64,000 nt of DNA from Liolophura sinensis. Lineage: Eukaryota > Mollusca > Polyplacophora > Chitonida > Chitonidae. The DNA lies in NCBI RefSeq assembly GCF_032854445.1, contig NC_088295.1:94109805-94173804 (forward strand), written 5' to 3'. Below, piece by piece: positions 1-64,000 of the stretch (position 1 is the first letter of the stretch; each line of letters begins with the position of its first letter). The translations under genes were made by a program, and so were the position numbers. The notes beneath the pieces were generated by a model, which ran no database searches, was not told the origin of the DNA, and saw only the letters and a list, made by a program, of their open reading frames with translations.

Positions 1-310
1 ATCTGATATCAACGCGTTTGAATGGGTAAAATTATCAAGATGGCTGACTCGATTCACACCGGCCATTATCTCAGTATTGTCATTTTGTCTTACATTTTTT
101 GGCGAAATCTCATCGGAAAGATAAAGTATGATATTTTTTAGAAAGCTTGGGTATGCTGCTTTCGATTAAATTATTTAGGCCGGCGCTGTCGTTTCCTTTA
201 AGCCATGCTGTATTCTTCAGTACGGCGCAAAACATCAATCAGATAAACAAACCACGGTGCTAGAGGGGTGTAAGTTGCTACTGTTTTAACTATTTACATG
301 AACAATGAGA
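1..310. repeat. Dispersed repeat copy at left edge
   Basis: Positions about 40-205 align with about 17330-17505: shared blocks include TTCACACC, CATTTTGT, AATCTCAT, ATAAAGTAT and CTGTC..TCC in the same order. Positions about 250-305 resemble 63935-63995 (GTGCTAG, GTTGCTACT, TGAACA). A short SINE-tail-like stretch at 207-250 seems to interrupt the element. Class unknown; cut by the window edge. Confidence 0.5.
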
Positions 311-400
311 ATAAACCCTAACAGGTAATATTTGTGACCATTTGCCAACTATCACTCTATCGTCGATGCTCTGGTTTCACTCTCTATACTATAGACTCAC

Positions 401-518
401 ACACAGTCGACTCTCTTCAGGTCACATTCGCTGGGGTAGGTGAAGCCGTCACTTCCACAGACCGGAATGAGGCTGTAGGGACAGACAAACTCGCATGGGT
501 TAAGGGGCTCAGCTGAAG
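401..518 (-). CDS. Kazal gene exon 2
   Basis: Acceptor ctccag after a long pyrimidine run; donor gtgagt. Encodes the signal-peptidase site and most of the Kazal domain. Ends in phase 2. Confidence 0.8.
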
Positions 519-1516
519 CTGGAGGAGAGAAAGACAAAAAAGAACACGGTAGGATTAGACTCACTATGAGTATCCGGTGGATTGATGAAGTCTTCGTTGG
601 TTTTGAATTTAAAGTCACTTTATCTCTATTCTCAACTCTACTGGACTGTGGTCAGATGCAACTGGAAGCTTGGTAAAATGGATTTACCAACAGACAAAGG
701 AAATTAGGACGTCACGTGACCTTTCGTTTCTTTATACCACACTCATTTTATAAATGAAAGTATTTTTACACCTGGTTTTTAGCTGTCCGTCTGATGAACG
801 TTACTTCATATATTATAGCTTTCTGTCACTTTACGTCTTTAGAATTGGCCACCTCTAGGAAGGCCCATTAATATGTAGAAATGCACATTTGCCGCAAATC
901 AACATAAACAGGGTAAATGGAAATAAAGTAGTGTTCATCTTCTACAGAAGGAAAATTGCCATTTCCGATTTTCAACATTTCGTGGCTTTGACTATCTTTC
1001 CACCTCTACTAGCAATGTGCGGGTTAACACCTGAACGAATCCCCACGGTCACTTTGTAGCAGACATGTCCCAATGTGATACCGACATTTCCCATCGTAAT
1101 GGAACGCCATGGGGGCGGGGAGAACTGACATGACACTCCATCCAATCGTGGTCGACTGACACCGGGACGACCACTACTTGGCCTCTATCCATCAACCAGA
1201 CATGACACCTCGCCTACTCGCGTACATAGAAATGTGGCAAGAGAGTGGAGAGTCGTCTGCAGGAATTACGCCCGGGTACATTACAAACCTTGGTCGCATA
1301 GAACATAGTACCCCCGCCGGAAAATGGCCCGAGTAAATCTACATGTAGGCGCTATACCTGACACTAGCTGCCATGGTTACCATTATAGCGATAAGATGAG
1401 GCTACTACAGATTTTGTTAAAACCATACTGTTGTGTAGTGAACTACGACTGAATGATACACTCTTACCAAAGGCCATGACGATGGCAACAGCGGTGAGGG
1501 CGAAGACGGTCTTCAT
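401..1516 (-). CDS. Secreted Kazal-type serine protease inhibitor, 3' part missing
   Basis: Two exons are visible on the minus strand: 1468-1516 and 401-518. Joined, they begin MKTVFALTAVAIVMAFASA, a textbook signal peptide with an A-S-A cleavage site, then mature EPLNPCEFVCPY. The Kazal signature follows: PVCGSDGFTYPSEC then DLKRVDC, with spacing C-x3-C-x7-C-x10-C-x6-C, i.e. five of the six cysteines. Phases agree (1 then 2) and exon 2 ends at a consensus gtgagt donor, so the sixth cysteine and the rest must lie left of the window. The family binds serine proteases through the loop after the second cysteine; the P1 residue cannot be assigned safely here. An open frame upstream of exon 2 (to 618) is intronic: a pyrimidine tract ending in ctccag sits just before 518. 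A TATA box lies about 90 bp upstream of the ATG. Confidence 0.8.
1468..1516 (-). CDS. Kazal gene exon 1 (signal peptide)
   Basis: 49 nt starting with ATG and ending at donor gtaaga. Encodes the hydrophobic core TVFALTAVAIVMAF. Intron 1 (519-1467) shows nothing else recognisable. Confidence 0.75.
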
Positions 1517-1604
1517 GATGAGTTGTCCGAGGGCGAGGGTTCGCTTCTGGTTATGTACGTGTCAGCTAAGGCAGCGGCTGTGATTACGGTACCTCCTCGG
1601 ACTG

Positions 1605-1612
1605 TATATATA
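1605..1612 (-). promoter_or_regulatory. TATA box of the Kazal gene
   Basis: TATATATA on the minus strand, about 90 bp upstream of the exon 1 ATG, leaving room for a start site near 1575 and a short leader. Confidence 0.55.
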
Positions 1613-1619
1613 CCCGTGG

Positions 1620-2365
1620 TGTAAGGTCCTGGGGAGGGACAGGCCGTAAATCTTGGGGACAGGTACCCGGTACCATTTGTCACAAAGGCCCTCGTAAATC
1701 TGTCACGAGGAGCTGTTTGCTGAGGGGATGAGTATTTGGTCATAAACAGAATCAACAAGCAGCAATCCTGGTAGAGCTAGACTCTTGCTTCCGGATTTTA
1801 TTACACCTACTGGTTCCGGGTTTTCGGCACATTTACTTCACAAACTAGAATCCAAATGTCCGAAATACCCCCCTTCCGTTCGACATTTCCAAAAGTAAAA
1901 GAAACAAAACTATGAAAACCTTAAAAGAAATGAAGAGACGTCATGTTGCTTAGTTTTGCTTCATATACACATGGGTCATTCGTGGTTGGCACTGACTGCA
2001 CTACCATCCAATTTGAATGGAGTAATGTAACAATGAGAAGAGAATAGTGTGCGTGACATTTCATCCTTGCACTCATTGCACTCAGTACCTGAATGGGAGA
2101 AACTGTTACATTAATTAATAAAACTTAGGCATACACAAGTTTAGGTGATAGGGAAGAGGTGTGCTAAGTTTCATGGAAATACATGTAGTGCTTAGGGACA
2201 TGTAGTACTTAGGGAAGAGTTGTATGGACAAAACTTAAATCCATGGACACCACTGTTACGCTAAGTTCTAAATGTTGTCATAATGAAAACAAGTATGCAC
2301 AAGTTCAGATGATAGTCAAGTATCGTAAATATCAAGTATGGTAAATGTGTATATATTGTAGAATA
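1620..2365. other. Intergenic, nothing recognised
   Basis: AT-rich unique-looking sequence upstream of the Kazal promoter. No convincing exon, RNA gene or repeat seen. Confidence 0.5.
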
Positions 2366-2369
2366 ACAA

Positions 2370-2625
2370 GAGGAGGAGTCGGTTTTACGCCGTACTTAAG
2401 AATATTTTACTTATACGACAGCGGCCAGCATTATGCTGAGAGGAAGCCGGACAGAGCCCGGAGGGAAAGACAGGACCATCTACTGGTTGCTGGCAGACCT
2501 TCCCACGTACGGCCGGAGAGGAAGCCAGCATGAACTGGACAACTCACAGCGACCGAATAGGTCCGAGGCTCCTGTGTAATTGCGCCATGTTGGCGTGCTA
2601 ACCCCTCGGCCACCGAAGCCCCGCC
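2370..2625 (-). mobile_element. tRNA-derived SINE, family B, near full length
   Basis: Read on the minus strand it gives the tRNA-like head (GGCTTCGGTGGCCGAGGGG), the 'CAGCTCATGCTGGCTTCC'-type body and the 'CCATAATGCTGGCCGC...GTATAAGTAAAATATTCTTAAG' tail region. Same family as 35439-35700 and 53219-53462. Confidence 0.8.
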
Positions 2626-2629
2626 ATGT

Positions 2630-3249
2630 TTTACAACAGAACACAAGTACATACATGTACAAATCTCGCATTATATTCTTTCTCTTTCATGTGTATAAGG
2701 CACCACGGGTAAATTTTGTGATGAGTAACATCTTTGATGACACATACAGGACAGGCAGTAATCAGAGGTGAGCGGTGTGTGTATAGTTAGTTATGATTGG
2801 TGTTACCCTACAGCTGGCACCAGGAAACACCCGGGTAAACATAGCCGATGGATGCCACTTAAGTGGATAGCGTGTTACTGTGATCCTAGCAGTAAATCAA
2901 CTATTGAGGGTTATTCCCTTTGAAAAGCCAGCTGACACATTAATGTTACCCGATAACTCTATAAGGCTTTTATAAGTTTAACCAAAGAGCTTGATAAATT
3001 GCTTTATCCATTATGTACATGAAATTTAATTTTGGGGAAATTTTTTAAACTTTCGAGCGACTTGCCATGCGAGTGTTGCTCTACTCAGCTAAAATCCACC
3101 TTTGCATGTGCCTCGGTGACCCGTGTGCTTGTTACTCTTTATTACTAACGTATTCCATAAACATCTAAACGAAGACACATCCCCCGTCTCGAAACAGAAG
3201 AGATCGGATATCAAAAAACAAGACAAAGACCACATCCTCGAGGGGGCTT
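2630..3249. other. Intergenic, nothing recognised
   Basis: No exon-like segment or repeat recognised between the SINE and the first tandem array. Confidence 0.45.
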
Positions 3250-4905
3250 TCTGATATCCGTCCAAAGAGACACACCATATGCTCTGGAAGTGTTATGATA
3301 TCTTGTCAAAGTCAAACACCACACACTCTGGAGGTGTTGTGATATCCCGTCAAAGTCAAACACCACACACTCTTGAGGTGTTATGATATCCCGTCAAAGT
3401 CCAACAGCACATCCTATTGAGGTGTTGTGATATCCCGTCAAAGTCAAACACCAAATCCTCTGGAGGTGTTATGATATCCTGTCAAAATCAAACAACACAT
3501 CCTATTGAGGTGTTATGATATCCCGTCAAAGTCCAACAGCACATCCTCTGGAGGTGTTATGGTATCCCATCAAAGTCATACAGCACATCCTCTGGAGGTG
3601 TTATGATATCCTGTCAAAGTCAAACAACACATCCTCTGGAGGTGTTATGATATCCCGTCAAAGTCAAACAGCACATCCTATTGAGGTGTTATGATATCCC
3701 GTCAAAATCAAACAACACATCCTATTGAGGTGTTATGATATCCCGTCAAAGTCCAACAGCACATCCTCTGGAGGTGTTATGATATCCTGTCAAAATCAAA
3801 CAACACATCCTATTGAGGTGTTATGATATCCCGTCAAAGTCCAACAGCACATCCTCTGGAGGTGTTAAGGTATCCCATCAAAGTCATACAGCACATCCTC
3901 TGGAGGTGTTATGATATCCCGTCAAAGTCAAACAACACATCCTCTTGAGGTGTTATGATATCCCAACAAAGTCAAACAGCACATCCTATTGAGGTGTTAT
4001 GATATCCCGTCAAAGTCAAACAACACATCCTCTGGAGGTGTTATGATATCCCAACAAAGTCAAACAGCAGATCCTATTGAGGTGTTATGATATCCCGTCA
4101 AAGTCAAACAACACATCCTCTTGAGGTGTTATGATATCCCAACAAAGTCAAACAGCACATCCTATTGAGGTGTTATGATATCCCGTCAAAGTCCAACAGC
4201 ACATCCTCTTGAGGTGTTATGATATCCCGTCAAAGTCAAACAAGACATCCTCTTGAGGTGTTATGATATCCCATCAAAGTCAAACAGCACATCCTCTTGA
4301 GGTGTTATGATATCCCGTCAGTCAAACAGCACATCCTATTGAGGTGTTATGATATCCCGTCAAAGTCAAAAAACACATCCTCTGGAGGTGTTGTGATATC
4401 CCGTCAAAGTCAAACACCAAATCCTCTGGAGGTGTTGTGATATCCCGTCAAAGTCAAACAGCACATCCTCTTGAGGTGTTATGATATCTCGTCAAAGTCA
4501 AAAAACACATCCTCTGGAGGTGTTGTGATATCCCGTCAAAGTCAAACACCAAATCCTCTGGAGGTGTTATGATATCCCGTCAAAGTCAAACAGCAGATCC
4601 TCTTGAGGTGTTATGATATCCCGTCAAAGTCAAACAGCACATCCTCTTGAGGTGTTATGATATCCCGTCAAAGTCAAACAGCAGATCCTCTTGAGGTGTT
4701 ATGATATCCCGTCAAAGTCAAACAAGACATCCTCTGGAGGTGTTATGATATCCAGTCAAAGTCAAACAAGACATCCTCTTGAGGTGTTATGATATTTCTC
4801 AAAGAGAAACACTACACCTTCTAGAAGTGTTCTGATATCTCGTCAAAAACAAACACTACACCCTATGAAAGAGTTCTCATATCTCGTCAAAGACACACAC
4901 TATTC
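3250..4905. repeat. 44-bp tandem array (about 37 copies)
   Basis: Unit resembles GAGGTGTTATGATATCCCGT + CAAAGTCAAACAGCACATCC + TCTT. Every unit carries a GATATC palindrome. Alternating subtypes (cagcac/caacac/caccaa; tctgga/tcttga/tattga) show local duplication of blocks. The last units at 4795-4905 are more diverged. Confidence 0.95.
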
Positions 4906-4941
4906 GTTTCTCTCTAACAGAATACAACAAAAGCAAAAAAG

Positions 4942-5145
4942 GTACTGGTAAGTGCTTATATCAAAGCCGGTAAGTGGTTATATCAAAGCCGGTACATGGT
5001 TATATCAAAGCCAGTAAGGGGTTATTTAAAGCCGGTACGTGGTTATATCAAAGCCGGTAAGGGGTTATTTAAAGCCGGTACGTGGTTATATCAAAGCCGG
5101 TAAGGGGTTATTTAAAGCCGGTAAGTTGTTATATCAAAGCCACGT
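4942..5145. repeat. 22-24-bp tandem array with splice-donor-like units
   Basis: About nine units of GCCGGTAAGTGGTTATATCAAA type, with variants gtacgt and gtaagg. Several units carry a plus-strand GTAAGT. Confidence 0.9.
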
Positions 5146-5474
5146 CACAATTTGAAGACTACTCGAACATGGATACACAATCACTAACGAAAATTAGTTT
5201 ATCTTGTATATGTATTACCCGCACAAGGTCTCAAGGGTCTGTATTTCGAATTCAAACAAATATCAACAGATTTATTCTGATCCGTCCTTTTCATTAGACT
5301 TATTATTGCATCTCTTTGGAAAACCGGATAAGAATCAGCAGTGTTTGTCCTATTGAATTTATTGGGATTGGAGTGTTTTGTGGGTTTGGGCATTGGTCTT
5401 GCGATTATTGACCTGCAACGCCCTTGTTGGATGCTGACTGGTATACGAATGTCTGTTTCTACGCATAGATTTAG

Positions 5475-6857
5475 ACGGCATTGGGGTGTTTTGAGAGTTT
5501 AGACAGTATTGGAGTATTTTGTGAGTTTAGAGAGTATCGGGGTGTTTTGTGAGGTTAGACAGTATTGGGTGTTTTGTGAATTTAGGCAGTATTGGGGTAT
5601 TTTGTGAGGTTAGACAGTATTGGGTGTTTTGTGAGTTTAGGCAGTATTGGGATATTTTGTGAGTTTAGACAATATTGGGAGTGTTTTGTGAGTTTAGACA
5701 GTACTGGAGTGTTGTGTGAGTTTAGGTAGTACTGGGGCACTTTGTGAGTTTAAACAGTAATGAGGTGTTTTGTGAGTTTAGGCAGTATTGGGTGTTTTGT
5801 GAGTTTAGACAGTATTGGGATTGTTTTATGAGTTTAGGCAGTAATCGGATCTTGTGTGAGTTTAGACAGTATTGGGGTATTTTGTGAGTTTAGACAGTAT
5901 TGGGGTATTTTGTGAGTTTAGACAGTATTGGGATGTTGTTTGAGTTTAGACAGTATTGGGGTATTTTGTGAGTTTAGACAGTATTGGGGTGTTGTGTGAG
6001 TTTATGCAGTATTGGGGTATTTTGTGAGTTTAGACTGTATTGGGTTGTTTTATGAGTTTAGGCAGTATTTGGGTGTTTTGTCAGTTTAAGCAGTACTGGG
6101 GTGTTTTGTCAGTTTAGACCGTATTGGGGTGTTTGTGAGTTTAGAGAGTATTGGGGTATTTTGTAAGTTTAGGCAGTCCTGGGATGTTTTGTGAGTTCAG
6201 ACAGTATTGGGAGTGTTTTATGAGTTTAGGCAGTATTGGGCTGCTTTGTGAGCTTAGAGTGTAATGGGGTGTTTAGTGAGTTTAGGCAGTATTGGGATAG
6301 TTTTATGACTTTAGGCAGTACTGGGGTGTTGTGTGAGATTATGCAGTATTGGGGTGCTTTGTGGGTTTAGAGTGTAATGGGGTGTTAAGTGAGTTTCGGT
6401 AGTATTGGGATTGCTTTATAAGTTTAGGCAGTACTGGAGCGCTTTGTGAGTTTAGACAGTGATTTTGTGAGTTTATGCAGTATTGGGGTGAGTTTAGGCA
6501 GTATTGGGGTATTTTGTGCGTTTAGACAGTATTGGGAGTGTTTTATGAGTTTAGTCAGTAATTGGGTGTTTTGAAGGTTTAAGCAGTATTGGGGTGTTTT
6601 TGAGTTCGGACAGTATTGGGGTATTTTGTGAGTTTAGACAGTATTGGGGTGTTTGTGAGTTTAGGCAGTATTGGGGTGTTTTGTGAGGTTAGACAGTATT
6701 GAGGTGTTTTGTGAGTTTAGGCAGTATTGGGTTGTTTTGTGAGTTTAGGCAGTATTGGGCTGTTTTGTGAGTTTAGGCAGTATTGGGGTGTTTTGTGAGT
6801 TTAGACAGTATTGGGGTGTTTTGTGAGTTTAGGCAGTATTGGAATGTTTTGTGAGCG
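5475..6857. repeat. 28-bp tandem array (about 49 copies)
   Basis: Unit GTGAGTTTAGACAGTATTGG + GGTGTTTT with many substitutions and small indels. The most diverged of the large arrays. Confidence 0.95.
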
Positions 6858-6859
6858 GT

Positions 6860-9416
6860 TTTGCCTGAGGCTCTCATGGTTGGCTTACAAGATTAGAGAA
6901 CTAGCTCGGTGCGACTACTTGGTTCTTCACCACTGAGGTCATCTGTGGATTTCAGTCGGAATGTTTGTCAGATACCAAGTGAAAGGCTATGGTTTACTCC
7001 GATTTCCTCCATCCATATCCCTGACAGTCGACTATTATAAATGTGAAAAAATACAACGTTAAACACAGATCAAATAAATAAATACATAAATAATTTACAT
7101 CCGTAAATTTAGTTGGCCAGTCGCAATATCACAGTAAGCCTACATATATCTACGTTACTGTGCAACAGGGGCGAACATAGCCAAGTGATGCGTCAAGGGC
7201 AATCTTGGTGTATAGGCCTACTGCAAGGAGAAACATGTTCATATACAAATGTGGCCAATAATAATTCGAAAATCTCTCCAGATTTTAACCACATCCTCAA
7301 TATTTATATCTTTTATATGGGGAGGGGAGCTAGTTTCTCACCACATATGTTATCCTTCCCATACACTCATTATACACCTGTTTGTTTACTTATTTGATTG
7401 GTGTTTTACGCCGTAGTTAAGAACACTGATACCACGGCGGCCAGCATTATGGTGGGAGGAAGGCTCCAGCGTCATTGCGTCGCGCTGGCACGCTAATCAC
7501 CTCGACCACACTACTGTTTATGCTTACTAGTGTTTGTACAGAGCTTGCACATGTACATAACAGTTTACAGCCATACTCTGTGAAGGTAAGGCTAGGTGAC
7601 GGGGGGGGGGAGGGGGGGAGAGAGAAATGATAATGAAGTTGAAAAATGTGTAAAAAGACGCATATACGAACATGAGAGAATATACTATTACATCGGCCGG
7701 TTTACGACCTATTCAGCAGATGTCGCGCAGAGCCCGTGCCCCGATCTCAGTCTCGAGGGGACAGTAAATACTCTGAGAACTGTCACACGGCCGGGTCATG
7801 GGGTAGGGATATCGCCGTAGTGTTTGGCGTTGTCCTTGTACCGTATTATGTTGTACTGAGTTTGATCATGAACAAACATTCGAGCTTTATTGCTGACAAA
7901 GATGAAAGGATAGTGAATATTAACTGCTGACGTTCCTATCCATATATATATATTGAAATCAACACGCCCTTGGTATATATACCACAAGTAGCGGTACCTA
8001 TATCTGTCCACAAATGTCAATCAGCGCAATGAGAGCATGTTTAAACCAAGAGGCTGTAAATGCTATTCCATCTTTAAGAAAATGAGGAAAAAGACAAGTT
8101 TACAGATTAAGGAAAAAATTATATTATATGTATTAATCTTTAGTATCATATTCTATGTTAAAGAAAATCTTGTTATTTGGATGAAGGGATTAGCATGTAA
8201 TAACCAATCTTCCGTAAGTAAGGGGGAACTGACAGGGGTGGGTGAGGGCTTCGGGGGTAGGGGGTGGTAGTAGTTCAACACGAAGACAAATCAACCTACG
8301 CATGATGATTATCCCTGATTGTGAGGGTGGGAGAGATATCATTATAGTCTATTTCGTTTGGAGAGTCGCCTATTTTCATCTGTCTGTAAAATCAGTCTTA
8401 CTGGCTTCCAAAATTGTCTTTAGTCAATGACACCTAACAAACTCTACACATTGATATGTTTGAAGTTCACATTATTGCCAGGAAAATAAAGTTAGAGCAC
8501 TTTTTTCTAATTCATACTGTTAAAGTTCATAAACTCGGTTTCAACAAGAGCCAATTGCCTCAAGTGACGTCATAATTATTAAGAAAACAGCGGCATGATA
8601 GATATTGGGCGGCGTTCAAAATGTTTTGACGGACGGCGACACCATTTACCAATATTGCTATCGATTTTACTGTAAGTTTTGTTTCTGACACTGCCATAAT
8701 TGAAACTGTTCACACGTTTTAGAATAATATAGCCTTAATAAATGAATTTAATTGTGTCTGTTGCAGTACATGATCTCACGGCAGTATGGTTTTAAAGCTG
8801 GATATTAGGAAATTTTGTTATAAATCTATTCGTAATCTATTCGCTGAGTGTGTAACGTAGGTGTATTACTGAGTGAAGTGTGTTTCCACCGCTTGTTGGT
8901 GCACCCACGGTAAAACAAATTACTCTTCACGCCCATTCCCCAGCACGACACTGTTTTTTTTTAAAACAATTGTGACCTCACCCGAGGTAATGAGTTCTTG
9001 GCGTTGAAACTGAGCTGATGCAGTTTAACATTATCAATTAGAAAAAGTGTTCTGAATTTTCTTTCGAAGAATATGGACTTCCAACATATCCACGTGTAAA
9101 GTTTGTGTTGTTACGTAGGCCTATCACTGACCAAACTGATTTTACAGACAGCTGGATATTGGCGTAAGAAATAGACTATAATAAAGTAAAGTTTTACACA
9201 ATATAATTAGAATCACGATGTTCAAGTTATTTCGGCAATTATACTTCACTGACCATATATAGGGAATGGAAAATAGGCCTTACTTATTACAATTTCTTGA
9301 CCTTATATTCCTCATCTAAACAGTACATCAAAAGAAAGTTCCCATCAAAACTGTGTTTGACATTTACCAAGATATTTGCCGAATCGTTGTGAAATTTTGC
9401 ACATTATTTCAGTAAT
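6860..9416. other. Intergenic, apart from one SINE fragment
   Basis: Except for the SINE at 7386-7512 there is only AT-rich sequence, a G-run at 7601-7618 and an isolated TGACGTCA (CRE palindrome) at 8565-8572. No coding segment recognised. Confidence 0.45.
7386..7512 (-). mobile_element. SINE family B, internally deleted copy
   Basis: Tail (GATTGGTGTTTTACGCCGTA) and GGCGGCCAGCATTATGG are intact. The sequence then jumps to the head (GCGTCATTGCGTCGCGCTGG), so the body is missing. Confidence 0.7.
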
Positions 9417-9860
9417 CAACACACTGTAGCAAGGATTACCATGTAGTTACATATGAGCATGCTCAAATGCATTATAGCTCGGATTTTGAAAATTTTACAA
9501 ACAAATTCAAGATGGCGATGTATTTCTTTTTATGGACTACAATGCACGTCCACATCGTGCCAGAGTGATAAATATCTTCTTTGAACATGAAGGCATTGAG
9601 CTCATGCAATGGGCCACCAATTACCCGGAACTCTTGAATGTTCAGATCACACCACTCGTTAACACGATGCGAGCTGGATGTCCCGATGTAATACGAAAGC
9701 TTGGTGGTTATACCAGATTTTAACATTATCTGGTCGTACAGGTAGTCACAATTATCTTCAGCCTGTTCGTAAAATTTTCAAAATCCGACCGATAATGTGT
9801 TTGCGCATGCTTGTTGGAGCACATCTGCATCTACAGGGTAATCCTTGCTACTGTGTGTTG
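9417..9860 (+). mobile_element. Tc1/mariner relic with long terminal inverted repeats
   Basis: The ends match as inverted repeats: CAACACACTGTAGCAAGG at 9417 pairs with the reverse complement ending at 9860, and the match continues in blocks to about 9502 and 9770 (CGGATTTTGAAAATTTTAC on both sides). Between them, 9532-9723 reads like the C-terminal part of a Tc1-type transposase (NARPHRARV motif, then a jump to RAGCPDVIRKLGGYTRF). The segment with the last catalytic acid is missing, so the copy is dead. About 444 bp. Confidence 0.8.
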
Positions 9861-9990
9861 GCATGAGTACTGAGATGCCGTGTGCAAAATTCCACAACGA
9901 TTGGGCAAATATATTGGTTAATGTCAAACAATGTTTTGTGGGGGAGCTTACTTTTGATACACTGTTTATATAATACACAAAATACCAATT

Positions 9991-12437
9991 CATGGTCATC
10001 AACTTCAGTACTGTACTGGGCCTCAGCGGTCATGGTCATCAACTTCAGTACTGTACTGGGCCTCAGCGGTCATGGTCATCAACTTCAGTACTGTACTGGG
10101 CCTCAGCGGTCATGTTTATCAACTTCACTACTGTATTGGGACTCAGCGGTCATGATCGTCAACTTCACTGCTGTACTGGGCCTCAGCGGTTATGGTCATC
10201 AACTTCACTACTGTATTGGGCCTCAGCGGTCATGGTTATCAACTTCACTACTGTACTGGGCCTCAGCGGTCATGGTCATCAACTTCATTTCTGTACTGGG
10301 CCTCAGCGGTCATGGTCATCAACTTCACTACTGTATTGGGCCCCACCGGTCATGGTCATCAACTTCACTACTGTACTGGGCCTCAGCGGTCATGGTTATC
10401 AACTTCACTACTGTATTGGGCCTCAGCGGTCATGGTCATCAACTTCATTGCTGTACTGGGCCTCAGCGGTCATGGTCATCAACTTCACTACTGTACTGGG
10501 CCCCACCGGCCATGGTCATCAACTTCACTACTGTACTGGGCCTCAGCAGTCATGGTCATCAACTTCACTACTGTACTGGGCCTCAGCAGTCATGGTCATC
10601 AACTTCACTACTGTACTGGGCCTCACCGGTCATGGTCATCAACTTCAGGACTGTACTGGGCCTCAGCGGTCATGGTCATCAACTCCACTAGTGTACTGGG
10701 CCTCAGCGGTCAGGGTTATCAACTTCACTACTGTACTGGGCCTCAGCGGTCATGCTCATCAACTTCAGGACTGTATTGGGCCTCAGCGGTCATGGCCATC
10801 AACTTCACTACTGTACTGGGCTTCACCGGTCATGGTTATCAACTCCACTACTGTACTGGGCCTCAGCGGTCATGCTCATCAACTTCAGGACTGTATTGGG
10901 CCTCAGCGGTCATGGCCATCAACTTCACTACTGTACTGGGCCTCACCGGTCATGGTTATCAACTTCACTACTGTACTGGGCCTCAGCGATCATGCTCATC
11001 AGCTTCAGGACTGTATTGGGCCTCAGCGGTCATGGTCATCAACTTCAGTACTGTACTGGGCCTCACCGGTCATGGTCATCAACTTCACTACTGTACTGGG
11101 CCTCAGCGGTCATGTTTATCAACTTCACTACTGTATTGGGACTCAGCGGTCATGATCATCAACTTCACTGCTGTACTGGGCCTCAGCGGTTATGGTCATC
11201 AACTTCACTACTGTACTGGGCCTCAGCGGTCATGGTCATCAACTACAGTACTGTACTGGGCCTCAGCGGTCATGGTCATCAACTTCACTACTGTACTGGG
11301 CCTCAGCGGTCATGGTCATCAACTTCACTACTGTATTGGGCCCCACCGGTCATGGTCATCAACTTCACTACTGTACTGGGCCTCAGCGGTCATGGTTATC
11401 AACTTCACTACTGTACTGGACCTCAGCAGTCATGGTCATCAACTTCACTACTGTACTGGGCCTCAGCGGTCATGGTCATCAACTTCAGGACTGTACTGGG
11501 CCTCAGCGGTCATGGTTATCAACTTCAGTACTGTACTGGGCCTCAGCGGTCATGGTCATCAACTTCATTTCTGTACTGGGCCTCAGCGGTCATGGTCATC
11601 AACTTCACTACTGTACTGGGCCCCACCGGCCATGGTCATCAACTTCACTACTGTACTGGGCCTCAGCAGTCATGGTTATCAACTTCACTACTGTACTGGG
11701 CCTCAGCAGTCATGGTCATCAACTTCACTACTGTACTGGGCCTCACCGGTCATGGTCATCAACTTCAGGACTGTACTGGGCCTCAGCGGTCATGGTCATC
11801 AACTCCACTAGTGTACTGGGCCTCAGCGGTCATGGTTATCAACTTCACTACTGTACTGGGCCTCAGCGGTCATGGCCATCAACTTCAGTACTGTACTGGC
11901 CCTCACCGGTCATGGTTATCAACTCCACTACTGTACTGGGCCTCAGCGGTCATGGTCATCAACTTCAGGACTGTATTGGGCCTCAGCGGTCATGGCCATC
12001 AACTTCACTACTGTACTGGGCCTCACCGGTCATGGTTATCAACTTCACTACTGTACTGGGCCTCAGCGGTCATGCTCATCAGCTTCAGGACTGTATTGGG
12101 CCTCAGCGGTCATGGCCATCATCTTCACTACTGTACTGGGCCTCAGCAGTCATGGTCATCAACTTCACTACTGTACTGGGCCTCAGCGGTCATGGTCATC
12201 AACTTCACTACTGTACTGGGCCTCAGCGGTCATGGCCATCAACTTCAGGACTGTACTGGGCCTCAGCGGTCATGGTCATCAACTTCACTACTGTACTGGG
12301 CCTCAGCGGTCATGGTCATCAACTTCACTACTGTACTGGGCCTCAGCGGTCATGGTCATTAACTTCAGGACTGTACTGGGCCTCAGCGGTCATGGCCATC
12401 AACTTTACTACTGTACTGGGCCTCACCGGTCATGGTC
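9991..12437. repeat. 40-bp tandem array, about 61 units, no indels
   Basis: Unit CATGGTCATCAACTTCACTA + CTGTACTGGGCCTCAGCGGT. The register is constant from first to last unit. Because 40 is not a multiple of 3 and the unit lacks stops, all three plus frames stay open for hundreds of codons. I do not call these ORFs genes: there is no non-repetitive coding sequence beside them. Variant units recur in blocks, showing multi-unit duplications. Confidence 0.97.
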
Positions 12438-13227
12438 AACTCAACGTTATAAGTGTATGGTCTAAAACTTCACTTTTCACGGCATCAAGGTCACAAACGC
12501 ATAGCTAACTTCACTACTCGGCTTCAATGTCACAACTGCACACACTAATCGGGCTCCGTATCATAAGTGCATGGGCCTCCGTGTCACTACTCGACCTCTG
12601 TATGAGTGTCACTATTAGGTCCCACAGTCAGGTTATTAGGCTGCACATTTATATTATTGACCTCAGGCCTCAGTCGCAACTACAGAGACCTCGGCGACAG
12701 AACTACAAAGATCTCGGCATCACAACTGTACAGTTGTGCGTCACTATTTGGCCTGGCATCAACTGCAGACTTCGGCGTATCGGTGCACTATTAGGCGTCA
12801 GGGTCACGTCAGGCGTCAACTGCACAGATCTCAGCATGACTACTCGGCCTAGTCGTCAACTGCACAGACCTCGGCGTCAACTGCATAGACTTTGGCGCGA
12901 CTACTCGGCCTCACCGTCATTGCAAGGACTAAGCATCAAGTGTACACAACTCGGCATCAGTCACAACGGCACTGGCCTCTGTGCCAACTGTAGGGCCGAC
13001 GCGTCAACTGAACAGACCTCCACGACATCACAACTGCATGGGCCTCGACGGCAACTGTTGAGACTTCAGCGTCATTACCAGGTCTCAGCATCGTAACAGC
13101 ACAGACCTCGGCGGCACTACTAGGTCTCTAATAAGTCTGAGTGTCACTATTGTGTATTGCAGTCACTACATTTATATTGTCGCACACTGCACAGATCACA
13201 TGGCCAATCTATTCATTTAGTATTTGG
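12438..13227. repeat. Degenerate repeat-like flank of the 40-bp array
   Basis: Loose recurrences of CTCGGCGTCAACTGCACAGA-like text (for example 12830-12910 and 13000-13110) without a clean period. It looks like an older, decayed tandem array; the open frame through it is not a convincing gene. Confidence 0.5.
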
Positions 13228-13619
13228 TTTATTTAGCAAATTTTCGTCGAATGCATAATGTAATATGAACGACCACACGTTCTCCAAAGGTATAGACTAT
13301 TATCACCCAAAATACTTGGGTTTGAGCGAACAGATAAATGAAAACCTTCAACACTAGGCCTATATAGTCCACTTTTGAATTCTAATATATTAATCTCTCT
13401 TATCCTGTTCAACACAAAATTGTCATTTTCTCCTAAAAAGAAAATAAAACTTTAAGGGATGTTCTTTGATGACTAGTTTATGTTGTCTTTTCCTTGAGTA
13501 CACTGACAGTCAGAGAGTAACCTATGGCTTTACAAAACGTAGAAACACAAAACATCACGAACACTAAGTCAGCATCATTCTTCATCTTTATAATGACATA
13601 TAATATGACAACGTTCAGA

Positions 13620-14037
13620 TTTAAAGTGCTGCTTCAGTGTTAAGAGACGCCAGGTGGAAATGTTAAACTGATATGAAAGTTACTCTATGGAATATAGCTA
13701 GCACCACGGTTCAACAAATTTATGCTGAATAAAGCCATTTAACCCCTATAAGTGAAGAGTCCTGAAAAACAAAACCTATAATATATCTATACTGCTATAA
13801 GTCAGTGATGGGTGACGTCAAATGTTCTTGCATGACGTCACACCAAGCAAAATTGCAAACGGCAGAAAACTTTTGTTTCCGTGTTATCCTCCCGAACTAA
13901 CAACAAGGGCTTTTAATTAATACAATCAACATTTTCTACAATTTAAGAAAGCAATTCCAACTATCTCAATCCTTATCCTTTAACCCTGCCTTTAGGACAT
14001 ACATGTCTTAACACTAAAGTAGCTCTTTAAACATTCA
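13620..14037. mobile_element. Non-autonomous DNA transposon (MITE), copy 1
   Basis: Terminal inverted repeats AGTGCTGCTTCAGTGTTAAGA and, reversed, AGAGCTACTTTAGTGTTAAGA (18 of 21 match), each flanked by TTAA. The interior is homologous, in reverse orientation, to 21918-22447. It carries two TGACGTCA-type sites about 20 bp apart (13812-13842). No transposase remains. Confidence 0.75.
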
Positions 14038-14651
14038 TACACAAGGGCTATTCAAATACTCATGTTGTGAAATACAATCCTGTAGGTATTGAGTACGTGT
14101 AGCTGATAAACAGGTTAGAGCCATCACTAGAAATCCAGAATGGTGGACACTTCATTCGTTAAACTGCAGAAGTTCGTAATTCAACATAAAAGAAAAACAT
14201 GCAGTATTTTTGAGTCTCTTATTAAGTAAGTTTTTTGTGCCAGTTTTATGGTATCATTCTGGTTAACTGAACAATGGCAACAAGACTGGGTCACTGCCAT
14301 TAATATATACTGGAAATGTTTGTACAAATACACAGGAAACGACAGGAAATTTCTCCTAACTGTTTTATCTTGTAACACACCAAATGGACTTGACATAACA
14401 TATCGTTTGCTCCATTTTAAAACAGTAATGTCAGAGGCAGAGCTCCACTGCTTCCTGATCTCAAAACTCTTTTCAGCAAAGCTCCACTGACCCCTACTGA
14501 CTGTTGACTGGTCCCCGGTCAAGGAACGGGCAAGAGGGGAGAGAGTAGACAAGAACTAACCACTCTGTACAAAACAGTCATCTAGCTGGTGGTCAAGATC
14601 AGACAACTCTGTTCTCACACTGACAGATAACCTGTGCATGACCTGTCCGGG

Positions 14652-14787
14652 TCAGTAGTAGGAGTTTGCGGTCTGCACAGACATACCCAGATAGATCTGT
14701 AATGCTATCAGTCCTGTACACAGCGTGAATAAGGCCTTGGCCAGCAACAACGTCCAGGAGCCCAGGCCCACAGCATGGATTAGAATC
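14652..14787 (-). CDS. TMEM147: TMEM147 exon 6 (last)
   Basis: Acceptor gtcctcag. Completes the split Glu codon, then [19 protein letters not shown] and ends SVQTANSYY-stop. A second open frame on the same DNA (14599-14817) is a shadow. Confidence 0.92.
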
Positions 14788-17700
14788 CTGAGGACAGATC
14801 AAAGATTTAATCCTCATTCGTTATGCTATGGTCTAAATGACAAGTTCTTCTACTGCCATTAAATCATTTAACCTTTACACTGAAGTCAGAGATTTTATAT
14901 CTCACACTAAGAACTAAAATAATTATGGAAAGAAATTTATTTATTTCTTTATTTGATTGATGTTTTACACTGTACTCAAGAATATTTCATTTATACGATG
15001 GTGGCCAGCATTATGGTGGGAGGAAACCAGGCAGAGCCCGGGGGAAACCCATCGCCATCAAAACACAAAAATAGGTTTGCGGGAGTTGAGTTCATAAGAG
15101 CTGATGAGCAAGATAATTGTTTGCTTAGCAGATTTGCTGATATTAAGTAAAAGGAAGTGGAATATTTCATTAAGGGTGCATAGCTCTAAAATACTATCTC
15201 ACAATCCTCATTTTCAATAGGTTTACCACTTCAGCAAACAAACGTTTCTTAAATTTGACAATCCAAGTTATACAAGATTTTGGTTTTGCGAACAGACGCC
15301 CATGAAAGCGACCTTTGCTCTGAACCAGTATTGCATGAGAATAATAATGCCACATGCCAGACTGTTGCTGTTGGCACAACATGTTATGACACAACAGGTG
15401 TATAAAATTCCAGACAAGATAGAAATGGCACATGATGACTTACTCTACTATGAGTGGCCTGAAAGATGTAAGCGCTAATAAGGACAGGACAACTGGTACC
15501 AGAGACTTCTGCAGGTCACTCCGGCTGTATAGCCAGACTAACATGGCCGTGCATATATGGTGTACCTACAACATCAACATGACACCTCTCAACAAATACA
15601 CAATCAAAATAGCAGTAGAGTTCAACCACTACCAATGTCAGAATACATATGATGAGTGATAAATTGTTTTCTCTGATGTCTAAACTAATTTCACCTGCTT
15701 CTAGCGATCTCTTTCCTAGCCTGATAAGGAAAAGTGCTGGTGGAAGCACCATCAACAAAGTGAATTCAAGATCTTCTTTGTACTCTACTGCTTTCATTTT
15801 ATTCAACTATTACACAAATAAGTGATAAAGTGTAACTTTGAGTTTGTACATTGAAGGCATCTTATTCATGTGTTGGCAGGAACTCTGTCAATGACTGGTA
15901 GTGGTCTCATATGGAATCATGCGAAAAAAATCACTGGTCATCACGGAAGATGCAGACAGGAACTAAATATTGTCATGACTTCACCAATGAAACACAGATT
16001 CCTACCTTTGGAAAGAATATATTAAAGTGAAAGACAGCGCCTGACAAATGTTTATGTCCAATGAAAGACTATCATTCAAAGAATCTTAACCCAGCATCAA
16101 ATACTTTTTTTTTAGCCAAAGTGAAAACTCTGTCTTGACACAGCTTCAACGTGCCTCCATTACCGACAGAAAGGTGATGTCAAGCTTACTCTAGCTCTTT
16201 TACCTCGAAGGTATTTTCCGAATTACAGCCAAAACAGTAGCCTAAGCTGTGAACTTCGGCGATGAAGGTCGAGGTGTTGAATAGCTTTCTTGGAAATTGG
16301 ACATGCTGGAAGGGTACTTCTTCCACTGCTTTAACTGTTGATACAGTAAGCCTGCTACATCATTTACAGTTTAAGTAGCATGCAGGTGCACGGCTGGGTT
16401 ACTCCTGGTTCAGGTCGTACCCTCTCGAGTGGTTGTGCTGGTGATTTTGAGCCCTATTGAATATTTACAAAATTACAATAGGATTGTTGTACGATTAGAT
16501 TCATGCTCAATTCTGAAACAAACGGAAATAAATCTATGCACCATTCAGTCTGATCTAGTCATCTGACTGTCACTGAAGTTTACGATTTGTGGCGGTGGTT
16601 TCTAAGATGACTGCAGAGCTGACCTAGTTATCGCAGACGTCAGAAAAACCACTCTGGCTTTAACACAGCGTTTCAATAATATTACTGTATTTTATGAAAA
16701 AAAAAACCAAAAAAAAAACCAGAAAAAAATCATTTTTTATATGCAAGAAAGACATAGGAGCAAAATCTAAATTCTTCAATTCTCACTTTAGAGAAGAAAC
16801 ATTATAGCCCTGTCATGAGATTTAATGTAAAGCATTGACCAGTGAGAGATGCCTTCTTCTCATTCCGATCAACCTACAGCATCCCCAACCAATTTTTCAC
16901 TGACTGATACTTATGCATTAGAAACTGCTGACTATGCGCTAAAATGAACGACAAAATATGTATTTATATAATCTGAACAGCGTGTCTAAGTAGGCCTAGT
17001 GTCTACTGGGAAGATGAATGCGGTTTGCGGCCAGACGGCATGCTACTGTCCGACATAATTTTCAATAACCTTGTTGAACATTACAAGGCTTGTAAATTGA
17101 CTAATTTCACATCTGTGGTGGTCCGTAAATGAGACGAGCTGTCCCACAACCCTGTGTGAAATGACCCCTTGGCTATAAGTAACCAAATCGTCGTAAACAA
17201 TCTCAAAACGATGTCTTATGAGGTAGTTCTGTGTTATCATATGTCACTTCATAGAGTGCATGGGTAATGGCTACGTCACATCTTAGGCCATGCAATCTGA
17301 TAGCAACATGTTTGATTGGATGAAAGTCTGAAGATGTCTTACCTCAATTCACACCAGTCATTTGTGCAGAACTGACATTTTGTTCTACATGTTTTTCAGT
17401 GAAATCTCATTAAAATAATAAAGTATAATACTTTGTAGAACGCTTGATAATAATCCTTTCCATCGAAATATACCTCAGCCAGGCACTGTCTTGTCCTTTA
17501 ACATATCGTGGAATCCGGTCAAAAGAATGTCACAACCACATGCTGTTTTGTCCATTATAAGCAGCTGATGTAAAAATGCATACAGGTTGTTCTAAAAACC
17601 TTTGGCAATGTGGTTTTCTTTAGAACAGATTCACACGCTATACATGAACAAAACCAGACATTTAGATCACGCTCTATAGGAGACCAGCGACGCATTTAGA

Positions 17701-20700
17701 TCACCCACTTAAGGGACCAGAGAGATATTTAGCTCATGTACTATACAAGACCAGAGAGATATTTAGATCACGTGCTACATGAGACCAGAGAGACATTTAA
17801 ATCATGCGCTATACGACACCAGAAACACATTTAGATCATGCATTATACGACACCAGAGAGACATCTAGATCATGTGCTATAGGAGACCAGAGAGACATTT
17901 AGATCATGCGCAATACAAGACCAGAGAGATATTTAGATCATGTGTTACAGGAGACCAGAGAGACATTTAGATCACGCATTATAGGAGACTAGAGAGACAT
18001 CTAGATCATGTGCTATAGGAGACCAGAGAGGCATTTAGATCACGCGCAATACAAGACCAGAGAGACATTTAGATCACGCTTTACAGGAGACTAGAGAGAC
18101 ATCTAGATCATGTGCTATAGGAGACCAGAGAGACATTTAGATCACGCGCTATACGACACCAGAGAGACATTCAGATCATGTGCTATAGGAGACCAGAGAG
18201 ACATTTACATCACATACTATAGGAGACTAGAGAAACATCTAGATCATGTGCTATAAAAGACCAGAGAGACATTTAGATCACGCCCTATACGAGACCAGAG
18301 AGACATTTAGATCACGCACTATGTGAGAACAGAGAGATATTTAAATCAGTCCAGCTGTCAATGTACAAGTAATCTACCAGCAGTTATGCATAATGATAAT
18401 TATCGTTCTATAGCAGGCATTATGGGAACCAACATCTTGTCCCAACATCTTTTGTTGATTCTTTGGATTAAGAGCAGTTATAACAAAAGTATTTGAACAC
18501 CAGTTGTGTCTCAATCAGGTCATTCTATACTCACCAGACTGACATTGGAATCAAAACTCATTAGGATGTATTTCCAATCAAACTCTATTCCACGGGCTCC
18601 AACCCACAAAGGTAAAAACCTAAATAAATAGATGTAGCAACATCAAATCTAACTGTACACTTCTCCCTCATTATAACGCTGTTGGACAAATCTTCCTATT
18701 CCGTTACAAATGCTGCATGCTATATATATACAAAACAGGAACAGATAGTGTGACAGTCCGTGGCTTTTATTAAACAATTACATAAAAGCCTCTTGAGTGC
18801 AAAGACAAAAAATATTTGCTGGAACTTTAAGTACCAATGTGTGCAACAACAGCTTGGTGCAAAAATTTGTGAAGGGGGGGGGGGGGGGGACACATGTTTG
18901 ACCATGTTACAGCATGTTGTTTCATGTTCTAATGAGAGAGAGGTGTACTATGTGGTCACAGCATCTGCTGAAGACCTGAGTTTGCAGACATGGTCAAAGC
19001 ACACACCCTTACTTTGTGAGTGAGTGAGTGAGTGAGTGCTTGGGGTTTAACATCGTACTCAACAATTTTTCAGTCATATGACGATGAAGAAATCATTAGG
19101 GTGCATGTACGTGTAATAAGCCTCCTTGTTGCAGGACGGATTTCCACCGCTCTTTTATTTAGTGCTGCTTCACTGAGACGACTTACCGAAGGCAAGTAAG
19201 CTGCCCTGCCCGAGCCATTATACTGATACGGGTCAACCAGTCGTTGCACTATCCCCTTCATGCTGAACGCCAAGCGAGGAAGTTACAACTTCCTCTTTTA
19301 AAGTCTTAGGTGTGACTCGATCAAGGATTGATCCTGGATCTACCGGTCCCGAAGCGGACACTCTACCAACTGTGCTATCCGGGCCGGTATCCCTGACTTT
19401 GTGAAAACGGTCAGTGACAACAAACAGCAGCAGGCACACTATGGTACGTGCTGCACAAATATGTCAGCCAAAAGTCAACATCTCAACAAATGGATGTTGT
19501 TGTAGCAATCTCACTTTTTTTCCTCATTGTTAGAGGCTATGTGATTGATGTAAAATTGTATCCAAGGAATATTTTCCAATAAATCTGATGTATTTATTGT
19601 TCTATTATCAGCCAATGCCCTACTCTAGAATTTTTCACTTAAACGATGGCAGTCAGTGTATAGTTGGAGGAAAATGAAGTAATCCACCCACCTTTCAGTG
19701 ACAATTCAGTGATCAACTTTACCATATGTGACACATAGGTATACGCACCATATTGGTGGAAGACACATGGTCTTCACCAGAAGACTGTGTAAACAGCCAC
19801 ATGTGCGTTGTCACCCACTTATTGCCAATAAGGCCCCCAAAGCACAGAGTCCTTAGATTTGATATGTCATGTGAGTTGAGCCATGGCCCATCCCATACTG
19901 GCATGATTGCTTACTTTATCATGATGAGTTGAGCCATGACCCATCCCATACTGGCATGATTGCTTACTTTATCATGATGAGTGCAGCCTCGGCCCATCCC
20001 ATACTGGCATGATTGCTTACTTTATCATGGTGAGTACAGCCTTGGCCCATCCCATACTGGCATGATTGCTTACTTTGTCATGGTGAGTACAGCCTTGGCC
20101 CATCCCATACTGGCATGATTGCTTACTTTATCATAGTGAGTACAGCCTTGGCCCATCCCATACTGGCATGATTGCTTACTCTGTCATGATGAGTTGAGCC
20201 ATGACCCATCCCATACTGGCATGATTGCTTACTCTGTCATGATGAGTTGAGCTGAGGCCCATCCCATACTGGCATGATTACTCACTCTGTCATGAGATGA
20301 GCCGTGGCCCATTCCAAACTGGCATGATTGCTCACTCTGTCATGATGAGTTGAGCCGTGGCCCATCCCATACTGGCATGATTGCTCATTCTGTCATGATG
20401 AGACGAGCCGTGGCCCATCCCATACTGGCATGGTTGCTCATTCTGTCATGAGATGAGCCGTGGCCCATCCCATACTGGCATGATTGCTTACTCTGTCATG
20501 ATGAGTAGAGCTGTGGCCCATCCCATACTGGCATGATTGCTTACTCTGTCATGATGAGTTGAGCCGTGGCCCATCCCATACTGGCATGATTGCTTACTCT
20601 GTCATGATGAGTTGAGCCGTGGCCCATCCCATACTGGCATGATTGCTTACTTTGTCATAATGAGTTCAGCTGTGGCCCATCCCATACTGGCAGCCATGAA

Positions 20701-23700
20701 CTTAAGCTGACCTTTGCCAGCAATCTTTGTCATGACAAAATAGAGTCCGACCAAATCCGTGAGATCTACTGTAGATTTCATGAATTCCTGGAACAGATAA
20801 ACATACACATCCTGTAGAGCTTCCCACTACAACACATTTTACATCACGCCTCTTTCCACTTTTCACATGCACAGCATTTCATTTACTTTGTTGTAACAGA
20901 AATACCATGTCATTTAAAGGATACATGACAAGGTACTATAAATAAGCTAAGAGTATGGTTTTAAAGAAAATAAAGATATACATAACCAGAAATGAGAAAA
21001 AATTTAATTTATCAGGTGTATTTTCTATTTCTTAATAATCCCAATTTTTTACATGTGTATGTGTATTTTTTTAGTTGCATTTTTCCATACATGTTTATGG
21101 CCATATTAATGCCTCAAGAAGTTGTTTTTCACACAAGCTATTCCAACCAAAAGCTATTCCAACCAAAAATCAAACTGCAAGATTATCCGCTACTTCTGTG
21201 GTGCTGTTCTTTGTGCATTATAGATATCCTGACTGACTTCATAGTGAACAGGGCAGGAAGTCTGAGCTGGACTTAATCAGAGAGCAGCTTAAAATTAATG
21301 GAGTTCAGAAGAGTCGGACAACGCCATGTTACCTTGAAGGAAATGGTATGTGCGAGAGGTTCAATCAGCCTCTGCTACATAAGCTGGGTACTCTAACAGA
21401 TAAATAAAAATCATACTGGAAAAGCTTTGTTCCTTCTCTTGTCCATGCATATAATGCTATAAGTCATGAGTCGACAGGGTACATCCCTTATTACCTGGCG
21501 TTTGGCAGGCACACTTGTTTGATCATCGATGCCTTACTAGGCACTAACCCAATGATACTGCGAAAGGCCCGAGAACACTATACGCATCTGAACTGCAGAA
21601 ACGGTCACATTGTACATAACCAGTTGAAATAAAGCATTCTACATGTCACCAGCCTGTCGTCCCAAGTTATTCCCAGCATAACGTGATACATAGAAGTACC
21701 CCATTGGTGACTTTATTAGCCACATATTCACATAACCTATTTGCCCCAACTACATGTATTGGTCTGTTTTCACATCGTGGTGAAACAGAACAATTGGTTA
21801 TTCAAGGCTTAAAACCCATAACTGATTTTTTGTTCTAGTTTTTTAAGTCAACCACCCAAATTTAATAGCTTGATAACCGTTTCTATCCTAATATTACATG
21901 AAAGTCAATCTAGCATGCTTAAAGAGCTGCTTCAGTGTCAAGATTTGTATGTCCTTAAAGCAAGCCTAGATGATATGGATCGAGATAGTTGGAATTGCTT
22001 TCTTAAATTGCAGAAAAAAAATTGTATTGTATTAAAGCCACTGTCAGTTTGGGAGAATAATACGAAAACAAAAGTTTTCTGTTGTGTCCAATTTTGCCTG
22101 TTGTGACGTCATGCAAGAACACTTGACGTCATCGATCACTGATGTACAGCCACAAAAGACATCATACTCACAAACGTACATGATGTCATTCCAGCGTAAC
22201 TGCCTTTCCAGGCGTCATATCCGCCTGATGCATCATCACACAGGGAATATTATCACCTCGCATCAGAAAAATTTTATGGGAACTGCCAAAGGTTTTGTTT
22301 TTGAGGACTTTCGCTTATAGGGGTTAAATAATGTCATTCATTAAAAAATCTTTTGAACAGTGGTGCTAACTATACTCCATGGGGCATCCTTCATATCAGT
22401 TTAATATTTCCGCCTGATCTCTCTTGCGACCAGACTAGCTCTTTAAAAGATGCCAATGATGTTGTTGTACCTGTACTACTGCTTCCCTTAGACTTGACAT
22501 GCCATTCCTGAATTCCTACACATCATGTGACGTTGTCTACTCTTTACCACCGTGTGCATCAAACACTCACCCCAACAACATCGAGACTTCCCGTCGGTAC
22601 ATCAGAGGCAGGGAAGAAGGTAGCCAACACCAACATCTTGCACAGCTGTGTGAACAGGTAGGCAGCCGCAGCCTGGGCACATTTCCAAAAGGCACTGTAC
22701 TCAGCCCTAGAATATTGTAACAACACATGACTGAATGCTCTTATCCTCTTTGTACAGAGATGTTTGTCAGTGCAATCTTTTCATCAAAGGTTTACGCCCT
22801 GGCATTCTATCACTTTACTTAAAACTGTATCTCAAACACATTCAATTATACCGGTATTTTAAAACAATCAGAATTCAATACATTTAAATACGTCTAAGAT
22901 GGTTTTATAGATGGAATTACAGTGCTCCGAATAAGCCAGACCACTGGCAAGTTGGTGATGAACTTTTCCTTTGTGTGATGTACAAAACGCGTACCATGGC
23001 CAAGGTGAAACTGGCTCTCTCGGGGTATTGCTGGGCCATTATTTGGCACATTCAAACAAGGCACCATCAGATGTGCCACAGTGCACGGAGTCCTGTACAT
23101 GGAGATATTTGGTCCTGTACACATTTGCAAGATAAAGCACCATACAAAAAACTAACTGAAATAAATCAGCTGCGGAGAGGGACAATCCACAGGTTGCTGC
23201 AGACCTTCACACATATGCCTTCGCTGGCATACTAACATCCCCGTCATGGAAGCATCGGACACCACTGTGGTTACAATAAATATAGCCCCAGGTGGCTATT
23301 TCAACCCCTCTCTTTAGACTGAGCTGGCACGGTCTCATAGCCACAGTGGCAACCAGTCATAAAATACTAGAAATAATCGTGTACCATTCCAAACCGAGTC
23401 AGAATAGTATTTTCTAAACGATGCCCATAGTCAAAGACAGGCTTCACGTTAGCCCTATGGTGATATGTTTATTAATGTGTAAATTTTAAACTTGGTGAAT
23501 GACAGATGATGTTTTTAAAGGAGAAGAAAATTTAAATATCAAACAAATACCAATGAAAAGAGTATGCATTTCCTTGCAGGTGCATGCTATAAAAAAAATT
23601 CTAATATGTACCTCAAGTTAATAAATTATAAATAAAGTCAGCGCCAAAATCCGTTGTGGGCGACTCCATTTTGCCTAAGAACTAGTCTTGAAGTCTTCTG

Positions 23701-25895
23701 TGTTAGGAGGAGAATTGCCGTCGGAAACCACGGAAGTGCAGTTCGTACATTTCCGGTAGAACTCTTCTTCCCAGAAGGTAGCGAACAGTACAGTTCGTTT
23801 TCCGATTGCCGATCGTGAAACCGGAATGTTGGACATAGGTTCCAAGTTTACACAAACAAGCCGGCAGTTTTAATGACTTATTGGCTGAGAGGCAACACAC
23901 CCTCCGCAAGGCGTTAAAGATTGAGGACGCAATAGACTCAGCGATTTACGCCAGCTTTGCTGTTTTCAGGCTTTACATGTATGGTGAGGAAAAATCGCAA
24001 ACTTATGCAGCAGGCACCACCAGATAGAAAAAGATGTGCTCTTTCCAGCCTATAGTGTCATTTTGTAAAGTTTTCTTCTCCTTTAAGTCATGTACGCAGA
24101 GAAGTACTGTCTAGGGCATGTTTTCAAGGTGACGCACGTACCTCTGACACATCGGACGCAGAAAAGGTCAGGGATAATTGGACGCCGTCAAACAGCGGAC
24201 AACACAGGATCTTCAGGGTCGGCCTAAAAGCCAGTATAAGCTCCGGTATGCCAGCCTGGCATTGCAGCCGAACGGCAATGAGTATGTACACAAAACTGAT
24301 CGAATATAGATCAAATGTTATTGTCTTTCTCTATACAGCAGTGTATAAGAAGTCAAGACTGAAGCATTATTTACTAAGTTATCGTATTTTTATGACACAC
24401 ATCGGAGACATCCGCTCAATTGCCAGCTTTTTCATGATGCCGGATGACGGGTAATGTAAATATCTATATAAAATCCAAGAATAGACTGTACTGTTGTTTT
24501 ATGGTATACATATAAAGCCACACGTTAGCATTCATGTTTATAATATACAATTTTAAACTTCTAGAGTGCAGCACCTTGTTAATGAATGCCAATACATATA
24601 TGTGCCTTTTATGTATACCATAAAATAACAGTGTAGTGCATTTTGGATTTTCTATAAATTTTTACATTACCTGTCATCTGGCATCAAGGAAAAGCCGGCA
24701 ATCAAGCAGAGATCTCTCATGTGTGTCATGAAAATATGCTAGCTCGGTAAATACTGCTCGAGTCTTGAATTGTTATACACTATTGAGAGACAGACGATAT
24801 CATTCAATATTTGTCAATTTTGTGTCAATACTCATTGCCGTTTGGCCTCAATGCCCACACTGAATACTGGGTTTGTAAATTACCCCATTAGAGCTAGTTT
24901 CAACTTCTCAGCTCACTCTACACCTACTGTATATTCAACTTGGTAATGGCATGCCAGCACCAAATTCAAGACTTAGCCACAAATGCTTTGCATTAACCAC
25001 TGGTATGGATTTTTACAGAAATTGTTTAAAATGGATGTCAACGTTTAATTTAATTGCACTATAATACTCGTGAGTTGTAAAGACTAATTGGTTTTTCATT
25101 GGTTACAACTGAATGGAGAAATGTTCAATTTGCATACAAACAAAAATGGCGGACATAAGATGCTTATCATTTTAGATACTGTCACGTGTCACCTTTACAT
25201 AGCTACTGTCACGTGTCACCTTTACATAGCTACTGTCACGTGTCACCTTTACATAGGAGATTTCTGCACTGTATTATTCGCGCCAGGATTTCTGTAGTCT
25301 GTCATGAAACCCTCTGAATTGGAACTTCCATCAGACAGCCTGTCAGGTCCATAGCTGTTGCTTATACCACTACACCACTCGAGTTGATGTGCTCGAATGT
25401 GGGTTTTAGACATCTTAAGAGAGATGTACATGGTAAGAGTTGAATGCACATGTGCGTGTGTCACATGTTTTTGTCATGTGGACTACATCTGAACAGAGTT
25501 TCCTCCACATTTAGCCAGGCTCATCCAGGGAAACATGAATGAATTGACGTAAGAAGTGACGTAGAAAGTTACAAGCAAGTATCACCCTAGTCTTTACAAC
25601 TTCCTAGTACTCCATCTGACCAGTCTGAAGATAGGAATTGAAATAGCCACATGAGGCTACTGTCATCCCGGTCTGTTGGTCCGGTAACGAGGAGAGGGAT
25701 AGTTCAGATGAACAGGTTGTCTCCCCTGTGTGCAATCAACAAGCCGACATGCCCGTTAAAAGGCGTTACCGCTCTAACGATACTATTCGTTTTTCAACTC
25801 ACAAAACATTTCACTTACAATCCTGAGCATCTGTACACAATAACGTAAGGCACATAAGACAACGCTACGCAGTTCCCAAAATGAAAGAACGTCAT
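14652..25895 (-). CDS. TMEM147: TMEM147, ER multipass-translocon (BOS complex) subunit
   Basis: Six exons on the minus strand: 25819-25895, 22571-22706, 20651-20787, 18535-18619, 15444-15565, 14652-14787. All have GT/AG borders and compatible phases; together they give 230 codons plus stop, against about 224 residues in vertebrate TMEM147. Recognisable stretches are the start [18 protein letters not shown], then [39 protein letters not shown] and [13 protein letters not shown]. The protein is almost wholly hydrophobic, as expected for about seven membrane spans. In the family it sits in the ER membrane with nicalin and NOMO behind Sec61. Intron 1 holds a TTAA-flanked MITE and a large palindrome; intron 2 a gypsy fragment and a MITE; introns 3 and 4 hold arrays derived from the preceding exon ends; intron 4 also holds SINE A1; intron 5 holds a SINE B fragment. 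Head to head with CFAP126. Confidence 0.95.
14788..15443 (-). other. TMEM147 intron 5
   Basis: Holds a truncated SINE B (14936-15066). The rest is AT-rich with no other recognised feature. Confidence 0.7.
14936..15066 (-). mobile_element. SINE family B, 5'-truncated
   Basis: Tail ATTTATTTCTTTATTTGATT and GGTGGCCAGCATTATGGTGG, then stops after GCAGAGCCCGGGGGAAACCC: the tRNA-like head is missing. Confidence 0.8.
15444..15565 (-). CDS. TMEM147: TMEM147 exon 5
   Basis: Acceptor gatgttgtag, donor gtaagt. Encodes [19 protein letters not shown] and a hydrophobic span. Phase 0 in, 2 out. Confidence 0.92.
17240..17640. repeat. Dispersed repeat, second copy
   Basis: About 17330-17505 aligns with about 40-205 at the left edge of the window. 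It lies inside TMEM147 intron 4. Class unknown. Confidence 0.5.
17640..18345. repeat. 34-bp tandem array, probably seeded by TMEM147 exon 4
   Basis: About 20 units of ACCAGAGAGACATTTAGATC + ACGCGCTATAGGAG type. On the plus strand, CCAGAgaGACATTtagATCA parallels the exon 4 end CCAGActGACATTggaATCA at 18535-18554, and the flanking CTATA also matches. The original gtgagt donor is lost in most units. About 190 bp separates array and exon. Confidence 0.85.
18535..18619 (-). CDS. TMEM147: TMEM147 exon 4
   Basis: Acceptor atttatttag, donor gtgagt. Encodes [20 protein letters not shown] and SFDSNVSL, the most conserved loop of the family. Confidence 0.93.
19020..19395 (-). mobile_element. tRNA-derived SINE, family A, copy 1
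   Basis: On the minus strand: head GGCCCGGATAGCACAGTTGG (A box), GATCCAGGATCAATCC (B box), a long body and an (ACTC)n tail. Flanked by the 9-bp duplication ACTTTGTGA at 19011-19019 and 19396-19404. Confidence 0.88.
19612..19672 (-). mobile_element. Possible SINE B fragment
   Basis: Diverged match to the tail side: CTCTAGAATTTTTCACTTAA and ACGATGGCAGTCAG. Too short for certainty. Confidence 0.35.
19860..20650. repeat. 54-bp array made of TMEM147 exon 3 end plus donor
   Basis: About 15 units. On the minus strand each reads CATGCCAGTATGGGATGGGC, then C..GCTGAACTCAT.ATGACA and GTAAGCAATC: the last ~44 nt of exon 3 followed by its gtaagc donor. The array begins immediately downstream of the real donor. 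Confidence 0.95.
20651..20787 (-). CDS. TMEM147: TMEM147 exon 3
   Basis: Acceptor tctgttccag, donor gtaagc. Encodes [19 protein letters not shown] then [13 protein letters not shown]. Its 3' end is the template of the adjacent 54-bp array. Confidence 0.94.
21241..21600 (+). mobile_element. Decayed Ty3/gypsy-type integrase fragment
   Basis: Translated in pieces, this resembles the end of an LTR-retrotransposon integrase core: a D-x-G element, then the GNG-x-CERFN block and an HAYN...STGY-P block. A stop codon interrupts it and no LTRs were seen. It is a dead fragment in TMEM147 intron 2. Confidence 0.7.
21918..22447. mobile_element. MITE copy 2, inverted relative to copy 1
   Basis: Reverse complement matches 13620-14037 along its length, including the paired TGACGTCA sites (22105-22133). 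It has about 110 bp extra in the middle. TTAA lies at both ends and the ends start AGAGCT. In TMEM147 intron 2. Confidence 0.72.
22571..22706 (-). CDS. TMEM147: TMEM147 exon 2
   Basis: Acceptor atattctag, donor gtgagt. Encodes [11 protein letters not shown] and [20 protein letters not shown]. Confidence 0.94.
22707..23516 (-). other. TMEM147 intron 1, downstream part
   Basis: No clear feature. 23175-23220 weakly resembles the SINE B body (CAGGTTGCTGCAGACCTTC) and may be an old fragment. Confidence 0.35.
23517..24087. mobile_element. Non-autonomous transposon with AGGAGAAGAAAA ends
   Basis: Left end TTAA-AGGAGAAGAAAA at 23517 and right end TTTTCTTCTCCT-TTAA ending at 24087 are exact inverted repeats flanked by TTAA. 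About 570 bp, no coding potential. TTAA suggests piggyBac-type mobilisation; that is inference. Confidence 0.65.
24258..24856. repeat. ~600-bp imperfect palindrome
   Basis: Two arms of about 295 bp meet near 24558. Paired landmarks: AACGGCAATGAGTA / CATTGCCGTT, ATGACACACAT / ATGTGTGTCAT, GTAATGTAAA (24451) / TTTACATTAC (24661), TTTTATGGTATACATA / TATGTATACCATAAAA. Lies in TMEM147 intron 1. Confidence 0.85.
25183..25258. repeat. Short 27-bp tandem repeat, three copies
   Basis: Unit CTACTGTCACGTGTCACCTT + TACATAG, three nearly identical copies, in TMEM147 intron 1. Confidence 0.9.
25819..25895 (-). CDS. TMEM147: TMEM147 exon 1
   Basis: ATG at 25893-25895; encodes [18 protein letters not shown] and RCSG; donor gtaagt. 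Ends in phase 2 and joins exon 2 to give S-G-L-A-E-Y, as expected for the family. Confidence 0.94.
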
Positions 25896-26293
25896 CTTGC
25901 TTAGAAATTAACAGAAAATACTGCCAAGTTTGAAGGCAACCAGGCAGGTTGGAAGGAGCTTGAACTATCAACTTCCGGTATGCTATTCGCACCGAATATT
26001 TATTATGGAACCATCATTTGCAAACTGGTCCCATATTCAACTTTGTTTGTTAATACCATTGTCGTGAATTTAAATTTGGGTGGAAATGGACATTTTTCCA
26101 TGCATATATTTTGGACCAGTTATAATGCCAAATGCTGTACAACCCCGATATCACTTGGCAACAGCGTCAGTCTGTGATAACAGCGGATCAGCAATTAAGA
26201 AGGAACACATTTATAAATTCCAGCCTTTGGGGACATTTAAGTCGAACATAGCGGACTTAATCAACGTAAAGCAAGAGGAAAAGGAGTGACACA
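25896..26293. promoter_or_regulatory. Shared divergent promoter region TMEM147 / CFAP126
   Basis: Only 398 bp separate the two start codons, so both promoters must lie here or overlap. GGCAAC at 26157-26162, preceded by ATATCAC, resembles one half of an RFX X-box, the usual ciliary-gene element; the other half is poor. No TATA box stands out. Confidence 0.5.
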
Positions 26294-26320
26294 ATGTCGC
26301 TAAACTTCAGCGCAAATCAG
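26294..26320 (+). CDS. CFAP126: CFAP126 exon 1
   Basis: Nine codons, MSLNFSANQ, then donor gtaaaa. Too short to find by ORF length; identified by family match with exon 2. Confidence 0.9.
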
Positions 26321-29252
26321 GTAAAATTCAAGTTTGTTTTCTGGTAAAAGGTGGGCCTACTTTATGGTACATTCACCAGCCCAAAGCTAAGCTGGACATT
26401 CCTACCGTAACGCCGAGCTCCGGTCGGCTTCCACGCGGACAATTTCACAAAAAAAAAAAAAAACCCGACTGGAAACCTACCTCATTTTTGCTATCCACCC
26501 ATTCCGTAAACGCCCGAAACGTAATGTGTCAAAGCCAGCATTGGTAAAGCATCGTTCAATAGTAATCCGTTTAAACTTTCGAAGCGGACTCAAATCAATG
26601 TCTGCCATGTTTGGAATATTTTTTTTCATCTTCAGGCAGGGTGATAGGCCGTGAAAATTTTATCCAACCCAACATTCTCTTTAAGAATTGCATGCTCTGT
26701 ACAAACAGAATGTTAGGTGGGATAACATTTTCGCGGCCCATCAACATGCCCGAAGATAAAAAAAATTCCAAAGATGGCAGACGAGATTTCAGTTGTCCAA
26801 TTCGAAAGTTTACACGGCTGGATTACTGTTTAGAGATGCTTTACCAATGCTGGCTTTGACATAATATTTGTGTTTTAGAGAATCGGTGGATAGAGCCGTT
26901 ATTTTTTTATTTTTTTTTAGTGAAATTGTCTGCGTGGAAGTGTATATGACCGAAGCTGGGCATTACGGTAGAAATGTCTAGCTTAGCTTTGGACTATACA
27001 TCTACATGCACTACAAATGATACTGTTCTTAAATTGTTAAATTAGTATTTTTTTTCTTAAAGATTTTTCAGCTAGCCTGAAGACCAAATAATATTTATTA
27101 CCAAATTAAAATGATACTGAGTTTCACAAATCAAAAGCAACAGAGAAAAGTTCTTTCCAATTATCATTACATATATATTTACATATATTACAACGCCTTC
27201 ATATACATGATATTTTGCACTATAAAGTCCTAATTTTCATTGACCACGAACCAAATATGCTTGTTTGTTTCAGTACAACAAAGCGTTTAGCCCCTACAAC
27301 CTTCAGAACTGGGAGATACCAAGAGAACATAAAGAGGTACAGAAGAGTATAGTATACACAGTAGATTGTGTTGCTTAGGCCTACATTGTCACACTGAATA
27401 GACAGGCTACATTTAGATTGGTCTCAGGTTGTCAACTATGCTCCTAACAGTGAAGCAATTTCAAGGCCTGTGCCCACCCTCCTAATTTTTGTCAAGTGGT
27501 AAAGCATAACAGGTGCCTTGCATATGGCTCAGTGCATTCACTAATGAACTGGGATCAGATTTTACCGATATTGTATTAGCGTCCAATAAACATTGTTTGT
27601 TGGAAAAAGACATTGACTTAATGTCTGTTACTTTTTTCTTTTTTTTTTTTGCCATTTTAGCGACCAATTCAGCATGACGGTTTCACGCAGTTTATTGCCA
27701 ATGATCAAGGCCATTTGATGGAAGGTGTTAAACGGTCGCGAGAATCTCCTTGGGGAAACTTTGTAGGCACATGGGACCTTCCTCTAAAAATACCAGGTAA
27801 CCTTACAGGCATTTGTACAGCATCACTTGTAAATACATGTACTGGTATTCAAAAACATACCCTATACTGTTGTGAATACAGATTCTGACGAAAGCGAAAA
27901 CGCAAAGGTTCAACATATCTAAAGCAGGGCTATTGCTACCACTGCCATATTGCTATCCATTTTTCTTGGCTTTTGAAAATCTAGTTATATAATCTAGTCT
28001 GGTGTAGTGATACCAGAGTTTGGTTTGCATTAAAACTTTGACTTTTGACGTGAAACATGCATACAGTAGGACATGGCCCATCGTGTTATATATAGCTTTA
28101 ATTTACAGGTAACAAAATATCAAATCCGACAGCAAGACGGAGCACAGTGGCAGTAGATCTTCAGCAACAGAAGTGTGAAGGAGATGAAATTATCAGTGGA
28201 CAAACTAAACATGTTGAGGTAATGTCACATTGTTTTTGAGGGGTTCATTTGATTTTGTACTTCTGAAGACATTTCATCTGATTAAAGTTTTCTGGCTATT
28301 CCAAACAAGGGCCTCTTGGGGGCAGTCTGCACCTTGAATCTATCAGAAATGATAAATGTAGAGTGATGATTTAGATCTGATCACCATAGCCTACGTGATG
28401 GAAGCATCATTGTGACAAGTTAGTAAAACAGACCTTAATCTATTCTGAGCCAAACTGATGACCACTTTGGGTTTGGCGACAGTGTACATTTCGCAGTTTA
28501 CATATATTTCATTGTTGATTTGGTCATTAACATAAAAACAAAATGAACAAATACTTCAGAATTGATCACATATACAATGGCAAGCAGTTTTATGGGTGGG
28601 CGAAACCAGAGTGCAGGCCTTGCTGTGGTCAACCACTGATCTTCGCAAATTACTGATGAGCACAGATATGCACCATGTTGGTGGAAGACAAGTGGTTTTC
28701 AATGAAAACAAACTTTAGAACGCCCATAGAGATGTCATTGGCAGCTTATTTTCATCAAGAGATCGCGGAAATCTACATATTCTGTCGAAGGGCAGGCTTG
28801 AAGCCACACCTAATGCTTGAAAGGCAAACTATTAGACCACAGCCTACTCCCCAGGCAGACACAGAGGTGTATGACCTGGATTAGTTTCTATTCAACAGCT
28901 TACCAGTACATGTATTATACAAATTGAAGGTGTATTAACTGGCATTTGCTACATTAGTGCTGATTCTTGACCTGTCGTATGTTAACTGAGTAATGGTGAT
29001 AACTTTCAGGTACCTGACGCGCTGCCCATCAAAGAGGATCAGACAGCAGACTTGGCAGTAACATCCCGCTCACCTGCCCCAGGATGCATGATCCATAGCC
29101 CTGCCCAGGCCGGACCTGCTAGCCAAAGGGCCTTCTCAACGTGCCCTGTCCACCCACCCACAAAAGCTCCTTCACCGGATGTCAACTTACAGGATGCTAA
29201 CCAGTCCAAATCACCCATCAACTGGCCATCTAATAATGCTGACACAGAATAA
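26294..29252 (+). CDS. CFAP126: CFAP126 / Flattop, ciliary and basal-body protein
   Basis: Five exons: 26294-26320, 27274-27336, 27661-27796, 28109-28218, 29010-29252. All borders are GT/AG, phases fit, and the product is 192 aa. The N-terminal half carries the family blocks: SANQYNKAFSPYNLQNW, FTQFIANDQGHL and SPWGNFVGTWDLPLKIPG. The C-terminal third is Pro/Ser-rich and poorly conserved, as usual in the family. Flattop proteins bind ciliary doublet microtubules and act in basal-body docking and planar polarity of multiciliated cells. Intron 1 contains a ~610-bp near-palindrome. AATAAA occurs at 29248-29253, overlapping the stop, and at 29572-29577. No exon-derived array is seen in this gene, unlike its two neighbours. 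Confidence 0.95.
26381..26992. repeat. ~612-bp near-palindrome in CFAP126 intron 1
   Basis: Arms start CCAAAGCTAAGCTGGACATT (26381) and end with its inverse TTAGCTTTGG (26992). Matching pairs run inward: TTCCACGC.GACAATTTCAC, GTCAAAGCCAGCATTGGTAA, GTAAACTTTCGAA, AACATTCT..., with the axis near 26687 and a very small loop. Confidence 0.9.
27274..27336 (+). CDS. CFAP126: CFAP126 exon 2
   Basis: Acceptor tgtttcag, donor gtacag. Encodes YNKAFSPYNLQNWEIPREHK-E. Confidence 0.93.
27661..27796 (+). CDS. CFAP126: CFAP126 exon 3
   Basis: Acceptor after a long T tract, donor gtaacc. Holds the most conserved blocks, FTQFIANDQGHL and SPWGNFVGTWDLPLKIP. Confidence 0.95.
28109..28218 (+). CDS. CFAP126: CFAP126 exon 4
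   Basis: Acceptor tttacag, donor gtaatg, phase 1 in and 0 out. Encodes NKISNPTARRSTVAV and a charged stretch. Confidence 0.88.
29010..29252 (+). CDS. CFAP126: CFAP126 exon 5 (last)
   Basis: Acceptor actttcag. Encodes a Pro/Ser/Ala-rich tail ending SINWPSNNADTE-stop. Confidence 0.88.
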   Translation, partial: VPDALPIKEDQTADLAVTSRSPAPGCMIHSPAQAGPASQRAFSTCPVHPPTKAPSPDVNLQDANQSKSPINWPSNNADTE

Positions 29253-29889
29253 AGTTTCACACAGGACATTATACAGATATTTAGATTTAAAAAAAAATAT
29301 CATTTGAGGAACCATTCTCTTGCAACACAGTCTCAACCCAATTCAGTGAGTAGATACTAGCAGCATTACATTTTCAGCTGTGGTACAATATGGTGCACAG
29401 ATGTCTAATCATGATTTATACTTTAATAGCAAATATGCTCACAATTACTGTCTTATTTATTACTACTCTACATTTGTCTTACAGATTTTATCTATTAACA
29501 AATGTTATCAAAGAAATAAGTACATTTCTTAGTAGCTTTACTGCATTCACTGAAACGTATGACTTTTAAAAAATAAAAATATGGCCTATGTATTACTTAT
29601 GTTTTTTCTCACTTACATTGTTAATGTATTTCGTACATGTAACTGGGAAGTCAAGTGTTACTGGAGTTACACAGCACAGCCACATGGTACTGCTCAGAAA
29701 CTGTAACTTATTGGCCCGCTCTGTCGGTGTATCAGCTTTTCAGTACTGTGTGCCAGTTTTACTTTGGTACCACAAAGTCAATAACTGTACAGTACAAGGC
29801 AGTCACAAATCTTGTTGCTGCATCATGGTACGTACACTGTAGATAAGCACACTGTCATGCTACACGCACCTGTAAAGTATTGAAAGTTT
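29253..29889 (+). other. CFAP126 3' UTR and flank
   Basis: AATAAA at 29572-29577 is the likely polyadenylation signal. No further gene before the next array. Confidence 0.55.
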
Positions 29890-31330
29890 AACAAGCCGTA
29901 ACTTGGCTGCAGCATGGTACAGTGCAGCTGAGAAGCACACTGTACCATGAAGCCGTGAAGCACACTGTACTGTGATGCTGTGAAGCACACTGTACCATGC
30001 ATCTGTGAAGCACACAATACCGTGCAGCACCTGACAGTGCCAAATGCTTATCACACCGTACCTTGGCTACAGCATGGTATAGTGCAGCTGTGAAGCACAC
30101 TGTACTGTGTAGTGGTTAAGTGCACTGTACTGTGAAGCTGTGAAGCACACTGTATGGTGCAGCTGTGAAGCACACGGTACCGTTCAGCGGTGAAGCACAC
30201 TGTACCTTGCAGACGTAAAACCATATTGTACGGTGCAGCTGTGAAACATATTGTATGGTGTAGCTGTGAAGCACACAATACCTTGCAGCTGTGAAACACA
30301 CTGTACTGTCCCGGCGGTGAAGCACACTGTACTGTGAAGCTGTAAAGCACACTGTATGGTGCAGCTGTGAACCACACTGTACCATGCAGCACCTGTACAG
30401 TATCAAATGTTTATCACGCCGTGCCTTGGCTACAGCATGGTACAGTGCAACTGTTAAGCAAACTGTACCATGCAGCAGTGAAGCACACTGTACCGTGCAG
30501 CTGTGAAGCACACTGTACTCTGTAGCAGTGAAGTGCACTGTACTGTGAAGCTTTGAAGCACACTGTATGGTGCAGCTGTGAAGCACACTGTACCGTTCAG
30601 CGGTGAAGCACATTGTACCTTGCAGCTGTGAAACATATTGTACGGTGCAGCTGTGAAACATATTGTATGGTGCAGCTGTGAAACACACTGTACGATGCAG
30701 CTGTGAAGCACACTGTACCGTGCAGCTGTGAAACACACTGTACGGTGCAGCTGTGAAGCACACTGTACTGTGAAGCTGTAAAGCACACTGTACTGCGCAG
30801 CGGTGAAGCACACTGTACTGTGAAGCTGTAAAGCACACTGTACGGTGCAGCTGTGAAGCACACTGTACTGTGAAGCTGTAAAGCACACTGTACGGTGCAG
30901 CTGTGAAGCACACTGTACTGTGAAGCTGTAAAGCACACTGTACTGCGCAGCGGTGAAGCACACTGTACTGTGAAGCTGTAAAGCACACTGTACGGTGCAG
31001 CGGTGAAGCACACTGTACTGTGAAGCTGTAAAGCACACTGTACGGTGCAGCTGTGAAGCACACTGTACTGTGCAGCAGTGAAGCACACTGTACTGTGAAG
31101 CTGTAAAGCACACTGTACTGTGCAGCGGCAAAGCACACTGTACTGTCCAGCTATGAAGGACACTCTACAGTGCAGCTGTAAAGCATATGGTACCATGCAA
31201 GTGTAATGCAGACTGTACCATGCAGGTGTAATGCAAACTGTACCATGCAGGTGTAAAGCAGGCTGTATCATGTAGGTGTAAAGCAGGCTGTATCATGCAG
31301 GTGTAAAGCAGGCTGTACCACAGAGCACGT
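29890..31330. repeat. 25-bp tandem array (about 56 copies)
   Basis: Unit GTGAAGCACACTGTACTGTG + CAGCT, with variants (tgaag/taaag, cggtg). The right end (31190-31330) shifts to a GTGTAATGCAGACTGTACCA subtype. The unit has no stop on the minus strand, so long overlapping false ORFs appear. Confidence 0.95.
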
Positions 31331-31439
31331 ATATGGTACCAAATGGCAATCAAGCAATGCCTTGCGACAGTTTCGAACCCAGTGAGGTAAAGCCACCATC
31401 GTAGGTAGCTGACATTAAACTGCCGTTACTTGACATACA

Positions 31440-33635
31440 TCCCGACATATAGCCACACCTGTTCACAAGGCACCGGACAGACCTCCTGACGTAAAGCCAC
31501 ACCTGCTCACAAGGCACCTGACAAACCTCCTGACGTAAACCTGTTCACAAGATACCTGACAAACCTCCTTATGTAAAGCCATCCCCATTCACAAGGTGCA
31601 CATGTACCTGACAAACCTCCTGATGTAAGGCCACACCAGTTCACATGGTACACGTGCACCTGACAAGTCTACTGTTGTGAGGCCACACCTGTTCATATGT
31701 ACCCGACAAACCTCCTCATTTAAAGCCATACCCATTCAGAAGGTACACATGGACCTGACAAACCTCTTTGATGTAAGGCCACACATTTTCACAAGGTACA
31801 CATGCACCTGACAAACCTCCTGATGTAAGGCCACACTTGTTCACAAGGTACACATGTACCTGACAAACCTCCTGATGTAAAGCCACGCCAGTTCACAAGG
31901 TCCACACATACCTGACAAGCCAACTGATGTGAGGCCACACCTGTTCACAAGTACCTGATAAATCGCCTGATGTAAGGCCACACCTGTTCCCAAGGTACAC
32001 ATGCACAAACAAACCTCTTGACATAAGGCCACACCTGTTCACAAGGTACCTATGCTGCTGAGAAACCTCCTGATGTAAGGCCACACCAGTTCACAAGGTC
32101 CACACGCACCTGACAAACCTCTTGATGTAAAGCCACACCTGTTCAAAAGGTACACATGGACCTGAGAAACCTCCTGGGAGTGAGTGCTTGGGGTTTAACA
32201 TCGTACTCAACAATTTTTCAGTCATATGACGAAGAAGGAATCATTAGGGTGCATGTACGTGTAATGTGCCTCCTTGTTGCAGGACGGATTTCCACCGCTC
32301 TTTTATTTAGTGCTGCTTCACTGAGACGACTTACCGAAGGCAAGTAAGCCGCCCCGCCCGAGCCATTATACTGATACGGGTCAATCAGTCGTTGCACTAT
32401 CCCCTTCATGCTGAACGCCAAGCGAGGAAGTTACAACTTCCTCTTTTAAAGTCTTACGTGTGACTCAATCAAGGATTGATCCTGGATCTACCGGTCCCAA
32501 AGCGGACGCTCTACCAACTGTGCTATCTGGGCCGGTGAGAAACATCCTCCTAAGGCCACACCTATTCACAAGATACACATGCACCTGACAAACCTGTTGA
32601 TGTAAGGCCACACCTATTCACAAGGTACACATGTACCTGACAAACCAACTGATATAAAGCCACACCCATTCACAAGGTACACATGTACCAGACAAACCTC
32701 CTGATGTGCTGAAAAACCACACCTGACAAACCACTTGATATCATGCCACACCTGTTCACCAGGTACACATGCTCCTGACAAACCTCCTGATGTAAGGCCA
32801 CACCTGTTCACAAGGTACACATGGACCTGACAAGCTGATCGATGTGAGGCCACACCTGTTCACAAGTACCTGACAAATCTCCGGATGTAAAGCCATACCT
32901 GTTCACAAGGTCCACATGCACCTGACAAGCTGACCGATGTGAGGCCACACCTGTTCACAAGGTACACATGCACCTGGCAAGCCGACCGATGTGAGGCCAC
33001 ACTTGTTCACAAATACCTGAAAATCTCCTGATGTAAAGCCACACCTGTTCACAAGGTCGACATGCACCTGACAAACCTCCTGACATAAAGTCATACCTAA
33101 TCACAAGGTACCTGACAAACCTCCTGATGTAATGTCACACCTAATCACAATGTACCTGACAAACCTCCTGATGTAAAGCCACACCTAATCACAATGTACC
33201 TGACAAACCTCCTGACATAAAGTCATACCTAATCACAAGGTACCTGACAAACCTCCTGACATAAAGCCACACCTAACCACAAGGTACCTGACAAACCTCC
33301 TGATGTAAAGCCACACCTAAACACAAGGTACCTGACCAACCTCCTGACATAAAGTCATACCTAATCACAAGGTACCTGACAAACCTCCTGACGTAAAGTC
33401 ACACCTAATCACAAGGTACCTGACTAACCTCCTGATGTAAAGTCACACCTAATCACAAGGTACCTGACAAACCTCCTGATGTAAAGTCACACCTAATCAC
33501 AAGGTACCTGACAAACCTCCTGATGTAAAGTCACACCTAATCACAAGGTACCTGACTAACCTCCTGATGTAAACTCACACCTAATCATAAGGTACCTGAC
33601 AAACCTCCTGACGTAAAGCCACACCCAATGTATTT
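31440..33635. repeat. 38-52-bp tandem array interrupted by a SINE
   Basis: The left half has units like CACACCTGTTCACAAGGTAC + ACATGCACCTGACAAACCTC + CTGATGTAAGGC. The right half (from about 33060) has a shorter 44-bp form with CACACCTAATCACAAGGTAC. SINE A2 sits inside at 32171-32535. Confidence 0.93.
32171..32535 (-). mobile_element. tRNA-derived SINE, family A, copy 2, inserted in array
   Basis: Nearly identical to copy 1 over the body (for example GGACGGATTTCCACCGCTCT). Flanked by the duplication TGAGAAAC at 32163-32170 and 32536-32543, which is part of the host array unit, so insertion post-dates the array. Confidence 0.9.
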
Positions 33636-33654
33636 AGTGAAGGCTGAATGCCTT

Positions 33655-35060
33655 AAATGATAACTCACAAGATGCCATGTGTCCAGTCATTCCCACCTTT
33701 CACAAGATGCCATGTGTCCAGTCATTCCCACCTTTCACAAGATGCCATGTGTCCAGTCATTCCCACCTTTCACAAGATGCCATGTGTCCAGTCATTCCCA
33801 CCTTTCACAAGATGACATGTGTCCAGTCATTCCCACCTTTCACAAGATGCCATGTGTCCAGTCATTCCCACCTTTCACAAGATGCCATGTGTCCAGTCAT
33901 TCCCACCTTTCACAAGATGCCATGTGTCCAGTCATTCCCACCTTTCACAAGATGCCATGTGTCCAGTCATTCCCACTTTTCACAAGATGACATGTGTCCA
34001 GTCATTCCCACCTTTCACAAGATGCCAAATGTCCAGTCATTCCCACCTTTCACAAGATGCCAAATATCCAGTCATTCCCACCTTTCACAAGATGCCATGT
34101 GTCCAGTCATTCCCACCTTTCACAAGATGCCATGTGTTCAGTCATTCCCACCTTTTCTCAAGATGCCATGTGTCCAGTCATTCCCACCTTTCACAAGATG
34201 CCATGTGTCCAGTCATTCCCACCTTTCACAAGATGCCATGTGTCCAGTGGGCATCATTCCCACCTTTCACAAGATGCCATGTGTCCAGTCATTCCCACCT
34301 TTCACAAGATGCCATGTGTCCAGTCATTCCCACCTTTTACAAGATGCCATGTGTCCAGTCATTCCCACCTTTTACAAGATGCCATGTGTCCAGTGGGCAT
34401 CATTCCCACCTTTCACAAGATGCCATGTGTCCAGTCAATCCCACCTTTTACAAGATGCCATGTGTCCAGTGGGCATCATTCCCACCTTTCACAAGATGCC
34501 ATGTGTCCAGTCAATCCCACCTTTCACAAGATGCCATGTGTCCAGTCATTCCCACCTTTTACAACATGCCATGTGTCCAGTCATTCCCACCTTTTCTCAA
34601 GATGCCAAATGTCCAGTCATTCCCACCTTTCAAAAGATGCCATGTGTCCAGTCATTCCCACCTTTCACAAGATGCCATGTATCCAGTCATTCCCACCTTT
34701 CACAAGATGCCATGTGTCCAGTCATTCCCAACTTTCACAAGATGTCAAATGTCCAGTCATTCCCACCTTTCACAAGATGCCATGTGTCCAGTCATTCCCA
34801 CCTTTTACAAGATGCCATGTGTCCAGTCATTCCCACCTTTTACAAGATGCCATGTGTCCAGTCATTCCCACCTTTCACAAGATGCCATGTGTCCAGTCAT
34901 TCCCACCTTTTACAAGATGCCATGTGTCCAGTCATTCCCACCTTTCACAAGATGCCATGTGTCCAGTCATTCCCACCTTTCACAAGATGCCATGTGTCCA
35001 GTGGGCATCATTCCCACCGTTCACAAGATGCCATGTGTCCAGTGGGCATCATTCCCACCT
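33655..35060. repeat. 35-bp tandem array (about 40 copies)
   Basis: Unit TTCACAAGATGCCATGTGTC + CAGTCATTCCCACCT. Some units have an extra GGGCATC (for example 34248, 34395, 34470), a variant that has itself spread. All three plus frames are open; no independent coding evidence. Confidence 0.97.
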
Positions 35061-35438
35061 TTTATGAGAGCAACATTTATGGTAAACAACAAATGGTTCA
35101 ATATTCTGCATGTATTTATTATTGATATCACAACAAAAGGATTTTGTGCATTTGAACATATTTATGTTAAATGTTGAACATTAGCTGTAGGCCTTTGCAC
35201 AATCATACATGAACTGTTGTATGATGATGTATCTTGTTGCATGCTGTAGGAATGTTAAAGGTGGCCACACTTGCTTTATGACATCATCCCAGCTCACATT
35301 GGATCATTATAAAACAAAATGTTTCTTTTTTGACATCCTGGAGTTTGGATGTGAAATATAAAAATGTAAGAAGAAAAGTGATATCTGACTTAGTGAAATA
35401 ACACTTTTTCTGTGAAAGAAATCCTGATATATAACTTA
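35061..35438. other. Intergenic, nothing recognised
   Basis: AT-rich sequence between the 35-bp array and SINE B4. Confidence 0.45.
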
Positions 35439-35700
35439 TTTATTTATTTATTTGATTGGTGTTTTACGCCGTAGTCAAGAATATTTCACTTATACGACGG
35501 GGGCCAGCATTATGGTGGGTGGAAACCGAGCACAGCCCGGGGGAAACCCACAACCATTCGCAGATTGCTGTCAGACCTTCCCACGCACAGCCGGAGAGGA
35601 AGCCAGCATGAGCTGGACTTGAATTCACAGCGACCGCATTGGTGGAAGACTCCTGGGTCATTACGATGCGCTAGTGTGCTAACCATCTGCGGAGGCCCCA
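35439..35700 (-). mobile_element. SINE family B, full-length with perfect target duplication
   Basis: Flanked by the exact 13-bp duplication GATATATAACTTA at 35426-35438 and 35701-35713. On the minus strand it runs from a tRNA-like head to the AAATAAATAAAT tail. Confidence 0.93.
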
Positions 35701-35714
35701 GATATATAACTTAA

Positions 35715-35858
35715 GAACTGACTGTAATATTTCTTAGGTTTATTGGGGTATAAACAAAAAAACTGCTCTGCAAACTGTATAAATCCATGCAGCAGTTCAT
35801 ACGAAGTTTGCACAGCGTTTTTTTTTTTTACACCCCAAAAAACATTACAGTCAATACT
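35715..35858. repeat. ~145-bp inverted repeat next to SINE B4
   Basis: GACTGTAATATTTCTTAGG (35719) pairs with the reverse of AAAAAACATTACAGTC, and CTGCTCTGCAAACT with AGTTTGCACAGCG; the centre is near 35787 (ATGCAGCAG). A fold-back element or MITE. Confidence 0.65.
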
Positions 35859-36284
35859 AATAATTTAATTTAAGGAATAAAAGAATGTTTTGAAAAAGGG
35901 AATGCCACGGGCTCTTGAACACACATTTTATGAACGAGATGCTTTGAAACTGGTGATTGAAGTTACTAAGTAACGTCATGTACCCCACGAGGGAATGATG
36001 AGGGAAAGTTTACATCTGGTTGGATGGTTTCAAAAAGAATCGCAAATAACTTAACCTTACAAGCGTACATTCAGGAAAATTAAATTACTTGTATATAATC
36101 AAGTACATATATAATCAAGTACATATATACTCTGGCATGGACTACAACAAATCGCATAAAATTACATGGATTGTTCCACGTACTAATTGCCATGCTGTAC
36201 AGAAGGGAGACTGGTTTGCGAAATCGAAAAATCAAGTGAAGTAATATGTGATCTGCTGTGAATTACATAAAATATGAGGCCAGT

Positions 36285-37387
36285 GTGTCAGTAAGATCAG
36301 AGTCGTTATACTCTGTCATCACCTGGGATTTTTTACCTTGGGCCCATGTACAGACACCCTGTGTGTCAGTAAGATCAGGGTAACAGTCTGTTATACTCTG
36401 TCATCACCTGGGATTTCTTCACCTGGTCTCATGTACAGACACCCTGTGTGTCAGTAAGATCAAGGTAACAGTCTGTTATACTCTGTCATCACCTGGGATT
36501 TCTTCACCTGGTCTCATGTACAGACAGCCTGTGTGTCAGTAAGATCAAGGTAACTGTCTGTTATACTCTGTCATCACCTGGGATTTCTTCACCTGGTTTC
36601 AAGTACAGACAGCCTGTGTGTCAGTAAGATCAGAGTCGTTATACTCTGTCATCACCTGGGATTTTTTCACCTGGTCCCATGTACAGACAGCCTGTGTGTC
36701 AGTAAGATCAGACTCGTTATACTCTGTCATCACCTGGGATTTCTTCACCTGGTCTCATGTACAGACAGCCTGTGTGTCAGTAAGATCAAGGTAACAGTCT
36801 GTTATACTCTGTAATCACCTGGGGTTTCTTCACCTGGTCCCATGTACAGACAGCCTGTGTGTCAGTAAGATCAAGGTCACAGTCTGTTACATTCCCTCAT
36901 CACCTGGGATTTCTTCACCTGGTCCCATGTACAGACAGCCTGTGTGTCAGTAAGATCAGAGTCGTTATACTCTGTCATCACCTGGGATTTCTTCACCTGG
37001 TCTCATATACAGACAGCCTGTGTGTCAGTAAGATCAAGGTAACAGTCTGTTATACTCTGTAATCACCTGGGTTTCTTCACCTGGTCCCATGTACAGACAG
37101 CCTGTGTGTCAGTAAGATCAAGGTCACAGTCTGTTACATTCCCTCATCAGCTGGGGTTTCTTCACCTGGTCCCATGTACAGACATCCTGTGTGTCAGTAA
37201 GATCAAGGTAACAGTCTGTTATACTCTGTCATCACCTGGGATTTCTTCACCTGGTCCCATGTACAGACAGCCTGTGGTCAGTAAGATCAAGGTCACAGTC
37301 TGTTACATTCTGTCATCACCTGGGATTTCTTCACCTGGCCTCATGTACAGACAGCCTGTGTGTCAGTAAGATCAAGGTAACAGTCTG
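36285..37387. repeat. 85-bp array of the SMG9 terminal exon end
   Basis: About 13 units. On the minus strand each reads GCTGTCTGTACATGGGACCA, GGTGAAGAAATCCCAGGTGA, TGACAGAGTATAACAGACTG, TTACCTTGA, then about 20 nt of trailer. That is the last ~60 coding nt of SMG9 with a stop codon. The unit before each copy ends in CACACAG, a weak acceptor. Confidence 0.93.
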
Positions 37388-37451
37388 TTATAACTCTGTC
37401 ATCACCTGGGATTTCTTCACCTGGTCCCATGTACGGGCAGCATAATGAAAC
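37388..37451 (-). CDS. SMG9: SMG9 exon 13 (last)
   Basis: Acceptor tttgtgacag. In the conserved frame it encodes FHYAARTWDQVKKSQVMTEL-stop. The tandem copies lack one A here and read on as TEYNRLLP-stop, closer to the family's C-terminus. Confidence 0.8.
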
Positions 37452-40400
37452 CTGTCACAAAGGAGAGTCAGTTTCATATGTAATTTACATCATATGTCCC
37501 ATGGCATATTAAAAATATTGGTTACATTATAATTAGCCTGGAATTAAGCTAACTGTTTCGCAAATAGTTGCAGCAATTACATCCACTATACAGGTGGCAT
37601 ATGATATGACATGACATGGTCATGCGCAAAAGAGTCAGGGTACACACAGTTTATTTGTGATACATGTACAACTGCCACTTCATGGTAGCAGTCCCGACAA
37701 CTCACCAGTTTTCTCAGACAGAGTGACAACTGAATTCACCCAGTTTTCTCAGACAGATTTGTGTGTGTGTGACAACTCACAAGGTTTTCTCAGACAGAGT
37801 TGTGTGCGTTTGTGTGTGTGACAACTGACCAGTTTTTCTCAGAATTGTGTGCATGTGAGAACTCACCAGTTTTCTCAGACAGAGTTGCATGTGTGTGACA
37901 ACTCACCAGGTTTTCTCAGAGTTGTGTGTTTGTATGTGACAATTCACAAGGTTTTCTCTGACAGAGCTGTGTGTGTGTATGTGTGACAACTCAAGTTTTC
38001 TCAGACAGAGTTGTGTGTGTGTATGTGTGACAACTCAAGTTTTCTCAGACAGAGTTGTGTATGTGACAATTCACAAGGTTTTCTCTGACAGAGCTGTGTG
38101 TGTGTATGTGTGACAACTCAAGTTTTCTCAGACAGAGTTGTGTGTGTGTATGTGTGACAACTCAAGTTTTCTCACACAGAGTTGTGTGTGTGTATGTGTG
38201 ACAACTCAAGTTTTCTCAGACAGAGTTGTGTGTGTGTATGTGTGACAACTCCAAGTTTTCTCAGCCAGAGTTTGTGTGTGTGTATGTGTGTGTGTGTGAC
38301 AACTCACAAGGTTTTCCCAGACAGAGTTGTGTGTGTGTGTGTGTGACAACTCACAAGGTTTTCCCAGACAGAGTTGTGTGTGTGTATGTGTGTGTGTGTG
38401 ACAACTCACAAGGTTTTCTCTGACAGAGTTGTGTGTGTGTGTGTGTGTGACAACTCACCAGTTTTTTCTCAGACAGAGTTGTGTGTGTCAGAAGGTAGCG
38501 TGGGACTCCATACAACTGTCCTCTGAGCGACCTGAGCAGAGTGTTGAAGCTGGGGAACCCTCTGTACTCTGGCAGCAGAGTCAGTATGCTATCTGAAACA
38601 TGACAGTGGCAAGAAATAACAGCCTACCATGCTGCACTTGTTCAAAGCTAGCCTGTGTATCACACTACATGTATTTGCTTATTTTATTGGAATATTTAAC
38701 TTATACAACAGGATGCAGCATTATGGTGGGTGGAAAACAGACCGAGCCCGGAGACACCCACTACCGTGCTCTGGCAGACTCAAGAGTGAAAGGCCCCTGG
38801 GTCAATGTGCTGCGATAGTATACTAACTACTTGGTCACAGAGGTTCCTGAATTATATGAAAAATCATTATGAAAGATTCATTATAAATTTTGAGATTTAT
38901 TTAACAATTCCAGAGCATCCCACACCTTGCACATGAAATCTACAGGACCACCATCTGCCAATCCTACACTTCTTATTTCCACATCCCCTGGGCTCTGCCC
39001 GGTTTTCACCCACCATAATGCTGGCCGCTGTCGTATACGTGAAGTGGTACTGGTTGTGTGCCTTTAAGTACTTATCACATTCACAAGGTGGAATGAAACA
39101 ATTTCTAATCAGCAGTAATTTTTCATTATCAAATATAATTGCATCTAATGCACGAGACTTGCATTCAAACGTCGCTATTACAAAAAGTATGGCACCCATG
39201 TCTCTTAGAGAGGTAATCTCACCGGAGGCAGTAGGTACGTCTCTATTATAGAACACAGTGACATCTCAGAAGGGGCCTTCTAGCGGAGACTTATTCTTTT
39301 CTGCTGTCAAGCACAACCAAGCTTTCTAAGATGTTACAACTATGCCTACCAATGATAGACAACATTCCTACCACACCATTTGACCTCTATCAATCCAGTC
39401 ATCTCTCTTTGTATTTCAATTCATTTACCCAAATTTGGGGTAGCTCCAAAAATTGCACATCAAATCCTATCAGATCTGTGTGCTGGTAAATTGTGTTTCT
39501 TGTTGTTAGCAGTCTTACCCTCACTTAACGTTCCTTGGGCAAGCTCGCAACCCCAAGATAAGGACAGTTACTGACATCTTGTGTAGCAACTGTACAAACT
39601 CACCTGTGTCCATGAACACACTGTGGGTTTTCCCTTGATGGTCAATGTTTGTCGCATATTTATCCATAATATTTCAGATACAAGTCACTAAAAATGTTTT
39701 AAAAACTGTAGATTTTCACACCTTGCACATTGTTAATTGATCACTCAGGAGATTTCATATAAGAATTAATCAACCCCTCTCTGGGAAAAAGTTAAGCTAT
39801 GTACACCAAACTAAAAGGTCTAAGGGAGATAACTCTGCTCCACTTGTCACACGGAAATTCACACTGATGAAGAGGTGTCCAAATATGGCAGCCAGTGATC
39901 ATCACCAACATAAAGGCCTTCCTAGCATATATAATGATTGGTCCCAGGAATCACATTATGTTATAATCATAAAGGAATAACAAGAGAGGAAAGACTGGAC
40001 AAAAACCAATTATCTCTGGAATGAGAATGAAAGATTGGACTAAACTGTTGATGTTAAATCATTAAAATTGATATTTAATAATATTTTCTGCAGTTTTTCC
40101 TATACCACGCACTAAATCTGTAGTCTGAACAATATCCAAGCAGAGCAGAGTGTAGTCTAACCTACATGTACACGAGGTTAACAATGCCTGATGGCTGTTT
40201 ACCTCTGTCAAAGGAGGTGGCTGTATCATATGATGGCAGGAGAAACAGGTTCACATCTGACCGAATGGTTTTCCTGTTAAGTCCTGAGATCACAGAGCCA
40301 TTAGCCAGTGTCAAGGAACCTGCAAATATAAGAATTAAACACTACTCTTAAAAGCGCAAGGTTCCTTTATTTCATGATAATGACCATTAAAGCTTCATTT

Positions 40401-43400
40401 CACAAAGGCGATTAAAATGAAATAAGTTTACTTAATCTGTCTTAGTCACCTGATTTTTACTGGGGACTTCAAAAGATTGCTTTTTTCATTTTACTTTACT
40501 CACTAACCACATAGTTCAGTACATGAGTAGGTAAATATCTTTCAAAGCTGGGGGACGTGACTAAAGAATTAAATCCTATGGACTTCCTCTATGCCAACAC
40601 TTATACAAAATGAATTGTTCTGAGGAGGTACATGTAGTCATATATGTACCGTAAGAGATTTGAAAACAACAACAAAACAATAAAAAATAGAAAGAAAATA
40701 GATCCACAAGAAACCACAAAATAGCCACAACACGTACATAAATACAAAAGGCATAATGTTCTCTGACAGCACAAGAAATCGATATACAGTACATGTCGAC
40801 CAGACAAGAACAAACACACTGTGCACATTAAAGGATCATCAAACATAGTCAATGACATGAAATTTTAAAACATACATCATGTCACTGAACAACATGCTCA
40901 GTGATTTCTGATAGGACCAGAATGTATCCACACTGGAGTCAACCCTGGACTTCACTTCCACTCACCTTTACAGCGAAGCTTAGAGTCCCTGAACGGCATG
41001 CTCAGTGATTTCTGATAGGACCAGAATGTATCCACACTGGAGTCAACCCTGGACTTCACTTCCACTCACCTTTACAGCGAAGCTTAGAGTCCCTGAACAA
41101 CATGCTCAGTGATTTCTGATAGGACCAGAATGTATCCATGCTGGAGTCAACCCTGGACTTCACTTCCACTCACCTTTACAGCGAAGCTTAGAGTCCCTGA
41201 ACAACATGCTCAGTGATTTCTGATAGGACCAGAATGTATCCACACTGGAGTCAACCCTGGACTTTACTTCCACTCACCTTTACAGCGAAGCTTAGAGTCC
41301 CTGAACAGCATGCTCAGTGATTTCTGATAGGACCAGAATGTATCCACACTGGAGTCAACCCTGGACTTCACTTCCACTCACCTTTACAGCGAAGCTTAGA
41401 GTCCCTGAACAGCATGCTTAATGTCTGTTGATAAGACCTGAATGTGTCCATGCTAAAGTCCTCCCTGGAAGCTTGGTTCTGTACAAACACTGAATGTAAC
41501 ACAATATAACTCAACATTTTCCTTGTTCTATCACATAAACAAAGTATCCACAGAGGGATTCTGGCAATGAAAAATTATTTGCTCACAAAGCTGTACTTGT
41601 ATATATGAAGTGGGCTGCAGAAAAACTGCAAAGTAATTCAAATTAGATCACATTTAAAGCTATATTGAGTCCTCGCTGGCTCATCTGGATAAAGCTGTAC
41701 TGGGCCTTTGCTGGTTCATCTGGATAAAGCTGTACTGGGATAAGATTGGTGGATTACTCTGGCAACTCAGATTCCTGGTTAAGGTTGGTAGTTTGCTCTG
41801 GGCACTCAGGTTCCTGGTTAAGCTTCGTGGTTTGCTCTGGGCCCTCACGTTCCTGCTTAAGGTTGGTGGTTTGCTTGGGGCACTCAGGTTCCTGGTTAAG
41901 GTTGGTGGTTTGCTCGGGGCACTCAGGTTCCTGCTTAAGGTTGGTGGATTGCTCTGGGCACTCAGGTTCCTGGTTAAGCTTCGTGGTTTGCTCTGGGCCC
42001 TCATGTTCCTGGTTAAGGCTGGTGGTTTGCTCTGGGCACTCAAATTCCTGGTTAAGGTTGGTGGTTTGCTCGGGGCACTCAGATTCCTGGTTAAGGTTTT
42101 CGTGGTTTGCTCTGGGCACCCACATTCCTGACTGAGGTTGGTGGTTTGCTCTGGGCACTCAGATTCCTGCTTAAGGTTTCCGTGGTTTACTCTGTGCACT
42201 CAGACTTCTGGTTAAGGTTTTCGTGGTTGCTCTGGGCAATCAGGTTCCTGGTTAAGGTTTTTGTGGTTTGCTCTGGGCACTCAGATTCCTGCTTAAGGTT
42301 GGTGGTTTGCTCTGAGCACTCAGATTCCTGCTTAAGGTTGGTGGTTTGCTCGGGGCCCTCACATTCCTGACTGAGGTTGGTGGTTTGCTCTGGGCACTCA
42401 GATTCCTGCTTAAGGTTTCCGTGGTTTACTCTGTGCACTCAGACTTCTGGTTAACGTTTTCGTGGTTGCTCTGGGCAATCAGGTTCCTGGTTGAGGTTTT
42501 TGTGGTTTGCTCTGGGCACTCAGATTCCTGCTTAAGGTTGGTGGTTTGCTCTGGGCACTCAGATTCCTGGTTAAGGTTTTCGTGGTTTGCTCTGGGCACT
42601 CAGATTCCTGTTTAAGGTTTTCGTGGTTTGCTCTGGGCACTCAGATTCCTGTTTAAGGTTGGTGGTTTGCTCTGGGCACTCAGATTCCTGGTTAAGGTTG
42701 GTGGTTTGCTCGGGGCACTCAGATTCCTGGTTAAGGTTTTCGTGGTTTGCTCTGGGCACTCAGATTCCTGCTTAAGGTTTCTGTGGTTTACTCTGGGCAC
42801 TCAGGCTCCTGGTTAAGGTTTTCGTGGTTCGCTCTGGGCATTCACATTCCTGACTGAGGTTGGTGGTTTGCTCTGGGCACTCAGATTCCTGCTTAAGGTT
42901 TCCGTGGTTTACTGTGGGCACTCAGATTCCTGGTTAAGGTTTTCGTGGTTGCTCTGGGCACTCAGGTTCCTGGTTAAGGTTTTTGTGGTTTGTTCTGGGC
43001 ACTCACATTCCTGGCTGAGGTTGGTGGTTTGCTCTGGCCACTCAGATTCCTGGTAAAGGTTTCAGTGGTTTGCTCTGGGCACTCAAATTTCTGGTTAAGG
43101 TTTTCGTGGTTTGCTCTGAGCACTCAGATTCCTGACTGAGGTTGGTGGTTTGCTCTTGGTACTCAGATTCCTGGTTAAGGTTGGTGATTTGCTCTCGGCA
43201 CTCAGGTTCCTGGTTAAGGTTTTCGTGGTTTGCTCTGGGCACTCACATTCATGACTGAGGTTGGTGGTTTGTTCTGGGCACTCAGATTCCTGGTTAAGGT
43301 TTCCATGGTTTGCTCTGGGCACTCAGATTTCTGGTTAAGGTTTTCGTGGTTTGCTCTGAGCACTCAGATTCCTGACTGAGGTTGGTGGTTTGCTCTTGGT

Positions 43401-46400
43401 ACTCAGATTCCTGGTTAAGGTTGGTGGTTTGCTCTGGGCACTCAGGTTCCTGGTTAAGGTTTTCGCGGTTTGCTCTGGGCACTCACATTCATGACTGAGG
43501 TTGGTGGTTTGCTCTGGGCACTCAGATTCCTGGTTAAGGTTTCCATGGTTTGCTCTGGGCACTCAGATTTCTGGTCACGGTTTTCGTGGTTGCTCTGGGC
43601 ACTCAGGAGCTTAATTAAGGTTTTTGTGGTTTGCTCGCGGCACTCAGATTCCTGACTGAGGTTGGTGGTTTACTCTGGGCGCTCAGATTCCTGGTTAAGA
43701 TTTCCGTGGTTTGCTCTGGGCACCCAGGTTCCTGGTTAAGGTTTTCGTGGTTGCCCTGGGCACTCTGGTTCCTGGTTAAGGTTTCCCGTGGTTTGCTCTG
43801 GGCACTCAGATTCCTGACTGAGGTTGGTGGTTTGCTCTGGGCGCTCAGATTCCTGACTGAGGTTGGTGGTTTGCTCTGGGCGCTCAGATTCCTGGTTAAG
43901 ATTTCCGTGGTTTGCTCTGGGCACCCAGGTTCCTGGTTAAGGCTTTTGTGGTTGCCCTGGGCACTCTGGTTCCTGGTTAAGGTTTCCGTGGTTTGCTCTG
44001 GGCACTCAGATTCCTGACTGAGGTTGGTGGTTTGCTCTGGGCGCTCAGATTCCTGACTGAGGTTGGTGGTTTGCTCTGGGCGCTCAGATTCCTGGTTAAG
44101 ATTTCCGTGGTTTGCTCTGGGCACCCAGGTTCCTGGTTAAGGTTTTTGTGGTTGCTCTGGGCACTCTGGTTTGTTTCCTACTGCTTCCTAAATCCATAAA
44201 CCTGACCCTATATATATTTATGAAAAATATCTTGAGGGCTTTGCTAAAAAAACACTACTATGTCCCATAGCAGACCTGAAATAAGCTACGCAAGATTGAA
44301 CAACAAAGCTACAATCTCTGAACAAGTCAGGTACAAGTCAGACAATCCCTTGCAGTTAGCAAGCACACTTATTTCAACTAGATTATTGGAAATGCAGAAT
44401 AAATCCTTTAGCTTAATCTTTCGTAAGATGCTTGTTACAGAACCAGGAAAATAACAGGATTGTGCAAACAAAACCCTCTCTTTCAATTGTCAACAACTGC
44501 TGAGGAAAATCACTGAATACAAAAAGACAGAACTCATGGTAGGAATGACAAGGATAAGTGGTGTATGGGGATAAATGGTGTTTTTGCTGCTGCATACCCA
44601 GGTGGGGGTGGTAGTCGTCAGAATCCTCAGGGTTAGACCCAGACTCCTGGCTGCTGCCTGATGGGGAGGCTGGCTTCAGCATCTCGGCTGTTAGGAGAAA
44701 CCTGTAAAAACAACAGCCCAGGGTTTGATTACCACCTCAAATATCCTCAAGTTTGTACCCTGATAGGTATTGTTTAGACACAGGTACAGATGTATTACAG
44801 GACAAGTGGTGACTGTCCATGAATGCACCCCATATTTCTAACTGGTCACTGTCCATGTATACATCCCATATTTCTAACTGGTCACTGTCCATGTAGGCAT
44901 CCCATATTTCTAACTGGTCACTGTCCATGTATACATCCCATATTTCTAACTGGTCACTGTCCATGTATGCACCCCATATTTCTAACTGGTCACTGTCCAT
45001 GTATACATCCCATATTTCTAACTGGTCACTGTCCATGTATGCACCCCATATTTCTAACTGGTCACTGTCCATGTAGGCATCCCATATTTCTAACTGGTCA
45101 CTGTCCATGTATACATCCCATATTTCTAACTGGTCACTGTCCATGTATGCACCCCATATTTCTAACTGGTCACTGTCCATGTATGCATCCCATATTTCTA
45201 ACTGGTCACTGTCCATGTATACATCCCATATTTCTAACTGGTCACTGTCCATGTATACATCCCATATTTCTAACTGGGGCATGTCCATGTATGCACCCCA
45301 TATTTCTAAACATGCCTGTACAGGCGTTTTAATTGGCCTATGACTTTACCTGAGGAAGTTGAGATCTGCAAACCAATCCTGTACCACAAGGACCACATTG
45401 CACACTGTCATCAGGAAGGCGGCCAGCTGTAATGACTACAAATGAAATCAGATTATCTTCAGCCATATGCTAAATGACCTCAAATTTTGCTCATGACTAA
45501 GCTGCACATCAGGCTACCTGATTATACCAGTGCTTTTAACACTACAGAAAGGTGATCTGAGGTTTGCAGGATGATATCGTAGCAGAAACATATAAGTTTC
45601 AGCTCCAAAAGTAATGTTGAATGATGTTTAATTGCCTCTAAAAATGTAATTTTTCAGGTGAATTTTTTTATCATTCAGGCTAACTATACATATTCTAAAA
45701 CAAAAAGAAGTTTAATGCTATAAAATCAAACTTTGCTTTTTTCACAGACTCAAGGAAAAATGTCTATTGTCTATCAACAAGCAAATATTTGTCGTGAAAC
45801 AGGTACATTGGGGCTTAACAGATTTCTCTGCGTTGTGCACGTTTAGGAGAGTGAGCCCTCCTTGACTCATATCAATAACCTTCAAATCAAGCATTCACTG
45901 ATTTGGTGATAGCTTTACTTCCGCTAGAACTCAAATACCACTGACCAGCCCCGATAGTACAGTTGGTAGAGTGTCCCCTTTGGGAGCGGTAGATCCAGGA
46001 TCAATCCTGGGTTGAGTCACACCTAAGACCTTGGCATTCAACATGAAGTGGATAGTGCAATGACTGGTTGACCAGTATCAGTATAATGGCTCGGGTGGGC
46101 AGCTTACTTGCCTTCGGTAAGGCGTTTGAGTGAAGCAGCACTAGATAGAAGAGCGGTGGAAATCCGTCCTGCAACAAGGAGGCACATTACATGCACTCTA
46201 AGGATTCCTTCATCGTCACATGACTGAAAATGTGTTTAGCTCGACATTAAACCCCAACCACTCACTCATTCCCTCAAATATCACCAGGATTTGGCACCAC
46301 AAACACCATGATGATTTGTCAACGTTTCCTTCTACAGACATCATGATGATTTGCCAGTGTTTACTTCCACGAACATCCTGACGACGTGCCAATGTTTACT

Positions 46401-49400
46401 TCTACAAATATTATGGTGATTTCCCAATGTTTACTTTTACAAATATCATGGTGATTTACCAATGTTTACTTTTACAAATATCATGGTGATTTACCAATGT
46501 TTACTTTTACAAATATCATGGTGATTTACCAATGTTTACTTTTACAAATATCATGGTGATTTACCAATGTTTACTTCCACGAACATCATGGTGATTTACC
46601 AATGTTTACTTCCACGAACATCATGGTGATTTACCAATGTTTACTTTTACAAATATCATGGTGATTTACCAATGTTTACTTTTACAAATATCATGGTGAT
46701 TTACCAATGTTTACTTCCACCAACATCATGGTGATTTGCCAATGCTTACTTTTACAAATATCATGGTGATTTACCAATGTTTACTTTTACAAATATCATG
46801 GTGATTTACCAATGTTTACTTCCACGAACATCATGGTGATTTGCCAATGTTTACTTTTACAAATATCATGGTGATTTACCAATGTTTACTTCCACGAACA
46901 TCATGGTGATTTGCCAATGTTTACTTTTACAAATATCATGGTGATTTACCAATGTTTACTTTTACAAATATCATGGTGATGTACCAATGTTTACTTTTAC
47001 AAATATCATGGTGATTTGCCAATGTTTACTTCCACGAACATCATGGTGATTTGCCAATGTTTACTTCCACAATTATCATGAGAATTTACCAAGTTTTTAC
47101 CTGCATGTGAACACAATTCTCCACGCTAGTGAATTCTGTCGGGTATTTCTTTTCATGATGGATCAGATGATCCATTACGGAGGCACTCAACACAGGCTGG
47201 TAGGGCAGAAAAACAACACCATTACAACCCACGTATAAATATATGCTTATCGGTAAGCTTATTCGAGCACCACATTGCCATCTGTGACTGACAGTTATTA
47301 TTTACTTTATTCATAACACAAATACATACATCCACTTGAACTTCATTAAACTTTATAAACATCATATTTATTAGGCATATCTATTTCAGAAATCTTTTAA
47401 TAGCCACTTGAAGTGTCATTTCATTCTATTCATATATCTCCAATGTTCAGTTTTAAAGTAAAAAAAAAAAAAAAAAAGTCATGCATTGAAACCACTAAAA
47501 ATTTTATATGGAACCTTTCCTACCTATTTATTCATAATGTTTATGATTTAAATAAATTCAATCCAAATATTTAATGACTTTCTCCAGCCTAGCACACAAT
47601 ACATGTCACCCTTTTCTGATGACCTTCACGTATCACCTGTCTGTCCAAGTAGATGATCCCCTCCCCTGTGACATATATTTGTACATGTCAATTCCTCTTG
47701 TCTGATGACCTCCACCTCCCAGCCCCTCACCTGTGTGTCCAGGTAGATGATTCTCTCCACCTGTCACACATGTCAATGCCTCTTGTCTGATGACCTTCTC
47801 CTCCCAGCCAATCACCTGTTCAGGTAGATGATTCTCTCCCCCGTCACATATGTCAATGACTCTGGTCTGATGACCTCCACCTCTCAGCCCCTCACCTGTG
47901 TGTCCAGGTAGATGATTCTCTCCCCTGTCACACATATCAATACTTACTGTCTGATGACTTCTACCTCCCAGCCACTCACCTGTGTGTCCAGGTAGATGAT
48001 TCTCTCCCCTGTCACACATATCAATACCTACTGTCTGATGACTTCTACCTCTCAGCCCCTCACCTGTGTGTCCAGGTAGATGATTCTCTCCCCTGTCACA
48101 TATCAATGCCTCTTGTCTGATGACCTCCACCTCCCAGCCACTCACCTGTGTGTCCAGGTAGATGATTCTCTCCCAAGTCAAACACATATCAATACCTACT
48201 GTCTGATGACTTCTACCTCTCAGCTACCTCACCTATGTGTCCAGGTAGATGATTCTCTCCACCTGTCACACATATCAATACCTACTGTCTGATGACTTCT
48301 ACCTCTCAGCCACTCACCTGTGTGTCCAGGTAGATGATTCTCTCCACCTGTCACACATATCAATACCTACTGTCTGATGACTTCTACCTCTCAGCTACCT
48401 CACCTATGTGTCCAGGTAGATGATTCTCTCCCCTGTCACACATATCAATACCTATTGTCTGATGACTTCTACCTCTCAGCTACCTCACCTATGTGTCCAG
48501 GTAGATGATTCTCTCCACCTGTCACACATATCAATACCTACTGTCTGATGACTTCTACCTCTCAGCCCCTCACCTGTGCCCGGGTAGATGATTCTCTTCC
48601 CGGTCACACATATCAATACCTCTTGTCTGATGACCTCCGCCTTTCAGCTACCTCACCTATGTGTCCAGGTAGATGATTCTCTCCCCTGTCACACATATCA
48701 ATACCTCTTGTCTGATGACCTCCACCTCTCAGCTACCTCACCTATGTGTCCAGGTAGATGATTCTCTCCACCTGTCACACATATCAATACCTACTGTCTG
48801 ATGACTTCTACCTCTCAGCCCCTCACCTATGTGTCCAGGTAGATGATTCTCTCCCTTGTCACACATATCAATACCTACTGTCTGATGACTTCTACCTCTC
48901 AGCTACCTCACCTATGTGTCCAGGTAGATGATTCTCTCCACCTGTCACACATATCAATACCTACTGTCTGATGACTTCTACCTCTCAGCTCCTCACCTAT
49001 GTGTCCAGGTAGATGATTCTCTCCACCTGTCACACATATCAATACCTACTGTCTGATGACTTCTACCTCTCAGCTACCTCACCTATGTGTCCAGGTAGAT
49101 GATTCTCTCCACCTGTCACACATATCAATACCTACTGTCTTATGACTTCTACCTCTCAGCTACCTCACCTATGTGTCCAGGTAGATGATTCTCTCCCCTG
49201 TCACACTTATCAATACCTACTGTCTGATGACTTCTACCTCTCAGCCCCTCACCTACATGTATGTGTCCAGGTAGATGATTCTCTCCCTTGTCACACATAT
49301 CAATACCTACTGTCTGATGACTTCTACCTCTCAGTTACCTCACCTATGTGTCCAGGTAGATGATTCTCTCCACCTGTCACACATATCAATACCTACTGTC

Positions 49401-52400
49401 TGATGACTTCTACCTCTCAGCTACCTCACCTATGTGTCCAGGTAGATGATTCTCTCCCCTGTCACACATATCAATACCTACTGTCTGATGACTTCTACCT
49501 CTCAGCTACCTCACCTATGTGTCCAGGTAGATGATTCTCTCCACCTGTCACACATATCAATACCTACTGTCTGATGACTTCTACCTCTCAGCTACCTCAC
49601 CTATGTGTCCAGGTAGATGATTCTCTCCACCTGTCACACATATCAATACCTACTGTCTGATGACTTCTACCTCTCAGCTACCTCACCTATGTGTCCAGGT
49701 AGATGATTCTCTCCCCTGTCACACATATCAATACCTACTGTCTGATGACTTCTACCTCTCAGCCCCTCACCTACATGTATGTGTCCAGGTAGATGATTCT
49801 CTCCCTTGTCACACATATCAATACCTACTGTCTGATGACTTCTACCTCTCAGCTACCTCACCTATGTGTCCAGGTAGATGATTCTCTCCACCTGTCACAC
49901 ATATCAATACCTACTGTCTGATGACTTCTACCTCTCAGCTACCTCACCTATGTGTCCAGGTAGATGATTCTCTCCACCTGTCACACATATCAATACCTAC
50001 TGTCTGATGACTTCTACCTCTCAGCCACTCACCTGTGTGCCCACGTAGATGATTCTCTCCCCTATCACACAAATCAATACCTACTGTCTGATGACCGCCA
50101 CCTCTCAGCCCCTCACCTGTGTGTCCAGGTAGATGATTCTCTCCCTTGTCACACATATCAATACCTACTGTCTGATGACCTCCACCTCTCAGCCCCTCAC
50201 CTGTGTGTCCAGGTAAATGATTCTCTCCCCTGTCACACACGTCAATACATCTTGTTTGATGACTTCCACCTCTCAGCCACTCACCTGTGTGTCCAGGTAG
50301 ATGATTCTCTCCCCTGTCACACATATCAATACCTCTTGTTTGATGACTTCCACCTCTCAGCCCCTCACCTGTGTGTCCAGGTAGATGATTCTCTCCCCTG
50401 TCACACATATCAATACCTACTGTTGATGACTTCTACCTCTCAGCCCCTCACCTGTGTGTCCAGGTAGATGATTCTCTCCCCTGTCACACATATCAATACC
50501 TACTAACTGATGACCTCCACCTCTCAGCCCCTCGCCTGTGTGTCCAGGTAGATGATTCTCTCCCCTGTCACACATATCAATACCTACTGTTGATGACTTC
50601 TACCTCTCAGCCCCTCACCTGTGTGTCCAGGTAGATGATTCTCTCCCCTGTCACACATATCAATACCTACTGTCTGATGACCTCCACCTCTCAGCCCCTC
50701 ACCTGTGTGTCCAGGTAGATGATTCTCTCCCCTGTCACACATATCAATACCTACTGTCTGATGACCTCCACCTCTCAGGCCCTCGCCTGTGTGTCCAGGT
50801 AGATGATTCTCTCCACCTGTCACACATATCAATACCTACTGTCTGATGACTTCTACCTCTCAGCCACTCACCTGTGTGCCCACGTAGATGATTCTCTCCC
50901 CTATCACACAAATCAATACCTACTGTCTGATGACCGCCACCTCTCAGCCCCTCACCTGTGTGTCCAGGTAGATGATTCTCTCCCTTGTCACACATATCAA
51001 TACCTACTGTCTGATGACCTCCACCTCTCAGCCCCTCACCTGTGTGTCCAGGTAAATGATTCTCTCCCCTGTCACACACGTCAATACATCTTGTTTGATG
51101 ACTTCCACCTCTCAGCCACTCACCTGTGTGTCCAGGTAGATGATTCTCTCCCCTGTCACACATATCAATACCTCTTGTTTGATGACTTCCACCTCTCAGC
51201 CCCTCACCTGTGTGTCCAGGTAGATGATTCTCTCCCCTGTCACACATATCAATACCTACTGTTGATGACTTCTACCTCTCAGCCCCTCACCTGTGTGTCC
51301 AGGTAGATGATTCTCTCCCCTGTCACACATATCAATACCTACTAACTGATGACCTCCACCTCTCAGCCCCTCGCCTGTGTGTCCAGGTAGATGATTCTCT
51401 CCCCTGTCACACATATCAATACCTACTGTTGATGACTTCTACCTCTCAGCCCCTCACCTGTGTGTCCAGGTAGATGATTCTCTCCCCTGTCACACATATC
51501 AATACCTACTGTCTGATGACCTCCACCTCTCAGCCCCTCACCTGTGTGTCCAGGTAGATGATTCTCTCCCCTGTCACACATATCAATACCTACTGTCTGA
51601 TGACCTCCACCTCTCAGGCCCTCGCCTGTGTGTCCAGGTAGATGATTCTCTCCCCTGTCACACATATCAATACCTACTGTCTGATGACCTCCACATCTCA
51701 GCCCCTCACCTGTGTGTCCAGGTAGATGATTCTCTCCCCTGTCACACATATCAATACCTACTGTCTGATGACTTCTACCTCTCAGCCACTCACCTGTGTG
51801 CCCACGTAGATGATTCTCTCCCCTATCACACAAATCAATACCTACTGTCTGATGACCTCCACCTCTCAGCCCCTCACCTGTGTGTCCAGGTAGATGATTC
51901 TCTCCCTTGTCACACATATCAATACCTACTGTCTGATGACCTCCACCTCTCAGCCCCTCACCTGTGTGTCCAGGTAAATGATTCTCTCCCCTGTCACACA
52001 CGTCAATACATCTTGTTTGATGACTTCCACCTCTCAGCCACTCACCTGTGTGTCCAGGTAGATGATTCTCTCCCCTGTCACACATATCAATACCTCTTGT
52101 TTGATGACTTCCACCTCTCAGCCCCTCACCTGTGTGTCCAGGTAGATGATTCTCTCCCCTGTCACACATATCAATACCTCTTGTTTGATGACTTCCACCT
52201 CTCAGCCCCTCACCTGTGTGTCCAGGTAGATGATTCTCTCCCCTGTCACACATATCAATACCTACTGTCTGATGACCTCCACCTCTCAGCCCCTCACCTG
52301 TGTGTCCAGGTAGATGATTCTCTCCCCTGTCACACATATCAATACCTACTGTCTGATGACCTCCACCTCTCAGGCCCTTGCCTGTGTGTCCAGGTAGATG

Positions 52401-55400
52401 ATTCTCTCCCCTGTCACACATATCAATACCTACTGTCTGATGACCTCCACCTCTCAGCCCCTCGCCTGTGTGACCAGGTAGATGATTCTCTCCCCTGTCA
52501 CACATATCAATACCTACTGTCTGATGACCGCCACCTCTCAGCCCCTCACCTGTGTGTCCAGGTAGATGATTCTCTCCCCGTCACAAATATCAATACCAAC
52601 TGTCTGATGACTTCTACCTCTCAGCTACCTCACCTGTGTGTCCAGGTAGATGATTCTCTCCCCTGTCACACATATCAATACCTACTGTCTGATGACTTCT
52701 ACCTCTCAGCTACCTCACCTGTGTGTCCAGGTAGATGATTCTCTCCCCTGTCACACATATCAATACCTACTGTCTGATGACTTTTACCTCTCAGCCCCTC
52801 ACCTGTGTGTCCAGGTAGATGATTCTCTCCCCTGTCACATACATGTCAATACCTCTAGTCTGATGACATCCATTTTCACGTCCATCCTTACTCTCAGGAG
52901 GAAATGTAAATGACCTGCAAAATGAAGAACAATATTAGTGAACTATACAATAAAAACAAGTTATGTGAATTATTTTTTAATCAAAAGTAATGTGTAACGT
53001 CAACTTTTACACATCTAGCATATAATCAGGTCCAGCATTAACAATGATATACTATGCATGATCCCAACACAATAACAAAATCGTTAATTTACTCCTGGAA
53101 TTCCAATATGAATAGACTGACATGTCAACTTCATGTACTTCTATGAGAGCAAATGAACAGATGAGCATGTAAAATATACGCGCAATGCTTACATTTACAC
53201 ATAGTTAAGCTTTGTCAGGGGCCTCTGTGGCTCAGTTGGTTAGCGCGCTAGCGCAGCATAATGACCCAGGAGTCCTCACCCCTGCGGTTGCTGTGAGTTC
53301 AAGTCCAGCTCATGCTGGCTTCCTCTCTGGCCGTACATGGGAAGGGCTGCCAGTAACCTGTGGATTGTCATGGGTGTCTCCTGGCCACCATAATGCTGGC
53401 CGCTGTTGTAGTGAAATATTCCTGAGTGCAGAGTAAGACACCAATCAAATAAATAAATAAATTAGGCCTTGTCATAGCCCCAAAATGCAGGTCCATGAAA
53501 GGAGAGATGAAATCTGTAAAACACTGGGTTTCCCATTCTATATTTTTTAATGTCAGCACAGATTAGATTCTGCTGTGTGGCCTTCACAGACTTCACAGAT
53601 CTCCTTACCTGGGAGAGTCAGATGTAGAATTCCCCACAAGAAGAGAGAGGAGTGTAGATTTCCCCACCCCTTGCAAGCCCACAACACCAACCACCAAGTA
53701 ATCTGTTTGATCCAGGAGCATCTGCATTAAACAGAAAAAATCAAATCTATAAATGATTATCAAAAAATTATGGAAAATTATATTTTCTGGAATCAAAATG
53801 TCAATAAAAAGTTCAAACTATAAAAGTTGTATCAGAATGAAATAGAAGTCAAGCATTTTGACATGCTTAATTCCCCCTTCATCCTATCTCCATATCTGTG
53901 TCACACCACCTACCTCCATGCCTGTGTCACACTTCTGTCAGGGTAACCTACCTCCATGCCTGTGTCACACCACTGTCAAGGTTACCTACCTCAATGCCTG
54001 TGTTACACCGCCATCAGGGTAACCTACCTCAATGTATGTGTCACACCACTGTCGGGGTAACCTACCTCCATGTCTGTATCACACCATTGTCAGGGTAACC
54101 TCCCTCAATGTCTGTGTTACACCACCATCAGGGTAACATACCTCAATGTATGTGTCACACCATTGTCAGGGTAACCTACCTCCATGTCTGTATCACACCA
54201 TTGTCAGGGTAACCTCCCTCAATGTCTGTGTTACACCACCATCAGGGTAACCTACCTCAACGTCTGTGTCGCACCACTGTCAAGATAACCTACCTCCATG
54301 TCTCTGTCACACCAATGTCAGGGTAACCTACCTCCATGCCCGTGTCACACCACTGTCAGGGTAACCTACCCCCATGCCCGTGTCACACCAATGTCAGGGT
54401 AACCTACCTCCATGTCTGTGTCACACCACTGTCAGGGTAACCTACCTCCATGCCCATGTCACACCACTGTCAGGGTAGCCTACCTCCATGCCCGTGTCAC
54501 ACCACTGTCAGGGTAACCTACCTCCATGTCTGTGTCACACCACTGTCAGGGTAACCTACCTCCATGTCCGTATCACACCACTGTCAGGGTAACCTACCTC
54601 CATGCCTGTGTCACACCACTGTCAGGGTAACCTACCTCCATGCCCTGTCATACCACCATCACGCTAACCTATCTGCATGCCTGTGTCACACCAATGTCAG
54701 GTAACCTACCTCCATGCCCGTGTCACACCACTGTCAGGGTAACCTACCTCCATGCCTTTATCACACCACTGCCAGTTCTCATCCACCAGTTTCACAGAGC
54801 CTTGTACGTCCGGGAGGTTCAGAGGCCGGCTTGATTGTGCTCCTGTATGGATGGACAAAATGCTCAGGAATACCAGGCAGTCAGAAGTGTATAAGATGTG
54901 TAGAATATATTTTGATCAACTATACAAGGTTTTCTAATACAAGGTTTATAGCAAACCTGATGTGTCAGTTCTTATGGAAGATGTTTTTGCTTACTATTTT
55001 GCACTTGATACTTAATCAAATTTAGTGTGTTAACATCTCCACAATCAATCTCTATTTGTCTATTTCTGGTTTAGCCTGATTCTGCAAAGGGCAGTAATGT
55101 GTTGATTCTGTTATGAGTAACGTGTGTCTTCCTTTGCCTGATTAAATTATGAGTATATTGTGCCTATAAAGTGTGGTTTTGCTTGATTGTGTTATGAGTA
55201 TATTGTGCCTATAAGGTTTAACTTTGCTTGATTGTGTTATGAGTATATTGTGCCTATAAGGTGTAGTTTTGCTTGATTCTGTTATGAGTATATTGTGCCT
55301 ATAAGGTGTAACTTTGCTTGATTGTGTTATGAGTATATTGTGCCTATAAGGTGTAGTTTTGCTTGATTCTGTTATGAGCATATTGTGTCTATAAAGTGTG

Positions 55401-57203
55401 GCTTTGCTTGATTGTGTTATGAGTATATTGTGCCTATAAGATGTAACTTTGCTTGATTCTATTTGGAAAAATCACTTTGACTTTTATTTATGCAAACTTC
55501 ATCAGTTACATGCTTCTCAAATTTCTCTGTTAGTAGTGCTTAATCTATAGGGATTAGCCCATACCATGCAGTTAGGTGCACTATTAGCTTTTCTCAACCA
55601 CGGTTATGTGAAAAATACCTAACTTGTTCTATGGCAGTGGCTCAAGGAGAGTCACAGTGTAAATGGCATATTTCCAAATCAACCTCCATAGACAATGTAT
55701 CTTCAGATCTTAGTTGAAATATAAATTACACATAGGCTAACTAACACCGACTAGGATGACTATATGGAAATCATAATGATTAATCCTAATCATAAGTGTT
55801 TTGTGTGATTCTTTGAGTGTGCTTTAGGTCTACTTACATGTAGGTTATTGTGATACACAACTGGCAATACATCCAAGGCTAATGTAAGGTGATCACTAAG
55901 CACACTCTATATGTAAGACCTACCTTCTCTGACAGTGGGATGCCCGGAGATCACCGACCTTGGATGGCCATGGTAACCTTGGCCAACATGCATCTCTCCT
56001 GACAACAGTGCACTGGGAATGCTGGGAAGGTTGGCAGAGGGCATGGAGCGTCCTTCGTCACGTGACCTCAGCATGACAACAGGTTTGTCTGCAGATCTGT
56101 GGGTTGTGGTCATCATGGAGGATGACAGAGTACTTGATCCAGAAGAGGGAGAATCATCCAGACCCTGAGCAAATAATGTCTACTTTTAATTACAGCTCTG
56201 TCTCTAATTGAGAGATAATAGTAAATTAGAATGCTAAATAGTTGCTGCAGGGATAAAGTTCCCTTGACTGCAGATAATAGAGTTCAAGGGACCATTCTGT
56301 GAAATGTGTCTAATTTTATGGCAGGCACAACCTATCAAGTCAGTATGTGTTATCGTTCGATAGCTACGCTTGCACAAATATGACGATGTTCGTTTTGTAA
56401 ATCAGCCCCTGGAGTTTAAATCTAGGTGAGGCCCATGGTGTAAATTCTTTAGCCATTACAGAAATATGTATAAATGTATCATTTCAATGACATCTCTAAT
56501 GAATAATGTAATAATCAATATGGAAACACTTACCCGCTCACTCGGAGGCTTGGCCAAAATGATCGGCGGTTTGCTAGGAGTAGTTACCGAGACAACTGAA
56601 CCTTCATCTACCTCTCTTTCCCCTGGGCGTTCCTGCAGTGAAGAAAATTTCGAGTTTCACCTTCTTGATAAACTTTAAATATAATGTAGCCTATCGCCAC
56701 ACTGGCAAACATTCGTGCGCACGTCAGTAGACCTGTGATAAAATTGTTATTTCAACCCCAAGCAACATAAAACTACTCCATTGCTGCCTTCATTGAAAAT
56801 AAATTTTTACTTACGAATATTTAATTTTTCATTCAACACTCATCCATTTTTAGTTTTATCTGAACCATAACACAAGCGTTTTCAAATACAAGCCCCAGTC
56901 TAGGCACCCTCTACACCACCACCCCCATCCCCACCTCCGCACACACACATTTCCAACTACATTTATACAATTTCATATTTGCTCTTGATATATATGTTCT
57001 TTTCTGCTTTAGATAGAGCAACATAATCTTAAATATGTACTCAGATCAGCTGTGATTGCAGACAGTTATACTAATTCATCTTGAGCTCGGACACGAAAAT
57101 TGCGCCTTCAGTGATCCCAAAGCTCATTCTTCTGTAGACTTACCCTTCGCCTCCCTCGATGTCTGCGTCTCCGACCACCTCTGTCCCGATCTGAATCGGC
57201 CAT
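37388..57203 (-). CDS. SMG9: SMG9, nonsense-mediated mRNA decay factor (SMG1 complex)
   Basis: Thirteen coding exons on the minus strand, first to last: 57144-57203, 56534-56632, 55924-56164, 54748-54842, 53609-53721, 52803-52914, 47101-47196, 45350-45435, 44598-44701, 41382-41489, 40203-40319, 38459-38592, 37388-37451. About 475 residues; vertebrate SMG9 is about 520. The start is Arg-rich (MADSDRDRGGRRRRH). Family landmarks in order: SVKLVDENWQWCDKGME, a P-loop GVVGLQGVGKST, TGERIIYLDTQ, VVLVVQDWFADL, RSDVNLFLLPSYD and FHYAARTWDQVKKS. SMG9 pairs with SMG8 to hold and restrain the SMG1 kinase that phosphorylates UPF1. Exon phases agree throughout except between exons 12 and 13, which are one base out of register as assembled; exon 13 also carries one extra base before its stop compared with its tandem copies. 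Most introns carry tandem arrays, several made from the gene's own exon ends. Confidence 0.94.
37685..38458. repeat. Array of SMG9 exon 12 end plus donor
   Basis: About 15 units of variable length (GT-run expansion). On the minus strand each reads CACACAACTCTGTCTGAGAA + AACTTGTGAGTTGT: the exon 12 end followed by the gtgag donor. It starts directly at the real donor (38458). Confidence 0.93.
38459..38592 (-). CDS. SMG9: SMG9 exon 12
   Basis: Acceptor atgtttcag, donor gtgagt. Encodes SILTLLPEYRGFPSFNTLL and ends TTLSEKKL. A run of six A in GAGAAAAAACTG makes the end one base longer than needed to join exon 13 in frame. Confidence 0.85.
38672..38850 (-). mobile_element. SINE family B, diverged copy
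   Basis: AATATTTAACTTATACAACA and GCAGCATTATGGTGGGTGGA, then GCCCCTGGGTCAATGTGCTG; much of the body is missing. In SMG9 intron 11. Confidence 0.7.
38972..39046 (+). mobile_element. SINE family B fragment
   Basis: CCCCTGGGCTCTGCCCGGTT, then CACCCACCATAATGCTGGCC and GCTGTCGTATACGTGAAGT. Opposite orientation to the copy at 38672. Confidence 0.75.
39047..40202 (-). other. SMG9 intron 11, unique part
   Basis: AT-rich, without tandem arrays or recognisable exons. Confidence 0.5.
40203..40319 (-). CDS. SMG9: SMG9 exon 11
   Basis: Acceptor atttgcag, donor gtaaac. Encodes SLTLANGSVISGLNRKTIRS and DVNLFLLPSYDTATSFDR. Confidence 0.92.
40875..41381. repeat. 104-bp array of SMG9 exon 10 end plus donor
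   Basis: Five units directly downstream of the exon 10 donor. On the minus strand each carries about 80 nt resembling the exon 10 3' part (ending TTCAGGGACTCTAAGCTTCG, CTGTAAAG) followed by gtgagtggaagtgaagtcca. Confidence 0.95.
41382..41489 (-). CDS. SMG9: SMG9 exon 10
   Basis: Acceptor ttacattcag, donor gtgagt. Encodes FVQNQASREDFSMDTFRSYQ and LFRDSKLRCK. This is the unit whose 5' half is unique, so it is the original rather than a copy. Confidence 0.9.
41685..44168. repeat. ~40-bp tandem array in SMG9 intron 9 (about 60 copies)
   Basis: Unit GGTTTGCTCTGGGCACTCAG + ATTCCTGGTTAAGGTTGGT, with a second form ending AAGGTTTTCGT and block duplications (for example around 42110-42260 and 42350-42500). 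No resemblance to any SMG9 exon seen. Confidence 0.96.
44598..44701 (-). CDS. SMG9: SMG9 exon 9
   Basis: Acceptor tttttacag, donor gtatgc. Encodes FLLTAEMLKPASPSGSSQES and EDSDDYHPHL, the Ser-rich loop of SMG9. Confidence 0.92.
44815..45305. repeat. 36-bp tandem array in SMG9 intron 8 (about 14 copies)
   Basis: Unit CACTGTCCATGTATACATCC + CATATTTCTAACTGGT. 36 is a multiple of 3, so the frames repeat identically on both strands (MDSDQLEIWDVY / HPIFLTGHCPCI); not judged coding. Confidence 0.96.
45350..45435 (-). CDS. SMG9: SMG9 exon 8
   Basis: Acceptor catttgtag, donor gtaaag. Encodes SLQLAAFLMTVCNVVLVVQD and WFADLNFL. Confidence 0.93.
45941..46272 (+). mobile_element. tRNA-derived SINE, family A, copy 3
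   Basis: Head GATAGTACAGTTGGTAGAGT, B box GATCAATCCTGG and a tail ending CACTCACTCATT. Flanked by imperfect duplications CTCAAATACCA (45930-45940) and CTCAAATATCA (46273-46283). More diverged than copies 1 and 2. Confidence 0.87.
46285..47094. repeat. 35-bp array adjoining the SMG9 exon 7 donor
   Basis: About 23 units of TTTACTTTTACAAATATCAT + GGTGATTTACCAATG. On the minus strand the unit gtaaacattggtaaatcacc parallels the intron start gtaaaaacttggtaaattct, and TGTTCgTGgaa weakly parallels the exon end TGTTCACATGCAG. Exonic origin is likely but not proven. Confidence 0.92.
47101..47196 (-). CDS. SMG9: SMG9 exon 7
   Basis: Acceptor ccctaccag, donor gtaaaa. Encodes PVLSASVMDHLIHHEKKYPT and ENCVHMQ; exactly 32 codons. 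Confidence 0.93.
47630..52802. repeat. 84-bp array of SMG9 exon 6 end plus donor (about 61 copies)
   Basis: On the minus strand each unit reads GTATTGATATGTGTGACAGG, GGAGAGAATCATCTACCTGG, ACACACAG then gtgaggggctgagaggtgga: about 65 nt of exon 6 plus its donor and 19 nt of intron. The array starts at the true donor. A block of ten units is duplicated almost exactly (49964-50800 and 50803-51640). The long minus-strand ORFs (such as GIDMCDRGENHLPGHTGEG) are in a different frame from the SMG9 exon. Confidence 0.97.
52803..52914 (-). CDS. SMG9: SMG9 exon 6
   Basis: Acceptor cattttgcag, donor gtgagg. Encodes SFTFPPESKDGRENGCHQTR and GIDMYVTGERIIYLDTQ. Template of the 84-bp array. Confidence 0.93.
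53219..53462 (+). mobile_element. SINE family B, full length
   Basis: A box TGGCTCAGTTGG (53228-53239), B box GTTCAAGTCC (53297-53306), body, and tail CAAATAAATAAATAAATT. Imperfect flanking duplication around CTTTGTCA / CCTTGTCA. In SMG9 intron 5. Confidence 0.9.
53609..53721 (-). CDS. SMG9: SMG9 exon 5 (P-loop exon)
   Basis: Acceptor ttaatgcag, donor gtaagg. Encodes MLLDQTDYLVVGVVGLQGVG followed by KSTLLSLLV, a canonical GxxxxGKS/T nucleotide-binding loop. Confidence 0.94.
53895..54747. repeat. 38-bp array of SMG9 exon 4 end plus donor (about 22 copies)
   Basis: On the minus strand each unit reads CAGTGGTGTGACACGGGCAT + GGAGgtaggttaccctga. The exon 4 end is CAGTGGTGTGATAAAGGCAT + GGAGgtaggttacc. 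Direct continuation from the true donor. Confidence 0.96.
54748..54842 (-). CDS. SMG9: SMG9 exon 4
   Basis: Acceptor ccatacag, donor gtaggt, phase 1 in. Encodes AQSSRPLNLPDVQGSVKLVD and ENWQWCDKGME. Confidence 0.92.
55095..55460. repeat. 45-bp tandem array in SMG9 intron 3 (about 8 copies)
   Basis: Unit TTATGAGTATATTGTGCCTA + TAAGGTGTAACTTTGCTTGA + TTGTG. No exon similarity seen. Confidence 0.93.
55924..56164 (-). CDS. SMG9: SMG9 exon 3
   Basis: Acceptor tttgctcag, donor gtaggt. Encodes a Ser/Thr-rich start, then ADKPVVMLRSRDEGRS and a low-conservation linker ending HPTVRE. Confidence 0.9.
56534..56632 (-). CDS. SMG9: SMG9 exon 2
   Basis: Acceptor cttcactgcag, donor gtaagt. Encodes ERPGEREVDEGSVVSVTTPS and KPPIILAKPPSER. 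Confidence 0.92.
57144..57203 (-). CDS. SMG9: SMG9 exon 1
   Basis: ATG at 57201-57203, donor gtaagt. Encodes MADSDRDRGGRRRRHRGRRR. This start was chosen because it begins a basic N-terminus typical of SMG9 and joins exon 2 in phase 0. Confidence 0.88.
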
Positions 57204-58255
57204 TCTAGAGAAACAACGTAAGTCTTTCTCAAGTTATGATGAAAAATTGAAAGTATCCGCTTGTATAAAACGAACGCTAAGCTGCATGATAGATGGTAAC
57301 ACAGCGCCGTACATGACTTGCCTCCCCTTCTAACTGCATTATCTCTACTGGCACTGTGTGATGTCCCCTCAGCGACGCTTGACACGATAGGACTAGCGAT
57401 CCGTACAACTCTTAATTTAAACTCGCGTGTACTCTTTACACTGTTTAAACGTTCATTTTTCCCCTAAATCTGTTTCCTCGACGAGATAAAGGAAAATTAA
57501 AAAGTGGACGCTCGATATATTTTTTTCCTATTTTAGGCTAAGCCATTGATACAGTGTACTCAATCCACCAATCAAAAATATAAACAAAAAAATGAAACCC
57601 ACACCCATAATGATGACATTTTGAAGTTAGAGAATGTTTAACGTATAAGACATCCATGTTTACATAACAGCTCAGTGCATTGTAAGGTTGATTAATTCAC
57701 TTCACCCAATGTGCACCATAATGCTGATCGCATCGGTGTCCCAGATCTTGCCATTTCAAACGAGTCTTAAAAAAACACAACTGTCCAAGACGCCTTTGAA
57801 GACTTCCTTTTAGAAATATGTTCCCGGTGACAAAGCATCAAATAATATACTATTTGTATGCAAAACGTATTATCACAAAGTATAGGAGAGCTCTCCTTCG
57901 GTCCAGAATTCCGCGAATTAACTCTGTGGCTGGGATCACATTAGACATCATGCCAAGAGAACATCAAATGTTTCTCAAGAAGGGGGATATTTAAGTCCGA
58001 CAGAGATGATTTGCCAAACATATTGGATACCCATAATGTACTAAATCATCCTGTCAGGGTAGATTTACACCTGGGTGTAGAAAATGTGGGGCAAACTCCC
58101 GTTAACGTCATTAAGACAAACTCTGTACAGGAAGTTAAAATATTTTGATAAAGGTATTGTTCAGTTATTCCCCAAATTTCCGATGTGTATACATTACATG
58201 TGGATAGAACACAGTCATAGACATTGGCCGAAGAATAAGAATTTAAAGGACCATT
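57204..58255. other. SMG9 upstream region, nothing recognised
   Basis: Contains the SMG9 promoter by position only. No TATA box or divergent gene recognised. Confidence 0.45.
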
Positions 58256-58261
58256 GCTGTA

Positions 58262-59105
58262 TAAACATGTATCCACGTGGGACTCCTCGACTCTCTACGC
58301 TACAATCCCTCATCAATATATAAACATGTATCCACGTGGGACTTCTCGACTCTCTACACTACAATCCCTCATCAATATATAGACATGTATCCACGTGGGA
58401 CTTCTCGACTCTCTACGCTACAATCCCTCATCAATATATAAACATGTATCCACGTGGGACTTCTCGACTCTCTACACTACAATCCCTCATCAATATATAA
58501 ACATGTATCCACGTGAGACTTCTCGACTCTCTACACTACAATCCCTCATCAGTACATAGACATGTATCCACGTGGGACTTCTCGACTCTCTACGCTACAA
58601 TCCCTCATCAATATATAAACATGTATCCACGTGGAACTTCTCGACTCTCTACACTACAATCCCTCATCAATACATAGACATGTATCCACGTGGGACTTCT
58701 CGACTCTCTACGCTACAATCCCTCATCAATATATAAACATGTATCCACGTGGGACTTCTCGACTCTCTACACTACAATCCCTCATCAATATATAAACATG
58801 TATCCACGTGGAACTTCTCGACTCTCTACACTACAATCCCTCATCAATAAATAAACATGTATCCACGTGGGACTTCTCGAATCTCTACACTACAATCCCT
58901 CATCAATATATACACATGTATCCACGTTGGACTTCTCGACTCTCTACACTACAATCCCTCATCAATATATAGACATGTATCCACGTGGGACTTCTCGACT
59001 CTCTACACTACAATCCCTCATCAATATATAGACATGTATCCACGTGGGACTTCTCGACTCTCTACCCTACAATCCCTCATCAACATATAAACATGTATCC
59101 GCGTA
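58262..59105. repeat. 60-bp tandem array (about 14 copies)
   Basis: Unit AAACATGTATCCACGTGGGA + CTTCTCGACTCTCTACACTA + CAATCCCTCATCAATATATA. Most units contain CCACGTGG, a palindromic E-box. Confidence 0.97.
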
Positions 59106-59114
59106 GTGCTTCTC

Positions 59115-62100
59115 GACTGCTAACCACTTGTCTTACACCAGTATGGTGTGTATGTCTGTACGTCACTGGTGATGACCACTTGTCTTACACCAGTATGATG
59201 TGTATGTCTGTACGTCACAGGTGATGACCACTTGTCTTACACCAGTATGGTGTGTATGTCTGTACGTCACAGGTGATGACCACATGTCATCCACCAGTAT
59301 GGTGTGTATGTCTGTACGTCACTGGTGATGACCACTTGTCTTACACCAGTATGGTGTATATGTCTGTACGTCACAGGTGCTAACCACTTGTCTTACACCA
59401 GTATGGTGTGTATGTCTGTACGTCACAGGTGCTAACCACTTGTCTTACACCAGTATGGTGTGTATGTCTGTACGTCACAGGTGATGACCATTTGTCTTAC
59501 ACCAGTATGGTGTATATGTCTGTACGTCACTGGTGCTAACCACTTGTCTTACACCAGTATGGTGTGTATGTCTGTACGTCACTGGCGATGACCACTTGTC
59601 TTCCATCAGTATGATGTGTATGTCTGTACGTCACAGGTGATGACCACTTGTCTTACACCAGTATGGTGTGTATGTCTGTATGTCACAGGTGATGACCACT
59701 TGTCTTACACCAGTATGATGTGTATGTCTGTACGTCACAGGTGCTAACCACTTGTCTTACACCAGTATGGTGTGTATGTCTGTACGTCACTGGTGATGAC
59801 CACTTGTCTTACACCAGTATGGTGTGTATGTCTGTACGTCACTGGTGATGACCACTTGTCTTACACCAGTACGGTGTGTATGTCTGTACGTCACAGGTGA
59901 TGACCACTTGTCTTACACCAGTATGGTGTGTATGTCTGTACGTCACAGGTGCTAACCACTTGTATTACACCAGTATGATGTGTATGTCTGTACGTCACTG
60001 GTGATGACCACTTGTCTTACACCAGTATGGTGTGTATGTCTGTACGTCACAGGTGATGACCACTTGTATTACACCAGTATGATGTGTATGTCTGTACGTC
60101 ACAGGTGATGACCACTTGTCTTACACCAGTATGGTGTGTATGTCTGTACGTCACAGGTGCTAACCACTTGTCTTACACCAGTATGGTGTGTATGTCTGTA
60201 CGTCACTGGTGATGATCACTTGTCTTCCACCAGTATGATGTGTATGTCTGTACGTCACTGGTGATGACCACTTGTCTTACACCAGTATGATGTGTATGTC
60301 TGTACGTCACTGGCGATGACCACTTGTCTTACACCAGTATGGTGTGTATGTCTGTACGTCACTGGTGATGACCACTTGTCTTACACCAGTATGATGTGTA
60401 TGTCTGTACGTCACTGGTGATGACCACTTGTCTTCCACCAGTATGATGTGTATGTCTGTACGTCACAGGTGCTAACCATTTGTCTTACACCAGTATGGTG
60501 TGTATGTCTGTACGTCACTGGTGATGACCACTTGTCTTACACCAGTATGGTGTGTATGTCTGTACGTCACAGGTGCTAACCATTTGTCTTACACCAGTAT
60601 GGTGTGTATGTCTGTAAGTCACTGGTGATGACCACTTGTCTTACACCAGTATGATGTGTATGTCTGTACGTCACTGATGATGACCACTTGTCTTCCACCA
60701 GTATGATGTGTATGTCTGTACGTCACAGGTGATGACCACTTGTCTTACACCAGTATGGTGTGTATGTCTGTACGTCACTGGCGATGACCACTTGTCTTAC
60801 ACCAGTATGGTGTGTATGTCTGTACGTCACTGGTGATGACCACTTGTCTTACACCAGTATGATGTGTATGTCTGTACGTCACTGGTGATGACCACTTGTC
60901 TTACACCAGTATGGTGTGTATGTCTGTAAGTCACTGGTGATGACCACATGTCTTACACCAGTATGATGTGTATGTCTGTACGTCACTGGTGATGACCACA
61001 TGTCTTACACCAGTATGATGTGTATGTCTGTACGTCACTGGTGATGACCACTTGTCTTACACCAGTATGATGTGTATGTCTGTACGTCACTGGTGATGAC
61101 CACTTGTCTTACACCAGTATGATGTGTATGTCTGTACGTCACTGGCGATGACCACTTGTCTTACACCAGTATGGTGTGTATGTCTGTACGTCACAGGTGA
61201 TGACCACTTGTCTTACACCAGTATGATGTGTATGTCTGTACGTCACAGGTGATGACCACTTGTCTTACACCAGTATGGTGTGTATGTCTGTAAGTCACTG
61301 GTGATGACCACTTGTCTTCCACCAGTATGATGTGTATGTCTGTACGTCACAGGTGATGACCACTTGTCTTACACCAGTATGGTGTGTATGTCTGTACGTC
61401 ACAGGTGATGACCACATGTCATCCACTAGTATGATGTGTATGTCTGTACGTCACTGGTGCTGACCACTTGTCTTACACCAGTATGGTGTGTATGTCTGTA
61501 CGTCACAGGTGCTAACCACTTGTCTTACACCAGTATGGTGTGTATGTCTGTACGTCACAGGTGCTAACCACTTGTCTTACACCAGTACGGTGTGTATGTC
61601 TGTACGTCACAGGTGATGACCACTTGTCTTACACCAGTATGGTGTGTATGTCTGTACGTCACAGGTGCTAACCACTTGTCTTACACCAGTATGGTGTGTA
61701 TGTCTGTACGTCACTGGTGATGACCACTTGTCTTACACCAGTATGGTGTATATGTCTGTATGTCACAGGTGATGACCACATGTCATCCACCAGTATGATG
61801 TGTATGTCTGTACGTCACAGGTGCTAACCACTTGTCTTACACCAGTATGGTGTGTATGTCTGTACGTCACTGGTGATGACCACTTGTCTTACACCAGTAT
61901 GGTGTGTATGTCTGTACGTCACAGGTGATGACCATTTGTCTTACACCAGTATGGTGTGTATGTCTGTACGTCACAGGTGATGACCACTTGTCTTACACCA
62001 GTATGGTGTATATGTCTGTACGTCACAGGTGCTAACCACTTGTCTTACACCAGTATGGTGTGTATGTCTGTACGTCACTGGTGATGACCACTTGTCTTAC

Positions 62101-63365
62101 ACCAGTATGGTGTGTATGTCTGTACGTCACAGGTGATGACCACTTGTCTTACACCAGTATGGTGTGTATGTCTGTACGTCACAGGTGATGACCATTTGTC
62201 TTACACCAGTATGGTGTGTATGTCTGTACGTCACAGGTGATGACCACTTGTCTTACACCAGTATGGTGTATATGTCTGTACGTCACAGGTGCTAACCACT
62301 TGTCTTACACCAGTATGGTGTGTATGTCTGTACGTCACAGGTGCTAACCACTTGTCTTACACCAGTATGATGTGTATGTCTGTACGTCACAGGTGATGAC
62401 CACTTGTCTTACACCAGTATGGTGTGTATGTCTGTACGTCACAGGTGCTAACCACTTGTCTTACACCAGTATGGTGTGTATGTCTGTACGTCACTGGTGA
62501 TGACCACTTGTCTTACACCAGTATGGTGTGTATGTCTGTACGTCACAGGTGATGACCATTTGTCTTACACCAGTATGGTGTGTATGTCTGTACGTCACAG
62601 GTGATGACCACTTGTCTTACACCAGTATGGTGTATATGTCTGTATGTCACAGGTGATGACCACATGTCATCCACCAGTATGATGTGTATGTCTGTATTTC
62701 ACTGGTGATGACCACTTGTCTTACACCAGTATGGTGTGTATGTCTGTACGTCACAGGTGCTAACCACTTGTCTTACACCAGTATGGTGTGTATGTCTGTA
62801 CGTCACTGGTGATGACCACTTGTCTTACACCAGTATGGTGTGTATGTCTGTACGTCACAGGTGATGACCATTTGTCTTACACCAGTATGGTGTGTATGTC
62901 TGTACGTCACAGGTGATGACCACTTGTCTTACACCAGTATGGTGTATATGTCTGTACGTCACAGGTGCTAACCACTTGTCTTACACCAGTATGGTGTGTA
63001 TGTCTGTACGTCACAGGTGCTAACCACTTGTCTTACACCAGTATGATGTGTATGTCTGTACGTCACAGGTGATGACCACTTGTCTTACACCAGTCTGGTG
63101 TGTATGTCTGTACGTCAGAGGTGCTAACCACTTGTCTTACACCAGTATGGTGTGTATGTCTGTACGTCACAGGTGATGACCACTTGTCTTACACCAGTAT
63201 GGTGTGTATGTCTGTACGTCACAGGTGCTAACCACTTTTCATACACCAGTATGATGTGTATGTCTGTACGTCACAGGTGATGACCACTTGTCTTACACCA
63301 GTATGGTGTACATGTTTGTACCTCACAGGTTCTGACCTCTTGTCTTACACCAATAAGGTGTATGT
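59115..63365. repeat. 52-bp tandem array (about 82 copies)
   Basis: Unit GTGATGACCACTTGTCTTAC + ACCAGTATGGTGTGTATGTC + TGTACGTCACAG. Diagnostic variants (gtgctaacc, ccatttg, gtgtatatg, cacatgtcatcc) recur in blocks of 5-7 units, i.e. higher-order structure. Confidence 0.97.
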
Positions 63366-64000
63366 CTTGTGTGAGAATGTTTGACAGTATGTGTTGCCAT
63401 GGATCGGTATAGCTGGTACTAGGCAAACAGATTTCGTCAACCGATAAAACTCATTGTCCTTACATCATCCGTGACTCTTGATTGATACTGGCTCATCAGG
63501 CGGGTTAAGATGTTGACATACACTTGTCATAGATGCAGGCCATGCCCACAAAGGTAAATGAGATTTAAACCCTACGCTGCTGATCTGCTGCACGGGCTGA
63601 CTTCATTTTTTTTTTCTGGGGGAGGGGGGGTTGTTTTTGACTTCACGCCACTATACCAGTGTTGTCTCCAGCTAGAATGTTTTTTTTTCTTAGCTCAGCT
63701 TTATATATAAGTAGGACTGGCTTCTGTTTGATAAATATTGTAGGGACAAAATCGTTATCTGCGTATTGAGAAGGGTATGTGGGGATTCACGGTTAAAATT
63801 TCACACCAAGGTCTTAAATCCCCTTATACCCTTCTCAACTTATGATGTCGTCGTGAAAGTGAACGTTTCTTGAGTATGGCGTTAGACGATATCAGATATG
63901 AATCACAAAGACCAACAACTGAATGGACATTGAATTGAGATTAAGCCATAGTGCTAGGGGCGTTTAGGTTGCTACTATTACTGCATTTAGGTGAACAGTC
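63366..64000. other. Right flank
   Basis: Unique-looking sequence with a hairpin at 63766-63838 and, at 63935-63995, similarity to the repeat at 250-305. No gene recognised. Confidence 0.45.
63766..63838. repeat. 73-nt hairpin-forming inverted repeat
   Basis: TTGAGAAGGGTATGTGGGGA pairs with the reverse complement of the 3' arm (AATCCCCTTATACCCTTCTC): 20 of 22 positions match, with a loop of about 30 nt. Confidence 0.6.

What the first reader, a model, noticed from the sequence alone, without database searches (positions are those of the whole stretch)
14652..54842. Tandem arrays seeded from exon 3' ends and their splice donors, in two genes
Six arrays are made of the end of a host exon plus its 5' splice donor and a few intron bases, running from the true donor downstream: SMG9 exons 4, 6, 10, 12 (and the terminal exon with its stop) and TMEM147 exon 3. 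TMEM147 exon 4 and SMG9 exon 7 are probable further cases. Units differ completely in sequence and length (34-104 bp), so this is not one satellite spreading. Something about the exon/donor junction itself appears to start amplification. Possible consequences: dozens of decoy 5' splice sites per intron, U1 recruitment that protects long introns from premature polyadenylation, or a mechanism such as R-loop- or replication-slippage-driven duplication at donors. I know of no described satellite class defined this way.
Basis: partly seen in the sequence, partly recalled or inferred. Interest (0 to 1): 0.93.

Follow-up and report, generated by a model that had tools for sequence, protein, structure and literature searches.

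The report
Splice-donor-seeded minisatellites in a chiton
In this chiton genome about one sampled exon in fourteen is followed by a tandem array copied from its own end and splice donor, more often than chance placement gives and more often than at the other end of introns; similar "mirage" repeats were known from a few lancelet genes.

Summary
Five arrays in SMG9 (exons 4, 6, 10, 12) and TMEM147 (exon 3) are made of an exon end plus donor, starting at the real donor. A sixth copies the last coding stretch with its stop and has no donor. Assembly size, scaffold number and longest scaffold match the published Liolophura chiton genome. In 200 conserved exons fetched genome-wide, the exon end with donor matches its downstream array at 14 exons, the exon start with acceptor its upstream array at 3. 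Fourteen of 53 downstream arrays hold at least 8 exon bases against 3.6 expected from uniform placement; upstream 3 of 43 against 3.5. So donors are favoured, although the second sample alone (40 exons) gave 1 and 1. The kind is not new: lancelet "mirages" are tandem repeats of exon-intron boundaries. New, as far as searched, are the mollusc, the frequency and the donor bias. Decoy donors are no better conserved than the rest of their units, so no function is supported. Best reading: neutral local tandem duplication, born unusually often at donors and tolerated because the first donor stays in use. Why donors are hot is unknown.

The parts
19865..20692 (-). Array of 53-bp units = about 42 bp of TMEM147 exon 3 end + donor + 11 bp intron; real donor GT at 20650
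   Evidence: own donor-window score 124, best of 160 foreign windows 22
20651..20787 (-). TMEM147 exon 3 (source exon)
   Evidence: homology, splice sites set
53883..54775 (-). Array of 38-bp units = 28 bp of SMG9 exon 4 end + donor + 10 bp intron; real donor at 54747; GT kept in 19 of 22 decoys, 16 of 22 score at least as high as the real donor
   Evidence: score 97, foreign maximum 23
47683..52872 (-). Array of about 61 units of 84 bp = 70 bp of SMG9 exon 6 end + donor + 14 bp intron; real donor at 52802; GT kept in 51 of 60 decoys, 33 of 60 score at least as high as the real donor
   Evidence: score 142, foreign maximum 25
40881..41450 (-). Array of 104-bp units = about 69 bp of SMG9 exon 10 end + donor + 35 bp intron; real donor at 41381
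   Evidence: score 135, foreign maximum 22
37810..38488 (-). Array of about 44-bp units with SMG9 exon 12 end + donor and a CA-rich intron part; real donor at 38458
   Evidence: score 87, foreign maximum 21
36279..37441 (-). Array of 85-bp units copied from SMG9 last coding exon (first base 37451) including its stop codon and following sequence; no donor
46299..47096 (-). Array of 35-bp units in SMG9 intron 7; unit matches intron bases from +1 of the donor at 47100, no exon part
   Evidence: score 28, foreign maximum 25; 33 against 33 with milder penalty; alignment shown
17656..18348 (-). Array of 34-bp units in TMEM147 intron 4, about 185 bp after the donor at 18534; weak match to exon 4 end, perhaps an old donor array
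   Evidence: p 0.019 / 0.006
41741..44166 (-). SMG9 intron 9 array (about 41/80 bp) starting about 430 bp after the donor; not clearly exon-derived
   Evidence: p 0.037 / 0.056
44807..45309 (-). SMG9 intron 8 array (36 bp), 40 bp after the donor at 45349; not exon-derived
   Evidence: p 0.34 / 0.61

Best explanation
These are gene-specific minisatellites of the 'mirage' kind in a chiton. A short stretch spanning the end of an exon and its splice donor is duplicated in tandem in the DNA. The extra copies fall into the intron and are then multiplied by slippage or unequal exchange, so the array runs downstream from the real donor. The real exon copy stays intact under selection. The copies evolve neutrally and carry many intact decoy donors, tolerated because splicing keeps using the first, exon-proximal donor. 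Births are not uniform along introns: the exon/donor junction is hit about four times as often as uniform placement predicts, while acceptors are hit at the expected rate. Shown here: the arrays, their source, the donor excess, and no sign of selection on the decoys. Inferred: the duplication mechanism, use of the first donor, and that the excess lies in birth rate rather than in survival.
For: Exon-donor units in five window arrays. Genome sample of 200 exons in 72 gene clusters: 14 donor and 3 acceptor exons by the automated rule. Arrays holding at least 8 exon bases: 14 of 53 downstream against 3.56 expected (P printed as 0.00000 from 200,000 simulations) and 3 of 43 upstream against 3.53. 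On average the real exon lies as close to the decoy consensus as the decoys do (0.946 against 0.930 over 13 arrays, p 0.41), as expected if it is the source and the arrays are fairly young. Donor position within the unit does not differ from uniform (19 arrays, some lengths read by eye, KS p 0.21), so no fixed cut site. Donor bases are conserved like the rest of the unit (p 0.52, 12 arrays). A published survey finds that with long flanking introns the splice sites closest across the exon are preferred (PMC9225289, abstract), which predicts tolerance of donor copies.
Against: The second sample alone shows no bias (1 donor, 1 acceptor of 40). The size of the excess depends on the background used: 11 at the boundary against 2.3 or 5.1 per point from the two flanks (Poisson p 3e-5 to 0.015). 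The match threshold of 30 was set after seeing the scores, although the next own-window scores are 19 or lower. In single arrays the exon is an outlier (SMG9 e10: 0.855 against 0.989; L090: 0.864 against 0.901), and in L041 none of 3 decoys keeps GT. Exons came from five gene families only. No RNA data, no second chiton genome and no reads were available.
Confidence: 0.7

Rival explanations
1. Plain chance in an array-rich genome: tandem duplications fall anywhere and some land on exon ends; coding constraint merely forces them to run into the intron.
For: About 10% of sampled bases near exons and 47% of the window lie in arrays; most arrays of sample 1, 55 of 72 unique ones, are not exon-derived; acceptor overlap equals the uniform expectation; sample 2 alone gives 1 and 1.
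Against: Donor overlap is 14 against 3.56 expected although exon overlap should be selected against; a coding/noncoding rule alone predicts donor and acceptor alike.
Confidence: 0.15
2. Selection filter: duplications arise equally at both exon ends, but acceptor copies are removed because splicing prefers the upstream 3' site, while donor copies are harmless.
For: 14 against 3 of 200; general preference for upstream 3' sites in a published survey (PMC9225289, section 9); donors with arrays tend to be stronger (medians 10.07-10.11 against 8.46-9.25, p 0.011-0.068 by threshold).
Against: Acceptor overlap is at, not below, the uniform expectation and donor overlap is above it; a filter can only lower counts. 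The same section says the upstream 3' preference is significantly reduced when introns are long. It may still act together with a donor hot spot.
Confidence: 0.2
3. Functional arrays: the many decoy donors recruit U1 and protect long introns from premature polyadenylation, or regulate splicing of these genes.
For: Dozens of intact donors in some arrays: 51 of 60 in SMG9 intron 6 keep GT and 19 of 22 in intron 4.
Against: Donor bases are not better conserved than the rest of the unit (p 0.52); outside SMG9 e6, GT is kept in 98 of 112 decoys where 93.6 are expected from the decay of the rest of the unit.
Confidence: 0.07
4. Survival ratchet: arrays anchored on an exon cannot collapse back to one copy because recombination with diverged copies would damage the exon, so they live longer.
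For: Explains an excess without a mutational hot spot; donor arrays are longer in view (432 against 244 bp, p 0.009), though region ends cut many. In SMG9 e10 and L090 the exon is an outlier from its decoys.
Against: It predicts donor arrays older than others and the exon generally an outlier; percent match is equal (91.5 against 90, p 0.52) and over 13 arrays the exon sits with its decoys. It should also favour acceptors.
Confidence: 0.12
5. Assembly artefact of repeats.
For: Coverage is only 14x HiFi, so copy numbers of the longest arrays may be inexact (PMC11068029, passages).
Against: HiFi mean read 8,347 bp exceeds the longest array here (5.2 kb); sampled donor arrays show 73-754 bp within the fetched stretches.
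Confidence: 0.03

Closest known systems
"Mirage" minisatellites of lancelets (Adh3, globins BflGb6 and BflGb9, TnC, PGBD5)
   Same: [quoted passage not shown] units vary in length between genes; many copies keep splice signals; both boundaries can be involved (passages of PMC3087553 and PMC3902484)
   Different: A mollusc instead of a cephalochordate; counted here in a genome-wide sample (14 donor, 3 acceptor of 200 exons); one array of about 61 copies; donor bias. Splicing accuracy and length polymorphism, reported for lancelets, were not tested
[quoted passage not shown] potato RdRp case)
   Same: Tandem duplication carrying splice signals; in potato one duplication crosses an intron-exon boundary (abstract of PMC4974935)
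   Different: The next acceptor is not part of the unit in the four donor arrays where it was tested (p 0.62-0.81), so the array did not make the intron; many copies instead of one duplication
Dual-specific splice-site arrays of polyubiquitin
   Same: Tandem array of AGGT sites within a gene (abstract of PMC10809524)
   Different: There the repeats are coding ubiquitin monomers and are spliced; here they are intronic

Membership tests
Mirage minisatellites | Tandem units span an exon-intron boundary | tested here: met
   5 window arrays; 14 donor and 3 acceptor exons of 200
Mirage minisatellites | Minisatellite unit length, variable between genes (10-160 bp in the passage read) | tested here: met
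   30-125 bp basic units in 19 arrays (some read by eye); SMG9 and TMEM147 donor units 38-104 bp
Mirage minisatellites | Many copies keep AG/GT splice signals | tested here: met
   149 of 172 decoys keep GT in the 15 arrays analysed
Mirage minisatellites | Regular splicing of the mRNA is not disturbed | not testable with these tools
   No RNA data for this genome
Mirage minisatellites | Length instability between alleles or cells | not testable with these tools
   One assembly, no reads
Mirage minisatellites | Occurs in cephalochordates | tested here: not met
   Assembly matches a chiton: 632 scaffolds, longest 96,433,062 bp exactly, 609.46 against 609.50 Mb. This is where the kind was described, not part of its structure
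Intron gain by tandem duplication | Both splice sites of the intron derive from the repeated unit | tested here: not met
   The next acceptor window does not match the unit in the four donor arrays where it was tested (TMEM147 e3, SMG9 e4, e6, e12; p 0.62-0.81); SMG9 intron 10 was not tested
Introners / dispersed satellite | The same sequence recurs in many genes | tested here: not met
   A 401-bp piece of the TMEM147 array matched only its own array (3 matches, one place) in the genome search (that search skips very common words); the other units were compared by eye only

The most novel reading that the evidence does not exclude
Splice donors are mutational hot spots in this genome because of splicing or transcription itself (for example nascent RNA held at U1-bound donors and forming RNA-DNA hybrids), so that a splicing-coupled duplication process lengthens introns genome-wide from their 5' ends.
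Probability: 0.2. Interest if true: 0.88.

Novelty: new variant of a known kind. Interest (0 to 1): 0.62.

Why it matters
If about 7% of conserved exons (14 of 200 sampled) carry an array born at their donor, tandem duplication at splice donors is a major source of intron growth in this chiton, and many such arrays put strong decoy 5' splice sites beside the true one. That is a natural experiment for two open questions: what makes exon ends prone to duplication, and how the spliceosome picks the first of many equal donors. It also takes a curiosity of a few lancelet genes to a distant phylum and gives it a rate and a direction.

Tried and rejected
Donor motif as the sole seed: rejected, since 55 unique arrays of sample 1 outside donors and acceptors show no excess of donor-like sites on the sense strand (mean best score 2.49 against 2.05 antisense, p 0.28).

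R-loop cause by G-richness: donor arrays have GC skew +0.17 against +0.02 for the others, but exons with arrays are no more skewed than exons without (0.10 against 0.07, p 0.87). Left open, not supported.

Fixed cut distance from the donor: intron parts lie at 9-35 bp in 16 of 19 arrays, but the donor position within the unit does not differ from uniform (KS p 0.21). Not claimed.

Survival ratchet: I expected the real exon to be an outlier from the decoys; over 13 arrays it is not, so I demoted it.

Stronger donors at arrays: p 0.007 first, then 0.011-0.068 with donors set by the same automatic rule. Suggestive only.

Errors mended: the script stopped on a repeated motif; donor positions were one base off for SMG9 e10 and for SMG9 e6, mended. 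The automatic donor was wrong for L041, L115 and L112 and was reset by eye. An earlier count said about 32% of the window is in arrays; one search gives 47%.

Literature: the founding lancelet Adh paper is not held, so it is known here only through passages of PMC3087553 and PMC3902484. An earthworm metallothionein paper was checked (passages); the passages do not describe exon-end units.
Full report
WHERE IT IS. The window is G000:C1:94109805-94173804. The genome has 609,464,459 bases in 632 contigs and C1 is 96,433,062 bases long. The published chiton assembly has 609,495,693 bases, 632 scaffolds and a longest scaffold of 96,433,062 (PMC11068029, passages). It was built from PacBio HiFi (14x, mean read 8,347 bp) and Omni-C. 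It was named Liolophura japonica and later corrected to L. sinensis (PMC12441733, whole text). The names of the two genes rest on matches to solved SMG9 (E 2.7e-45) and TMEM147 (E 9.9e-65). Both run on the minus strand.

OBSERVATION. Splice sites were set from homology and consensus for 16 donors and 16 acceptors of the two genes (SMG9 exon 11 was read but not tested). Twelve of the larger arrays lie in or at the end of these genes; very short TRF rows were left out. Against each array's repeated consensus, the donor window of the preceding exon scores 124 (TMEM147 e3), 97 (SMG9 e4), 142 (e6), 135 (e10) and 87 (e12), where the best of 160 foreign windows scores 21-25. SMG9 e7 scores 28 (foreign maximum 25) through intron bases only, and 33 against 33 with a milder mismatch penalty. 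TMEM147 e4 is borderline at 18 (p 0.019, or 0.006 with the milder penalty). SMG9 e9 is marginal (0.037, 0.056). Three arrays do not match (25173-25256, 44807-45309, 55132-55458). The twelfth, at the terminal exon, copies coding sequence with the stop codon and has no donor. The window test is not independent, because the finding was picked for it.

GENOME SAMPLE. Sample 1: 40 of 57 TCP1 rows, 60 of 118 kinesin, 50 of 76 myosin and 10 of 14 SMG8 rows, each match with 620 bases on either side. Sample 2: 32 of 37 adaptin rows and 8 further kinesin rows with 790 bases; some of those 8 lie beside sample 1 exons, so parts of their flanks had been fetched before. Rows were taken mostly in E-value order with at most one in-frame stop; intronless copies were left out, and at least three rows that fitted (C1:72009835, C6:9124231, C8:53412069) were also left out by hand. 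Total 200 non-overlapping exons in 72 gene clusters. An array between two sampled exons is counted once for each (for example L015/L019, L048/L193, L184/L186).

RESULT. Sample 1 holds 43 arrays downstream and 35 upstream of the exon; 63 of 160 stretches have one. The own donor window matches the array consensus at score 30 or more, better than every foreign window from other contigs, for 13 exons (14 arrays, L154 having two); the own acceptor window does so for 2. There is a gap between 18 and 32 in the donor scores, but the threshold was set after seeing them. Crossed controls: no upstream array reaches 30 with the donor window, and one downstream array (L015) reaches exactly 30 with the acceptor window because its unit begins in that same exon. 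Sample 2 holds 10 and 8 arrays; 1 donor and 1 acceptor exon match. Together 14 and 3 of 200, two-sided binomial p 0.013; by gene cluster 13 and 3, p 0.021. One further donor case, L041, was missed by the rule because the Pfam match ended early, and was read by eye. For one counted case, L085, the donor itself is uncertain; without it p is 0.021.

IS IT MORE THAN CHANCE? If array edges fell uniformly over the flank plus one unit, 3.56 of 53 downstream arrays would hold at least 8 exon bases; 14 do (L041 included, L124 not), with P printed as 0.00000 from 200,000 simulations. Upstream 3.53 are expected of 43, and 3 are seen. A profile in sample 1 says the same: the first unit covers the donor 11 times against a mean of 2.3 at +150 to +450, while the acceptor is covered twice against 5.1. 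Against the larger background the Poisson p is only 0.015, against the mean of both 0.0016. So donors are enriched; the factor lies between about 2 and 5.

ANATOMY. In 19 arrays (4 of the window, 15 of the samples, some lengths read by eye) the exon part is 9-115 bp and the intron part 9-79 bp, and the donor position within the unit does not differ from uniform (KS p 0.21). Median period is 73.5 against 44.5 bp for other arrays (p 0.005), which longer units would give by chance of overlap; percent match and copy number do not differ. Reading on past the real donor meets a stop soon: the frame of TMEM147 exon 3 ends ELIMTK-stop and that of SMG9 exon 6 LDTQVRG-stop, so use of a decoy there would truncate the protein.

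DO THE DECOYS MATTER? In SMG9 intron 6, 51 of 60 decoys keep GT and 33 score at least as high as the real donor; in intron 4, 19 and 16 of 22 (a simpler cut gave 17). Over the 15 arrays analysed 149 of 172 keep GT; in L041 0 of 3 and in L090 12 of 17 do. Donor bases are not better conserved than the rest of the unit (12 arrays, p 0.52), and outside SMG9 e6 GT is kept in 98 of 112 against 93.6 expected from the unit's own decay. On average the real exon lies among its decoys (0.946 against 0.930 identity to their consensus, 13 arrays, p 0.41), with SMG9 e10 (0.855 against 0.989) and L090 (0.864 against 0.901) as exceptions. This fits neutral copies of recent to moderate age whose source is the exon, and gives no sign of selection for or against the decoys.

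MECHANISM. Tandem duplication in DNA is inferred from contiguous exon and intron bases in each unit; a spliced RNA source would lack the intron bases. Growth downstream follows from the exon having to stay intact. Tolerance is inferred from a published survey of splice-site choice: with long introns the sites closest across the exon are preferred (PMC9225289, abstract). For 3' sites the survey reports a general upstream preference that is reduced when introns are long (section 9), so a filter against acceptor copies is plausible but not strong. Such a filter cannot raise donors above the intron background, so a donor-biased birth rate is the simplest addition. Its cause is open: the motif alone is not sufficient, exon G-richness does not separate the groups, and donor strength gives a weak hint (p 0.011-0.068).

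KNOWN KIND. Lancelet "mirages" are tandem repeats of exon-intron boundaries, reported for Adh3, globins, TnC and PGBD5, at either boundary, without disturbed splicing in the cases the authors cite (passages of PMC3087553 and PMC3902484). By structure the chiton arrays belong to that kind. Searches for "mirage" with minisatellite and amphioxus, for "mirages" with exon, intron and tandem, and for tandem repeats or duplications with introns, splice sites, molluscs or chitons showed me no listing that describes such arrays outside lancelets, apart from single boundary duplications such as the potato case (PMC4974935, abstract). Most of those listings were seen only as titles and abstract starts, and the library lacks most subscription papers.

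Noticed in passing
L154 (C9:33245590-33246943) and window 36279-54775: SMG8, the partner of SMG9 (role recalled), also carries a donor array; both are nonsense-mediated-decay factors. Unrelated genes show the same, so probably coincidence.
   Followed up: partly
L045, L131, L181: Three acceptor-side arrays whose units hold the end of the intron, AG and the exon start.
   Followed up: partly
window 36279-37441: An array copied from the last coding exon including its stop codon, extending into the 3' side; coding ends without a donor can also seed arrays.
   Followed up: no
window 3252-12438, 29896-35043, 58260-63361: Large arrays outside the two genes; their gene context was not worked out. The larger TRF arrays make up about 47% of the window.
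   Followed up: no
window 400-651 (-): Open frame with a Kazal-type inhibitor domain (Pfam PF07648, E 3.4e-8).
   Followed up: no
C5:5566404-5567579, C6:7942446-7943372, C6:10740029-10741498, C1:79678218-79679165: Long uninterrupted or nearly uninterrupted TCP1/Cpn60 and adaptin frames in the genome searches, which look like intronless copies or intron-poor genes.
   Followed up: no
L053, L110, L122, L136, L143: Several upstream arrays stop just short of an acceptor without including it, as if arrays may approach but rarely cross acceptors.
   Followed up: no
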